Part shown: positions 1 to 64,000 of the stretch, piece after piece
Numbering within the stretch: the stretch's first letter is position 1
Layout: each line of letters begins with the position of its first letter
Assembly: GCF_026914265.1 (NCBI RefSeq)
Contig: NC_069129.1
Location: forward strand, 26,775,650 to 26,839,649
From: Mya arenaria
Taxonomy: Eukaryota; Mollusca; Bivalvia; Myida; Myidae
Direction: 5' to 3'
Length of the DNA stretch: 64,000 nucleotides
Translations under genes and position numbers: made by a program
The notes under the pieces: generated by a model
Told to the model about the DNA's origin: nothing
What the model saw: only the letters and a program-made list of their open reading frames with translations
The model's database searches: none

Positions 1-346
1 CCTTAAGGTATTCGGATACACAAAATTGTGAATTTGGGATGCCTGGTGCCCCCATATCTGTTTATATTTGAATGTATTTTCTGTGTCAAGACATAAAAAG
101 TAAAAATCTGACAAAAAATGAAATCACAAACAAAATGCAAAATATGTCATATCCCGTCTTATTTCAGTTAAAATAAAAAGCAAAACTGTGAACAACAATT
201 TTTTTTATACTTCACTTACTCAATGGGCATATCCTACTTATTTGGGCTTTTCCTTGGTGAAACATTTATATCAAGTACTTAGACCTACTTCCTGCAAAAA
301 ATGGCAAGAAAGTACAGTTTCTTGACAAGCATGGTTAGTATCTGGT

Positions 347-1278
347 CATATTTGCAGATCCAGGTGATGTGCAAATACTACGGTCCTTGATGTTTTTGCT
401 GTTGCATTTGGTACAAGTCTTCCACCAACAAAATATTATTAATGGTATTTTTGACCAGCAATATGATTTTATGATAATATTTGCAGATCCTCCAAGCGAT
501 GGGCAAGTCTTGCCATCCTGGATGTTTTCGCTGTTTCGTTAGGAACATGTCTTCAAACAACCAAATATTATTGATAGTATTTTTGACCAGCAATATGATT
601 TTATGATAATATTTGCAGATCCTCCAAGCAATGGGCAAGTCTTACCAGCCTGGATGTTTTCGCTGTTTCATTAGGAACATGTCTTCAAACAACCAAATAT
701 TATTGATAGTATTTTTGACCAGCAATATGATATTATGATAATATTTGCAGATCCTCCAAGCGATGGGCAAGTCTTACCATCCTGGATGTTTTCGCTGTTT
801 CATTAGGAACATGTCTTCAAACAACGAAATATTATTAATAGTATTTTTGACCAGCAATATGATTTTATGATAATATTTGCAGATCCTCCAAGCGATGGGC
901 AAGTTTTACCATCCTGGATGTTTTCGCTGTTTCGTTAGGAACATGTCTTCAAACAACGAAATATTATTAATAGTATTTTTGACCAGCAATATGATTTTAT
1001 GATAATATTTGCAGATCCTCCAAGCGATGGGCAAGTCTTACCATCCTGGATATTTTCGCTGTTTTGTTAGGAACATGTCTTCAAACAACGAAATATTATT
1101 AATAGTATTTTTGACCAGCAATATGATTTTATGATTATATTTGCAGATCCTCCAAGCGATGGGCAAGTCTTGCCATCCTGGATGTTTTCGCTGTTTCGTT
1201 AGGAACATGTCGTCAAACAACGAAATGTTATTAATAGTATTTTTGACCAGCAATATGATTTTATGATTATATTTGCAG
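347..1278 (+). repeat. 132-bp tandem array carrying copies of a splice acceptor and partial LIM exon
   Basis: The acceptor AG of each unit falls at 357, 486, 618, 750, 882, 1014 and 1146, and the last one, at 1278, is the acceptor of the genuine LIM exon. Spacing is exactly 132 bp from 486 onward; the first, more diverged unit is 129 bp. Each unit contains the pyrimidine/TTTGCAG acceptor, then the first codons of the LIM exon ([16 protein letters not shown]), then sequence that drifts away from the real exon and loses its next zinc-ligand cysteines, then AT-rich intron sequence with stops. The units therefore arose by tandem duplication of the intron/exon boundary. Open frames on the minus strand across the array are by-products of the repeat. 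Confidence 0.93.
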
Positions 1279-4200
1279 ATCCTCCAAGCGATGGGCAAGT
1301 CCTACCATCCGGGATGTTTCCGATGTTGTATGTGTAACGAGTGCCTGGATGGGGTTCCCTTTACGGTTGACCATGAAAACCAAGTTTTCTGCGTACAAGA
1401 CTTTCACAGGTACATGTATATAGTGTAAGAACGGGATTGCCGTTTGAATAGTCTTTATCTGAAATGTAGTGATGTTCCGATAATAATCGAAAATTGATTG
1501 GTTGTGCCTGAAATTGGCAACAATTGATTGTTTTTGGTCATAATTAATCACCGATTCAATTTCTTCTTTCCTCTTATTATTATCTTGTTATTTGCGTTTG
1601 GTTTATATCTGCCAATTTCCTACTCGTAATTCAGAAGTGTTCAGTTGTTATTGTCAACAATATGGCTGAAAGCATCAACAACTGTAAACAACATCAAACA
1701 TACACATACCATATGCATAGTTAAGGATTACGAGTTATTGCACAAGGATAAAACTACAATTCAGGTCTTGTCAAAAACCGAATGTACTAAATGGAATCGA
1801 TATTGATTATAAAATTGGAACCGATTCCCAACACTAGTAAATAAGCATGTAAATACACATCTCGTTAAACGAATAGGCCCTCATTGAAGCTAGTGTATAG
1901 ATCATTAATTTTGCAAATAAAGTTGTATTGGTCATTACATTAAGAAAATGTCAGCATTTTGTACTTACCCTGTTTCATCAGCTTTGAACAGTATCATACA
2001 CCAGCAGTTTTAATTCTATTATACTGAGTGTTGGATTAAATCAAAAACTTAAACTGTTGCGTATGGGAAATTTTGTTTGCTGTGGCTGGGCTGACTCAGC
2101 AAAATGATATTGACTATGATTTTCATTTAATGGTTATCGTATCCATTACTTTCGACTACCAAAGTTATTGAAATTATACACCAGTTTTTAAGTGTTAGTT
2201 AGGTATAAATTCAGTCAAGTGAAGGTAATTGGAAGAGTATGTAACTGTTTTGTTTCTCTTATTGTCAAACTAACCATGCTTGATAATTAGATAATAAGAA
2301 TAGCTTTATAATTTATCCACTCATTACTTATTGTACGTTACTAATGTTTTTGCCTTTTGAAATGAAGGAAATGCATAAATGAAAATTTCAGAATAAATCA
2401 CATATCTGAAAAAAGTGTGTGTATTTTTTCGAGGAGTTCATGGTTTGTTTTTGTATTTTTCAGAGCATATGCCCCAAAGTGCGCAGCCTGTGGCCAGGCC
2501 ATCACACCAGTCGAGGTTTGTACCCACACAATGATGTTTGTTTAACACTGTCTGGAATTGCTGTAAATTTGAATGGAAAATGGTTGCACATGTCTACATT
2601 TCTTTTACATATTAGGTATTATAATTGAATCATTGGCAATAATGCAAACTTTAAATGCCTTGTTACCACATTTAATTTTGGTACCATTTGAAAGTGTATT
2701 GCTTGCTGATAACAAACATATAAGGTAATAAACTGAAATTATATTATAGGTAAAGCTCTTTATTTTTACTGAGGCTCTTAACTCTAGGCTTTATTATGGT
2801 TGAGGTATGCTTCTTTCTGACTTGGAAAAAAGCAGAAGAAAGGTTGGCTTATTTGGGACGCTCTTATTTTAGTAAGCTTTACTATCACTTTCTGCTCTTA
2901 TACCATGAAGTGGATATGAAATTGGTACAAACTGACCTTTCCCCCTTTTTTCTTAGGGTACTGAGGAGACGGTTCGGGTTGTTTCCATGGAGAAAAACTT
3001 TCATGTTGACTGTTACCATTGCGAGGTGGGTGTAATATTCCGGAGCTAAACCTCTTGTTTTAAGTTTTGCTAGATATGGTTTTACTTTTTTTCTATGTCG
3101 ATGATTGAGCTTATATTTAATCAAGAGTGTCTATTGCTCTGTCACAGTATTGATTATAATCTGGGTGCTGAATCACCTTCTGAATTTTGAAAAAGGAATT
3201 TTGAAGCATATTGTAAGGTGATAGAACTGAATCATGTATTTGTTTTATTGAATGCTTGTTATGTATTTTGGGCCAGTGGCCTTTGAATATCAATTAAGCA
3301 ATTGACTTAAATTGAATTCATTTTTCATTTAAAATTAAAAATGATCAAGTATTTTATAAACTTGTAAGTTACATTCTGCGAGTATATTCAGAGATTAACT
3401 AGGATAAACTTGGTCAAAGCCGTATTTTAGTAAAACCTGCTAGTAAAAAGTAGAATTTACAGCAGATAATTTCATATTTTCAGAATCAGACAATTCCAAG
3501 ATGATATTAAAACAGTAAGGAAACACAGACTAATTTTGGTTTTGGCATGTACGAGGTTTTTTACATTGTTGGCAACCCTGGTACTCAATTCCGTTTACAC
3601 TACATTAGTAACGGGGGAGAATAGACTGACAAAATCTTGTTTTTGTGAATATTAATGAGGCTACTTAGGGGAGAAAACAATGAAATTTCATTTAAAATTC
3701 ATTAACTTAGATTAACCATGGCATCATTTAGGTGTTAGTTACTAAAAATCACATCCTTATTTCATTGGATTCCGAAGGGGCTCAAATTCGGCACCAATAA
3801 AACAAGCCTCATTTAATATTCATTATTACGAGATTTTGCTAGCAAACTGTCCCTCAGTGATCAATGAAGCATAGCGTAATTTGTACCGGGGAAAACCAAC
3901 GATGATTTTTTTTTATCAAGTTTGCAACTTTTATATTATATTGATACATGTTAGCTGTATACTTAGGCTTTTTTGTGTTTTGCGATATTCACTCCTAATT
4001 GAAATGTGGTAATTTTTTTCTAGATTTTGTAATACCAGTTTAGAATTAATGATGCACATAGTAGCTGATGATAACTCGAGGCGCTTTCACACTAAAAATA
4101 ATTTTCTAATGATAATAGAAAAACAGGCAAAAATGTTTTGATTATTAAAATGATTTTAGAGAAAAGTTGTCAGGATAGTAGGAAAATTTTGCTAATTTTA

Positions 4201-7102
4201 TGCATTTAATTCTGTTAATTTTTTAACAAATCACTTGAAAAGGGAAACAAACGTTGTGTAATTAGCTTAAATATTGTTGAAATCTTTCTCAATATATTGT
4301 TTTAATAATAAACAAAAATTAAAAGGACTTTATTGCATAGCCATTTGGGAATATTGATATTACTAGTAAACAAAATATTTTTATTTTTAATTTTTTACCT
4401 TGGCTTCTTTGGGCTTTCAAACATACTTACCCTGAATTTTATTGTCTGGAATGAATTCTACGGTCTTCTCAAATTATATACCCATACCCCTACTTACCGA
4501 AATAAATGTCTCTTTCATAAAGCTGTGACTTTGGTGGTGTTGTGAATGCATTATCTGTTCTTGATTGACGTGACCTTAATTATAACATCTATGCATTTTC
4601 TTTCCTATATGGTGGTTGAAACATTCTTTTTCTCGGTTTGCGAATGTTTGTAAACATTTATATATTTGTGTATTTCGTGTTAGTTCGTCTGTGTTTCATA
4701 GAATGAAGTCAGTATTGTCATAGCCTTTAAGTGACTGCGTCATTTTGCAAAAACTTGAATGTTGGCCATTACTCAAAAACTGCTAAAGATATTCAAATGA
4801 AACATGGTAACCATGTTGCTAGAGTATATACACACATGCTCAGCAAGGCCCATTACTCTGAATTTGATAATTTGCACTTCAACCTCGGCCAATCAAAAAC
4901 TGTTAAAAATATTCAAATGAAATAAGGTACCCATTTTTGACTGAAAAACAATGGACCAATAGTGGCAGTTGCTCGGCGGCATTTCTTATTACGTTTCCTA
5001 AAATGTTATTAGCTGATGAATGAATGCTACTGAGCTAGTTTGAGACTTTATCGAAACAAACAAAGAACTGGTGCTTCGAAGTAATGCTAGACTTTGCTAG
5101 GCATTTGCTAACTAGAAAATATTAATCAAATTATTTGTAGGCAGCAGAATTGTAGTATCCTAGGCCACAATTGATAAATAGTTTGTTTGGCATTTTTCAG
5201 CAGACTCACTAAAATATCTTGGCCCGATAGTTTTTTATCCCGAAAATCTGTGGTGTTCCTTCTTTTCGTTGCTGAATTAAGTGGTGAGGAAGTAAAAAAA
5301 ACAACAAAGAACTGCCAACCAACACCTTAAAATGTGGGTCTGGTATTTCTAAACAAACTTTTTATTTAATGTGGCCTTATATTGAAGTTTTCAGTTTTTA
5401 ATTTTGAATGTACAGACTTTGTACTCTTAATATTGTGGTCTATCTCAGATGTGTTTTTGATAATAATGTTTTATTTTGAATGTACAAAGAAACCTGTCTT
5501 TGTTTATTGTGTAAGATGAACTAAATATTTATGACATCTTGAATACCAATGTACTTTTGATATTTCAGTAGATTGTTCATGTTTACATAAATCATGGGTT
5601 GCCAGTAGAGTTACTGAGTGTGATGTGAATATTTTTTACTAAAACTTTAGTGTGTTTTGTGGAAAATATGTCTTTTAATGTAGAACAGTAGTTAAAACAC
5701 TAAAAAAATACAAAAAAATATTTTGCGAAATGAAAAAGAAGAGTGGAGAAGATTTAATGCTATCTAAGAAACATCACGTATTTCTGTTGTTGTTTTTTTG
5801 TGAGAATAGCTCTTTAAAAAATTGAGACTGTTTTGATAATAGTTAAAATGTAACTGTACGCACTACCCGAGTTGAAAATTACAAACAACAAGCATAAAGC
5901 GTGTGCTATGTATAATTTGAGGGTTGAGTTATTATTTAATGTACTATATATTGTCAAGCTTTAACCGTGCATTAAATGAAAGCCTTACCTAGGGTCCCTG
6001 GGGTGCAGGGGCATTTGGCGGGTTTTTACCATCTGTTCGTCTCCGCAGGGTGGGGATTTTAGCCAGGGTTGGCTGGACCAAAAGTCAAAGTCCCCGCTAT
6101 TTCCCGGATCTCCAGGGGGGGGGCGTAGTTACAATTGACTGGTTGGTGCATTATGGCAATTTTATGGCAACTTGAATTAAGCATTGCCAATATAGCAGAG
6201 ATTGCTAACAAAATACTTGTCCAGTGATATAATGACAATTTGAGTAATATTAACACACCATGACTAGCAAATGTATTGGTCTCATAGTAAATATGAGGTA
6301 ATCCAGAAATGTGATGTCATAGTATAGTGAGACCTGAAAAAATGGCGGCACTGATAGTGTCAAGTGTCTTTAAGGTCATGTATATACTGAGAGAAAATAT
6401 ATTTTTTATATTAAAAAACAACTGATCAGTCAAATATTAACTTAGCTTAAGGCAGTTCAAATTATAATAAGATATGATTATGAAAGCTTTAATAATCTGT
6501 ATTGGAGGTATATGATGCAACATTTCTTGTTCATTTTTGAAGAAAATGATAAATCTTTCTTTCGAAATACAATTATAATAAATTTCAAACATATATTTCA
6601 GGAATGTGGAATGCAGTTAACAGATGAAGCGGACAAGCGATGTTATCCGCTAGATGACCACTTGTACTGTCAGATATGCCACATGAAGCGACTGACGCTC
6701 GAATATCCGAACGAGAAATTTTACATCGATCCCTACACATACAACATCCTAAACAAGCCAGGAAACCAGCGTGATTCGATCTCCATTACGCCAGCGTCGA
6801 TGTCGGCATTCCCACAGCAAATGGGTGGAATTATGGGAGGGTCAATAAGACCGTCAGGCAGTGGGGGGAGTGGGGTATCATCTTTAGACAGTTGTTACAG
6901 CGCGAATAATTCTTCTCTCCCCCCTCCGCCGCCTATACCATCATCAAGTGGTTCTGAGGCTCCGCCCCCTTTACCGCCACATAGGAAGACAAATAATGTA
7001 CATGTTAATGGGGTAAATGGATTTGACTCCGCTAGTCTATATTCCAAGGTCATGCCCCAGGGGCCTCCAAATGGGATGAAATACACCATAACTGACCTGT
7101 GA
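1279..7102 (+). CDS. jub: Ajuba/LIMD1/WTIP-family LIM protein, 3' half (four coding exons)
   Basis: Coding exons are 1279-1409, 2464-2515, 2957-3025 and 6602-7102, all with GT/AG borders and compatible phases; together they give 250 residues. The first visible exon encodes the second half of LIM2 ([19 protein letters not shown], then [12 protein letters not shown]). Exons 2-4 encode all of LIM3, including [34 protein letters not shown] and the final CQICH. These strings are diagnostic of the Ajuba/LIMD1/WTIP group, cytoplasmic adaptors at cell junctions that restrain Hippo/Warts signalling and shuttle to the nucleus. After LIM3 there is a tail of about 139 residues, longer than I expect for the family, with Gly/Ser-rich and proline-rich stretches ([16 protein letters not shown]) and a C-terminal TDL that fits a class I PDZ ligand. 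The N-terminal region, LIM1 and the start of LIM2 lie upstream of the window. The last intron is 3.6 kb. Confidence 0.93.
1410..2463 (+). other. jub intron
   Basis: An AT-rich intron between LIM2 and LIM3 exons, donor GTACAT and acceptor TTTTTCAG. I see no further gene or clear repeat in it. Confidence 0.8.
4731..4925. repeat. imperfect direct repeat of a dispersed element
   Basis: Two related segments share the string AAACTG(C/T)TAAA(G/A)ATATTC followed by AAATGAAA. A third trace with the motif AGCAAGGCCCA occurs near 12460. It is probably a degraded dispersed repeat; an open frame through it is not a gene. Confidence 0.5.
5990..6151 (+). mobile_element. MITE-like GC-rich element, copy 1
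   Basis: This segment shares an internal block (gcatttgg.ggg.ttttacca, then agtcaaagtccccgct) in the same orientation with 58831-59147. It ends in GTTACAATTGACTGG...TGCA, the inverted complement of the left end of the other copy (TGCACCAGTCAATTGTAAC). Two copies with complementary termini suggest a non-autonomous TIR element. The left boundary here is uncertain. Confidence 0.6.
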
Positions 7103-8585
7103 TTTTGAATTTTTTCAGTAAAACCATTTCATTTTTGTACATATAGTTAACATCTTAAGTTATTGATTTTTTAGTTAAATATTTACTTTGCTGATAAGCA
7201 CTGCCTGTTTTTACTTGAGTTGATGCTGTATCAGTGTTTTCTTGTATTATTTTGTTAGTGCTTTTTTGTACGAATAAGGAATTCGCTGTCTCGTTTTTAT
7301 GCTATTCCTTTTTCAGGTCAGGTATTTAATATTTAATTCAACGTTCATATTTCAACGGTTACTTAGCTTTCAGACGAAAGCATATTTTTTTATTGTTAAA
7401 TTTTAATGTGAAAATCAATGGAGAATTTTGTAATTGTATATTTTTGTTGCACTTACAAAACAAGTCAAAATTATGATGCAATGATGCAACTACACTGCAC
7501 ACATATTTTTACCAAATTGTTTTTATTTTACGAAAATTCAAAGGATACACTTAGATCGTTTTTGCAACAGAGGCTGGTATGCGTCATGAAACAAAACAAA
7601 ATCATCAATTGAAATAAAAAAAATCTGGTCTAAAAACTATGTTTGTATTGGATAGGTAAAATATCATTCATAGTAAGAAGCTCTTATTTTTGTTACTGTT
7701 AAATCAAAACCTTTTTGTAGAATAATTTTCGTACTTTTCAGTGAAATGTCATGTTATTTTCATTGTTGGTTCTTTCACTGCAGTGAAAATATCATTTTGA
7801 CATTTTCACTTCTGTAATAGTTTTTGTTTTAATAAAAGTAAGCATCCACTGTGACAGGTTGAAAATCAGATCGACAAAATGACGTGACAGCATCATGTAT
7901 ATCGCACGATTTTCCAATTTACGTCAATGAAATTAACTTTTTTAATAATTTTGCACAAATCTTGATGACCAAGTAAAAAAAAATCCACTAAGATCAAAGA
8001 GAGTTATATCTTCTCTCCTGAATATACTGCTTTCTACCTTCATTCTGTGAAATAAATTTCAATCTTACACACAAATTCAATCGGCATAATTTGTATTCGT
8101 AATGAAGCTGGCCTCTGTTGCTTAAATCTATCGAAGACAATTGAGAGATAATAAGTACTATTCTTGGTTATGATTTTTTCCCTTTCAATAACAGAATATC
8201 CTGTCTAATCAAGTATGCATAATAGTTTTGTCTGAACATCCCAGACAAAATTTGATTATATTTATTTATATGTTTATGGACATTGATAAATCAGCGAGTT
8301 AAATACATAAAATCTTGCCTAATATGATCTTTCTTCGAATTTATGGGAAATGAATATATACTCATTTCATCGATATTTTTAAATAAGAAGTTGAACAGAT
8401 ATGTTGGCTTAAGAAGACATTGTTTAGATACGCTGACGATGACCTTTTAGAATTCATGTACCAACATCGTATATATAGGTCATTGATTTGAGTTTCCATT
8501 TTGGGGGCAATCAAGTTATTACTGCATATGAAAAATGTGTATAGTTTGATCTTCAGTTTTTATAAATGTTAAAGACTACATGAGA

Positions 8586-8842
8586 CTTAAAGGTAGCCAA
8601 ATTAATTTTCAAAATAAATCAAAAAGATACCTGTGCAACAGAAATGTATGACGTATTACAAAATTCAAAATCAAAATCGCCCAAGTTTCATCAATACAGC
8701 TAGTTATAATTTAAAAAAAAAAATAAAAAACTTGGCATTTCATATGGCCTCACTTTCTCGAATGCATACAAGTCCCCTATAACAATATCAAGCCCAGCAC
8801 ACTATTTTCATTTTGGAATAAATTGTCTATTCTCCCTTTAAG
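8586..8842. mobile_element. possible small TIR element
   Basis: The left end reads CTTAAAGGTAGCC and the right end, reversed, reads CTTAAAGGGAGAA, giving a short imperfect terminal inverted repeat around 257 bp of AT-rich non-coding sequence. No second copy is visible in the window. Confidence 0.35.
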
Positions 8843-11241
8843 GAGTTTTGACACTATAAAGAGAAATTATATTGAAGATTATCATGATAAACTATTTTTT
8901 GTAAAAAAAAAAATTGATGTTGAAGTAGGAAATTTAGTTTAATGAAATAACATACTTTCGCTTGTTACACTAATGATATTTTGAGAAATTGGGGCATAGA
9001 GTACAACTTCAAAAAGAGTTTTATTTTTGTTGCTGAATTTTGCAATTTTCTTTCAACTTTAGCACTATGTTATCAAATGTACAGTACAAGAATTGGATCA
9101 CCTATTTGTGTTTTATTAAGTTTATACGAGCATTTGCACTTGGCTGCTTTTATGTTTGCTTTTTTCTTACTTTCAAATCCATACATGTGTTTTTAATGGC
9201 CAACTATTGCCAGTTTGAAAATTAAATAACTCATTTTGCTTAAAAACCTGCAATCATTGATATCTTTAAAATAATTCATTACAGTGACTTTGAATGCATT
9301 CCGTATTACAATATTGAAATCATTTCTTTTAATTTTCTTTTTATGAATGCAATATATTTTTCACCAGCTGTTTACAACTTTTATACATGTATTTAAGCAT
9401 GAAAATCAAATGCAATCTCGAATGTAACTATTTTAGCACAGGGTAGTCATATCATTTCAGATAGATGCACGGTTTTAAACATCCCATTTTTCATTTTCAC
9501 AAACAGCAATTACAATCTTTAACCCATTTTATTCTACACACACCTTTCAGTGTAGTTACCCTTAATATTTTATGTACCTGTAATGTTAGGGATAAGATAA
9601 ATATATCAAGACATAACATGTGTCAAATTGTTTTGAGAATTTCTGTGATTGTTCACATTATGGAATCTTCCGCAGACAATGTATGTTGTTTTGACTAAGG
9701 GTCATGCATCTGCCAGATGGCTTATCAGTTATTTGAAAATACGTAGATATTCAGGGTACCTGCAATATTATCTGGAGGGCTCATAGAATGAAATGGGTTA
9801 AACACAACTTGGAGCTTTGGTGCACTCTGATATTTTCAGTATTTGTTACTTCCTAGAATCAAAATGTATATCAATTAGAAAGTTGATGAATTTTAAATCT
9901 GACAGAGGTATAGAATAGCTCTGTATCCCTATGAATGTTTTCTTTATTAGCTTATTAATTTTGTAAATTGACACCTGCTATATACATTTGTTATGATTTT
10001 TATACAGACACCATCGTCAGTTTAAAAATGTCCTTGTTTCTTAAATGAAATATTTTCAGCCATAAGACATGAAATTGTGTTGATATTTTTGTTTCAAATT
10101 GGTAACATACTTTTCCCCCAGCAATATTTTCATATTTTGGGGGGATTTAAATATTAATCATCATTGGCATACCATATAATAGTTTTACGGCATTGGAAAT
10201 GTGTCTCAATTATCACTTAGAACTGTTTTTATTTCCGCGTGCAATTCCTTTAAACCTCAAAACAGCTGATGGTAGTCATATCTGCCAATCGTTTTTCTTG
10301 TCACACATATACATTAACATTTTGTGCAAAAAAAAGTGTAAATATTAAACAACATTATAATGGTCTTATTGCAGTGAATAACAAAAATCAAAACTTTGAG
10401 GATAACTACTGTTAAAAGCTGTGATAAGGCAATTGATTGAAAACTTTAAAGTTAAAAATGATATACATGTGTTATGAATTAATACTTTCGGTTGTCCATA
10501 CATATATATTAAGAACTGTGGACAAGATTACCACAAGTATGGCACATGTAAACTGATTATTGAGCCTGGTCAAAAATTTGATTTTACATATCTAGAATTG
10601 TTGATATTTTCACAGCCACACAAGTAAAACATCAGAAGCCTGTCTCATTCAAGATCTTTAAGGATCTTATTCATAAAGTAAAAATTATCTTATTATAATA
10701 GTTTGGTTATTTTGCTATGTTCTGGTAAGAACAGAACTTTAGCATGTATGTATGTTAAAAAAACATAGTCAAGGAAACAATTTTCGTTTAACTTGTTGCC
10801 ATTTGTGCCATTTAGCTACTGAAACTCTCAAATGGTACAAATTTGAATCATCTGAATGGATTTTGAAATTAACTAATGAATAGGGTACATGTAGTTTAAA
10901 GAAAACAGCTTACTTCTTAACTTCTTTATTTTGCTTGAAAAATAACACTGTGCTAAAGTAAATTAATTTTAAAATAGATTAAAAAGTTTACATGACTATG
11001 TCTCTGTGTTATTTGCTGTATATTTGATACGATGCTTAAATCGGATTGCAATCACTCTCGATTATTACCTACTTTGTTAAACAAAATAATATAATTATGT
11101 GACTGAATCCAAGTCTGTGTGTGTTTGTTTTTCCAGGGTTACCATATGACGTTTTTTTAGTTAATCTCTTCATTGGTTTATGAGTAATAAATAGTTATAT
11201 TTGGATGGTTCGGCGTCATGTCATTTCCCCCGTTAGCAAAT

Positions 11242-11574
11242 CAGTGTCTTTTTCTCACCATAATGGGAAAAGGGCATGAGCCTTTTCAAATTGGGAAAAA
11301 TGTATCATTTTGACTAAAATTGGGAATTACAAATTTCCTAGAAATTAACAAGAATTCTTTAAAAAAAAAAAATAGACAGAAAAGATAATAAAAATTGATA
11401 AAAGTTTTTAAAATACATAAATTCTTCCCTACAAAAATAGTTTGTGATTATTTTTTGGGATTTTTTATAAAACATAAAATTTAGGGGGAAAAAAATAACA
11501 CTTGGGAAAAGCATATGTTTTGACATTGGGAATGGGACAACATGTTGACCCTAAATAGGTGAGAAAAACCACTG
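11242..11574. mobile_element. hAT-like MITE
   Basis: The left end CAGTGTCTTTTTCTCACC matches the reverse complement of the right end, CAGTGGTTTTTCTCACC. CAGTG termini resemble hAT-superfamily ends. The 333-bp interior is A-rich with repeated TTGGGAA motifs and no transposase. I could not see a clean 8-bp target duplication. Confidence 0.55.
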
Positions 11575-12268
11575 CATATTTATGCTAAAACTGTGTTCAA
11601 GATTTTCATATTCATGACATTTTTTTCTGTTGTTATTTATTTGTATTTCTTTCTCTGCAAGTTTTGTTTAATTTATTCATTATTTAAATCATTTCATTTT
11701 TTCACGGTTGCTTTGGTCTGTCAGACCATCACACATTCATAACATTAGTTGTATTTATTATTTGCATCTATAGATACAAAAAATCATCTTCGTTATGATA
11801 GAACGAAAGTTCTCAATTTTGTCTTGTTACATATTATAAAATTTACATCCACAGTACAAAAATCATGACATTGTTTTAAATTCTTTCAAAGAATTTAAGT
11901 TACATTTTTAGTAGTAATAAACAGTTCTTATGCCAAATTAAAATAATTAAATGATCAAAATATATAAAAAAAACTTCAGATAAAAATCTTTGAAGAAAAA
12001 ATGTCTAGGCAGGGCCATGGCTTTGGTGTCCTGCATTAACCTGATATATCAAATAAATTCAGTTGAGATGTTCAAATGAAGTTTAGATACGTAGAACTGG
12101 GCCATTTTATTAATGTGGGTACAAAGATGTATCATGAGTTGAAGGTTATGTCCGTGTTACAAATGAAATAAAAAATCAAGCAAACTGTTTGAACTGACAA
12201 ATTCAACTATTTACCGTACTATTATTATGACACTGAAATATTGATTTCGAAAAAGCAATCATGCAATA

Positions 12269-12420
12269 CAGTCAAACCCTGTTGGCTCTAATTCCTTACT
12301 GGCTCGAACGTATGGCCGATTTCTTTAAACTGAAAGTAAGCATTCCTGCTTGGCTCAAATTTCTGAGGCTGGAGGGATTTTTGCATGTCCCTGGGAGTTC
12401 TAGTTAGTGGGGTTTGACTG
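12269..12420. mobile_element. pogo/Tc1-mariner-type MITE, 152 bp
   Basis: Terminal inverted repeats CAGTCAAACCC...GGGTTTGACTG are flanked on both sides by TA, the target duplication of Tc1/mariner/pogo transposons. The interior has no coding capacity. The termini resemble those of the larger element at 39516-40441. Confidence 0.75.
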
Positions 12421-13077
12421 TACATTTGTTATTAAGATAGAGCTAATATGTATATGTGTAGCAAGGCCCACCACTCTGGCTACAAAAGTTATCAAATTAT
12501 GTCCCTTAGTAAATTGAGAAAAACAGATGAGTGTAAGCATCAGCCTGGGTTGCTCTCTTCACTATCACGTAACATCTTCCGATATTTAGTTGTGATCTCC
12601 ACGTGTTTTTGATGTTAAACCACAGTATGTCTAAAACATAAGTATATCCGCTGTGTGTGAACATTCATATAACATTGCCAATCATAGGCGAACTTATTGT
12701 TTGTGTCAAAATGTTAATGTTGTATTGTTATTTTTGTTGTATACTGTACTAGATCTGTGAATATTGAATTTAGATTTTTATGTAAATAAAGCGATGCTCA
12801 AATGATAAATACAGTGTTGTTTTAAACTTTTATTGCTTACCAAATGAAAACAAGGAATTTCTTTTGGTATTTGCTTTGTTTTCATGTGATTTGTGAATTC
12901 CGAGATATTTGAAACGAGTAGTTTCTTCATTACTTTTGTGACCCAAATATTTGCTAACAATAGTATTATCTATTGCTCGTTTGAAATTTTAACTCTCCTT
13001 GCTTGGGGATATGATCACTGCAGATTTTCCCTTATTTTAATGACTGTCACACATGCTTGTTACAAGAAGTGATTTCT

Positions 13078-13690
13078 AAGGTCAAAGGTCAATGTCATTT
13101 TAGTGCAAAACCTTTTGCAAAGATGCACGCATTGAAACAGTGATGTATGTATCAAAGGTCCATGCCATGCTTAAGGCAACACCTATAGCAAACATGCCCA
13201 TATTGGAACAGTGATTTATATGAAATGTCAAATTCATACTTTATGACAAAACCAGTAAACATGTTCACTGTGATACTGTAATTTGACTTATTTTTACATA
13301 TCAAAGGCCAAGGTCATACGTTATAGCAAAACCTGTATACAGGCATACTGTAAAACTGCAATTTCTATATATCAAAGGCCAAGGTCATACAACTTATAGC
13401 AAAACCTGTATACAGGCACACTGTGAAACTGCAATTTCTATATATCAAAGGTCAAGGTCATACATTATAAGTTATGGTAAAACCTGTATACAGGCACACT
13501 GTGAAACTGCAATTTCTATATATCAAAGGTCATGGTCATACCTTATGGCAAAACCTGTAAACAGGAATGCTGTGAAATTGTAATTTGGCAAACAAACTCA
13601 CGGTGAAACTTTGGTTTTATATCAAAGGTCAAAGACATACTTTATGGCAAAACCTTCTGCAGACATGCACGGATTGAACCATTACTGCCA
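13078..13690 (+). repeat. degenerate minisatellite, period about 75-85 bp
   Basis: About seven to eight copies of a unit containing ATATCAAAGGTCAAGGTCATAC and then GCAAAACCTGTA(T/A)ACAGGCA.ACTGTGAAACTG. The central copies are the most similar; edge copies are diverged. No coding content. Confidence 0.8.
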
Positions 13691-13829
13691 AGAGGAATTT
13701 GAAACAAGAACAGCGGGCAAACCCATTTGCCAAAAATGATGACCCTGTTCAGAGGGACAATGTCCAACCTTACAGACACATAAGGAGAGACGTTAATTTT
13801 TGATTGCATATGAGTTTAATGGGAGGTTG

Positions 13830-14125
13830 TTTGCTATTTGTTTAGTGTCTTTTAGTGAACATATGTTCTCTTGGGGTGTTTGTTAGTTTTAAGCACAGAT
13901 AAGGTCACTGGGGGTGGGGGTCTGCTTGTTTTAAAATACACAAGTTTACACTGAGGGGTTATGCTAATTTTAGGAATAGAGATGTGCACTGTCGATTAAA
14001 CTAGTTTTTCAGTACACAGGAGTACATCGGGGGGGGGGGGGGGGTATGCAGAGTTTATGCTATTTTTGAGTACATAGGAGTTCACTGGGTATATGTGCGC
14101 TAGACTTTAGTACACAGGAGTAAAC
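13830..14125 (+). repeat. degenerate tandem repeat with G-runs
   Basis: Several diverged copies of a unit around TTTTAGTACACAGGAGT.CACTGGGG, ending in a long poly(G) run near 14030-14043. Non-coding. Confidence 0.55.
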
Positions 14126-15458
14126 GTATGATCACTGGAAGTGTAATATATTGTGTATGTCCTTGGAGGAGGGCATGTAGTGTCCGTTAGTCCCAGCGGT
14201 TTCCGGACAATAGTTGAACAACACGTATGCACAAACACCTCAAACTATTTAAGCAGGTTGATAATGACAAGCAGTAAAACTCTCTTGATTTTAAGTTCAC
14301 TAGGTCAATGGTCAAGGTCGTGGTGGCCTCGATCTGAAAAAAGGAGAAATGAACGTGTTCGCTTGTTTTGGGGTTGTTTAGATAATCCTACATAGTGTTT
14401 TAATTAAATAATTAAGTTCAAGGTCATTCAAGAGAACAGGCCAAGAACCAGGCAATGGCCTACTTATTTTGAACATTTTAACCATGTTTTCCACATTTTA
14501 GCCATTTTCCATAGCCCTTTCGCAGTTAATAGCTTGTATAGCCGCCACCCCATCTAAACATTGTTCACATACGTACATGGCATGTAAGGCCACATCGGAC
14601 CATTTGGACACTTTGGACTCTTGAAAATAAGCATAAAAGTGTTTTCGATATAAACATGGCACTAATGTCAATCGTTTTACGATTTATATTATGAAACTAT
14701 ACGAGTACATTTTAAGTGTGGTCAAAGGGAAACAATTTTTGCGACATGAATCCTTTATTTTTCTCAGTAATTTCCCTTAGTTGCTTTTCCGGTCCTATGT
14801 CAATCAGACGACATGCGAATGTGTTCCAATTAAATTGGTAAGTGTTTGTGTTATTTCATTTCATTTAATTACGTTCTGTGCAAATAACCAGCTACAAGTA
14901 CTTAAATACATCAGCATTGATATTTTAGTGATTTATTGTGATCATTGGAATTGACTGGTGTTTGGTCTGTAATGATACTTAGTATATTAAAGCTGCACTT
15001 GAAACTATTGCAGCTACACTTTCACAGATTGACCGTTTTGACAACTCTTCATTTTTTTTATCTTGGAATGAGCCAAATTTTGCGTCAAGTCTGAAAACCG
15101 GTGATATAATGTTGCTGATAAAAGATCAGATCGTAGTTTTTAATATTTACGGTCAAACTTTGATGTTTTAAGTCTCGAAGCGTTACTAACGCTTTAAGAA
15201 AAATGTAATTTTCGGCATTTTCCTAACCAATTTAGACTTGTTCGATTGTGAGTAATCTTATATGACTAAATTGAAAGCATTGATGCCGAAATCTACGGTA
15301 GCACAGAGGTGACATACGGAACACTTAATTTATATTGTGGCCACGACTTAGTTTAGCCAATCAAAACAGCCGTTTAATCTTTGTCGCTTTATCGGTTATA
15401 ACACAGTAAGCACCCCTGATTCTAAAACGCCATTTGTACCCCAGCAAAAGAGAATAGT

Positions 15459-15734
15459 ATGGACGAAGACAGAGGGGGTCTTATAACAGATTACTTTCAA
15501 GAAGGCCTTTCTTATGCTTATGATGTTACCATTTTGAGGGAAAGTCATATACTAGTTATTCAAATAAGTTTACGTCCTTTGCACAGAGTACTGAGATCGT
15601 TGACGTTAAGACGAAGAAGGTATAGTGACGCACATTCTATTTGTGACTTTGTTAGCAACGTGATGGGGCATTCTGGACGTATCATGGTTACAAAATTATT
15701 TGACAACGGTGCTTGGCGAATGAATCAAGCGTGA
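15459..15734 (+). pseudogene. N-terminal fragment of a transposase/integrase-like protein
   Basis: The 91-residue frame has the pattern DYFQEGLSYAYD, then IQISLRPLHRVLRSLTLRRR, YSDAHSICDFVSNVMGHSG and AWRMNQ. It resembles, by memory of the family, the helix-turn-helix and linker region at the start of eukaryotic integrase-core transposases of the IS3EU type (YF..G..Y..I, IS.RTL.R.LR..GL.RR, SD...I..FV...L.GSG). It stops before any catalytic DDE core, and the following sequence shows no continuation, so this is a truncated remnant. The family assignment is tentative. Confidence 0.45.
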
Positions 15735-15928
15735 GTTAAGCATCCATGTCCATAACCATGACTCGCCAACATGACAGCGTTCCACCCTCTTTCGTCTTCT
15801 TATTGATTCCATCAGGACTAAATAAGGTCTGTTTGTACAGGCGAAATATACGGGGTATCCGTAGTACCATACTATCAAAGGTAAAGACCATAAAGTCAAA
15901 GATGACACTGCTTTTTTAATTGGCTAAA

Positions 15929-16156
15929 TTAAGTTGTGGCCACTGTAACTAAGTTGAGGCCACGATTTAATAAGCTTTGGTCACAAGTTATTAAGTTGTG
16001 GTATCAAGTTACTATGTTGTGGCCTGAAGTTACTAAATTGTGGTCATAATTTACTAAGTTGTTGCCACGATTAACTAAGTTGTGGCCACTATTTACTAAG
16101 TTGTGGCCCCAAGTTACTAAGTTGTGGCCACAAGTTACTAAGTGATAGCCACAAGT
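15929..16156 (+). repeat. 24-bp minisatellite
   Basis: About nine copies of TAAGTTGTGGCCACNANTTAC. The motif also appears singly at the left end of the inner transposon (near 15338), so the array grew from a subterminal repeat of that element. Confidence 0.9.
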
Positions 16157-16259
16157 GTTGCGAATTTCACATCTGTGTCACCGTAGTAATCAACTGATTC
16201 TGAGACAGTAAATAAAAAAAGTTTTCAAATCGGTCAATCTGTGAGAGTGCTGCTTTAAA

Positions 16260-18340
16260 GTCAATTTATAACCAAATACTGACAAAATTAATGATTTCGG
16301 ACTAAAACCTGGTTTAATGTTTTTAAAGAAAAGACCGTCGCTACGGACATGACCAAAATCCGAAAGTCTGATTTGATTTGATTTGATTTGATTTGATTTT
16401 TTACACAACCAAAGAAATTTTGTAATACTGTGCATTTTTGATAAGCTTCAAGCATAACCTTTACACTGTAAAACGGCAATCGACACTTATTTGGCCAAAA
16501 AAAAAAATCAAGCAAAAAATAATAATACAGTCAGTGGGATCTTTTAAAGTCAAAAAAGTTTTAAGAATACTGAATTCTACGATTCTGTCACTATTAAAAC
16601 ATATACAAGGACTATTTTGCAGATGATTTTTGCTTGTCGAAGATAGATATGAACGTAATTTTAATGCGTAAGACTGGACACCACTAACCCTCTTATTCGG
16701 TAAACAGCCCAAACACAATCAACGTTTCTGATTTGAAAACTTCGCTTGCATCGAGCTGGGTGTTTTCCAGTTACGACCGTTCAAGTTGCCGGAAGTAGGA
16801 AAAATGTCAACAACCGTTATTCTAGGACTATTTTAGCCGATAGTCATTTACATTGAATTTAGATTGTCAAAATTTTATGATAAGTTGATAATTACGCATT
16901 TAGAAATATTAAAGTACGACATACCTTCATATCCTTCCACGAAAGATACATTACAATTTATAAGATACTAGCAAAAAAAGACGAAACTTTACTATACGAA
17001 AGAACCTCTGTACATGTGACCGTCGGTTCTCGTGTACTGTACAGTTTCTCTTTTCTCTAAAGATCTTGTTAGCAATCCAGAGTATGGTTTCATTAACGTT
17101 TTTAAGCATCAGTGGTAAATGGTCATATTGAGTGACTCGAGAACATACAATTATTCGTACTTACTGTGATTGTAAGGTTGTTAGCCAGTATGTACTTACC
17201 AAAAATGGTTTGATGCGATATAAATTATCAATACACATATACTAGCAAAGAAAGTTATCATGATAGTCGATGATAGTAAGAAAAAGTGCTACTAGCAATT
17301 AAAGTACTCATTGACAGAATTGAAAAGGAAGCAAAAATGCCCTTTCCAAGTCCCTCTCCTGTATAACATTAGAAAAAAATTAACGTTTCACCCGGAACCA
17401 ATCTATCTATCACACTCTTATTTCTTTTTCTATGTTCAACATACCTTTATATTCTTTCTGTCTCTCCTTACTCAGCAACAACTTTAAATATTGTTCACAT
17501 AATCTACATACATACACACGTACACATGTATATAAATTATTATTAATGATATATAACTTGTTAAAAACAATTATCTGTGTTATATTTACTGATGTTAAAA
17601 TGTATACAAAAGTTGTTTTTTTTTTAAATAAATTAGCATGTGATGTGAACTACCAGAATTGTCATTTTGACATATGTGATGCATGGTTAAGGAATTAACG
17701 AAACAGTACCAGAGATGAAATTAAACAAGTGTTTTAACTAAGCCCGAAACAGTACTGTCTCAAGAATCTTTCGGTGATTTTCTCAAGGATATCTAAACTA
17801 TTACACCTACGTTTTTATGGCACTTTTCGCTCCCTATATAAGGGTAATCCTATACATAATAAGTAAACTTCGATGATTTAAGGGGGATTCGATAGGGATA
17901 ACATGTTCATATTGAGCATATGATTTATTTTATACTTTCGGATTGAAATGGGTATGTATAGTTTTTGTTCTAAAGCCTTTCAGACGCAATCTTCCAATCA
18001 GGTTTAGAGAAAACGTACAAGTCTGTTGAACCTGGAAAAGTGGCCCAGTGGTGTGGCGCCGATATACTCGTACATCATACTAGAATATGTGTAGGGCTAG
18101 ACAATACAGTTTGTGCTACAAACAGATATGTTTCTGCAAATAGGCATATTCAAGCCATTTTAAGACACATAAATGAATAGGATAAGTCTTGACTGCGCTC
18201 CCCGGAAGGCCTTAGTCTTGTTTATGCCAGAATAAAGCGTTAATTGCAACTGGAATACAACACTTTAATACTATAAATTAAGAAGATTTAATACTAAAAA
18301 TCTCAACACAAGCTCTATTTTCTTGATCAATGAGTTTTTA
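16260..18340. other. AT-rich intergenic sequence
   Basis: Contains a (TTTGA)n/(TGATT)n microsatellite at 16369-16400 and otherwise nothing I recognise. Short open frames on both strands overlap one another and lack family signatures or codon structure. Confidence 0.6.
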
Positions 18341-20035
18341 AGGACAAATTTCGTCAACAGGGGCTACAACTGCTTCTTTCAGTACATAGTCTACTTTGAT
18401 TTGTCACCAGAGGCTTGAACTGCTTCTAGAAGTGCAGAGTTTACTTTGATTTGTCAACAAAGGCTTGAACTGCTTCTAGCAGTATATAATCTTCATTGAT
18501 TTGTCAACAGAGGCTTTAACTGCTCCTAGCAGTACAGGGTGTACTTTGATTTGTCAACAGTGGCTTGAACTGCTTCTAGCAGTACAGGGTGTACTTTGAG
18601 TTGTAAACAGAGGCTTGAACTGCTTCTAGCAGTACAACGCCTCAACAGATGTTACAATTGCTTCGAGCAGTACATAGTCTACTTTGATTTGTCAACAGCA
18701 GCTCAAAGTGCTTCTAACAGTAAAGACTCTCAACAGAGACTGCAACTGCTTCTAGCAAAACAGACTCTCAACAGAGACTGCAACGGCTTCTAGCAAAACA
18801 GACTCTCAACGGAGACTGCAACTGCTTCTAGCAAAATAGACTCTCGACGGAGACTGCAACTGCTTCTAGCAAAACAGACTCTTGACAGAGACTGCAACTG
18901 CTTCTAGCAAAACAGACTCTCAACAGAGACTGCAACTGCTTCTAGCAAAACAGACTCTCAACAGAGACTGCAACTGCATCTAGCAAAACAGACTCTCAAC
19001 AGAGACTGCAACTGCTTCTAGCAAAACAGACTCTCAACAGAGACTGCAACTGCTTCTAGCAAAATAGACTCTCAACAGAGACTGCAACTGCTTCTAGCAA
19101 AACAGACTCTCAACAGAGACTGCAACTGCTTCTAGCAAAACAGACTCTCAACAGAGACTGCAACTGCTTCTAGCAAAACAGACTCTCAACAGAAACTGCT
19201 TCTAGCAAAACAGACTCTCAACAGAGACTGCAACTGCTTCTAGCAAAACAGACTCTCAACAGAGACTGCAACTGCTTCTAGCAAAACAGACTCTCAACAG
19301 AAACTGCAACTGCTTCTAGCAAAACAGACTCTCAACAGAGACTGCAACTGCTTCTAGCAAAATAGACTCTCAACAGAGACTGCAACTGCTTCTAGCAAAA
19401 CAGACTCTCAACAGAAACTGCAACTGCTTCTAGCAAAACAGACTCTCAACAGAGACTGCAACTGCCTCTAGCAAAACAGACTCTCAACAGAAACTGCAAC
19501 TGCTTCTAGCAAAACAGACTCTCAACAGAAACTGCTTCTAGCAAAACAGACATTCAACAGAGACTGCAACTGCTTCTAGCAAAACAGACTCTCAACAGAG
19601 ACTGCAACTGCTTCTAGCAAAACAGACTCTCAACAGAAACTGCAACTGCTTCTAGCAAAATAGACTCTCAACAGAGACTGCAACTGCTTCTAGCAAAACA
19701 GACTCTCAACAGAGACTGCAACTGCTTCTAACAAACCAGAGTCTACTTTGTGTTTTGTCATTAGAGGCTTGAACTGCTTCTAGCTGTTCATAGTCTGAAC
19801 AGAGGATACAACTGCTTCTAGCAATACAGAGTTTACTTTGATTTTGTCAACAGAGGCGTGAGCTGCTTCTAGCAGAACGGAGTATCAACAGAGGCTACGT
19901 CTGCTTTTAACAGTTCAAAGTGTACGTTGCTTTTGCCAACAAATGCGACGATTGCTTCTAATAGAACAGGGTCGAATATGATTTTTTTCAACAGAGGCTA
20001 CAGTTGCTTCCAACTGTGCAGAGTCTACTTTGATT
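18340..20035 (+). repeat. two-tier minisatellite: 60-bp parent units flanking a 38-bp core array
   Basis: From about 18723 to 19735 the unit is a near-perfect 38 bp (CAGACTCTCAACAGAGACTG + CAACTGCTTCTAGCAAAA) with some 26 copies, a few internally shortened. On both flanks (18340-18720 and 19735-20035) diverged units of about 60 bp occur that include AGTCTACTTTGATTTGTCAA before the shared CAACAGAGGCT...ACTGCTTCTAGCAG part. The core unit thus looks like a shortened derivative of the parent that then expanded. Reading frames through it are spurious. Confidence 0.92.
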
Positions 20036-20049
20036 GCTTTAAGTCATAA

Positions 20050-20260
20050 AGATATTACAAAATCTGCAAGTCGCTCGACACATTCTCACAGAGTGGAATT
20101 CGTTGTCGGAATGTTAGTTGTTGCGTTGATGTTATAAATGGTATAACCCGAGTGGTGAAATACTTAATCTTCTTCTTTATAATAGCTTTGCTTTGTTTTT
20201 GTAACGAGGACAAATGAGTGATGACATATAGTTAAGTTTGCTACATATTAGACAAAATAT
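20050..20260 (+). pseudogene. relic of the Ig-family C-terminal/transmembrane exon
   Basis: The segment aligns by eye with the last exon of Ig gene A (36978-37057) and about 180 bp downstream, including TTCTTCTTT and TTTCTGTAACGAGGACAAATG-like blocks. The remnant reads RVEFVVGMLVVALML followed by a stop, against KVELVVGMLVVAFIYLQ in gene A. The splice acceptor AG present in gene A is not preserved here (the site reads ACAAAAT). No Ig exon is visible upstream, so only the 3' end of a former gene survives, next to the minisatellite. Confidence 0.7.
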
Positions 20261-21449
20261 CGTTAGTATACCCATAATAATATGTACATTGTAATACAAC
20301 TAAGTCTTAAGTCGTAAGACAGGATATATAAATAGCGAACAGGCGCGTAGGTATGGCCAATTTGTCATTTCGCAGATTGATGTCTCGGGGGTAGGTGTGG
20401 GAGGAGCTATTTTAAATTCGGGGTTTTTAGTATTAATTTTATTCCGACCGTTCAAATTTCATTACGCAACTGCGTATTTGCGTATGTAGTCAGCTTCGCG
20501 CCTGGCAAAAGAGAGTTTTCTACTCAAAATACATATGAAAAGTTGTTCGTAATTCAAACGATTTATATGCATGCATTGCCAATTTTCTAATTACAGCATT
20601 TTTGAGAGGTCATCAACTTAATAAACTTAAACATATTCTGTCTTTGAAAGTAATATGGTTTGTTTTATATATTTAGTACTTTGACATACAATTAATCTTC
20701 AAGTAAAAGGGGATATTCGTCTTCAACAGTGTTACACATTCGTCATTGTCTTTCATTATAAGGGGTTGCAGTTGGCTTCTACCGGTTTCGATGCTCAACA
20801 GATGACTTGAAATTCTTAACCTAGACAGTGCACTTCAACACATTTATTTGTAAACATTGGCTCCAGAGCCACAATCTATTCAATAACTTTTTTATCTTTA
20901 AAGTTATGATACCAAACTAAGATGTCGATTGAAGAATATGCTTTTCCCCACACACTGGGCGCATTCGTTTTTCAAAATTATAAAAAAGTTCAACTTACCA
21001 GGCAAAAAACGGTCTCAGAATCGGCACTTGGCAATAAAAATACGCCATTTTGTTTGCCATGAAACATTTTTCTCACTTAATGTTTGCCAGAAATCAAATT
21101 ACGTCCTCCCCATTTGGTAATTAAAATTAAAATTTGTTTTGCGACATTTAAAATCGCACTATTTCAAGATATCACCTAAGCATTAACACAACTTGTTGGA
21201 AACAATTAAGAAATAATTCGTTTACGTGTTTTAATCTTCAAACATGGTGAAGTACAGTAATCGTTCATCCCAATGACCCCTACGTTACAATTTCAACATA
21301 CAAACTTTCTTTAAATTCTGCAGAACTAATTTCATGAAGAAAAATATACAAAAAAAATATCTCATATTGAAAATTTTAGTAAATCTGTCCAGATATAGGT
21401 CAAATATAAAAATACAATCTAAAATTAAATCATGGACACTCAGTATCGT
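20260..21449. other. intergenic, 3' flank of FReD-1
   Basis: AT-rich sequence with no recognised gene. Near 20760-20840 a short degenerate stretch (GGCTTCTACCG, CTCAACAGATGACTTGAA) may be a stray unit of the 18-20 kb minisatellite. Confidence 0.5.
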
Positions 21450-22786
21450 TTAATTTCTTTTAATTTTCATCACGCTTGTCTTCAGTGAGTAGGTGTACTC
21501 CCAGAGTTTGAACCACTCAATACCCTCGTACAACCAACGGGTGGTGCTGTAGGTTCCACCGACAAAATACACCCCATTAAGCGACAACGGGAAACAGTCG
21601 TGTGCGTGCCACCAGGGTCCTCTTGTAAGCCATGAGCAGTTTTTGTTTCCAATATTCTCGGCTTCTCTGTCTACTGTAGAAAATGGTCGTCCGCTTTGTT
21701 TACCAACAATCCGACTTACGAAGCTGTTATTGCTTTCTATGAAGCTGTCAACATAAAGTGTGAAATTGGTGGCCTCTGATCCAACGCTGAAGTTACTGTA
21801 CGTTTCAAAGTGAGTCATAACTGGTTCCCCGGGCCACGCTTCCATGAACGAGCTGGACTTAGTGGTGAGACGGTGTATATTGTTAAGACCAAGCCAATAT
21901 TCCGCTTCCCGGCTTCCAAACCCGGCTGCATAGTCCGCCCATAGCCTTTCGAAGTTCTCCGAGCCGTCCATTCTTCGTTGGATGACAGTCCAGCCGCCAT
22001 TTGTCATATCACACCAGAACGTTGTCGGCTCGCCTCCCATTGGTTGTATAGTGTAGACGCCATCAGCTGTTTGTCCCGCGTTGAAGGTGGCAAGGCAATC
22101 ATATGGGTACTGAAAAAGACAATGTTTTGTTGAAAAAATCGCAGTGCATGTGTATAGCTAAGAGTTATTTTTAATAGTATGCAGTATACTTACTTTTTAG
22201 TTGATTGAATGACCTTATTTAGACAAAACTTAGACCCGATGTTTCTTAAAATGCCATATAACAATGTTTTTTCCACACATCATTATTTTTTGTATCAATT
22301 GCTTTTGTATATATTTTTGCATAACGATACATTGAAACAATATCGACAAAGAATAAAACATATAAACGGTACAATGTAACATTATTTACGTTAAAATCAA
22401 AAGGGACATGTAAAGGGCTTGGGACAAGAGACTTTCCAACATCAGTTACGGCCCTTTACCATTAAATTGATACATGAACAGGCAGCACACTTATGAATAC
22501 TTACCGATGTCAACAGTTGTCCATAGACACCATCACCATTGGCGTTTTCAACGAACGCCGCGTTCACGGAGTTTCCGGAAAAGCATGCGCAGTGTGGATG
22601 AGTAGTAGTAGAAAACAAGAACAGTTCCCCAGCTGTTATTTTACGACAGATTCTTTGACATTCCAAACTTGAACTTGCGTTGAAAAAAGTAGCATCACCA
22701 GTATCCCCGCTCGGCACAATTGCCTGCATGTACATATCAGATGAAGCGTTAGCACGAAGACATACTGCGACAAATTGAAACACCAT
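21450..22786 (-). CDS. FReD-1: secreted PAN/apple-like + fibrinogen-related protein
   Basis: Minus strand, two exons: 22786-22505 (donor GTAAGT) and 22109-21450 (acceptor TTTTTCAG), intron 395 bp, phase 0. Exon 1 encodes a short hydrophobic leader and a PAN/apple-like domain with cysteines in SLECQRICRK and HPHCACFSG. Exon 2 encodes the fibrinogen-related domain: DCLATFNAGQTADGVY, WCDMTNGGWTVIQRRMDG, EAEYWLGLNNIH, NCSWLTRGPWWHAHDCF. FReDs in molluscs are secreted carbohydrate-binding recognition proteins; that role is inferred. It is very similar to FReD-2 but lacks three residues in SSSFMEAWPGE. The ATG matching the FReD-2 start (22856-22854) is in another frame, so I take the in-frame ATG at 22786, which leaves a plausible short signal peptide; the gene may alternatively be decaying at its 5' end. 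Confidence 0.85.
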
Positions 22787-22884
22787 AGAAAAAAGGAAAT
22801 TCAAGCATTTTAAAACAGCTGGTAGTAGATCGCGTCGATCCTTTTACCTTCGCCATGCTTGATCTTTCTGCGACTGTTTTAATG
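22787..22884 (-). promoter_or_regulatory. conserved 5' leader of FReD-1 with displaced start codon
   Basis: The minus strand reads ACAGTCGCAGAAAGATCAAGC then ATGGCGAAGG, nearly identical to the leader of FReD-2 (28138-28168). After this ATG the frame (MAKVKGSTRSTTSC) runs into a stop before reaching the PAN domain, because the length to the exon end is 352 nt here against 339 nt in FReD-2. Confidence 0.7.
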
Positions 22885-24370
22885 TATTCTATACGTATCA
22901 TGTCTGGAAGACCGAACAAACAAGTAGTGTCCATGCACCTAACATGCAGTATTTAATTCAAACAAGTGTCGTAATTCACACCAGGTTGTTTGCAGTATTT
23001 GTTTACTGGAACGCGTACCTTGGATATTGCAAATATTTGTATAAGGGCTAGAATATAGGCTTTCGTCCGTATTATTCAATTTATCACTGTTTGCAGCTTT
23101 TTCTAGACGGGTATCTATGAAATTTAGTTGTCTGCGTTGTTGTAATTATATGCATGCGTTCAAGAGGTCACGTTTACATTCAGTGCTTTCAATTATAACG
23201 TCCAACTTCTCGTTCAACATTAGCAAAAGAAATAATGATATCCCAACCGAGGGATAAATATATTAAGGTAATACATCCATCATGAATACAAACATTTGCT
23301 CCTGGTAAAGCTTCATTTTGAAGTCACAGAATTTTAATTTTCAATATTTTTTAAGTTTTCTCCGACGGCTTATATCATTAAAGAAACAAATTAAGAGAAT
23401 TGTTATAAAATAATAGTAAAATTTCATTTTAATACCTCCCTGAATAATATAATATCATAAAAGTTGCGTCATTACGGTGCTAATTTAAAGTAATCCATGC
23501 AATATTAGCTTAATGGTTAAATTAAACATAGAAATAAAACTCGATGTTAATATTTCAATTGCACATCTTTGCATCCAAATGATGGATGCCTTACCTTATA
23601 GCATAATGATGGATGTCTTACCTTAATGCATAATGGTGGATGGCTTACCTTTAAAGTGCACGAGTTAACCGTTTTAATCGAATGATAATTGAAAATAAAC
23701 TATAGATATACATACAACTATTGAGGATGAGTGAAATTATTATTATAGGTATACCATATTCAACCCACCCGGTTGAACCTGAAACAAAAAATGTTCGTTA
23801 AAGCAACCGCAACGGAGCGAACAAACGTTATCATTTTTATGAAAAAAATCCTATTTAAATAGAGAATTAGAAAAAAACGTGTCCCCACATAGATACTTAT
23901 TGAAGTAGTTGGCTTTAGCTGTTATATTTTTTAATTAATTTAAGTTTTCTTACTAAGTTGGTTAACGACCAAAAAATCTACAACCGCTCATTCGGCTACG
24001 GAAAGTTTTGACGACGCGTATAAAGGCAAAATTAAGGGAGGGGATTATACAAGCCATAGTGATTACACATCGCATGCAAATCACATGGCCAAAACAATTA
24101 AGGTATACATATTAATAAATATATTAAGCTATCATATGACTGTAAAATAAGGCAAAAGTGAATTGTGGGATCTGTTTTAAACAACTAGTAATGATCAGAA
24201 GTATACGATGTCTTTATATAATGTAAATATAGTTACGAGTTAAAGGAATATCATGGATGTTGACGTAAACACTAAGGATAGTTAAATTACAATACGTTTC
24301 AAATATAATGTATTCTTAAAAAAACGAGTGAATAGATTAGCAGTATTAGTTGCAAGTTACTCAAGCGTAC
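22885..24370. other. intergenic region between the divergent FReD genes (left part)
   Basis: AT-rich. Three tandem copies of a roughly 30-bp unit (ATGATGGATGCCTTACCTTA) lie at 23577-23660. No gene recognised. Confidence 0.6.
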
Positions 24371-25170
24371 CATAGGTATACTATCTAGTTTTAGCATATG
24401 TGATAAACTCTCTAGTGTCAGTATATGTAGTGAACTCTCTCGAGTAAACATATGTGATAAACTCTCTAGTGTCAGTATATGTAGTGAACTCTCTCGAGTA
24501 AACATATGTGGTAGACTCGCTAGTGTCAGCACAGGTTTTGTGGACTATCTAGTGTAAGTAGATGTGGTAGACTCTCTAGTGTAAGTATATATGGTAGACT
24601 CTCTAGTGTAAGTAGATGTGGTAGACTCTCTAGTGTAAGTATATATGGTAGACTTTCTAGTGTAAGTAGATGTGGTAGACTCTCTAGTGTAAGTATATAT
24701 GGTAGACTCTCTAGTGTAATTAGATATGGTAGACTCTCTAGTGTAAGTAGATTTGGTAGACTCTCTAGTGTAAGTAGATGTGGTAGACTCTCTAGTGTAA
24801 GTATATATGGTAAACTCTATAGTGTAAGTAGATGTGGTAGACTCTCTAGTGTAAGTAGATGTGGTAGACTCTCTAGTGTAAGTAGATGTGGTAGACTCTC
24901 TAGTGTAAGTATATATGGTAGACTCTCTAGTGTAAGAAGATATGGTAAACTCTCTAGTGTAAGTAGATGTGGTAGACTCTCTAGTGTAAGTATATATGGT
25001 AGACTCTCTAGTGTAATTAGATATGGTAGACTCTCTAGTGTAATTAGATATGGTAGACTCTCTAGTGTAATTAGATATGGTAGACTCTCTAGTGTAATTA
25101 GATATGGTAGACTCTCTAGTGTAATTAGATATGGTAGACTCTCTAGTGTAATTAGATATGGTAGACTCTC
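24371..25170 (+). repeat. satellite, monomeric 27-bp part
   Basis: Units of 27 bp, AGTAGATGTGGTAGACTCTC + TAGTGTA, with variants ATATATGG and ATTAGATATGG arranged in runs. The first part (24371-24540) is a 54-bp alternation of GATAAACTCTCTAGTGTCAG and GTGAACTCTCTCGAGTAAAC. Open frames such as LPYLITLES repeats are read-throughs of the array. Confidence 0.93.
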
Positions 25171-27180
25171 TAGTGTCAGCAAATGTGAAAGAGTCTCTAG
25201 TTCTAGTAAATATGTCGTTAACTCTCTAGTGTCAGCACGGATGTGATAGACTCTCAAGTGTCACCATATATGGTAGACTCTCTAGTGTCAGCAAATGTGA
25301 AAGAGTCTCTAGTTCTAGTAAATATGTCGTTAACTCTCTTGTGTCAGCACGGATGTGATAGACTCTCAAGTGTCACCAGATATGGTAGACTCTCTAGTGT
25401 CAGCAAATGTGAAAGAGTCTCTAGTTCTAGTAAATATGTCGTTAACTCTCTAGTGTCAGCACGGATGTGATAGACTCTCAAGTGTCACCATATATGGTAG
25501 ACTCTCTAGTGTCAGCAAATGTGAAAGAGTCTCTAGTTCTAGTAAATATGTCGTTAACTCTCTTGTGTCAGCACGGATGTGAAATGGTCTCTAGTTCTAG
25601 TAAATATGTCGTTAACTCTCTAGCGTCAGCAAATGTGAAAGAGTCTCTCGTTCTAGTAAATATGTCGTTAACTCTCTAGTGTCAGCACGGATGTGATAGA
25701 CTCTCAAGTGTCACCATATATGGTAGACTCTCTAGTGTCTGCAAATGTGAAAGAGTCTCTAGTTCTAGTAAATATGTCGTTAACTCTCTAGTGTCAGCAC
25801 GGATGTGATAGACTCTCAAGTGTCACCATATATGGTAGACTCTCTAGTGTCAGCAAATGTGAAAGAGTCTCTAGTTCTAGTAAATATGTCGTTAACTCTC
25901 TAGTGTCAGCACGGTTGTGATAGACTCTCAAGTGTCACCATATATGGTAGACTCTCTAGTGTCAGCAAATGTGAAAGAGTCTCTAGTTCTAGTAAATATG
26001 TCGTTAACTCTCTAGTGTCAGCACGGATGTGATAGACTCTCAAGTGTCACCATATATGGTAGACTCTCTAGTGACAGCAAATGTGAAAGAGTCTCTAGTT
26101 CTAGTAAATATGTCGTTAACTCTCTTGTGTCAGCACGGATGTGATAGACTCTCAAGTGTCACCATATATGGTAGACTCTCTAGTGTCAGCACGGATGTGA
26201 TAGACTCTCAAGTGTCACCATATATGGTAGACTCTCTAGTGTCAGCAAATGTGAAAGAGTCTCTAGTTCTAGTAAATATGTCGTTAACTCTCTAGTGTCA
26301 GCACGGATGTGATAGACTCTCAAGTGTCACCATATATGGTAGACTCTCTAGTGTCAGCAAATGTGAAAGAGTCTCTAGTTCTAGTAAATATGTCGTTAAC
26401 TCTCTTGTGTCAGCACGGATGTGATAGACTCTCAAGTGTCACCATATATGGTAGACTCTCTAGTGTCAGCAAATGTGAAAGAGTCTCTAGTTCTAGTAAA
26501 TATGTCGTTAACTCTCTTGTGTCAGCACGGATGTGATAGACTCTCAAGTGTCACCATATATGGTAGACTCTCTAGTGTCAGCACGGATGTGATAGACTCT
26601 CAAGTGTCACCATATATGGTAGACTCTCTAGTGTCAGCAAATGTGAAAGAGTCTCTAGTTCTAGTAAATATGTCGTTAACTCTCTAGTGTCAGCACGGAT
26701 GTGATAGACTCTCAAGTGTCACCATATATGGTAGACTCTCTAGTGTCAGCAAATGTGAAAGAGTCTCTAGTTCTAGTAAATATGTCGTTAACTCTCTTGT
26801 GTCAGCACGGATGTGATAGACTCTCAAGTGTCACCATATATGGTAGACTCTCTAGTGTCAGCAAATGTGAAAGAGTCTCTAGTTCTAGTAAATATGTCGT
26901 TAACTCTCTTGTGTCAGCACGGATGTGATAGACTCTCAAGTGTCACCATATATGGTAGACTCTCTAGTGTCAGCAAATGTGAAAGAGTCTCTAGTTCTAG
27001 TAAATATGTCGTTAACTCTCTAGTGTCAGCAAATGTGAAAGAGTCTCTAGTTCTAGTAAATATGTCGTTAACTCTCTAGTGTCAGCAAATGTGAAAGAGT
27101 CTCTAGTTCTAGTAAATATGTTGTTAACTCTCTAGTGTCAGCCCAGATGTGATAGACTCTGTAAACTTACAGTGTTAGCA
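25170..27180 (+). repeat. satellite with 112-bp four-unit higher-order repeat
   Basis: Four related monomers alternate in fixed order: GTCAGCAAATGTGAAAGAG + TCTCTAGT (27), TCTAGTAAATATGTCGTTAA + CTCTCTAGT (29), GTCAGCACGGATGTGATAGA + CTCTCAAGT (29) and GTCACCATATATGGTAGAC + TCTCTAGT (27), summing to 112 bp. About 17 such blocks are present, some with a dimer (56 bp) gained or lost, for example around 26170-26230 and 26570-26640. Open frames repeating MIDSQVSPYMVDSLVS are artefacts of this array. Confidence 0.95.
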
Positions 27181-27704
27181 GATGGGGTACACTTTTTAGT
27201 GTTAGCCGGTGTGGTCGACCGAATTAAATACATTTGTAATTCGTTTATCTCCACTGCTGTTTTTCATGTATTTTTATAATAAATAACAGGTTTCAATGTT
27301 TGTGAAATTAAACTATCAATTTTGCGACATCATAACGCAAACGGCCACACATCATTTACCTGTAATATAAAGATCACGCGGAGAAAGCCCCCATTGGTCT
27401 TATTGATTGTGGTACTGACCTGGCTACTTCAAATCATAATCAAATTGACAAATTTCCAGTGACAAAGGCGAGATCGAAAAACGTCACCAAGTCATGGGGT
27501 AAGTAAAACAGTGGCGTTCAGTGTGAATAATACGTTTTGTTTGAGTAGCGTTGGAACGTTCCACTTGAATATGAATATTATATGCGGGTAAATACTACTA
27601 GAAATATATATTTTCCAGGTGTCAATACTCACATTTCATGCAAAACTAAAGCCTACATTTAGGACCCGTCATATCTTCTTTTTTAAAAGGCGTACACTAT
27701 AGGT

Positions 27705-27776
<72 letters not shown>

Positions 27777-28137
27777 GTATATATAATATATATAGTATTT
27801 AATGCATTATTATTTGACTTATTTGACTTTAATTATCAAAACAAAAACAACAAAATATGACGTGTGTACAGATTAAACATATAAGCGATATTTGGCGTGT
27901 TTTTACTGGGAAATTTGTAGTCATGTAACTATTAATTTTAAAAACAACAACAACAACAACAACAACATACAATGGCTAATTGTGTTTTTGACATGCACGT
28001 CAAATGTTTTAAACCAAATAATGCATAAAAAGAAAATATAAAACAGTTTTTTGCATCAACCTATATAGTGCCCCTTTAATAATAGCAACTTTAGCGGTTA
28101 AGGTCTCACCTAGGTTTCCCCTTTGGACAGGAATTAA
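27180..28137. other. upstream region of FReD-2 with microsatellites
   Basis: Contains a long (TAA/AAT)n tract at about 27706-27775, an (AAC)n tract at about 27944-27968, and a TATA-like AAATATAAAA near 28035, about 115 bp before the FReD-2 start. No other gene. Confidence 0.6.
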
Positions 28138-28158
28138 ACAGTCGCAGAAAGATCGAGC

Positions 28159-29543
28159 ATGGCGAAGGTGAAAGGATCAACCAGCAGCGGTTTAAAACTG
28201 TTATATTTTCCTGTTCTTCTATGGATCGTGTATGTCGAAGTATGTCCTTGTGCTGCCGCGTCATCTGCTGTGTACATGCGGGCAAATGTTCCGAATAATA
28301 TTGGAGATGCTACTTTTTTCAACGCAGGTTCAAGTTTGGAATGTCTAAGAATTTGTCGTAAAATAACAGCTGGGGAACTGTTCTTGTTTACTGCTACTAC
28401 TCAACCACACTGTGTATGTTTTTCCGGAAGCTCAGTGGTCGCGACGTTTGTTGAAAACGCCATTGGTGATGGTGTATATGGAAAACTGTTGACATCGGTA
28501 GGTATACGTGTGCTGCCTGTACATGTATCAATTTTATTGGAAAGGGCTGTAACTGATGTTGGCAAATTACAATCCCTTTGCGTGTCAGTTTTGATATGAG
28601 CGTAATCAATGTTACATTGTACTGTTTCTATGTTCTTTATCCATATTGTGTAAATATATCGGCATGTAAAAAATATGATTTTTTAAATATCAATAATGTG
28701 TAGAAATCCTTTGCAATATAGCATTTTAAGAAAGTTCGGGTTAAAGTTTAGTTTAAATAAGGTCATTTTATTAAGTAAAAAGTTATGGTCGTTTTATACT
28801 GCAAAATAGTAATAGAAACTCTTAGCTATACACATGCACTGCGAATTATTTCAACAATACACTGTCTATTTCAGCACCCATCTGATTGCCTTGACGCCTA
28901 CAACGGGGGACAAACAGCTGATGGCGTCTACAATATCCAGCCATTGGGTGGCGAGCCGACGACGGCCTGGTGTGACATGACAAATGGCGGTTGGACTGTC
29001 ATTCAACGAAGAATGGACGGTTCGGAGAACTTCGAGAGGCTATGGGCGGACTACGCAGCCGGATTTGGAAGCTGTGAAGCGGAATATTGGCTTGGCCTTA
29101 ACAATATACACCTTCTTACAACTATGTCCAGCTCGTTCATGGTTGAACTAGAAGCGTGGCCCGGGGAATCAGTTATGACTCACTTTGAAACGTACAGTAA
29201 CTTCAGCGTTGGATCAGAGGCTACCAATTTCACACTTCATGTTGACGGCTTCGTTGAAAGCAACAACAGCTTCGTAAGTTCGTTTATTGATAGTCAAAGC
29301 GGACGACCATTTTCTACAGAAGACAGAGAAGCCGAAAACTTTTTAAACAGAAACTGCTCATGGCTTACAAGAGGACCCTGGTGGCACGCACACGACTGTT
29401 TCCCGTTGTCGCTAAATGGGGTGTATTTCGTCGGTGGAACCTACAACTCCACGCGTTGGTTGTACGAGGGTATTGAGTGGTACAGACTCTGGAAGTACAC
29501 CTACTCACTGAAGACAAGCGTGATGAAAATCAAAAGAAATTAA
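28159..29543 (+). CDS. FReD-2: secreted PAN/apple-like + fibrinogen-related protein
   Basis: Two exons, 28159-28497 (donor GTAGGT) and 28875-29543 (acceptor TTTCAG), phase 0, 335 residues. Residues 1-36 form a signal peptide (MAKVKGSTSSGLKLLYFPVL, ending in a CAAAS-type cleavage site). Residues of about 40-113 form a PAN/apple-like module (SLECLRICRK, QPHCVCFSG). The rest is a complete fibrinogen-related domain: DCLDAYNGGQTADGVYNIQP, WCDMTNGGWTVIQRRMDG, EAEYWLGLNNIHLL, NCSWLTRGPWWHAHDCF, LNGVYFVGG. The usual DxD-type calcium loop before the NC is changed to TEDREAEN. Probably an extracellular lectin-like recognition protein; function inferred from family. It is transcribed away from FReD-1 with the satellite in between. 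Confidence 0.93.
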
Positions 29544-29624
29544 ACGATACTTAACTTTCGTGATTTTGTTTATTGGTTTTTAATATTTGACCAAACTATG
29601 GACTGATATACCATGAATTTCAAA

Positions 29625-29630
29625 AATAAA
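29625..29630 (+). terminator. poly(A) signal of FReD-2
   Basis: AATAAA 82 bp after the FReD-2 stop codon, followed by T-rich sequence. Confidence 0.6.
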
Positions 29631-31560
29631 ACATATTTCTTTCTTTAATATCATTGATTCTGCAGCGTTAAAAGAAAGTGTGTATTGTTAAAATTGAAAC
29701 ATAGAGCCCATGAGGATGACCACATGTTCATGTTTTCTACCGATGTGGTAAATATAAGGGGTACGTAATACATGAAAGATAATTAAATAGGACTCGTTCA
29801 CTTTTTTATATTATTTTGACTACATTTTTTTTCGACTTGATTTATTTTACATAGCAACTGTCAGACACCCGAACAGAAATTTGTAATTTTAGCCGTAAAT
29901 CATTCATTTTTCAATAGCATATGGCGAAATAAGGACTTTCTCTGTCATATTTCTAAAAGATCTCTTAATATCATTGAAACAAGCATTTTGTTCACAATTT
30001 AAACAAACTTTTTTTGTTTTGATATCTGATCCTACAATACGTGATCGCTTCCCTTTAAGGCATATAGATACAAGTATTACAGACATTCAACTGGACTAGC
30101 ACAATGCAGCAAACACGGATGCCACAGACATTAAGATTTGTTTAACTGTAAAACAAATGGTCAAACGGAAACATTTGACGGCGACTTATTTTGATCGAAC
30201 GATTTCTGTACTTAACCATTTTTTTTATTAAAACGAATCAACGAATTATTTCCTAATTGTCCCCAATAAGTTTTGCTATTGCTGAGGTGCTATGTTGAAA
30301 TAAGGAGTATTTTGACAGACATGTCTCTCGTGATCATACGCTTACGCTTACATCAATCAATATATAAATAATATAATCTACGTTGCAATGTATCTGCATT
30401 GGACCAATTCTAGGTAAAATCTCAAAAACATTGACATTTCAGATAATAACTTTTAACCTGTATAATAAATTGTGTCGGTGGGGGGCTCGAACCACTGACT
30501 GCCGGATTATTAGCTAGAAACGCTACGACTGACCGTTCTTGGCGACGTATCGCAAACTACAATTCTCAAAACATACATTGCCAGTTAAATAATGGGGATG
30601 AAAAAGAGCATGATTGACATGGCATTTTACGATCTATTACTGAGTATCAAGTTACCTTAATACAATTCACTTCTTTAATCCATTGACGCGTGCACATCGC
30701 AAGGAGGACACGGGACTCCCGTGCCTCGACCAAAAGCAGCGGCGTGGCTCTAAATAGGGAGCCCGTTCTTTTTTATAAAATGTCGGCGCTGTGGAACCAC
30801 ATTGATTTCATCGGCTCTCACAGCATTTTCAGACTAATCGAAAGTGTGTTTTTTTCATAAAAAAAAACATGCAGGGACGGGTTTCCTTAAAAGTAGTGTT
30901 TATAACTAAATGTCAAATGCCCGGATGTGGTCCATCCAGTATGCACTCTCTTTAACGTAAGCTTTAAGATACTATTTTGTATAAGTCTTAGTATTTATAG
31001 TTGGTATACTTTGAATTCAGTGTAATATCTGCAGTCTGAAAGGATTTTTATACATTAACTACATGTTTAAATACTGTAACAATAAAACGTATATTAAATT
31101 AATTTTAGGAAACAAATTCTAATAAAGGGAATTCGAATTAAATAGCTAGCAAATACAACATCTAATTATAAATAATATTTTGCATGTGAAGATGAAGGTT
31201 GTACTCTAATTTCATTTAGAGCTCGAACTACGTCACCAAGTACAACAATATTACATAACAGCATATTAATCAAAAACACAGCTGGCATACAGGAAAAATG
31301 AAATTCTCAAATACATCATACGAAATGAATTGTGTATTAGAATGTCATAAAGCATAATGAATGAACTGGCGGATAACCCCTTCCATAACCTTAAGCCTAC
31401 GTCTTTTATCTATATCAAGTCATCAACATGATTTAGGTAACATTTTAGGCGACTGAGCTTTTTTTCGGAGTTCCCATTGTTTAATAAGTTATTACTGTTA
31501 GAACATATGTAAATTAAATATGTACATTCCATTTATGTATTCATCAGTGAAGTCAAAGGA
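29631..31560. other. intergenic region
   Basis: AT-rich with one tRNA-like SINE head near 30465-30560. No other gene or clear repeat seen. Confidence 0.55.
30465..30560 (-). mobile_element. tRNA-derived SINE head (possible)
   Basis: On the minus strand a B-box-like GGTTCGAGCCCC (complement of 30481-30492) lies downstream of an A-box-like TAGCGTTTCTAGC, with anticodon-arm-like sequence between. This is typical of tRNA-derived SINE promoters or a decayed tRNA pseudogene. No cloverleaf is intact enough to call a tRNA gene. Confidence 0.4.
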
Positions 31561-31564
31561 AAAA

Positions 31565-33640
31565 TATTGTCACCAGTTGAGTGGAACATATGAATGTGTA
31601 ACAGGTGAACGACAAGGATTATGTGTATTGCCTCTCTTGATCTCGATGTTTTTAAATGTTTAAGAGTCAATTTTCTATGAAAAGAGTATTAATGGTATCA
31701 ATATTGATTCGTTTAAACTCCTTCTAATACTATATGCTGATGATTTTATTGTGTTTGCTAATAATGCTCCGGAATTGGAAGAAAGTCTTATTTATCATCA
31801 GAATATTGTGAAGGTTGGAAAGCAGGCAACTCATTTCGTATGGAGCCGGAAATATTGATTTTTTTGAAAATGATAATGAAATTCAGATTGTTAATAAGTT
31901 TAATTATCTGGGAACGGGTTTTACTCCGGGGGTGGGGGGGGGGGAGGGGGTATTTTCAGATGTCTAAAATATAATTGCAGGTCAAGCTTTAAAAGCATTT
32001 TTAAAGATGAACAAGTATAAATTTACAAACCTTACTATTAAACAGAAGTTATATTGTGTTGATAAGCTTATAACACACATTTTAAATAATGGTAGCAAAT
32101 GTGGCCAAAGACAACGCCATAGAGTGAATACATAATTATGCAATACTATACTGTAGTTATTAAGTACATGTGTTAATAATTTTAATAAGAAAATATATCT
32201 TACTTTATTGAATGGCTGTGAAAGCTACCATAATAAAAAAATGGTGTTCGTTATTACTAGATCTGTTTAATTCACTCGGTTTGTATGATGTATGGTTCTT
32301 CGAATAAGTAGGGGATGATAAATCTTGCTTATGATAAGGCAAAACTAAATGATAATTGTATCCAAAACTGGAATAGAAGATTATTATCTCTAGTAGAGCA
32401 TTGTTTTAGAGCAACAATATAGCATGTTTTAAACTCCAACCTTACTTAACTCATGCAGTATATTTTTTATTTAGTTTATTAAGGTCACGTGTACCTGTAC
32501 ATAGACTTATGATCGGGCGATGCCCAATCCTAGACCCGTTGATGAGAGGAATTGTAACACATCTTTAGTCTTATATGACGAATATATCACTTTTGATGTG
32601 GCCTATACTCTGATATAAGACGTAAATATATACCACTATTTTATAGACGTAGACCAACATGCAAAAGTTTATCCAATAAAATAAACTTTTGCATGTTTGG
32701 TCTACGTCTATAAAATAGTATGTATACTATATGTATAATGTTAACAATGTATTTAAGTTAGATTAGTTGACTTGTATGCGTCCTAATTATTGCATGTGTA
32801 TTGTGGTATATTCGTTTATCATGTAACGTTTTGTATTGTATAGTTAGTTACAAATATTTACTCTTTTCATAAACATGCATGATACACTTTTACATAGAAT
32901 TACTGTTACATAAGCGAGAGGTCAGCTTTAATTATTTAGTGAAACTAAATCGAAAATAATAGTTTCATTAATAGTATTTGCAAATACCTCTGGTGAAGTA
33001 ACTCTTACCTGTATAAAAAGTACGCTTTTAAAAGTACGCATGACTGTTTGAATCTATAAGTATGTATTAAATATAAATTTTGACTTTGGCACATACTTTC
33101 TGTCTGTATTGTTACGAGCCTGAATATTTACACAAAGTTTTCATGTACAAAGATTCTCTGTTGTATGTTACCTTAACAGTTTTAGACTAAACTTACCTGA
33201 TTCAGGTAAGACTATTACAATAGTAATGTTAAGGTTTTAATGATTCCCTCTAGTTTCGTTTTGTATATATTGTCCGATATAGGGAGTTTATTTGCAAATT
33301 ACGGATATTTACAAATATAATATAACTCTCTTCATAGAACAACTATTGTTATATACGTATATGAATGTGTATACTCTTTATATTCACTTATTAGTGATTA
33401 TGCATACACATTTATTGACATTTTAATTTAATTAATAGATTGCATTAAGAAATATTTTGATTTACTGAACTTATGAAGTTGATGTATTTGCTTATTCGAT
33501 ATTATTCGATGGTTGTTTAGTTTTGTGATATGAATGTATTGAATCACATGAAAAAACTTTATTGTATATTCATTTGTCCACATGGGCCATGGCCTTCTGG
33601 ATATTCTGTAAATAAATATTGAATCTTGAATCTTGAATCA
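31565..33640 (+). mobile_element. decayed non-LTR retrotransposon (LINE), 3' part
   Basis: Fragments of reverse transcriptase occur in several frames: GERQG near 31603, LYADDFIVFANNAPELEESL around 31730 with the catalytic YADD at 31733-31744, then NEIQIVNKFNYLG and, further on, thumb/C-terminal pieces such as YSDIRRKYIPL near 32615. The element ends with AATAAATATTGAATC and further TTGAATC copies at about 33610-33639, the kind of short 3' tail repeat many LINEs carry. Several frame breaks make it inactive, and its 5' part is missing. The clade is not settled (CR1/jockey-like by motif style). Confidence 0.8.
32633..32720. repeat. long hairpin-forming inverted repeat inside the LINE
   Basis: The left arm 32635-32671 (ACTATTTTATAGACGTAGAC onward) is followed, after about ten bases, by its near-perfect complement at 32682-32720. 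The arms are about 38 bp with one single-base gap or mismatch, so a local inverted duplication occurred at the end of the LINE coding part. Confidence 0.9.
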
Positions 33641-35180
33641 TATGCGAATATTTATGCTGTAATGCCACAGCAAAAATATGTTCCGTTCGAGTACTTGCTT
33701 AAAAGCACAATGAGAAAAACTTATTCCGGATGCCACACCAAATATTTAATTTGATAATCAGATTTTCTTTCCAAAAAATTGGATCGAGTGAGCGATTTTT
33801 AACACTTGTGTCATTTTTCATAAACCCGAAGCGAAGAGCAAATTTTTTTTTTCATAATCAATAAAAAGGAAGAAAACATTCTCAAAAGAATTGCCCTTTA
33901 ACCATTAATCATAATTCATCTGTTTTGAGTAAGAACAGATATGGATTAACCAAATTTCTTTATGATTATAACAAATTTTAAGTATGATGATCATTCTTAA
34001 GAAATAATAACCCTGCTTTAAGGAAATTTTTGAAACACCTTTTTTATCTGAATCATTTTCCCATCCTTTGTAAATAGTTTTATACATTTATTATGAATGC
34101 TATTGGCTATTTCAAAAGTGAAAGTTCATCATGTTTTTACATCTATAGGCACCATCAAAATAATTAGGAGTACGTATATATACATTTCAATTTCTTGATT
34201 TAATTTCATTTTGAATATCTCTGTTAATGCAATGACATGTCCTTACACAAATGAACAGTACCATGGTTTGTTCAGAATACTTAAAAGGTCAGGGAGTTAT
34301 TTTATCCCAGATTTTGTTGTCAAAGAAAACATATATCAAGGAAGGCTTAAATATTTCTTGGTCAATCCGAACCAGTCGTCCTTTCTATTATATATCGCTA
34401 TTTGTGACCAGATATTTGTTCGCAATTGATGTTTTTGTCAGTATTTGGTTAAAAGTGACTTTTAGACCACTTTTCAGACAAACAGTGAAACATATTCCAA
34501 TTGAGCTAAGAATTTCTTAAGGCATCTGTTGAGAGAACAGTTATCTTTGAAAATTGAAGTTAACATTTCAGTTGAAAAACAATAAAATGACTAAACATGC
34601 TTACTGTAAGCAGCCATTTTGTTTGAAATTATTAACACCAATGCTAAACCGGTTTATATTAAAAAAAAACATCGGTAACTTCCATTTACATACATACATA
34701 TATGCAATACAACTGCCTAGGAAAATTATAATAGATTATATTGTAGCCTTCAAAAAAGTTAATCCCAATACAAATCCGGTTCCCGATGAGACTATAGGTG
34801 CGGCCCGCAAAAAAAGAAAACATTTTTTTGTACATTTTCAAAATAAAAGGTGCGGTAAATCTGCGAAATTGAACATGTATTTGGTATGGACTAAGCTTAA
34901 TTGTTAAAACTGTTCAACTGAAATCATTTGAAACAATAAAATAATTTCCTGTACATTCAACATGAATGTTATCACAAACATGAAACTTACGTCTCCGCCT
35001 AAAAACAAAAGGTTACAATGGACTTCTGATAAGTTTCCTTATGGGAGTGTGAAAAATACATACCTTATTTATGTCTTTGCGGCAGAGTGGTTTATAAAGA
35101 ATATCTTATTTACGGGTATAGCATTTAAGAAAAAAAGTTTCAACAGTTTTGTTTTTAAAGGGAAAAGACAGTGTTCAAGG
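33640..35180. other. intergenic, upstream of Ig gene A
   Basis: AT-rich. A short segment near 33786-33850 (CGAGTGAGCG, ACCCGAAGCGAAG) resembles the complement of 59640-59710, so it may be a dispersed repeat. Open frames at 34554-34907 and 34962-35180 have Lys/Asn-rich composition without family features and are not called. Confidence 0.5.
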
Positions 35181-37057
35181 ATGGATAGCATGTACAAACT
35201 GAGCATAGTATTCATCTTATACATTCAAAGTTACATTGGTATGTATGTTTTTTTGTACACGAATAGCTTACTAATATATGTGTAGGACTCCCTCATGTTC
35301 TCGCTATCGATCAGGGTTTAATAACATATTCCAACAACTGCTTTGACTTTGTAGGACGCAGCACATTTGTAAGGCTAACAATTATACGAGGGTAGTTCAA
35401 GAAGTTTGTAGGCCGATAGGCGTCACTCGCTCATTCGCTCTCTTAAATTTGTGTCGTCTCGGGTTCTGAAGCGAGTAAACGTCCTGATCGTTTAACCATT
35501 GCTTTACGTAGGACACAGTAAATATTCCAGGATATTTATCCTCAAGAACACGAAGCAGTTTCTGCGCATCCGCGTAAGTAGCGGGATTTTTCTCATCAAA
35601 ATAATATCGCTCTAAAATGTCTTCTTTCTCTTTATTATCCATGAGTTATTAGGGTACTGGTCTAACATAGAATGAGAATTTAGCTATAAAAAGGGGTCTT
35701 TATAATCCTCGCCTTTAAATATACACAAACGATCTGGAATTAACAACACCAAGTACTAATGTAAAGTACACTCGCAACCCAGCAACTGCGGTTAAGAAGA
35801 ATAACGCTTCTCCGTATTTCCACGTCGTGTAGTGTAGCAGTTGTTTCTCTTATACTACACATTAATACAAAGTAAGGGCAATAAATAGCAAATCTTCGCC
35901 AAATAAGTAAATATTCGGAAACCGATTCCCTGCTCCCGATTCCCACTCACCTAAAAATACCACTACTGATATTAACTATTTTAATAAATCTTTGTTTGGC
36001 ACAATGCCTAAGGACACCCGGTCTCAGTCATCCAGTCATCCACAGAACCAAGGCAGTCCAATGTATTATTCTTTTAACTACGCATACTTTCATTGAATTA
36101 GCATACTTCCATCGGATGTGTATACTATCAATGAAAAATACGCATAATTCCTTTGAAGTATTCTTTGGAGTATCTGTGGTTACAGACGATGGGTCTCAGT
36201 ATGCTCCCTGGTAGGACATGTATGATTTATACCAGATAATAGCTTTCCATAATGCCGAAATACAACACTATATTAATATAACAAATGAAGAGTTATTTCT
36301 AAAAGTCTTAATACAGCATATTTTTTATCAATGCATTTAATTTTAATTAATTACATTAACACACTTGTCAGGACAATCCCAAGTCGAGCTGTCTACCAAC
36401 GGCAATTTAACGGTGGAGCTTTGTAAGAGCACGGTGATATGGTGCGCCTTCAATGTCTCGGATGATAATTTAATACAAGGAGTGTCATTGAACCTGACCA
36501 AAGATGGCATGACCAAAGTTCGTTTTCATCCGTTAACCGTAACAACACCTTCAAGCGTAGATCAATCAATTTCTGAAAGGGTTAAAGCTGAAAGATTTAC
36601 GGTGGACAATAAAAACGCAACGGTGACTTTATACTCCATCGAATCCAGTGATAGTGGCACTTATACCTGGACAGCGTCTTACTACAGTGGTGAAAATAGA
36701 GACACCTACCAGAACGCAACAGCGATCCAGACACTGACCTTTTCAGGTATCGTTTATAAATTATACTTTCTCAACGTACACATATGCGTAAATGTTGCAT
36801 TAACTCATACTTAGCAGTGAACAAGGTATATCAAGAACTTGCAAGAAATCCGAAACCATAATGTTGTCACTAGAATTTATTAGACAAAAGCTTTTTTATC
36901 ATTTTTCATAAACAACGCATTCTATACCCAAATTGCAGCCCGTTTTACACGTATTTCTTCTTCTTTTCTATAAACAGATGCAGGTTGCCCGACAGCTTCT
37001 TACAAAGTGGAACTCGTTGTTGGAATGCTTGTTGTTGCATTCATTTATTTACAATGA
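35181..37057 (+). CDS. Ig gene A: single Ig domain, short hydrophobic C-terminus without tail
   Basis: Three exons: 35181-35238 (signal peptide, MDSMYKLSIVFILYIQSYIG), 36372-36746 (Ig domain) and 36978-37057. All junctions are phase 1 with GT/AG sites; the product is 170 residues. The Ig exon starts GQSQVELSTNGNL and has the tyrosine-corner motif SSDSGTYTW, with Trp where the strand-F cysteine is expected. Its cysteines are at ELC and IWC, ten or fewer residues apart. The last exon encodes DAGCPTASYKVELVV + GMLVVAFIYLQ and then stops: a hydrophobic end with no basic or cytoplasmic residues, compatible with a GPI-anchor signal (candidate DAG omega region) or a tailless membrane anchor. Homology of the Ig exon to genes B and C is clear. 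Role inferred: cell-surface or decoy recognition receptor. Confidence 0.82.
35397..35642 (-). mobile_element. fossil integrase fragment, Polinton/Ginger-like
   Basis: An N-terminal integrase piece on the minus strand, with the family-typical patterns RYYFDEKNPATYAD, VKQWLNDQDVYSLQNP and RRHKFKR. It is a broken remnant inside the first intron of Ig gene A. Its downstream end runs into a mariner-like terminal motif at about 35386-35412 (TACGAGGGTAGTTCAAGAAG). Polinton versus Ginger origin cannot be separated from this piece; age unknown. Confidence 0.55.
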
Positions 37058-37528
37058 CATGATCTAAAGTGAAGGAATATTCGTATTCTTCTTCTTTCCT
37101 GACTGATGAAATATGAATTCTGTTATTGGACAAAGTAGTGATGACAAAAACATATTCTTTTTTTATAATACATTTGTTTTGTTTCTGTAACGAGGACAAA
37201 TGCGTGCTGAAATATATTCTTCTTCTTAACAACAACTTTGTTTTATTGTTTTATTCAAAAGCGAATCTTTACTTAACTGAAAGATTTTTATGACTTGACA
37301 CAATTGTCTTATGTTGAGCAAGGGGCAAAGCAGTCTCGGATACCTTCTTATTATGTATATTATTTATTATATAAATAACCTGATTTTTGTAAGTGAGAAA
37401 GTAAGAGGTTGTGAAAGTGGGTACAAACCGTTTGTGATAATGGGATAAAAAACATGGCCATATTCTGACAAAATACCATGAAATTGTACGCTCTGTGGAC
37501 AAGACGTCTTATAGATACACAAACATCT
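37058..37528. other. 3' flank of Ig gene A
   Basis: The first 190 bp match the flank of the relic at 20050-20260. Open frames on the minus strand are shadows. A loose ATAAATAA near 37370 could serve as poly(A) signal, weakly supported. Confidence 0.4.
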
Positions 37529-37710
37529 CAATTGGACATAATACGATGCCAATTTGTTGGGCATAATAACATGTCAATAAGACACGTTCACGTTGGACAT
37601 TATTAAAAGTCAGTTTGACATAATAACATGTCACTAAAGTGTGATAGAATGCTAGTTAGACATAGTAACTTGTCGGTCTAACATAATAACATGTCTGTTA
37701 GACATAGCCA
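37529..37710 (+). repeat. short degenerate tandem repeat
   Basis: Several copies of a unit around TTAGACATAATAACATGTC with variable spacing of about 35-45 bp, directly before the 37.7-39.2 kb satellite. Confidence 0.7.
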
Positions 37711-37714
37711 TAGT

Positions 37715-39205
37715 ATGTCCCATCTGCTAACACTAGAGAGTCTACCACATCTGATTACACTAGAAAATTTACCGCATCCGCTAACACTAAAGAGTCTATC
37801 ATACTTGCTAACACTAGATAATCTACCACATATGTTAAGACTAGAAAGTCTACTACATCTCTGCTAACACTAGAGAGTCTGCCACATATGCTAACAGTAG
37901 AGAGTATACAACACCTGCTTAAACTAGAAAGTGTGTTTATCATGTCTGCTTAAACTAAATACTCCACCACAATGTTAACACTAACAAGTCTTCTAAATCT
38001 GTGCTAAAACTAGAAAGTCTGACATATCTGCAAACATTAAAGTCTACATCGCCTTGTTATACAAAAGAGTTAACCACATCTGCTTATACTAGAATGTTTA
38101 CAACGTCTGTTAACACTAGCGAATCAACCATCTATCTGCTAACACAATAGAGTCTACCACATATGTTAACACTTTAGAGTCTACCACATCTGTAAACACT
38201 TGAGAGTCTACCACATCTGTGCTAACACTAGAGAGTTTACCACTTTGAGTCTAACAATAGAGAGTCTAAAACATCTGTATTAACACTAGAGAGTCAACCA
38301 CATTGGCTTACTCTTGAGAGTCTGCCAAATATGTGTTAACACTAGAGAGTCTGTCACATTTGTGCTAACAGTAGACAATTTCCAAATCTCTGCTAACATT
38401 TAAGAGTCTACCATATATGTGCTAACACTAGAAAGTCAACCACATGTGTGCAAAAACTAGCGAGTCAACAACATCTGTTAACACTAGAGTATCTACCACA
38501 TCAGTCATTACTAGAGAGTCAACTACATCTGCTAATACTAGAGAGCCAATCACATCTTTACTAACACAAGTGAGTCTTCCACATATGTGCTCTCACTAGA
38601 AAGTCTATCACATCTCTGCTTTCACTTAAGAGTCTACCACATATGTGCTAACACTAGGGAATCTACCACATCTGTTCTAAGGGAATATAACACATCTCAT
38701 AACATTTAAGTGTCTACCACGTCCGTGCTAACACTAGAGAGTCTTCCATATATGCACTAACACTAGAAATTTTATCACATCTCTGCTTACACTTAAGAGT
38801 CTACCGCATCTCTGCTTACACTTAAGAGTCTACCACATATGTGCAAACACTAGAGAGTCAACCGCATCTGTGCTTACACAAGGGAATCTATAACATCTGC
38901 TAACACAAGGGATTATACCACATCTCATATTATTAAAGAATCTACCACATCTATGCTAACACTAGAAAGGTTATCACATCTTGTTTACACTTAGTTTTCC
39001 ACATCTCTGCTTACACTTAAGAGTCTATCACATCTGTGCTAACACTAGAGAGTCAACCACATCCGCTTACACTAGAGAGTCTGTCATATCTGTGCTAACA
39101 CTAGAGAGTCCACAACATCTGCTTACACTAGAGAGTCTACCACATCTGCCTACACTAGAGAGTCCACCAAATCTGGGCTAACATTAGAGAGTATTCTAGA
39201 TCTGC
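37715..39205 (-). repeat. diverged satellite, inverted relative to the 24.4-27.2 kb array
   Basis: Some 50 diverged units of 27-30 bp reading GCTAACACTAGAGAGTCTAC + CACATCT on the plus strand, the reverse complement of the AGATGTGGTAGACTCTCTAG monomer of the 24-25 kb array. Units differ from each other much more than in the first array, so this copy looks older or less homogenised. Open frames through it are spurious. Confidence 0.92.
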
Positions 39206-39515
39206 ACATAGCTATATAGCTTTTCCGTAAAAGTTTGCTAGACTTGTGAATTAAAAGGCACCTTATGTAAGAATTGACAGATTAATTGCCAACTAAATAA
39301 AGACTCTATTTACTTTTCGGTAAAACATTTCACTCATAACTAGACAATATTGAGTAGTCGTTCAATACGGGATTTATTAAACGAGTCTTTTTTAAATTGA
39401 TAAAACCAAGCTTTGGCGAAGTTTTATCAGTTCTAATAATTCTGTCCAATAAATTTCGTATTGATGAGCATGAAAATGATATTCTATCATAGATACGTTG
39501 TATTTTTTTCATTTA

Positions 39516-40441
39516 CAGTCGAAACTCGTTATGTCGACTTTTTCGGGATCTAGTGAAAAAAGTCGGGATAACGAAAAGTCAACTCATCCGAATTACAAAA
39601 AATATCACCAATCCCAACACGTTTGAGTTAGATTGATTTCCGATGTTTACATCCACAATTGAACGGTATTGTTACATATTTCCGTCGTGAAAACAGCAAA
39701 CTTATTATTGAAAAATAAAGTGAAACAAAGAAGAATTATTTGTGTCGAATTTATTTCTTTTACGTTTATGGATCACACAAAACACATATAAAACCACAAT
39801 GGCATACACTTGTACATTGTAAGAAAACGGTATAGCACATATGACAACAACTTTTATAAAATAGCACATTCGTGTTTCGTTTATACACAGCAATATAGCA
39901 CATTCTCAAAATCATTTTATACCGGGTCTTTTTCTGAATTGGTCGACCAGAGCAGTGGAACTAACATTTGACATTTTGAAGTTATTTTTTCTGTGCCCAT
40001 TCGGGATTGTTATCGAATCAATAAAATTTTCATGTTTTATACAATACCAAAAAGAGCTTGAGCAATAAATGTCTCTTTAATGAAAAACATAAACAAACAA
40101 CTTTAATTATTCGCACTAACCAATTACATTTTTGTTCCTCCAATTATGTCAGTTTGTTATATTGACAAGCACGGTATTTTGCGACATGCCGCAAACCGTC
40201 ATGAATATTTTCACACTTACGTCTCGATCTACAGTTCGACATAAAGAACATAGGAAATGTGTGAAATTCGACCACAGGGACTGAAAAACGAGGTCGACAT
40301 AGCGAAAAAGTCGAGATAAAAAATCGACACAAACAGATTTATTTTATATAGAATAAGAAGGAATAAATTCGGGACCGGAAGAAAAAGTCGACACAACCGG
40401 AAAGTCGACATATCCGACGTCGACATAGCAAGTCTGGACTG
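39516..40441. mobile_element. pogo-like non-autonomous DNA transposon, 926 bp
   Basis: The left end CAGTCGAAACTCGTTATGTC matches the complement of the right end, CAGTCCAGACTTGCTATGTC, and both are flanked by TA. Inverted sub-terminal copies of AAAGTCG...ATAACG/GTCGACATA occur at both ends. The interior has no transposase frame. Its CAGTC ends resemble those of the 152-bp element at 12269-12420. Confidence 0.85.
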
Positions 40442-40504
40442 TATTTTGCACATAGTGTACATATCAACATACAGTACTAAAGGAAAAAAGCTAAATCACA
40501 ATTC

Positions 40505-40575
40505 CACGCACGCACGCACTCACGCACGCACACACACACACGCGCGCACGCACGCACACACACATACATGCATGG

Positions 40576-40608
<33 letters not shown>

Positions 40609-40630
40609 CAAACATACATGCATGGATACA
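40505..40630. repeat. (CA)n/(CG)n microsatellite
   Basis: Runs of CACGCACG and CACACACA with two copies of CATACATGCATGGA, just beyond the right end of the pogo-like element. Open frames on both strands through it are artefacts. Confidence 0.95.
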
Positions 40631-40979
40631 TAAACGTTTGTACTTACGAACGATATCCCCATATACTAGCTAATGTTTTCAAATTTTGAATATATAAATC
40701 AAGTCCTACGATTGATGTTATTTAAGAACATTTTGAGAGTTTTTGACATGGCTATGTGTGTCTTTAATAGTTAATTAATGTTTGTCTTTCCCATTTTTTA
40801 TTTTAGGTTTCATATTTATTGTCGTTCAACGCTGTTTGTTCTTCTATTTTAAATCTTTGTTTCAAATACATCAAATATGCATCAAAGGATAGTAGTTGGT
40901 TGAGTGTGTATGTTAAATTTGATAAAAATATTAAGGAAGTTACAAACGTTATTGTTTTGTTTATTTCCTATTCCCAGTA

Positions 40980-42360
40980 AGGCTTCACGTTTACCAATCA
41001 ATACATTAATCTTTGTTGATGCTATTAAAACGTTTCATTCATTCCATAGTGGCTGAGTAACATTACACTCCCAGTATAGATGTTCATAAGATTACATACA
41101 TGAACTACAGAATGTACATAAGATACAATCGACAAGTTTGAACTTAAAAAAGCAGTTGTTATTATTCTTAAAAGAAATTCGTAATAAAAACTACGTAATG
41201 TAGTACCTATTGTAGATGTGTTTATATTACAGTATATATTTTTTCATTCAAAATTTTAATCTGTGTTGCCAGGGTTTCAGTCCACTTTAATTCTAAGACT
41301 GGCGATGTTGTTGTTGTTTGGAGCAATATTGCGTATATAATATTATTTTATTGCTGATATTGTACTAAGAGTCTGTGTGGTTTATTCAACTTTTAATCAA
41401 TTGTATCTTCGTTTCCGTCGGAATTAATTTTATGAGAGTTAGATATTTCATGAACACGGTGCTCCATATGCCGTTTAAATATTCAATTTGATTTAAATCA
41501 TAACAAATTTTAGTTCTATGATCGAAAATGTGTTCAAAGTATTGTACACCTTTTCCATACCACTGTTCGTTGAATAGCGTATTTCCTAGATTGTAAATGT
41601 GTTGTTATTCCATTTTACTGTTTTTTGTTATTTTTTTTTAAGTCATAAACTTGTTTAATATTGCTTATAATTCCGGAATGTACAATTACCTGACATTTTA
41701 TTAATGAAAGATTTATCCATTTCACATACAAATAAATAAAAGATGGTTGTCATTAATGGTCAGTTTGTTTTTGAAGATTTTTCTTTGGCTTTTATTGTTG
41801 TCATCTAAGAGTAAAAAAAAATCAAAGTTTGTTAGCTTCAATCCAACATAATCGTAAGTTTGATTCAATATGTGTCTATTGATTTGGTCAGGCTTTCCAT
41901 CCAATATTTTAGAAATAGCTCTTTAACAGTTTCAATAACGCGTTGGCTTGTATTCGCTAAAATAGTACATGGATACATTAATTTTGATAGCGCATACCTG
42001 TTTACAACATTTACTTTACCCATCAATTTTAGTTTTCTATGTTCCCATTGTTTTTATGTTTTATGAAATACGTCCAGCTTTTTGTTGGTATTGTTGTCAA
42101 TTGTTTTTTGAATATGTTTACAGGACGTAATACCTATTGCTGTTGCAAATTCTAAAGTCCACTTAAAAGATTTAACTTGACAAAGTATATTGTAGTATTT
42201 TTAGGAAGACCATCCGATATGAATTTGATTACTTACATCGCAAGTACGTCCCTATATTGCGGGCACATTTTCAACGCTATTCATGCTGACAATTTTATTT
42301 GCTTGCCTTATAATAAGATTTTTACCCAAACAATGAAACAAGAAACAATCAACTAACAAA
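40980..42360 (-). mobile_element. decayed LINE (L1/Tx1-like C-terminal part), minus strand
   Basis: Minus-strand translation gives WEHRKLKLMGKVNVVNRYAL followed by LSKLMYP (about 42050-41960), then KYWMES and DGKPDQINRHIL near 41900, and NEQWYGKGVQYFEHIFDH near 41560. The order W..R.L.L.GK, W.GKP..I.R, then W...G(V/I)..(F/I)..(I/L) is characteristic of the region after reverse transcriptase in L1/Tx1-type LINEs. Frame breaks are present and the RT core is not seen, so this is a dead 3' fragment. Confidence 0.72.
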
Positions 42361-42881
42361 GAATTTCTTTTATTTTAAACCTTAAAAGTATTTTTACGAT
42401 AAAAATCAATCGTTACAAAAGCATATATTGGAAGGCAAACGTCCTATTGTTTTCTGATAGTATTTCGGCATGCAGTTTTTCTGTTTCCATTTTAAGTGTT
42501 TAAATCATGCAATAGTAAAGACGGAAATTTAACAGTCATGAACTAATGAACAATCGTACTGGTTGTATTACACCCGAAACAAGGAAAGTCATGTGATAAA
42601 TACTTTATCCTTAAAATATGAAAACTGCAGGACAATCGTTTTTGTCAACGCCTTTAAATAAATATATATTAAAAGAATGAGTTAAACTTATAAAAAATGT
42701 AAGTTGTTATTGTAAGTAATTTAATTATAAAAACAATAATGATAATATGCGTATTAAACAATGTATTTCAAACATAAATTAATATGTATGTTAAATACGT
42801 GTTCATTGTATTTCAAAGCGCTTTGCACGGATTCTTTCAGTCGCTCAAATTATTTGGGAAACAAATAATTAGTGCTCGGGA

Positions 42882-45800
42882 ATGGATATAACGTATTTAT
42901 TGAGTGTCTTATTCATGGTGCATACTGAAATTAAACCAGGTATGTATTGGCATGTTCTTCTTACATTATGCATCATTTTCAATGCATGAAAGAACGCTTT
43001 GCTTAAACATAAAGAGTATGAAGCAACTATAGTTAAACAGATGGTCTTAACATAGCAATTAAAAACGAATATCTCATCCGGGTTCCAGACCGTGTCTTTT
43101 TCTATAATAATTTTATAATCGGCGTATTCTGTCGGTGTATTGTAGGAATATCATTAGTTCAGTTGAATACCAACGGCGATATTACGGCGGTGCTGGGAAA
43201 CAACACGTTTCAGCTGACGTGCACCAACAGTGGCTTGACAAGCGCAGCAACTCGAGGCTTTGCAATGCTTTTGGTAAAAAATGAAAGGTCTTTAGTGGTG
43301 ATTCCGCCTTTATACACAGGAAAGAGTATTAAGATAAATTACAGACGAATTGCAGTTAAAAGATTTATGTTGGACAACCCTACAACTACTGTGACATTTC
43401 ATTCTATTGAGTGCAGTGATGATGGAACTTATACGTGGGACGGGTCATATTATGCCATTGAATCTGGACAAACGAGCATAGCAACACGTCAAGCAATAGT
43501 AGTAAAAGGTGTTTTTTTATAATACTTCAAATAGAATTGTGACATACGTTGCATTACTGATATAACAGTTAGTTAGATAAATGTTCTGATAATGACTCTG
43601 ATAATGTGTGTTAAAATCATCAGGGTATAATATATTTGAAAAACACATAAACAATGAAAGCTATACAGGTACACGTCCATTAATGATAATTCTGTTTAGA
43701 GGCTATTCAATGTTTAACAGACACTTAAACGAGAGACAGTCAACTTCAAAATGCCAAAAAAGACGGACGCGTCAATTTTAAAAGATCTATATTAGTATAT
43801 AAATGTTGAGGTTACTGCCCTTGAACGGTAAGCAACACAGGAGTCAAATAATACACTGCATAAGGAATTAATTTGATGTTTAAACTACTATATGGATACT
43901 AAACTTCAAACTTCTATTCATTTAAGAAAATTAAACATATATTCTTATCGGAGCAAGATTCAACTGTAAGAAATAGTATTATGAAGTAAAACAAAATATA
44001 TTCACTAATAATTAGCTCGACTATGTATACACTACATCTTTCTATATGGTATTATAATAAGTGTTACATTGAACAAACCAGGGAGTAATTCAAGCTATCC
44101 TGGCTAAACGTTAAAACGAAACACATGCAATGTAAACAACAAAGTAAATGTGATTTTCCAGTTTATCCAATCTTTGGGCCAGAGGACTCGCAGCTTACTT
44201 ATTCACCAACCGCAAATCTTACTGAGGGTGACAAGGTGAAATTCACATGTAGCGGTGATGTCGGCAACAACCCAGTTGACATCCTTGCTTGGTTCTACTA
44301 CAGAAATGGAGAAGTTGCACCGACTGATGAATCTTCTGACGCAGTTTTGACCGCCCCGCAGGTCACAAGGGTTTGTAGTAGATCAAGGTCGTCTACAATA
44401 GAACTAACACTGACAAGGGATATGGACAATACGGTGGTACGTTGTACAGTACAGCAAGATATTAGGACAGCGGAAGGGGAAGGTCATATAGACACTAACG
44501 CGTTATCTGTGACGTGTAAGTTTTTACTCGGTAAAACAAATATAATGATTAACATTCTCAATTTGTTTCTCTGTAACTGTAATAAGTGGTCAACCAGTTT
44601 GTATTTCATTTGAAAATGAATCATCGAAGTCAATTATAATACAACCACTAGAAAATACGTTAAATGTTCATGCATAGCCTTTTTTTATATTTTTGAGACA
44701 AACCAGTCATCAGGTCATTAATAAGATATCCAGACATGCAGCTGTATCCAGAGAGACTAGAAGAATTACAATTGAGATGTTATGCCGAGGGAAACCCTCT
44801 GCCGGGCCACTTCTGGCTGTTCAATAACTCAACCAGAGCTGGATATGGGTCACTTGTTCTGAACAATTTAACAACGGCCCAAGAAGGGACATATACTTGC
44901 GTTGCTTACAACTATATAAAAGGAGTCATAAACAACGTTAGTGCCAGCACTTATATAGCCATACGTGAGTTAAATATCATTTTTGACGCATAAGTTTTCC
45001 TTCCACCGAACTTAATATTATCATATGATAGTGAAATATCATGTTCAGCAACAATGGGTGTTAAAACTAACGAATGCCTTTCTTACAAAGTATAGAAGGC
45101 CTTCTGAATATCAGGAATATTAAGGTGAAGTCACCAACAAAGTCCCACAACTCATACTATTTAAAGTGTGTTAAGGAGTCCACATTTACATTTTCATGTA
45201 AGGGCCGCCAAATGTTAGCAGTGTTGGTTATATTTAACTAAACAGTGGTAGTCTTCGTTGTCTTATTTAAAAATTGACTCCATTTTTTTGCGTTTTCATC
45301 CTGTTTGATAGCAGGAATGTACTTGAGCTAGCGCTTCTTGGGAAATTTGAAAGCGTGCCCCTCTGCGTTCATACATCATGGACACACGAAAACATGGGAT
45401 GAATCCTTATTATTTATTTTTTTAAATTATTATTCATTAAGATTCAAACGCAGCAAAACCTTTTGCAGCTGAGTATTTATTGTTATTTTTTTATCATTGT
45501 AAACGTTGGATAAAAGCATTGCCTATAATTGTTGCGTCGTGTTCAATTGGTAAAATGACGTTGCGCTTATTCAATTGGAGCGAAACATTGAAAAAAACAA
45601 TGACTTCATAATTTCTAGCGGTTCATACAAAACGAAGTTACAAAAAATAGGACGAATGTGAGATATGGATAGACTTCCTTTTTTGTATTGATTACCAGCA
45701 ATACGAATATTCAAACCTTGAACACTATTTACTCCTTCTAAAGGGTTGACTAAATTGCCGATTTAAACAATTGATATTAAACGTTTAGCAAATATATACA

Positions 45801-48800
45801 GTATATTACCACTGTTGTTATAATAATGTCTAAAACTCTGTTCTGTATTTATTTATTAATAACCTGAAATTCGATAAATCTACGTAGAAAAATCGTGACT
45901 TCATTGTTTTCAAATAATTGAATGAAAGTACTGGGAAAAAACCAGCTGCCAAACACACTTTAAACGAGAGACACACAAAGCACAAACAACACAGGAAGTA
46001 AAACAACAACAACAACCCTTAACGGTTGACACACAAGGTATAAACAGCACAGGCAGGTAAATACAAAACGAGAAACACACAAAGTACAAGCAACACAGAC
46101 AGATTAACACAAAACGAGAAACACACAAAGAACAAGCAACACAGACAGATTAACACAAAACGAGAAACACACAAAGAACAAACAACACAGACAGATTAAA
46201 ACAAAACGAGAAACACACAAAGTTCAAACAACACAGACAGATTAACACAAAACGAGAAACACACAAAGAACAAGCAACACAGACAGATTAACACAAAACG
46301 AGAAACACACAAAGAACAAACAACACAGACAGATTAAAACAAAACGAGAAACACACAAAGAACAAGCAACACAGACAGATTAAAACAAAACGAGAAACAC
46401 ACAAAGAACAAACAACACAGACAGATTAAAACAAAACGAGAAACACACAAAGAACAAACAACACAGACAGATTAACACAAAACGAGAAACACACAAAGAA
46501 CAAGCAACACAGACAGATTAACACAAAACGAGAAACACACAAAGAACAAACAACACAGACAGATTAAAACAAAACGAGAAACACACAAAGAACAAACAAC
46601 ACAGACAGATTAAAACAAAACGAGAAACACACAAAGAACAAACAACACAGACAGATTAAAACAAAACGAGAAACACACAAAGTTCAAGCAACACAGACAG
46701 ATTAACACAAAACGAGAAACACACAAAGAACAAGCAACACAGACAGATTAACACAAAACGAGAAACACACAAAGAACAAACAACACAGACAGATTAACAC
46801 AAAACGAGAAACACACAAAGAACAAACAACACAGACAGATTAATACAAAACGAGAAACACACAAAGAACAAACAACACAGACAGATTAAAACAAAACGAG
46901 AAACACACAAAGTTCAAGCAACACAGACAGATTAACACAAAACGAGAAACACACAAAGAACAAGCAACACAGACAGATTAACACAAAACGAGAAACACAC
47001 AAAGAACAAGCAACACAGACAGATTAACACAAAACGAGAAACACACAAAGAACAAACAACACAGACAGATTAACACAAAACGAGAAACACACAAAGAACA
47101 AACAACACAGACAGATTAACACAAAACGAGAAACACACAAAGAACAAACAACACAGACAGATTAAAACAAAACGAGAAACACACAAAGAACAAACAACAC
47201 AGACAGATTAACACAAAACGAGAAACACACAAAGAACAAGCAACACAGACAGATTAACACAAAACGAGAAACACACAAAGAACAAACAACACAGACAGAT
47301 TAACACAAAACGAGAAACACACAAAGAACAAGCAACACAGACAGATTAACACAAAACGAGAAACACACAAAGAACAAACAACACAGACAGATTAACACAA
47401 AACGAGAAACACACAAAGAACAAACAACACAGACAGATTAACACAAAACGAGAAACACACAAAGAACAAGCAACACAGACAGATTAACACAAAACGAGAA
47501 ACACACAAAGAACAAACAACACAGACAGATTAACACAAAACGAGAAACACACAAAGAACAAACAACACAGACAGATTAAAACAAAACGAGAAACACACAA
47601 AGAACAAGCAACACAGACAGATTAACACAAAACGAGAAACACACAAAGAACAAACAACACAGACAGATTAACACAAAACGAGAAACACACAAAGAACAAA
47701 CAACACAGACAGATTAACACAAAACGAGAAACACACAAAGAACAAGCAACACAGACAGATTAACACAAAACGAGAAACACACAAAGAACAAACAACACAG
47801 ACAGATTAAAACAAAACGAGAAACACACAAAGTTCAAGCAACACAGACAGATTAACACAAAACGAGAAACACACAAAGAACAAACAACACAGACAGATTA
47901 AAACAAAACGAGAAACACACAAAGTTCAAGCAACACAGACATATTAACACAAAACGAGAAACACACAAAGAACAAACAACACAGACAGATTAACACAAAG
48001 CAAGAAACACACAAAGTATAAACAACATAGACAGATTAACACAAAACGAAAATCACCCAAAATACAATCAACACAGACAGGTAAACACAAATCGAGAAAC
48101 ACACAAACTAAAAACAACACAGACAGGTAAACACAAAACGACAAACACACAAATAACAAACAACACAGGCAGGTAAACTCAAATCGAGAAACACATACAG
48201 TACAAACAACACAGACAGGTTAAAACAAAACGAGAAACATACAAAGTTCAAACAACACAAACAGAAAAACAGAAAACGAGAAACACACAAAGTACAAACA
48301 ACACAGGCAGATAACACATTCATCACAATACTGTTATCAAAACCCCTTGCGGTTACCGCCTAGGAAGGTTAATGAAAACAAGAGTTTTTTTTTATGCCAG
48401 AATCAATTTGAAGGTGCAAAAGAACCATATTATAAATATTTATTTTTTCCCTTTAAACAGAGAATGATACATCCAACAGTTTCAATAGAACCATAATAGA
48501 CGATTTTAGAGAAAGTCCAACGAGTAATTCTAAAACTTCGAGCAAAGAAAATGATGGTTCAATGTCTGAAACTAAATTAGACTACATTGTGTGGATGATA
48601 GTTGGTGTAGTTGTCGGGGCGTTTGCGGTTGGGGCGGTCGGTTTTTCCGTAATGCTTGTTAAACGATGTTATAAACGTCACAAAGGTACATATTTCAACT
48701 TAAATGAACTGTTTAAGACATGTATGGTTCGTAACAATTTGTAGAAATAACATCCGTATAAACGCTGCACATGGCAATAATCGTTTGCTGTAACCAGATT

Positions 48801-50626
48801 GCTTTAAAAAGTACTAACAATTCCGTTTTTTGACTGATTTCTTAACGTCCTGAAACAAATGATTTTTGCAAATGAATCATTTTTATAAATTATAGTTTGA
48901 GTCAGCATGTACTATTCCATTTTTTCAATAGTTTAAATATTATTGCTATCTATTGCAGAACAACAACAATACAAAAAAACAGAACTCATTGCCAGGTAAT
49001 GAAATAGAAACCAAAAGGCTCTAAATGTTAGTCCCTTTGGAATTTGTTTCTCACATAGAAAGATATAAGATTTACTCTAAGAGTGTCATTGTTTTAAGGT
49101 ATATTACCTGATTTAATAGAATTCACTAGTTCTCTCTTATGTTTGTTTCAGGTTTGAAGGGCACACAGATTTCACTGGAGCTCATAATAATGAACACGTT
49201 AATTATGCCGGAAATGAGCGAAGTTATCAGTCTTTACGTAAGCGAAAACCACCATTTAACATGATAGCATTAACAAATGTCGCCCTTTAACATGAAGACA
49301 TAAGCAACTGTCGCAGTCTTATATAATTACTTTAATTAAGTTCCATCTTTTAACATGATCATCAAAGCAATTTTCTTCTTTAAGGTGATAGCATAAGCAA
49401 TTTTTACCTTTCAACATGATAACATAAGCTACTTTCTTCTTTTATAGTTATTACATAAGCACGTTTAACTTTTACCATGATTACTCAAGCAAATGTATGA
49501 TTTTAAAATGATTTCTTAACCGAGTTTCTGTTTTCAAAGTGATTGTGTAAGCAAGTGTGTCTTTTGACACCATTACCTAAGCAAGTTTCTTCCTTTAAAG
49601 CGATAACGTAGGAATTTTTCACCTGACATAGCCTATTATTACGTTAATTACTTTTACCTTTGAAATGGTTTGTGGGACTGAACAATATACGTATTTAATT
49701 TGTAAATAATCAGTACTTTATGCAGTTAATAATAGTTTATATAAAATATAACTTGTTGTAATTTATTAGTTTCGTTATGAGCTTGTGTTTCTTTGTAATC
49801 CCTTTTTTCAGATGGAAAGCACCAACATGCTTGCCAAGCCAGGTACATTTCAGCATTGTAGTTATTCCATTTGCACTGTTGTTAATTATGTATAGGATAA
49901 TTTTATACCCCTTATACGGAAGATTAGAAGTAATTATCAACTTATATTTTGGACAACACAGTTTATGTAATATAGGGCTCTCTTATGTTATATACTTGTT
50001 AATTATACAATGGCAATTGAAAGAGGTTGGTTTCTTTCTCATTGAACTCTTTCTTTTTATACATTAAAAGAGCAACCGAAGAAGATTACACCGGTTTAGA
50101 CGCAAGCAGCCAAGGTAAGTGTATAGTTTGTATTCAGAAATGAAACTGTCAGATAAATTATTGTGTCATTATAACTGCATATAACATAACTTACGAGCGC
50201 AATTAAGTACTTAGAATTCTGTTGTTAGCCTGATTTCTTAACGTCCTGAGACAAATGACTTTTGCAAATGATTTTTTTATTAATTCTATTTTAGAGTCAG
50301 CATGTATTATTTCATTCTTTCTATGGTTTGAATTTCATTGCTTTTAGTTCCAGAACAACAACGAAACACAAATACAGACCTCAACACCAGGTAACCAAAT
50401 ATTTTGAAAATGGCTTCTGATGTTAGTCCTTTATTATTATGTTACTCGCATAAAAAACTCTAAAATTCACATTGTTTTTAATGTATATAACCTGATATAA
50501 TAGCATTCAGTTTATAGTTGTAACAATTATACCTATTTATATCTTATGTCTTCTTACAGTTCGGAAGGGTCCACAGCATTCACTGGAATTCACAACTATG
50601 AAAACGTTAATTTTACTCGGGAATGA
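42882..50626 (+). CDS. Ig gene B: three Ig domains, transmembrane helix, long tyrosine-containing tail
   Basis: Eleven exons, all phase-consistent: 42882-42939 (signal, MDITYLLSVLFMVHTEIKPG), 43146-43508 (Ig1), 44162-44515 (Ig2), 44707-44964 (Ig3, acceptor tentative; AG at 44731 is an alternative), 48461-48685 (Ser/Thr/Asn stalk and TM), 48959-48995, 49152-49237, 49812-49842, 50071-50114, 50354-50390 and 50560-50626; total 519 residues. Ig1 is V-like with GTYTW in place of GTYYC. Ig2 is C2-like (FTCSGDVGNN, VVRCTVQQ) with an extra Cys in RVCSRS. Ig3 is canonical (LRCYAEGNP, GTYTCVAYN). The TM is IVWMIVGVVVGAFAVGAVGF, followed by KRCYKRHK. The tail holds SYQSL, EEDYTGL and NYENV, candidate SH2 or endocytic tyrosine motifs. 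A single-pass receptor, role inferred as immune or cell recognition. Confidence 0.8.
45955..48318 (+). repeat. 46-bp minisatellite in the gene B intron before the TM exon
   Basis: About 51 copies of a 46-bp unit, AGAACAAACAACACAGACAG + ATTAACACAAAACGAGAAAC + ACACAA, very homogeneous in the centre with a few fixed variants (AAGC/AAAC, TTAAAA/TTAACA, GTTC/GAAC) and more diverged at both edges. It lies in the intron 44965-48460. Minus-strand frames with repeated CVSRF/LCCLYFV are artefacts of the A/C-rich unit. Confidence 0.95.
49250..49620 (+). repeat. degenerate intronic repeat, about 36-bp period
   Basis: Roughly nine or ten diverged units of CTTTAACATGATAACATAAG + CAA.TTTC, in the gene B intron between exons 7 and 8. 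Part of it recurs at 50650-50730 as part of the larger tail-exon duplication. Confidence 0.7.
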
Positions 50627-50730
50627 GCGACACTTTCAGTCTTCACGTAAGCAAAAGCTAACTTTTAACATGATATTTAACCAAATGTCGTCCTTTTAGA
50701 TGAAGCCATAAGCAACTGTCGCACTCTGAG
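50230..50730 (+). repeat. duplicated tail-exon block (copy of 48830-49330)
   Basis: Exon 6 (48959-48995) and exon 7 (49152-49237) with their introns recur as exon 10 (50354-50390) and exon 11 (from 50560). Matching intron strings include CTTAACGTCCTGA(A/G)ACAAAT and GAGTCAGCATGTA(C/T)TATT, with an offset of about 1.4 kb. In the second copy a one-base length difference brings the TGA that ends gene B at 50624-50626. Confidence 0.85.
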
Positions 50731-53700
50731 CAAGTGTATATTTTGTATTCAGAAATGAAACTGTCATATATATCATTGTGTTAATACAATTGCATATAAC
50801 TTAATTTACGAGCCCTATCAGTTTAACACATTTCACTAGCTTTCGCTCGTACCGTTGGTTTAAATGATCGTGTGTCCTATGATACGGTTCACTCGAGCTG
50901 TACATCCGTTGTACCGAGACTGAACGCTGCATAATTATAAAAGTCTTGGTGTTGACTAGAGGAAAGACCGGTCCAATTCTCTACAAGAACATACACAGGA
51001 CTTGTATTTGTACACAGTTTAACGTCCATTTGATAAAGTACCTTTTAACTACTCACCAAATAATTAAGCGTCTCATGGTTTTAAACTGTGCAATATTTCT
51101 CCAACAATGTACGAGAATGCCAGTTTAATTAAGACGACTAGAGTAACCTAGAATTAATATACTTACCAATACATTGTTTAAAGCTGATGAAGCAGTAGAG
51201 TCCTGTATGTTGAAGTTAAAATAGACAATTTATTCGGTGCCTTACCACCAGCGAAGAACACACAACCGGGCTACATCATCTCTTAGCATACTCATGAATT
51301 TATTGTGTTTAATTTTATCCAAAACGACTACCATATCATACCCCTATGGTCTAAATCATTTCATTTGATTGGTACCTGATTTGTTCGGTCTCACTCGCTG
51401 TGTTTATCAATGTTAACAGAAACCCCAACTTATTTCTTTAACCGTAAGCATATTGTATTTGATATAAGAGACATCAATAACAACTGATGGTTCTTACCAT
51501 TTATGACAAGAATACGAAGAAAGAGATCATAAGACCCGCATACTTTCTTTTTCAGCTCATCTGTAAAGAGTTGTTCAGGGCTGGATGTCACAGGCTTATT
51601 GGTCTCAGGAATTGAAACATCAAAAAACATTAAAACATTAAAACTTATCAGTCCTTATAATACTATGAACGTTACGTGAAAGTGATATTCGCAGAAGTCA
51701 AGATACCACCGTCTGCTCTACATCAACAGATGGTAGCGACGAACTCGGACTACATTTAAAAATGTGCATACTATTCACATGTGCAACTCAGATCTTCCGG
51801 CATCATACTATTAACACTTTGATATACAAAAAAAAACACTTTTGAATTGGATTAAATTACTTTGTTTGATATTTTTTTATAGAAATACAATCTAACAAGT
51901 AAATATAATAAAATATCTAAATTCTATAATATCTTTGAGGAAAACGCGTATATGTTATTCAATCGTACAAATTATTTCCACTATGTTATGACAAGATGTG
52001 TTGATGCACATTTTTAATTATTTAAATGATGTAAATGTTTTCCCATTCAATGAATCTCTGAATTGAAACCTTCGGAGGAGGGGGGATGTATGTGTCGGAT
52101 GCCATTTCTTCTTATTGGCAACGGACAGACCGTCTTTAAATATTATTTTTTTTTCTACAACTTATTATAACTTTAAAACTTTCCCTAACATGTGGTGGAT
52201 ACACATTGATCCATTCAGTGGTGCTTGAAAGAGTTTGCTTTTTTAAAATGGAAGAATCTTGAAAGTCTGTCAGTATTCTGAGTTGGCAAACAAACTTGAT
52301 ACATCTTTTATATATAACGAATTAAAGAAACATAACAACCACAATTGAATTCATCCTACCTTTCAGGCAATTGTATCATTTTTGCTTTAAAAGGAGACGA
52401 TACGAGAACACTCAAACAAAAGAAAAGAAAAAAGGAATATACTTTAAATATGATAATTTACATGAAACATATGTGGAATCCTTAAATAAGGCAAATGCTT
52501 ATCGTATACATTCAGAACGATACAAATAAGACGTTTTAAACGCTTATCATCGATTTACAGCAGCTTTTCCCAAAATTATATGCCGATTTAAAAGACGTAC
52601 TGATGTGTTAGAATATATGAGCATATGTGGGTGCAAACAATGTTAACCAGAATGTAAGTTGTGAATCTGGGATTTTATGTTTTTCTTATCCAAAAAGTGA
52701 AAAGTAATGGCCCCAGGGCATACAATATTGATTCGCTCATAACTCAAGATCTCTTAAAATTTACAGGAATATTAAGCAACATGTAAAGTTGAGCACCTGG
52801 GTTATAGCCGGTTACCTCTTGAGTAAGTGAGGGTGTATTTATGACCATTGACTTACTTAAAGAAAGTCTGGAATCCAATGTCAACCCTTTCTTGTTAAGT
52901 ACATGAAAAAGAGCAACCTAGGACGAATGCTAGTGTTTATGGTCCTTTTATAGAGTAAAAAACTAGTATTTCCCTAATCTAAAAAGTATATGCGTAAGAG
53001 ACAAAAACCTCTACACATATGTTATTTTGCATGTACAATTAGTCTTTTATAGCGATTCCATAAATTGAACTGTAATGATGTTATTTGTGTTAATTATATG
53101 GGTTAATGTCACACTTTAACGGTCGATACATTAGAATGGAACCTGATACTCACTGTAAGCTTTCCTTTTCCGAATGTTAGTCAATCAACGTGATGTTTTA
53201 ATAAAATAATATCAAATAAAAAATCTTTTCTATGTTGCATAATTTTCAAAGACTTTAATTGCATATTTCAAAAACTGTTTTGTGTATGTTCATTAACTCA
53301 AGTCTATTGTTGTTGACTTCCCTCCGTTTGCGATGCTAAGAACGACCACAAGAAAAAGGGAATCAGCTTCAACAGCACAGCCCTAATACTATACTTACCG
53401 TCAATAATCGCACATCACATTCAAGTAGCCATGTCGTCATATATTCATATGAGCCCAGCCACAAGGGAAATCATCTATGAAAGACACACGTGAAAAATCA
53501 TCCATATATTTTACCTCAACATACTGTAGGCGCCAAGCTGAAGGAAAACAGGAATATTACTGCTTCATCTACTTTGTGTCCGGCGGCGGCCCCAAGCTGA
53601 AGTGAAACGGGATTATTACTGTTTATCTACCGGCGAAAACGGCAAAAATTGAATAATGTTCTTTAGAGTCTTCTATTGAATTGATTAACATGTGCTGGAT

Positions 53701-54820
53701 CATGCTGCAATTTCAATAACTAAGAAACAAACAAGACTTTTTTGGCTAACTGGGAACCTGTCGACTATGAAATAGGTATCATGGATCAAACTTACATTAT
53801 AAGAGTAGCAAATATTGCTACCAATACAACATAGTAATTGACAACATCGCAAAAAAGAACACCCACCCGTTGTTTCTGGTAGTGGTGACATTTTCTAGTA
53901 AATGCATTTTATGACATTTATAATCACACGCCTCGTCGTCTCTTCCTGATATGTTATAGTGTGGCTCCGTATCAACTATATCCAGTTTTATGGTCGGAAC
54001 AGCGTCAGGGTCATAACCGAATACAATAGGTCTCTATATGTATTCAATTGTTCGAATAGGTGGACAAATGTTATTAATAATCCAGGGTTCATAATCAGCG
54101 TATCTTAAAGTATATATATATTATCAAATTGATATATATGCAATCTTCGCCGTGAACAAAATTGCCTTTATGTTATAATTTCTTTTATTTTGCTACACAC
54201 AAATGTATAAATGTATATGTGAATCGAATCATAGCCAGTAATATGAGTTGTTGCCCTGTCGATTTAAGATTTTTGAAGCTATAACTAAGATCCTTTAATG
54301 AAGACATAAACTGAAACTCTGTCATTCTTGATTAGGATGTCACCGTTTCTACTTTTGCTTACCAAACAGTACCCAGTGTTTACAACATTGATCAACATTA
54401 ATCATTTGTACTCTTTTAATTTTAAATCTGCGTCCTATATATAGCCTATCAGCATAAACATGGTTTAATTTGAGGCTACTGGGATAATCACGGTAGTTAA
54501 TATTGTTTTAATATTCTATGCTTTAAAAATTAAAATCCATTAATGTCCATTAATGTCGTAAAAGCTGAAATGCTAAAAATGTTCAATTGAGGTCTTTCAA
54601 AATGAAAATCATAATAATCATAATAATAATATCCCGTACAATAACCAACCCTGTTAGCTTAACCTTAAATCATTTCGTTTTACCGTGTGTTTGCTTTTGA
54701 TGTACTTGAAGCGCAGGTATGATTTTATGGTAGTGTTATAAATTAATGCTTATCTAACTAAAGCGTTCATGAAGAAGAGTTTTAAAAACATATAGACATA
54801 AGGAAAAGTAGTGTTCAGGA
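50627..54820. other. intergenic region between Ig genes B and C
   Basis: AT-rich, with a 40-bp direct repeat (CCAAGCTGAAG..AAAC.GGA.TATTACTG at about 53533 and 53591) and one uncertain minus-strand exon-like frame (51498-51630). No other Ig exon was found by eye. Confidence 0.5.
51498..51630 (-). CDS. possible isolated exon, unrecognised
   Basis: The minus-strand frame reads SIPETNKPVTSSPEQLFTDE and continues LKKKVCGSYDLFLRILVING, and is followed directly by a good donor (G|GTAAGAA). Composition is protein-like and unlike the flanking AT-rich DNA. I do not recognise a family, see no partner exon nearby, and the upstream boundary is unclear. It could equally be a piece of a mobile element or chance. 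Confidence 0.25.
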
Positions 54821-54878
54821 ATGGATATCATGTATATATTGGGCATTTTTATCATCTTTAATATTCAAATTGAAATTG
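54821..54878 (+). CDS. orphan Ig-family signal-peptide exon (gene A type)
   Basis: ATG at 54821, 58 nt, phase-1 donor GTATGT at 54879. It encodes MDIMYILGIFIIFNIQIEIG, like the gene A leader, and shares the upstream string AAAAG..AGTGTTCA(A/G)G(A/G)ATGGATA with gene A. No Ig exon follows within 5 kb. It is either the remnant of a lost gene or a usable first exon for gene C: the joined phases are compatible and would give 359 residues. Confidence 0.65.
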
Positions 54879-57800
54879 GTATGTATAGATTTTGTACTTA
54901 AACCTCCCAGCCGCCTTTCGTTCAGTCGAGTGCGGTGAAAATGGAGAAGGGAAAAATTGGGGATCCTTATGGTTGCAAAGCACGTACTGTGATTGATATA
55001 GTTTGAATTCATTATATGCTATGACATTTTATATTTCGATTATAATAAGCGCTTTCTTCCATTTCTTAAGCCACTGCAGATAATATGATACTAATGTTTC
55101 CTTTTGCACAGCGACTTATGGTAATAGTAGACCTTGGTACGCATGCCGTTCACAACACAAGCATCCATTGAGTCCATAGAGTGTACACCCGATTTATTTG
55201 AATAAGGCATAACTCCATTGCCGTATACGCACAGATACATAGGATATGCATATTTTTAGAAACAGATACGTATCTTTCATTCAGTAATCTTCAGGTTTTC
55301 TTAAATAATATTCCACTTTTCATTTCAGTGCTTTATTTTTATAGACGGGGAAAGAAAACAAATGTTTTGTCGCATACGAAGTTCATTTACTAGGATCATT
55401 GTGGCAGAAAAACTGAATTTATCTCTTAAAATTTAAGCTTTGGGTGAAAATGTGCAAAGATTTATGACCGTTGGTTAATCTACCAAGAAGATACAAAATT
55501 TCCCTCAATTGTTTATATAGTTATTTGCTGGAATACGTTATAGAAGAATTAGAATGATATCATTTGTGAACGTTCTACAATGGCCACTGCGACATAAAGC
55601 AGAATTTTGATGGCATTTGGGACACTGTGTCTCTGTAGTTTCCAGTGTTTCTTTTTTTGGCTTAAACAAGATCTATTTCAAGAAAATATTTTCAATTTCC
55701 AGAAATACAAGACTGAGCATAAGCATAGGATTTAAGTGAAAAGTAAACTAGTGATAAATGCACTGTCCACAACAATCAATGAAGACTCGGAGCTTATTCT
55801 ATAACTGATTCCTGTCCCTATTTCAAACTGCCTGTACTGGTGTAAAGGATTATATGATTTGTAGCCTATTTTTCTAATAATGTTTGAAAAGATTGGAAGG
55901 TGTATAATAAATGCATGATAAAGGAAGTAGTAATATGCGTTAGAGGTAGAAAAAGAGAAGAAATGGAAAGAGATAAGGGAGAATTGGTGACGTGGACAAG
56001 GCAGGTCAGTGGTAGAGTAGAATTGTTCTAAATCATATATACGTGATAAGAAGAGATTTTATTGTAGTGGTGAACATTGTTGAACTCCTTTTTACTCGTA
56101 TGGAATGTGGCTTTATGTGTATTTTAGTTCGATTTATATATAAGATTCAAATGAATGTGTGTAGCAATAAAACATACGGCAAGTCTGATCACTATATTTA
56201 TAGATTGGTACTTCATCACAAATTCCATAATGAAAGGCCATCATCCATCCACCCATCTATCGATCTATCCATCCATCCATCCATCCATCCATCCATCCAC
56301 ATCCATCCATTTCTGTAAGTTGTAACATTTATTCATGTTCATGCTACGATTGTGTCATTTTGCAATATTCTGCATCCGTGAACAAATGCGCTGTTGCATA
56401 TTACAGACGTAATACGATTAATGGATTAACCTCATGTATTTTGTTTCAAAGTTATAAACAGTGTTTAGCTTCTCTTTACACTAATTAATAGGAATATGCA
56501 ACTGAGTAGTTATCATTTTGTCCAAAAGTACCCCCCCCCCCTCCACCATTTATCAACATACATGTTTCACAAAATATGAAATATGTATTTTGATGTTATA
56601 AATGTATATCTAAAATATGTTCTTGATGCAAAATTTAACAAGTTATTCCAAATGTACAATAGACAATATTGCATCAAGCTTGTAGAACTAATGAACCTAA
56701 ATAATGTGATTGTTAAATTATAATTTTCAGAAGTATGATAGGCAAATCATATAGATAGTGTCAGAGGTTCTTTGCCTACAATAAGGAAATTGAGTTCTGG
56801 GGAAAACTTCAAGTTCAAAATGAGAAATTCAACATTTTTAAATTTGTATTTGAACGATGGAGTATAAACACTATCGGAATCTTGGGAACAAAACTAGTGC
56901 AATCATATCACGACCTTAACGAACTTCAAGGCAGGAAACATATATCGAACTACTATAAATTATTGTTTTACACCCCAAGTTTTTTAAACAGTATATATGC
57001 ACTGTGTTGTTTGTGGAGGTATGTGCTATTATTCCATGTTTCTGGTTTGTGATTGTTTAGTTTTGTGTTCTATTTCTTTGGCGTTTTCCCTGTGTCATTA
57101 AACGGGGTTTATGTTTAAACATTCGACTACTGAGCTTGTTTCTGTAGTTTTTCATATACATATTCAATACTTCACTGCAATGCAAAGTGGGCAGGAAAGG
57201 TAAAAACCTAAAACATTTAAAACGTTCATGTTTTATTTTGGTCTGAGGAACGATCTTGTTTGGGAATAAAACATATTTTTGATGACATTTTATGGGGGAC
57301 TAAGGAGTTAAACACATTTAACAATAAAATATTATATCAGATTTTGGATAAGAAAGCATTCACATTATATCGAAAAAGTTTGTCGACATTATAACTTTGC
57401 TTTTATTTCAAAATGCACCAGGCCACCTATTTAACAATGTCTTGAGAGTTCTTGATGATATCGTGTTAAGTAAGAAAGTTATTCAGAAAAATAATAAAAA
57501 TAGTGGATTAAATTTAATTCCGTGTTACAAATATGCATATATCTTTTTTGAAAAAAGATGCAATCATCACAAAGCCCTAAGACATTGTTGATTGGGCAGT
57601 TCCAATAAATTTGATTCGTAAACACTTTTGCTATTAAGACAATTCCGGGAAAACTTAAATGCTTTTTGATTGGAAATCTTGTAAAAAAATATTTCGTAAA
57701 AAAAATGCTCATCTGTTTATGTTGGAACGGTAAAATGGATTATGCATGTCATAAATGGATTTTTTTTTAAACATTTTAAATTTTGTTCCTTCAATCAACT

Positions 57801-57949
57801 TTTGCATCGCTACCGGCCCTTAATTAAAACCGGCATTGTATAATATACGTTCTACCCCTGCTTGTATACTCAAGGAATGGATTACAATATTTAAATACGT
57901 TTATCTATATATGCGCTCAAATTAGTTTAAATATGTAGTGCACGGGGAA
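54879..57949. other. intergenic or intronic AT-rich sequence
   Basis: A (CATC)n microsatellite at about 56239-56300 and a poly(C) run near 56530. The open frame ending in SIHPSIHPS is the microsatellite. No exon recognised. Confidence 0.55.
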
Positions 57950-58007
57950 TGGATATCGCGAATTGATTTAGTGTTATATTTATACTGCATACTCAATTTA
58001 AACCAGG
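57950..58007 (+). pseudogene. gene C's local signal exon, with an in-frame stop
   Basis: The 58-nt exon aligns along its length with the gene B leader exon (42882-42939), including the start ATGGATAT, CTGCATACT and AAACCAG|GTATG, and the upstream block CTCAAATTA...CGGG. The sixth codon is TGA (57965-57967) where gene B has TTA, so MDIAN is followed by a stop. No later in-frame ATG exists in the exon. Confidence 0.75.
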
Positions 58008-59935
58008 TATGCATTGAAATATAATCTTAATCTTTCCAGTATGCATAAAATCATAAACGAACGCTCAATAAGGTGTTTACGCCACACCACATTGATGTTT
58101 CGTTCCGCGGATTAACCACTTTTATTTCTTGAAAATGTAAAAAAAATAACAAAAAAACATTGTATTTTTTTTGTGTGCGCCCGCACCTATACTTTGATCG
58201 CCAACCACATTTTTTTCAGCTGATATTTTTTAAAAGGCTGAAAAATAATCAATAACTTTCCTACGCTAGTTTACGTGTTTTTGTAAAGGAAAGTTACCGA
58301 TGCGTGGTGTTTTAATACTGTATATCGATCGGTTTAGCATGGGTTTTAATAGATTCAATCAAAATGGCGGCTTCCGGTATAAACAATGTGGCTTAAATTT
58401 TGAAAATTTAATTTAATTTTTGACAATAGATATGTTTTGAGCATGCTTGAAGTCAATGTTCATCGTCTCATGCACTACGGGATCATTAATCAAAGCAATA
58501 ATTATGCAATTAAGCATGTGTATCTGAGACTGGTAGCAATTATATTGCGTTGTTAGAGACTCGTTTTGGATGTAAATCGTTATGATCAACCAAGTATTAT
58601 AATTATTATTTAAGTCATTATACAAGTGACCAAATTTTACTTTGTTACGACGATGCTGAAGATGACAGCTCAGCTTACCCGGAACATGAGTCATTGTTTG
58701 GTCCAAATTGATTTATCAACCTCATTTATAACCAAATTCTGACAAAACAACAGTTTTGAACAAATATCTTTTCACCAATAGCGATATAAACACTGGTTCA
58801 TTTTCATTTGCAGCATAATCCGGGATTATAATGCACCAGTCAATTGTAACCACTTCCCTGCCCTGGGTATACCGGGGACAGCAGGGGGCAATGGGCCGTG
58901 TCTTTACTATTCAGGTGGCCCCGCAGTGCCAATTGAATGCAGTGTTTGTTTTCAAACTGAAAATAGCAGGGAAAGGGCCTCCCGAGGAGGGTGGGGTGGG
59001 GGGTGGTGTGGGGAGGTCATTTGGAAGGGATTTTACCAACATTTTGTCTCTGCATGTCAGGGATTCTACCTGGGATTGGATGGACCGGAAGTCAAAGTCC
59101 CCGCTTTTCTGGACTTAGGGAGGCCATATGAAAATTGGCTGGTGCATGAAAACATCTAAATTACCATTAAAGTACTTTGAACATACCTTTGTTCTTTTTG
59201 TTTTGATAAGCACATGTCATTGCATTTCCTTTGATAATAAAAGCAAAACTTAGTCTAGCAATTTAAATGTATATGGAGTCTGATGTTTGATGATGCCTGT
59301 GTAAAAAATCATTTTTTGCAAATTAAAAATCAATCCTAAGTATGTCTAAATACAGATGCAAATGATGTTAAAGTGATTTAAGTAGATTAATATAAGTCGT
59401 TTAAAACTTTTTACTAAAGGCTGGTTTAAATTTATTATCATGAATGATCTTCATATTAAAATAGGTTTTAATTATATAAGAAATTTGATTTATCCATTTA
59501 ATGTTTGTACTAAACACGGATGATAAATAGTATGTATTCCGACATTTTCCCTATGTCCATTAGAGGTTCAGTTCAAAATTTCATTTCAATGGGTTTAAGG
59601 GGAATTATATTGATAACAAAGAAAACAATATTTTTTGTCTTCGCTCGCTTCGGGTTTACTGAAAACTAACAAAATTGTATTTTGTTTTTCGCTAACTCGC
59701 TCCAATGTTTTTGGCAAAACTCCGAGGAACGAAACATTCATTTGGGGTGGCCTTAGTAGCATATTAAGTTTATTATTATAACTTAAAGCAATGAATATCA
59801 TTAAGCTCATTTTCTACTCTTTACTTTAAAGTTTAAACATAATTCAAATCCAGGTTCTGAACCTGGTCACTACCGTTTAATGTCAGAGTAAAATATTAGG
59901 GCTTCTTAAATAACGGGTTATGACTTTCACTATAG
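58008..59935. other. intron/upstream region of Ig gene C
   Basis: Contains the MITE-like element 58831-59147 and a short segment near 59640-59710 related to 33786-33850. Otherwise AT-rich. Confidence 0.5.
58831..59147 (+). mobile_element. MITE-like GC-rich element, copy 2
   Basis: 317 bp beginning ATGCACCAGTCAATTGTAAC and ending with ...AATTGGCTGGTGCAT, the imperfect inverted complement. The interior shares TGGACC..AAGTCAAAGTCC with 5990-6151 in the same orientation. The open frames here (Gly-rich) are accidental. Confidence 0.65.
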
Positions 59936-62900
59936 GAATATCCCAAGTTCAACTTAATACGAACGGCGCTATAACGGCGGTGCTTGGGAACAACTCGTAT
60001 CAGCTAACGTGCACACATAGTGGCTTGACAACATCACAGATACAAGGACTTTCAATGTCGCTGAAAAAAGATAGTCTGTTCATAATGGTGTTGTCACCTA
60101 TATTCGTAGGAGACAACGCTTCGATAAACTCAACGTTTTCTGGACGAATATCGGTTGACAGATTCACCGCAGACAATCCAATAACAACAGTGACATTTCA
60201 ATCTATTGAATGTGGGGACGAGGGAACTTATTCATGGGAAGGTTCATACTTCATGGCTGCATCAGGACAAACGCGCGTGTCACAGACACAAAACATCACA
60301 GTTAAAGGTAAAAACAAACATCATATTTACAATCTAATACCATGTCTTGAGTACACGATCCAAAAATGTGTGGCAATATAAGCTAACAAGTATATGTATT
60401 TATTTGTGATATAACTTTTTGTTATCTTTACAGCCCTCCCGGTTTTCGGTCCACATATTTCGCAGCTTTTTTACACACCAAATACAAATATTGCTGAAGG
60501 TGACAAAGTGACCTTCACATGTAGCGGTGATGTCGGCAACAATCCAGTTGGTGAAATTGCCTGGTTCTACTACAAGAATGGAGAATCTAAACCGATTGAC
60601 GAATCTTCCAACGCAGTATCAGCAGTTCCCCAAGTGTCTAGGATTTGTAGTAGGTCAATGTCGTCGACATTAGAACTTACATTAACACGGAATATGGACA
60701 ATATGGTGGTACGTTGTACAGTACAGCAAGATACAAGAACTCCGGAAGGGGATGGTCACATTCAAACTGATACTGTGATATCAGTGATGCGTAAGTTTTT
60801 ACTTCATAAAAAGAAATATAATGTTCTGTTTGTATGTTGTCTCAAAATCGATCCTTGAAAATAAATATAAAAAAACATCGTATGTGAATGTGTTTAAAGT
60901 TTCATAGTTTTTTTTCTTTTGAAGCACTTATATCTTATACGTGAGTTAACTATACTTTTCTTTTTTCACATAACTTGATAAAGAAACGTCTTCGAATTTC
61001 ATATTCAATAACAAAGGGTGTCCAACTCAAACTAACGAATAAAACTCTTGTAAATTATAGAAAGCTCTGAAAAACTGTTTCCACATGTACACTTGTTATT
61101 AAAGGGCCTCCGAGTGTTATCGGGGCTAGGCAATATGAAACAGAATAGTGTTAATACGTTTTTCATTGTTACTGTTTTTTTTAATGTATTATAAGAAAAA
61201 CAACAACATTTGTTATCAAACTAGAACTCAACATCAATCGTTTAAACCTGCTTAATTATTTGTTAAATAAATGGTGTAAACGATTTTGACATGAAACGTT
61301 AAATTAACTACCAATGCTTTACGGCTGTTTATATGTAGTCTTATGATTCGTCTGTACACACGTTGTAATAATATACATTCCGATATGGCCTCATTGAAAA
61401 CTCGAAGATTTTCTTCTTATTTCTAATATGGGTTTACTCTTTTAACAGAGAAGACTACATCAACAAGTTTTAATGCAACCATGAGTGATTCTACATCTTC
61501 GCACAATGAAGGAGAAGGTACAACGTCTGGCACTCAACCAGGCTTCAGAGTGGGGATGGTAGTTGGTGTAGTTGTCGGAGCTTTTGCTGTTGGGGCAGTC
61601 GGTATTTCCCTTATGCTTGTAGGACGATGTTATAAACATCGTAAAGGTACATATTTGTAGTCGAGATATATGATTTTAAGATATCTATCTTATTAAAATT
61701 ACATTTTTAAGCGCTGTGTTTCAATATGTTTGTGTGCTTTGGTAAGATTTCTTTCTTAAGTATTTAAATGTATTTAAGCTTATTTGCAATCGCCCGTTAT
61801 CATTTTTTTGTAAATTGTTAGTGTTTGGCGCAAGCAATATGTGTAGTTCCCAATGGGTGTGTGTGTGTGTGTACGTGCGTGCGTGCGTGTGTGTGCGTGT
61901 GTGTGTGTGTGTGTTTAAATATGGCTCTCAATTGCTGAGTGTCTAGTTACCATATGTAACGCCTATAATATATTATTAATTAATATTGATACTATTCTAT
62001 TCTTATACCTCCAACTGCATTTGAACAATTCACGTGACTAGTGCTACCAAATTACCTATTTATTGTTATCGCAAAAATGTTCAACCGGCAAACGTATGCT
62101 CTAAACAATGAAACAGTAAAGTACTACTTTGATTGGTAGGAAAGTGCCTTATGTTTTGATTCGTCTCGAATTGCATGCGTTTATCTGGTACGTTATATTA
62201 CATGAATACAACTGTTTAAAGGAACCAAGAAATGCGGGAAATCAAAATGTAAAATTCAACTCATGTATTTTTACTTAGTAATGATTCTTATGACTAGTTA
62301 GATAAAATGACATTTCCCGCGCAAAGGACGAATGCTAATGGAAATTACCCGCAAACGATATTTTCCTTTTTTCAAATTGCACATGTTTGTATTCAATGTT
62401 GTTATTAAACATACAATATATGATTTGTACAACTCGTGTATATCTTTTTTAGTTTTTATCAATGCAAAATGCATTTGGTGATTTTATTACCCCGTTTTCG
62501 GTAGTCTTGTTTATTTGTGTTTTACTGTTTAAGTAATCCTTTTAATTCTTAATGCATTTGTATTTCAATGTAATGGGATGTTAACATTTCTATGCAATTA
62601 ACTGTATTGTGGTTTAAGGTTTTTATAGCCGATTTAAATTTTATAGCATGAATATAATGAAAATACATAGCTTTGCTAGTTGAAAAAAAGAAAAGAAAAC
62701 ACCTTCCTGGATACTTCATTTAAAGGCAGTGAGTTTCTCTTTCTTCTGTTGAGATGGTAACGCAATTAAAGCGAATTCGGTTTCCTTTTTATGCGCCATT
62801 TATATGTTGTTATTTTTAACATTTTTGCTTTGATGAGTAACATAGAGGCAGCATGTGATTTTATTCTATAAAAAGATCTAGTTTTGATTGCAGTTTCAGC

Positions 62901-63141
62901 AAAACCAACGAACACAAATACTGAACTCAACACCAGGTACTTTTATAATTATCGTATGATACTGTTACCCGCAAACAAAGAAATATCATACAAATAGTGA
63001 TTTGTAATGGAATTATTACCGGATATGATCAAATAATAACGTATGTATGCGGTGAATAAATGCCTCACTGTGTAATATTTCAGGTCTGAAGATTCCATTG
63101 CTGAAATAAATAACTATGACCATGCTGAGAAACAGAAATGA
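59936..63141 (+). CDS. Ig gene C: two Ig domains, transmembrane helix, short tail
   Basis: Exons 59936-60307 (Ig1), 60434-60790 (Ig2), 61449-61646 (stalk and TM), 62900-62936 and 63084-63141, phases as in gene B. Ig1 is V-like (SYQLTCTHSG, SIECGDEGTYSW) with Trp at the usual strand-F Cys. Ig2 (FTCSGDVGNN, AWFYYKNGE, RICSRSMSS, VVRCTVQQ) is nearly the gene B Ig2, with the same extra Cys. The gene B Ig3 exon has no counterpart between 60791 and 61448. The TM is VGMVVGVVVGAFAVGAVGIS followed by GRCYKHRK. The tail ends INNYDHAEKQK at 63139-63141. The adjacent signal exon carries a stop (57965), so the gene needs the exon at 54821, an unseen leader, or is a pseudogene. Confidence 0.75.
61855..61915. 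repeat. (GT)n microsatellite
   Basis: GTGTGTGT runs mixed with GTGCGTGC, in the gene C intron after the TM exon. Confidence 0.95.
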
Positions 63142-63441
63142 GCCGCAATATCAGTCTTTAAGTAAGTATATGTCAACTAAATTGGTCACTTAATCTAACT
63201 TCACATTTAACTAGTTTCTTTAGTTTTAATGTGCTTTGTGAGCTAGTTTCACCATTTAACATTATAACTTTCACTTATAAAAATGATCTGAGGGCCTGAA
63301 ATATACGTATTCCATCAGTCAATGATCCGGAATGCCTTAAACCGTCACTGAAAACGATTTGTGTTTGCAATACTATGTATATGTAGTTTTTTATAGCTTA
63401 TTTGACCCCATGAATTGTTGAGTTTTATTTATTTTTCTTAG

Positions 63442-63813
63442 ATCAAAATCCTCAATTAGTGAACCAAAACAGGTACATTATACCTATTTTAATTTTCTCT
63501 ATGGTTCATGTTGTATCAATTTATATTCTGAGTTTTTATTGAGACGTCTATACGAAGTAAGCCTCCACTGGGTTTTGGTAATACAACATTGTATTATTTG
63601 AACAACTTTACAACATTTATAATTCTCACATGCTCATTCTTATTTAATCTGTCATTCTATTTAAAAGAAAATGCCGTCATTTTCATTAAAATGTTGTTGT
63701 TTTTCAGAGCAACATAGAGCGATTACACTACTTTAGACATAAGAAGCCATGGATTGTTTATACTTTGTTTTGTTCTGTTTCGCTAACCGTTCTAAGGCGG
63801 CACCATAAATAAA
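63442..63813 (+). pseudogene. terminal exons of gene C, homologous to gene B tail exons but beyond the stop
   Basis: 63442-63472 is 31 nt, exactly the length of gene B exon 8, with similar borders (TTAG|AT...CAG|GTACATT). The exon starting at 63708 (TTTTTCAG|AGCAACATAGAGC) matches gene B exon 9 and would read RAT, stop, SDYTTLD against RATEEDYTGLD. In gene C both lie after the TGA at 63139, so they are probably 3'UTR or unused. A poly(A) signal AATAAA at 63808-63813 follows, marking the transcript end. Confidence 0.6.
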
Positions 63814-64000
63814 GATATCTTGATATATGTGTATTCTGTTTGTAATATTTTGTGACGTTGTGTGACTCTAATTGAGTGTCTGTTTGGCAATAACATTCAA
63901 ACAGTGATTCTTTTTACGGAAACTTTGTTAAATGTTTGAGGACTAGGCCTGTCCATTGTGGGTTCCATTGTATTTTGGCGAAGATAAATGTAATATTAGC

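Follow-up and report, generated by a model that had tools for sequence, protein, structure and literature searches.

Whether A, B and C, three genes on the + strand of a 64,000-nucleotide stretch of chromosome C8 of the bivalve Mya arenaria (the window), belong to a small family of immunoglobulin (Ig) receptors that signals through tyrosines in the cytoplasmic tail is, from their sequence, evenly balanced in our judgement, with an immune role only putative. The sequence does show the exon structure, the tails and the membership of A, B and C in one small Ig-superfamily family; that this family grew by tandem duplication on C8, having separated earlier from two genes on chromosome C5 (C5a and C5b), is part of the same evenly balanced reading. 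Each intact gene encodes a leader, a V-like domain, either none or two more Ig domains, and a membrane end of one of several kinds. In the proposed working, the V-like domain would bind a ligand in trans, the YxxL and YxxV tyrosines in the tails of B and of a further C8 gene, G, could be phosphorylated by a Src-type kinase and then recruit SH2 proteins, the tailless A might compete for the ligand or serve as a GPI-anchored co-receptor, and the ITIM and ITSM-like motif of C5b would recruit SH2 phosphatases and thereby inhibit.

The paralogue count that had been suggested as a check was carried out in this genome of 1.2 Gb, and at least seven V-like exons were found, five on C8 and two on C5, together with one fragment. 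Three V queries, one searched at E<=0.001 and two at E<=10, returned the identical seven exons, and a large family expansion was rejected. The fragment (C8:26883045) was recovered only by the C5b query among the three, whose few initial residues were taken from C5a (the query as a whole being 99% identical to C5b), and all remaining matches of both searches at E<=10 had E values of 1.15 or worse. Since only seven V exons were found, the family can be tested gene by gene.

The V-like exon of C (59936..60307), used as a query for the genome search, matches those of B (43146..43508; E 2.3e-36, 57% identity) and A (36372..36746; E 4.6e-16, 36% identity), while the C5b V exon is 66% identical to that of C, 53% to B and 39% to A by tblastn. 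The leader exons of A (35181..35238), B (42882..42939) and C (57949..58006) are 58 nt each, with a phase 1 exit and a GT donor, and both C5 genes are preceded by the same leader type; the shared leader phase and related V-like exon first noticed in A, B and C are thus confirmed. A strict scan for such 58-nt leaders in 183 kb of C8 gave nine candidates on the + strand and two on the - strand, seven of the 11 being hydrophobic MD/MG leaders of the family (that of C with a stop) and four unrelated (two per strand). A second leader of gene E, at C8 26860123, was shown by tblastn and is absent from the strict scan.

Membership of the Ig superfamily is seen in Pfam matches to Ig_3 (B, E 8.6e-14) and V-set (C, 27.3 bits, above the cut-off of 26; A, 24.9 bits and E 2.4e-5, just under it), and in the match of the V model to Ig V domains. 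With this model, of modest quality (pLDDT 61), Foldseek listed 50 matches that are by title nearly all antibody or nanobody chains, and the predicted domain fits a V-type Ig fold. All seven V exons retain the B-strand Cys and carry Trp at the F-strand Cys position (SDSGTYTW in A), and the disulfide between these strands that marks a canonical V-set domain is missing from all seven. An exact 21-letter DNA pattern for the motif with this Trp occurs at 50 places, namely the seven genes, 33 places in one array on C13 and ten elsewhere; seven of these ten were examined by eye and none reads in frame as a V domain, and the other three (C7:60601681, C7:60653547 and C9:26246637) have 21 letters identical to examined ones. 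The model of the second Ig domain (Ig2) was poor (pLDDT 48). Rfam gave no match at gathering thresholds.

Several membrane and tail formats had been proposed within the family, and this part of the original prediction stands for A, B, G and, outside the window, C5b, but not for C. Gene A has a spliced frame without stops and AG/GT junctions, and its last exon (36978..37057) encodes the short hydrophobic C-terminus DAGCPTASYKVELVVGMLVVAFIYLQ, followed by a stop, so that the tailless end described earlier was found and looks GPI-like by inspection. An isolated relic similar to this exon lies at 20078..20131 (+ strand; E 0.002 within the fetched regions). Gene B is likewise uninterrupted with AG/GT junctions, and its V exon is followed by an Ig2 exon (44162..44515; weakly CD80-like C2-set, under the cut-off), an I-set/Ig_3-like Ig3 exon (44698..44964), a stalk and transmembrane exon (48461..48685) and a long tail. 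The tail comprises exon 6 (48959..48995), exon 7 (49152..49237; SYQSL, the first tyrosine of the cassette missing), exon 8 (49812..49842), exon 9 (50071..50114; EEDYTGL), exon 10 (50348..50390), which is a second copy of exon 6, and exon 11 (50560..50626 to the stop), a frameshifted second copy of exon 7. Exon 8, which fixes the 16-residue spacing, is 31 nt in all five copies (B, C, D, E and G). The NYENV motif noted in the B tail is present, but it sits in the frameshifted 87-nt exon 11, which stops immediately. Gene G has a spliced frame that is open through exon 9, with a weak V donor, GTTAAT.

The short tail of C had been taken as a format of its own and instead is a long tail that has lost its frame; the format looks like decay. 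Beyond the V exon, C has an Ig2 exon (60434..60790), a stalk and transmembrane exon (61449..61646) and tail exons 6 (62900..62936) and 7 (63084..63141 to the premature stop). Exon 7 is 78 nt in C versus 86 nt in B, D (two copies), E and G, and the alignment places deficits of 6 nt and 2 nt, which shift the reading frame, bring in a stop and leave the YQSL codons out of frame. In addition, the exon 9 homologue (63708..63743) contains an in-frame TAG, and the nearby leader, which reads MDIAN*FSV..., has an in-frame TGA at codon 6. No Ig3 was found in C by tblastn, and only a short end piece can be aligned with E and G. Of the other copies, D consists of membrane and tail exons only, the Ig2 fragments of E are spread over three frames, and F is a leader plus a V fragment containing a stop. 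On C5, the Ig3 exon of C5a is without its 5' part and no membrane exon was recognised in the following 18 kb, so that C5a was rejected as a full gene. Thus C, D, E, F and C5a all seem to be damaged or incomplete, and a large part of the family may be in decay, with the qualification that some lesions are possibly assembly errors. Taken to its end, this damage would mean that only B, and perhaps A and G, work on C8, that C, D, E and F are pseudogenes and that the formats are meaningless. We consider this improbable: the V, Ig2 and membrane exons of C are open, some lesions may have arisen in the assembly of this long-read genome, and an intact 58-nt leader absent from the first reading lies upstream of C at 54821..54878. 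It encodes MDIMYILGIFIIFNIQIEI and then G at an in-frame junction with the C V exon, and could be the leader of C or an orphan.

C5b has a spliced frame of 483 residues, ending in the ITIM LTYIDL and the ITSM-like TPYADI. A distance of 9.8 kb separates its Ig3 exon from the membrane exon that follows, and an additional exon inside this gap is possible; the gap holds eight frames of at least 70 residues, none Ig-like by eye. The tail exon is matched nowhere else in the genome at E<=10. For the membrane exon, the same threshold gives 36 further matches (best E 0.0035), of which 22 are on C5, and the one examined looks by eye like a fibronectin-III gene, so that this exon is not diagnostic as a family marker.

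The tails of B, E, G and C5b were compared with shuffles for tyrosine motifs. The two B motifs that had been called ITAM-like are both present, with 16 residues between YQSL and YTGL, but no canonical ITAM (YxxL/I-x6-12-YxxL/I) occurs in any of the four tails. The YxxL-x16-YxxL arrangement is found in B, E and G (0.08-0.28% of shuffles), and a relaxed YxxV-x8-YxxL pair in E and G (2.5-3.3% of shuffles); B is without the latter because its exon 7 lost the first tyrosine of the cassette, which is kept in the six other exon-7 copies. The two copies in D read YVDI-x8-YQYV, likewise not a canonical ITAM. An ITIM ([SIVL]xYxx[ILV]) is matched by LTYIDL in C5b and by SDYTAL in E and G, and is absent from B, a single ITIM being expected by chance in 11-16% of shuffles of these tails. 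The ITSM (TxYxx[VI]) is matched in C5b only, by TPYADI (1.5% of shuffles), and ITIM and ITSM together, again in C5b, in 0.14%. As the patterns were picked post hoc and B, E and G are homologous, the shuffle percentages do not amount to independent tests. Whether the signal would be activating or inhibitory is ambiguous, because none of the four tails holds a canonical ITAM and the ITIM pattern occurs in E and G as well; some tails might switch signals on, and that of C5b looks able to switch them off.

YxxPhi motifs also function in endocytic sorting, and the same genes could form a small cell-adhesion family, used in a nectin- or sidekick-like manner and without an immune role, in which YxxL and YxxV would be sorting signals. 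To this reading, which we hold possible but doubtful, belong the best sequence match of the V profile, nectin-3 (weak, E 0.018), an Ig3 profile that matches CEA, DSCAM, contactins, roundabout and sidekicks alike, and V dN/dS values of 0.32-0.94 over the seven pairs with intervals. Local duplication and loss on C8, the several different membrane ends and the joint ITIM and ITSM pattern of C5b argue against it.

A test for positive selection had also been suggested as a check, and there is no sign of such selection: none of the 95% dN/dS intervals from 20 pair-exon comparisons is entirely above 1. The interval-based estimates excluded A, D, the frameshifted E Ig2 and the C5 Ig3 exons. Point values without intervals include 0.63-0.77 for the V exon of A against B, C, E and G, and 1.18 (B-D) and 2.86 (C-G) for membrane exons; those of C5a Ig3 were disregarded for its non-homologous start. 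As far as these sequences go, an arms race is not visible in dN/dS.

Divergence also bears on the design of paired or decoy receptors, in which the same ectodomain would serve different outputs. Between B and C, E or G, dS is 0.86-1.02 in the V exon and 0.28-0.32 in the membrane exon, and V dS is the larger of the two in every one of the six pairs that B, C, E and G form; in three of these the intervals are separate. In the C8 cluster, therefore, similar tails go with differing heads, and the design fits poorly there; outputs do differ within the family as a whole, but the inhibitory-looking C5b lies outside the window. A true paired-receptor set, with very similar ectodomains kept alike and opposed tails, would agree with the different tail types and with the closeness of the C5b and C V domains. 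It is nevertheless very unlikely in our view, given the divergence within C8 and the V exons of C5b, which are saturated at synonymous sites against each of the five C8 genes and so have not been kept alike recently. The C8 pattern is also the reverse of that in Xenopus CEACAM, where gene conversion of ligand-binding domains is reported (PMC5112662).

The small receptor family that we favour is probably, by analogy, a local form of a design for receptors that other animals are known to have, namely that of Botryllus FcoR, Hydractinia Alr and CEACAM. Vertebrate CEACAM proteins include GPI-anchored members and have an N domain without the disulfide. The V profile matches 36 PDB sequences at E<=1, none of them a CEACAM, and the resemblance is most likely convergence. 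That a bivalve, a protostome, independently built a CEACAM-like on/off set within one family, with a disulfide-less V domain, a GPI-anchored or tailless A, an ITAM-like G (altered in B) and an ITIM/ITSM-bearing C5b, is an unlikely extension. Should the tails function as read, a mollusc too would have activating and inhibitory ends in one Ig family, as cnidarians, tunicates and vertebrates do, which, if true, bears on whether such on/off logic is ancestral or was repeatedly invented.

Botryllus FcoR, in the passages available, is a type I membrane protein with V-type and C2-type Ig domains, clustered genes and tails with ITIM, hemITAM or core YxxI/L/V motifs (PMC12065747), and resembles the clam family in its Ig types, clustering and tyrosine-motif tails. 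It differs in having a sushi domain, of which the Pfam scan of A, B and C reported none, and in pairing with fester genes. Hydractinia Alr, likened here by its description in partial sources, is a family of 41 genes versus seven V exons in the clam. By description, the oyster CgIgIT2 is likewise an Ig receptor of a bivalve that spans the membrane and carries tyrosine motifs in its tail, but has five Ig domains; it is ITAM-bearing according to a review and inhibitory according to a title cited therein, and the available passages of the review make no mention of clustered paralogues with other membrane ends (PMC11999971). Within the literature covered, mostly other than subscription papers and in part as excerpts, no description of this clam Ig family was found.

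Molluscan FREPs are likewise Ig proteins tied to immunity, as far as the partial sources go, and FReD genes adjoin the clam family. FREPs, however, join Ig and fibrinogen domains in one protein, whereas in the clam these are separate genes: A, B and C are without a fibrinogen domain and the scanned FReD frames without Ig. The linkage to FReD genes that had been put forward in support of an immune role is not evidence of function, but the neighbours themselves are real, with Fibrinogen_C matches at E 3.4e-46 and 2.6e-50.

The original prediction of a real Ig family is borne out by searches of the genome (1,216,080,610 bases in 18 contigs, the window spanning 26775650-26839649 of contig C8), and the family is small. 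Queries with the V exon of gene C, with that of gene A and, nearly, with that of C5b each returned the identical seven V exons, belonging to the tandem genes A, B and C of the window, to two further C8 genes, E and G, and to C5a and C5b on contig C5; a V fragment, F (C8:26883045), was matched in part of these searches. The Ig2 exon matched B, C, E, G, C5a and C5b, and the membrane exon B, C, E, G and D, which consists of membrane and tail exons only. In C, E and G the aligned blocks, introns included, are 76-90% identical, marking the three as close duplicates; C5a yielded no more than a leader, V, Ig2 and an incomplete Ig3. No description of the A/B/C family turned up in literature searches; the receptor design itself is already known in other animals.

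All seven V sequences retain the B-strand cysteine and carry tryptophan at the expected F-strand cysteine (GTYTW/GTYSW), with an additional cysteine directly ahead of the F strand in six and serine there in A. The V-like domain was modelled by AlphaFold as a beta sandwich with modest confidence (pLDDT 61, pTM 0.56), Foldseek matched this model to Ig V domains, and Ig domains exceed Pfam cut-offs in B and C and fall slightly under in A. In a repeat array at C13:51572492-51574579, the DNA pattern for D-x-GTYTW recurs 33 times without mismatch.

The ectodomain exons of A, B and C are joined in phase 1. Gene A comprises a leader and a V-like exon, and closes with an exon that, as read in the window, encodes DAGCPTASYKVELVVGMLVVAFIYLQ followed by a stop. 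Its first intron contains an 82-residue open frame (35397-35645, minus strand), which resembles a retroelement fragment, and a relic like its last exon (20078-20131), adjoining a tandem array, suggests an older A-like copy. Gene B runs from leader through V, Ig2, Ig3, stalk and membrane span to six tail exons in a single unbroken frame to the stop, with AG and GT at all junctions; a 46-bp minisatellite (46029-48318, about 50 copies, 94% matches) sits in the intron that separates its Ig3 from its membrane exon.

Membrane and tail formats do differ within the family, as the last exon of A and the tails of B and C5b illustrate, but two of the three formats assigned to A, B and C need correction. 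Gene C consists of a leader with a stop at codon 6, V, Ig2, a membrane exon and a truncated tail. Its exon 7 measures 78 nt, where those of B, D (two copies), E and G have 86; in the alignment it is short by 6 nt and by 2 nt, an early stop follows, and the gene's exon-9 homologue contains a TAG. The short tail is thus a long tail that has been damaged, and it may or may not function as a tailless format today. Scanning for 58-nt leaders revealed an intact copy (54821-54878), 3 kb further upstream, that splices in frame to the V exon, so gene C may still be made. Two family-type leaders occur both in E (C8:26860123 and 26861549) and in C (54821 and 57949), and may be alternative first exons.

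The ITAM reading of the tail of B is not borne out either: none of the four tails tested (B, E, G, C5b) contains a canonical ITAM. B, E and G have in common a YxxL-x16-YxxL spacing; exon 7 carries YDHV/YDQV-x8-YQSL in E and G, its first tyrosine being lost from B, and exon 9 encodes SDYTAL in E and G and EDYTGL in B. SDYTAL fits the ITIM pattern, as do 14-16% of shuffles of the E/G tails, so that the motifs alone do not tell whether the C8 tails signal on or off.

The most telling family member lies outside the window. C5b, on the minus strand of C5, extends from a leader at 3563384 through V, Ig2, Ig3 and a membrane exon at 3536977 to three tail exons ending at 3534789, joined with AG/GT junctions as a 483-residue frame. 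Its tail contains LTYIDL and TPYADI, patterns found jointly in 0.14% of shuffles, and its tail exon had no second genome match at E up to 10. The C5b-type membrane exon gave 36 weak matches, 22 on C5, among them a gene piece at C5:55436500-55441500 that by eye looks fibronectin III-like.

The proposal of one ectodomain with different outputs fits poorly on C8, where heads differ and tails are similar, a pattern unlike that of classical paired receptors. dS in V exceeded that in the membrane exon in every one of the six pairings among B, C, E and G (for B against the others, 0.86-1.02 and 0.28-0.32, respectively), with intervals separate in B-C, B-E and C-G, barely touching in B-G and overlapping in C-E and E-G; Ig2 ran against the trend in C-G (0.51 vs 0.34 in V). 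By this comparison V is older, and the membrane parts look as though they are younger or have been homogenised. No sign of positive selection emerged: none of 20 pair-exon comparisons gave a dN/dS 95% interval entirely above 1; V values were 0.32-0.94 (seven pairs with intervals), and even the largest point estimate, 2.86 (C-G membrane exon), came with an interval beginning at 0.83.

Linkage to fibrinogen-domain (FReD) genes had been taken as support for an immune role. Domain matches confirm two genes with a fibrinogen C-terminal domain in opposite orientation (21450-22843, minus; 28138-29543, plus), and their proximity to gene A is no proof of a common role. Their N-terminal frames resemble each other by eye and are without a Pfam match at E up to 0.01. 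Large tandem arrays also lie to their left (18709-19744, 38-bp unit), between them (24375-27160, 27/112/392-bp units) and downstream of gene A (37723-39192, 29-bp unit); the 27- and 29-bp units look related by eye, on opposite strands.
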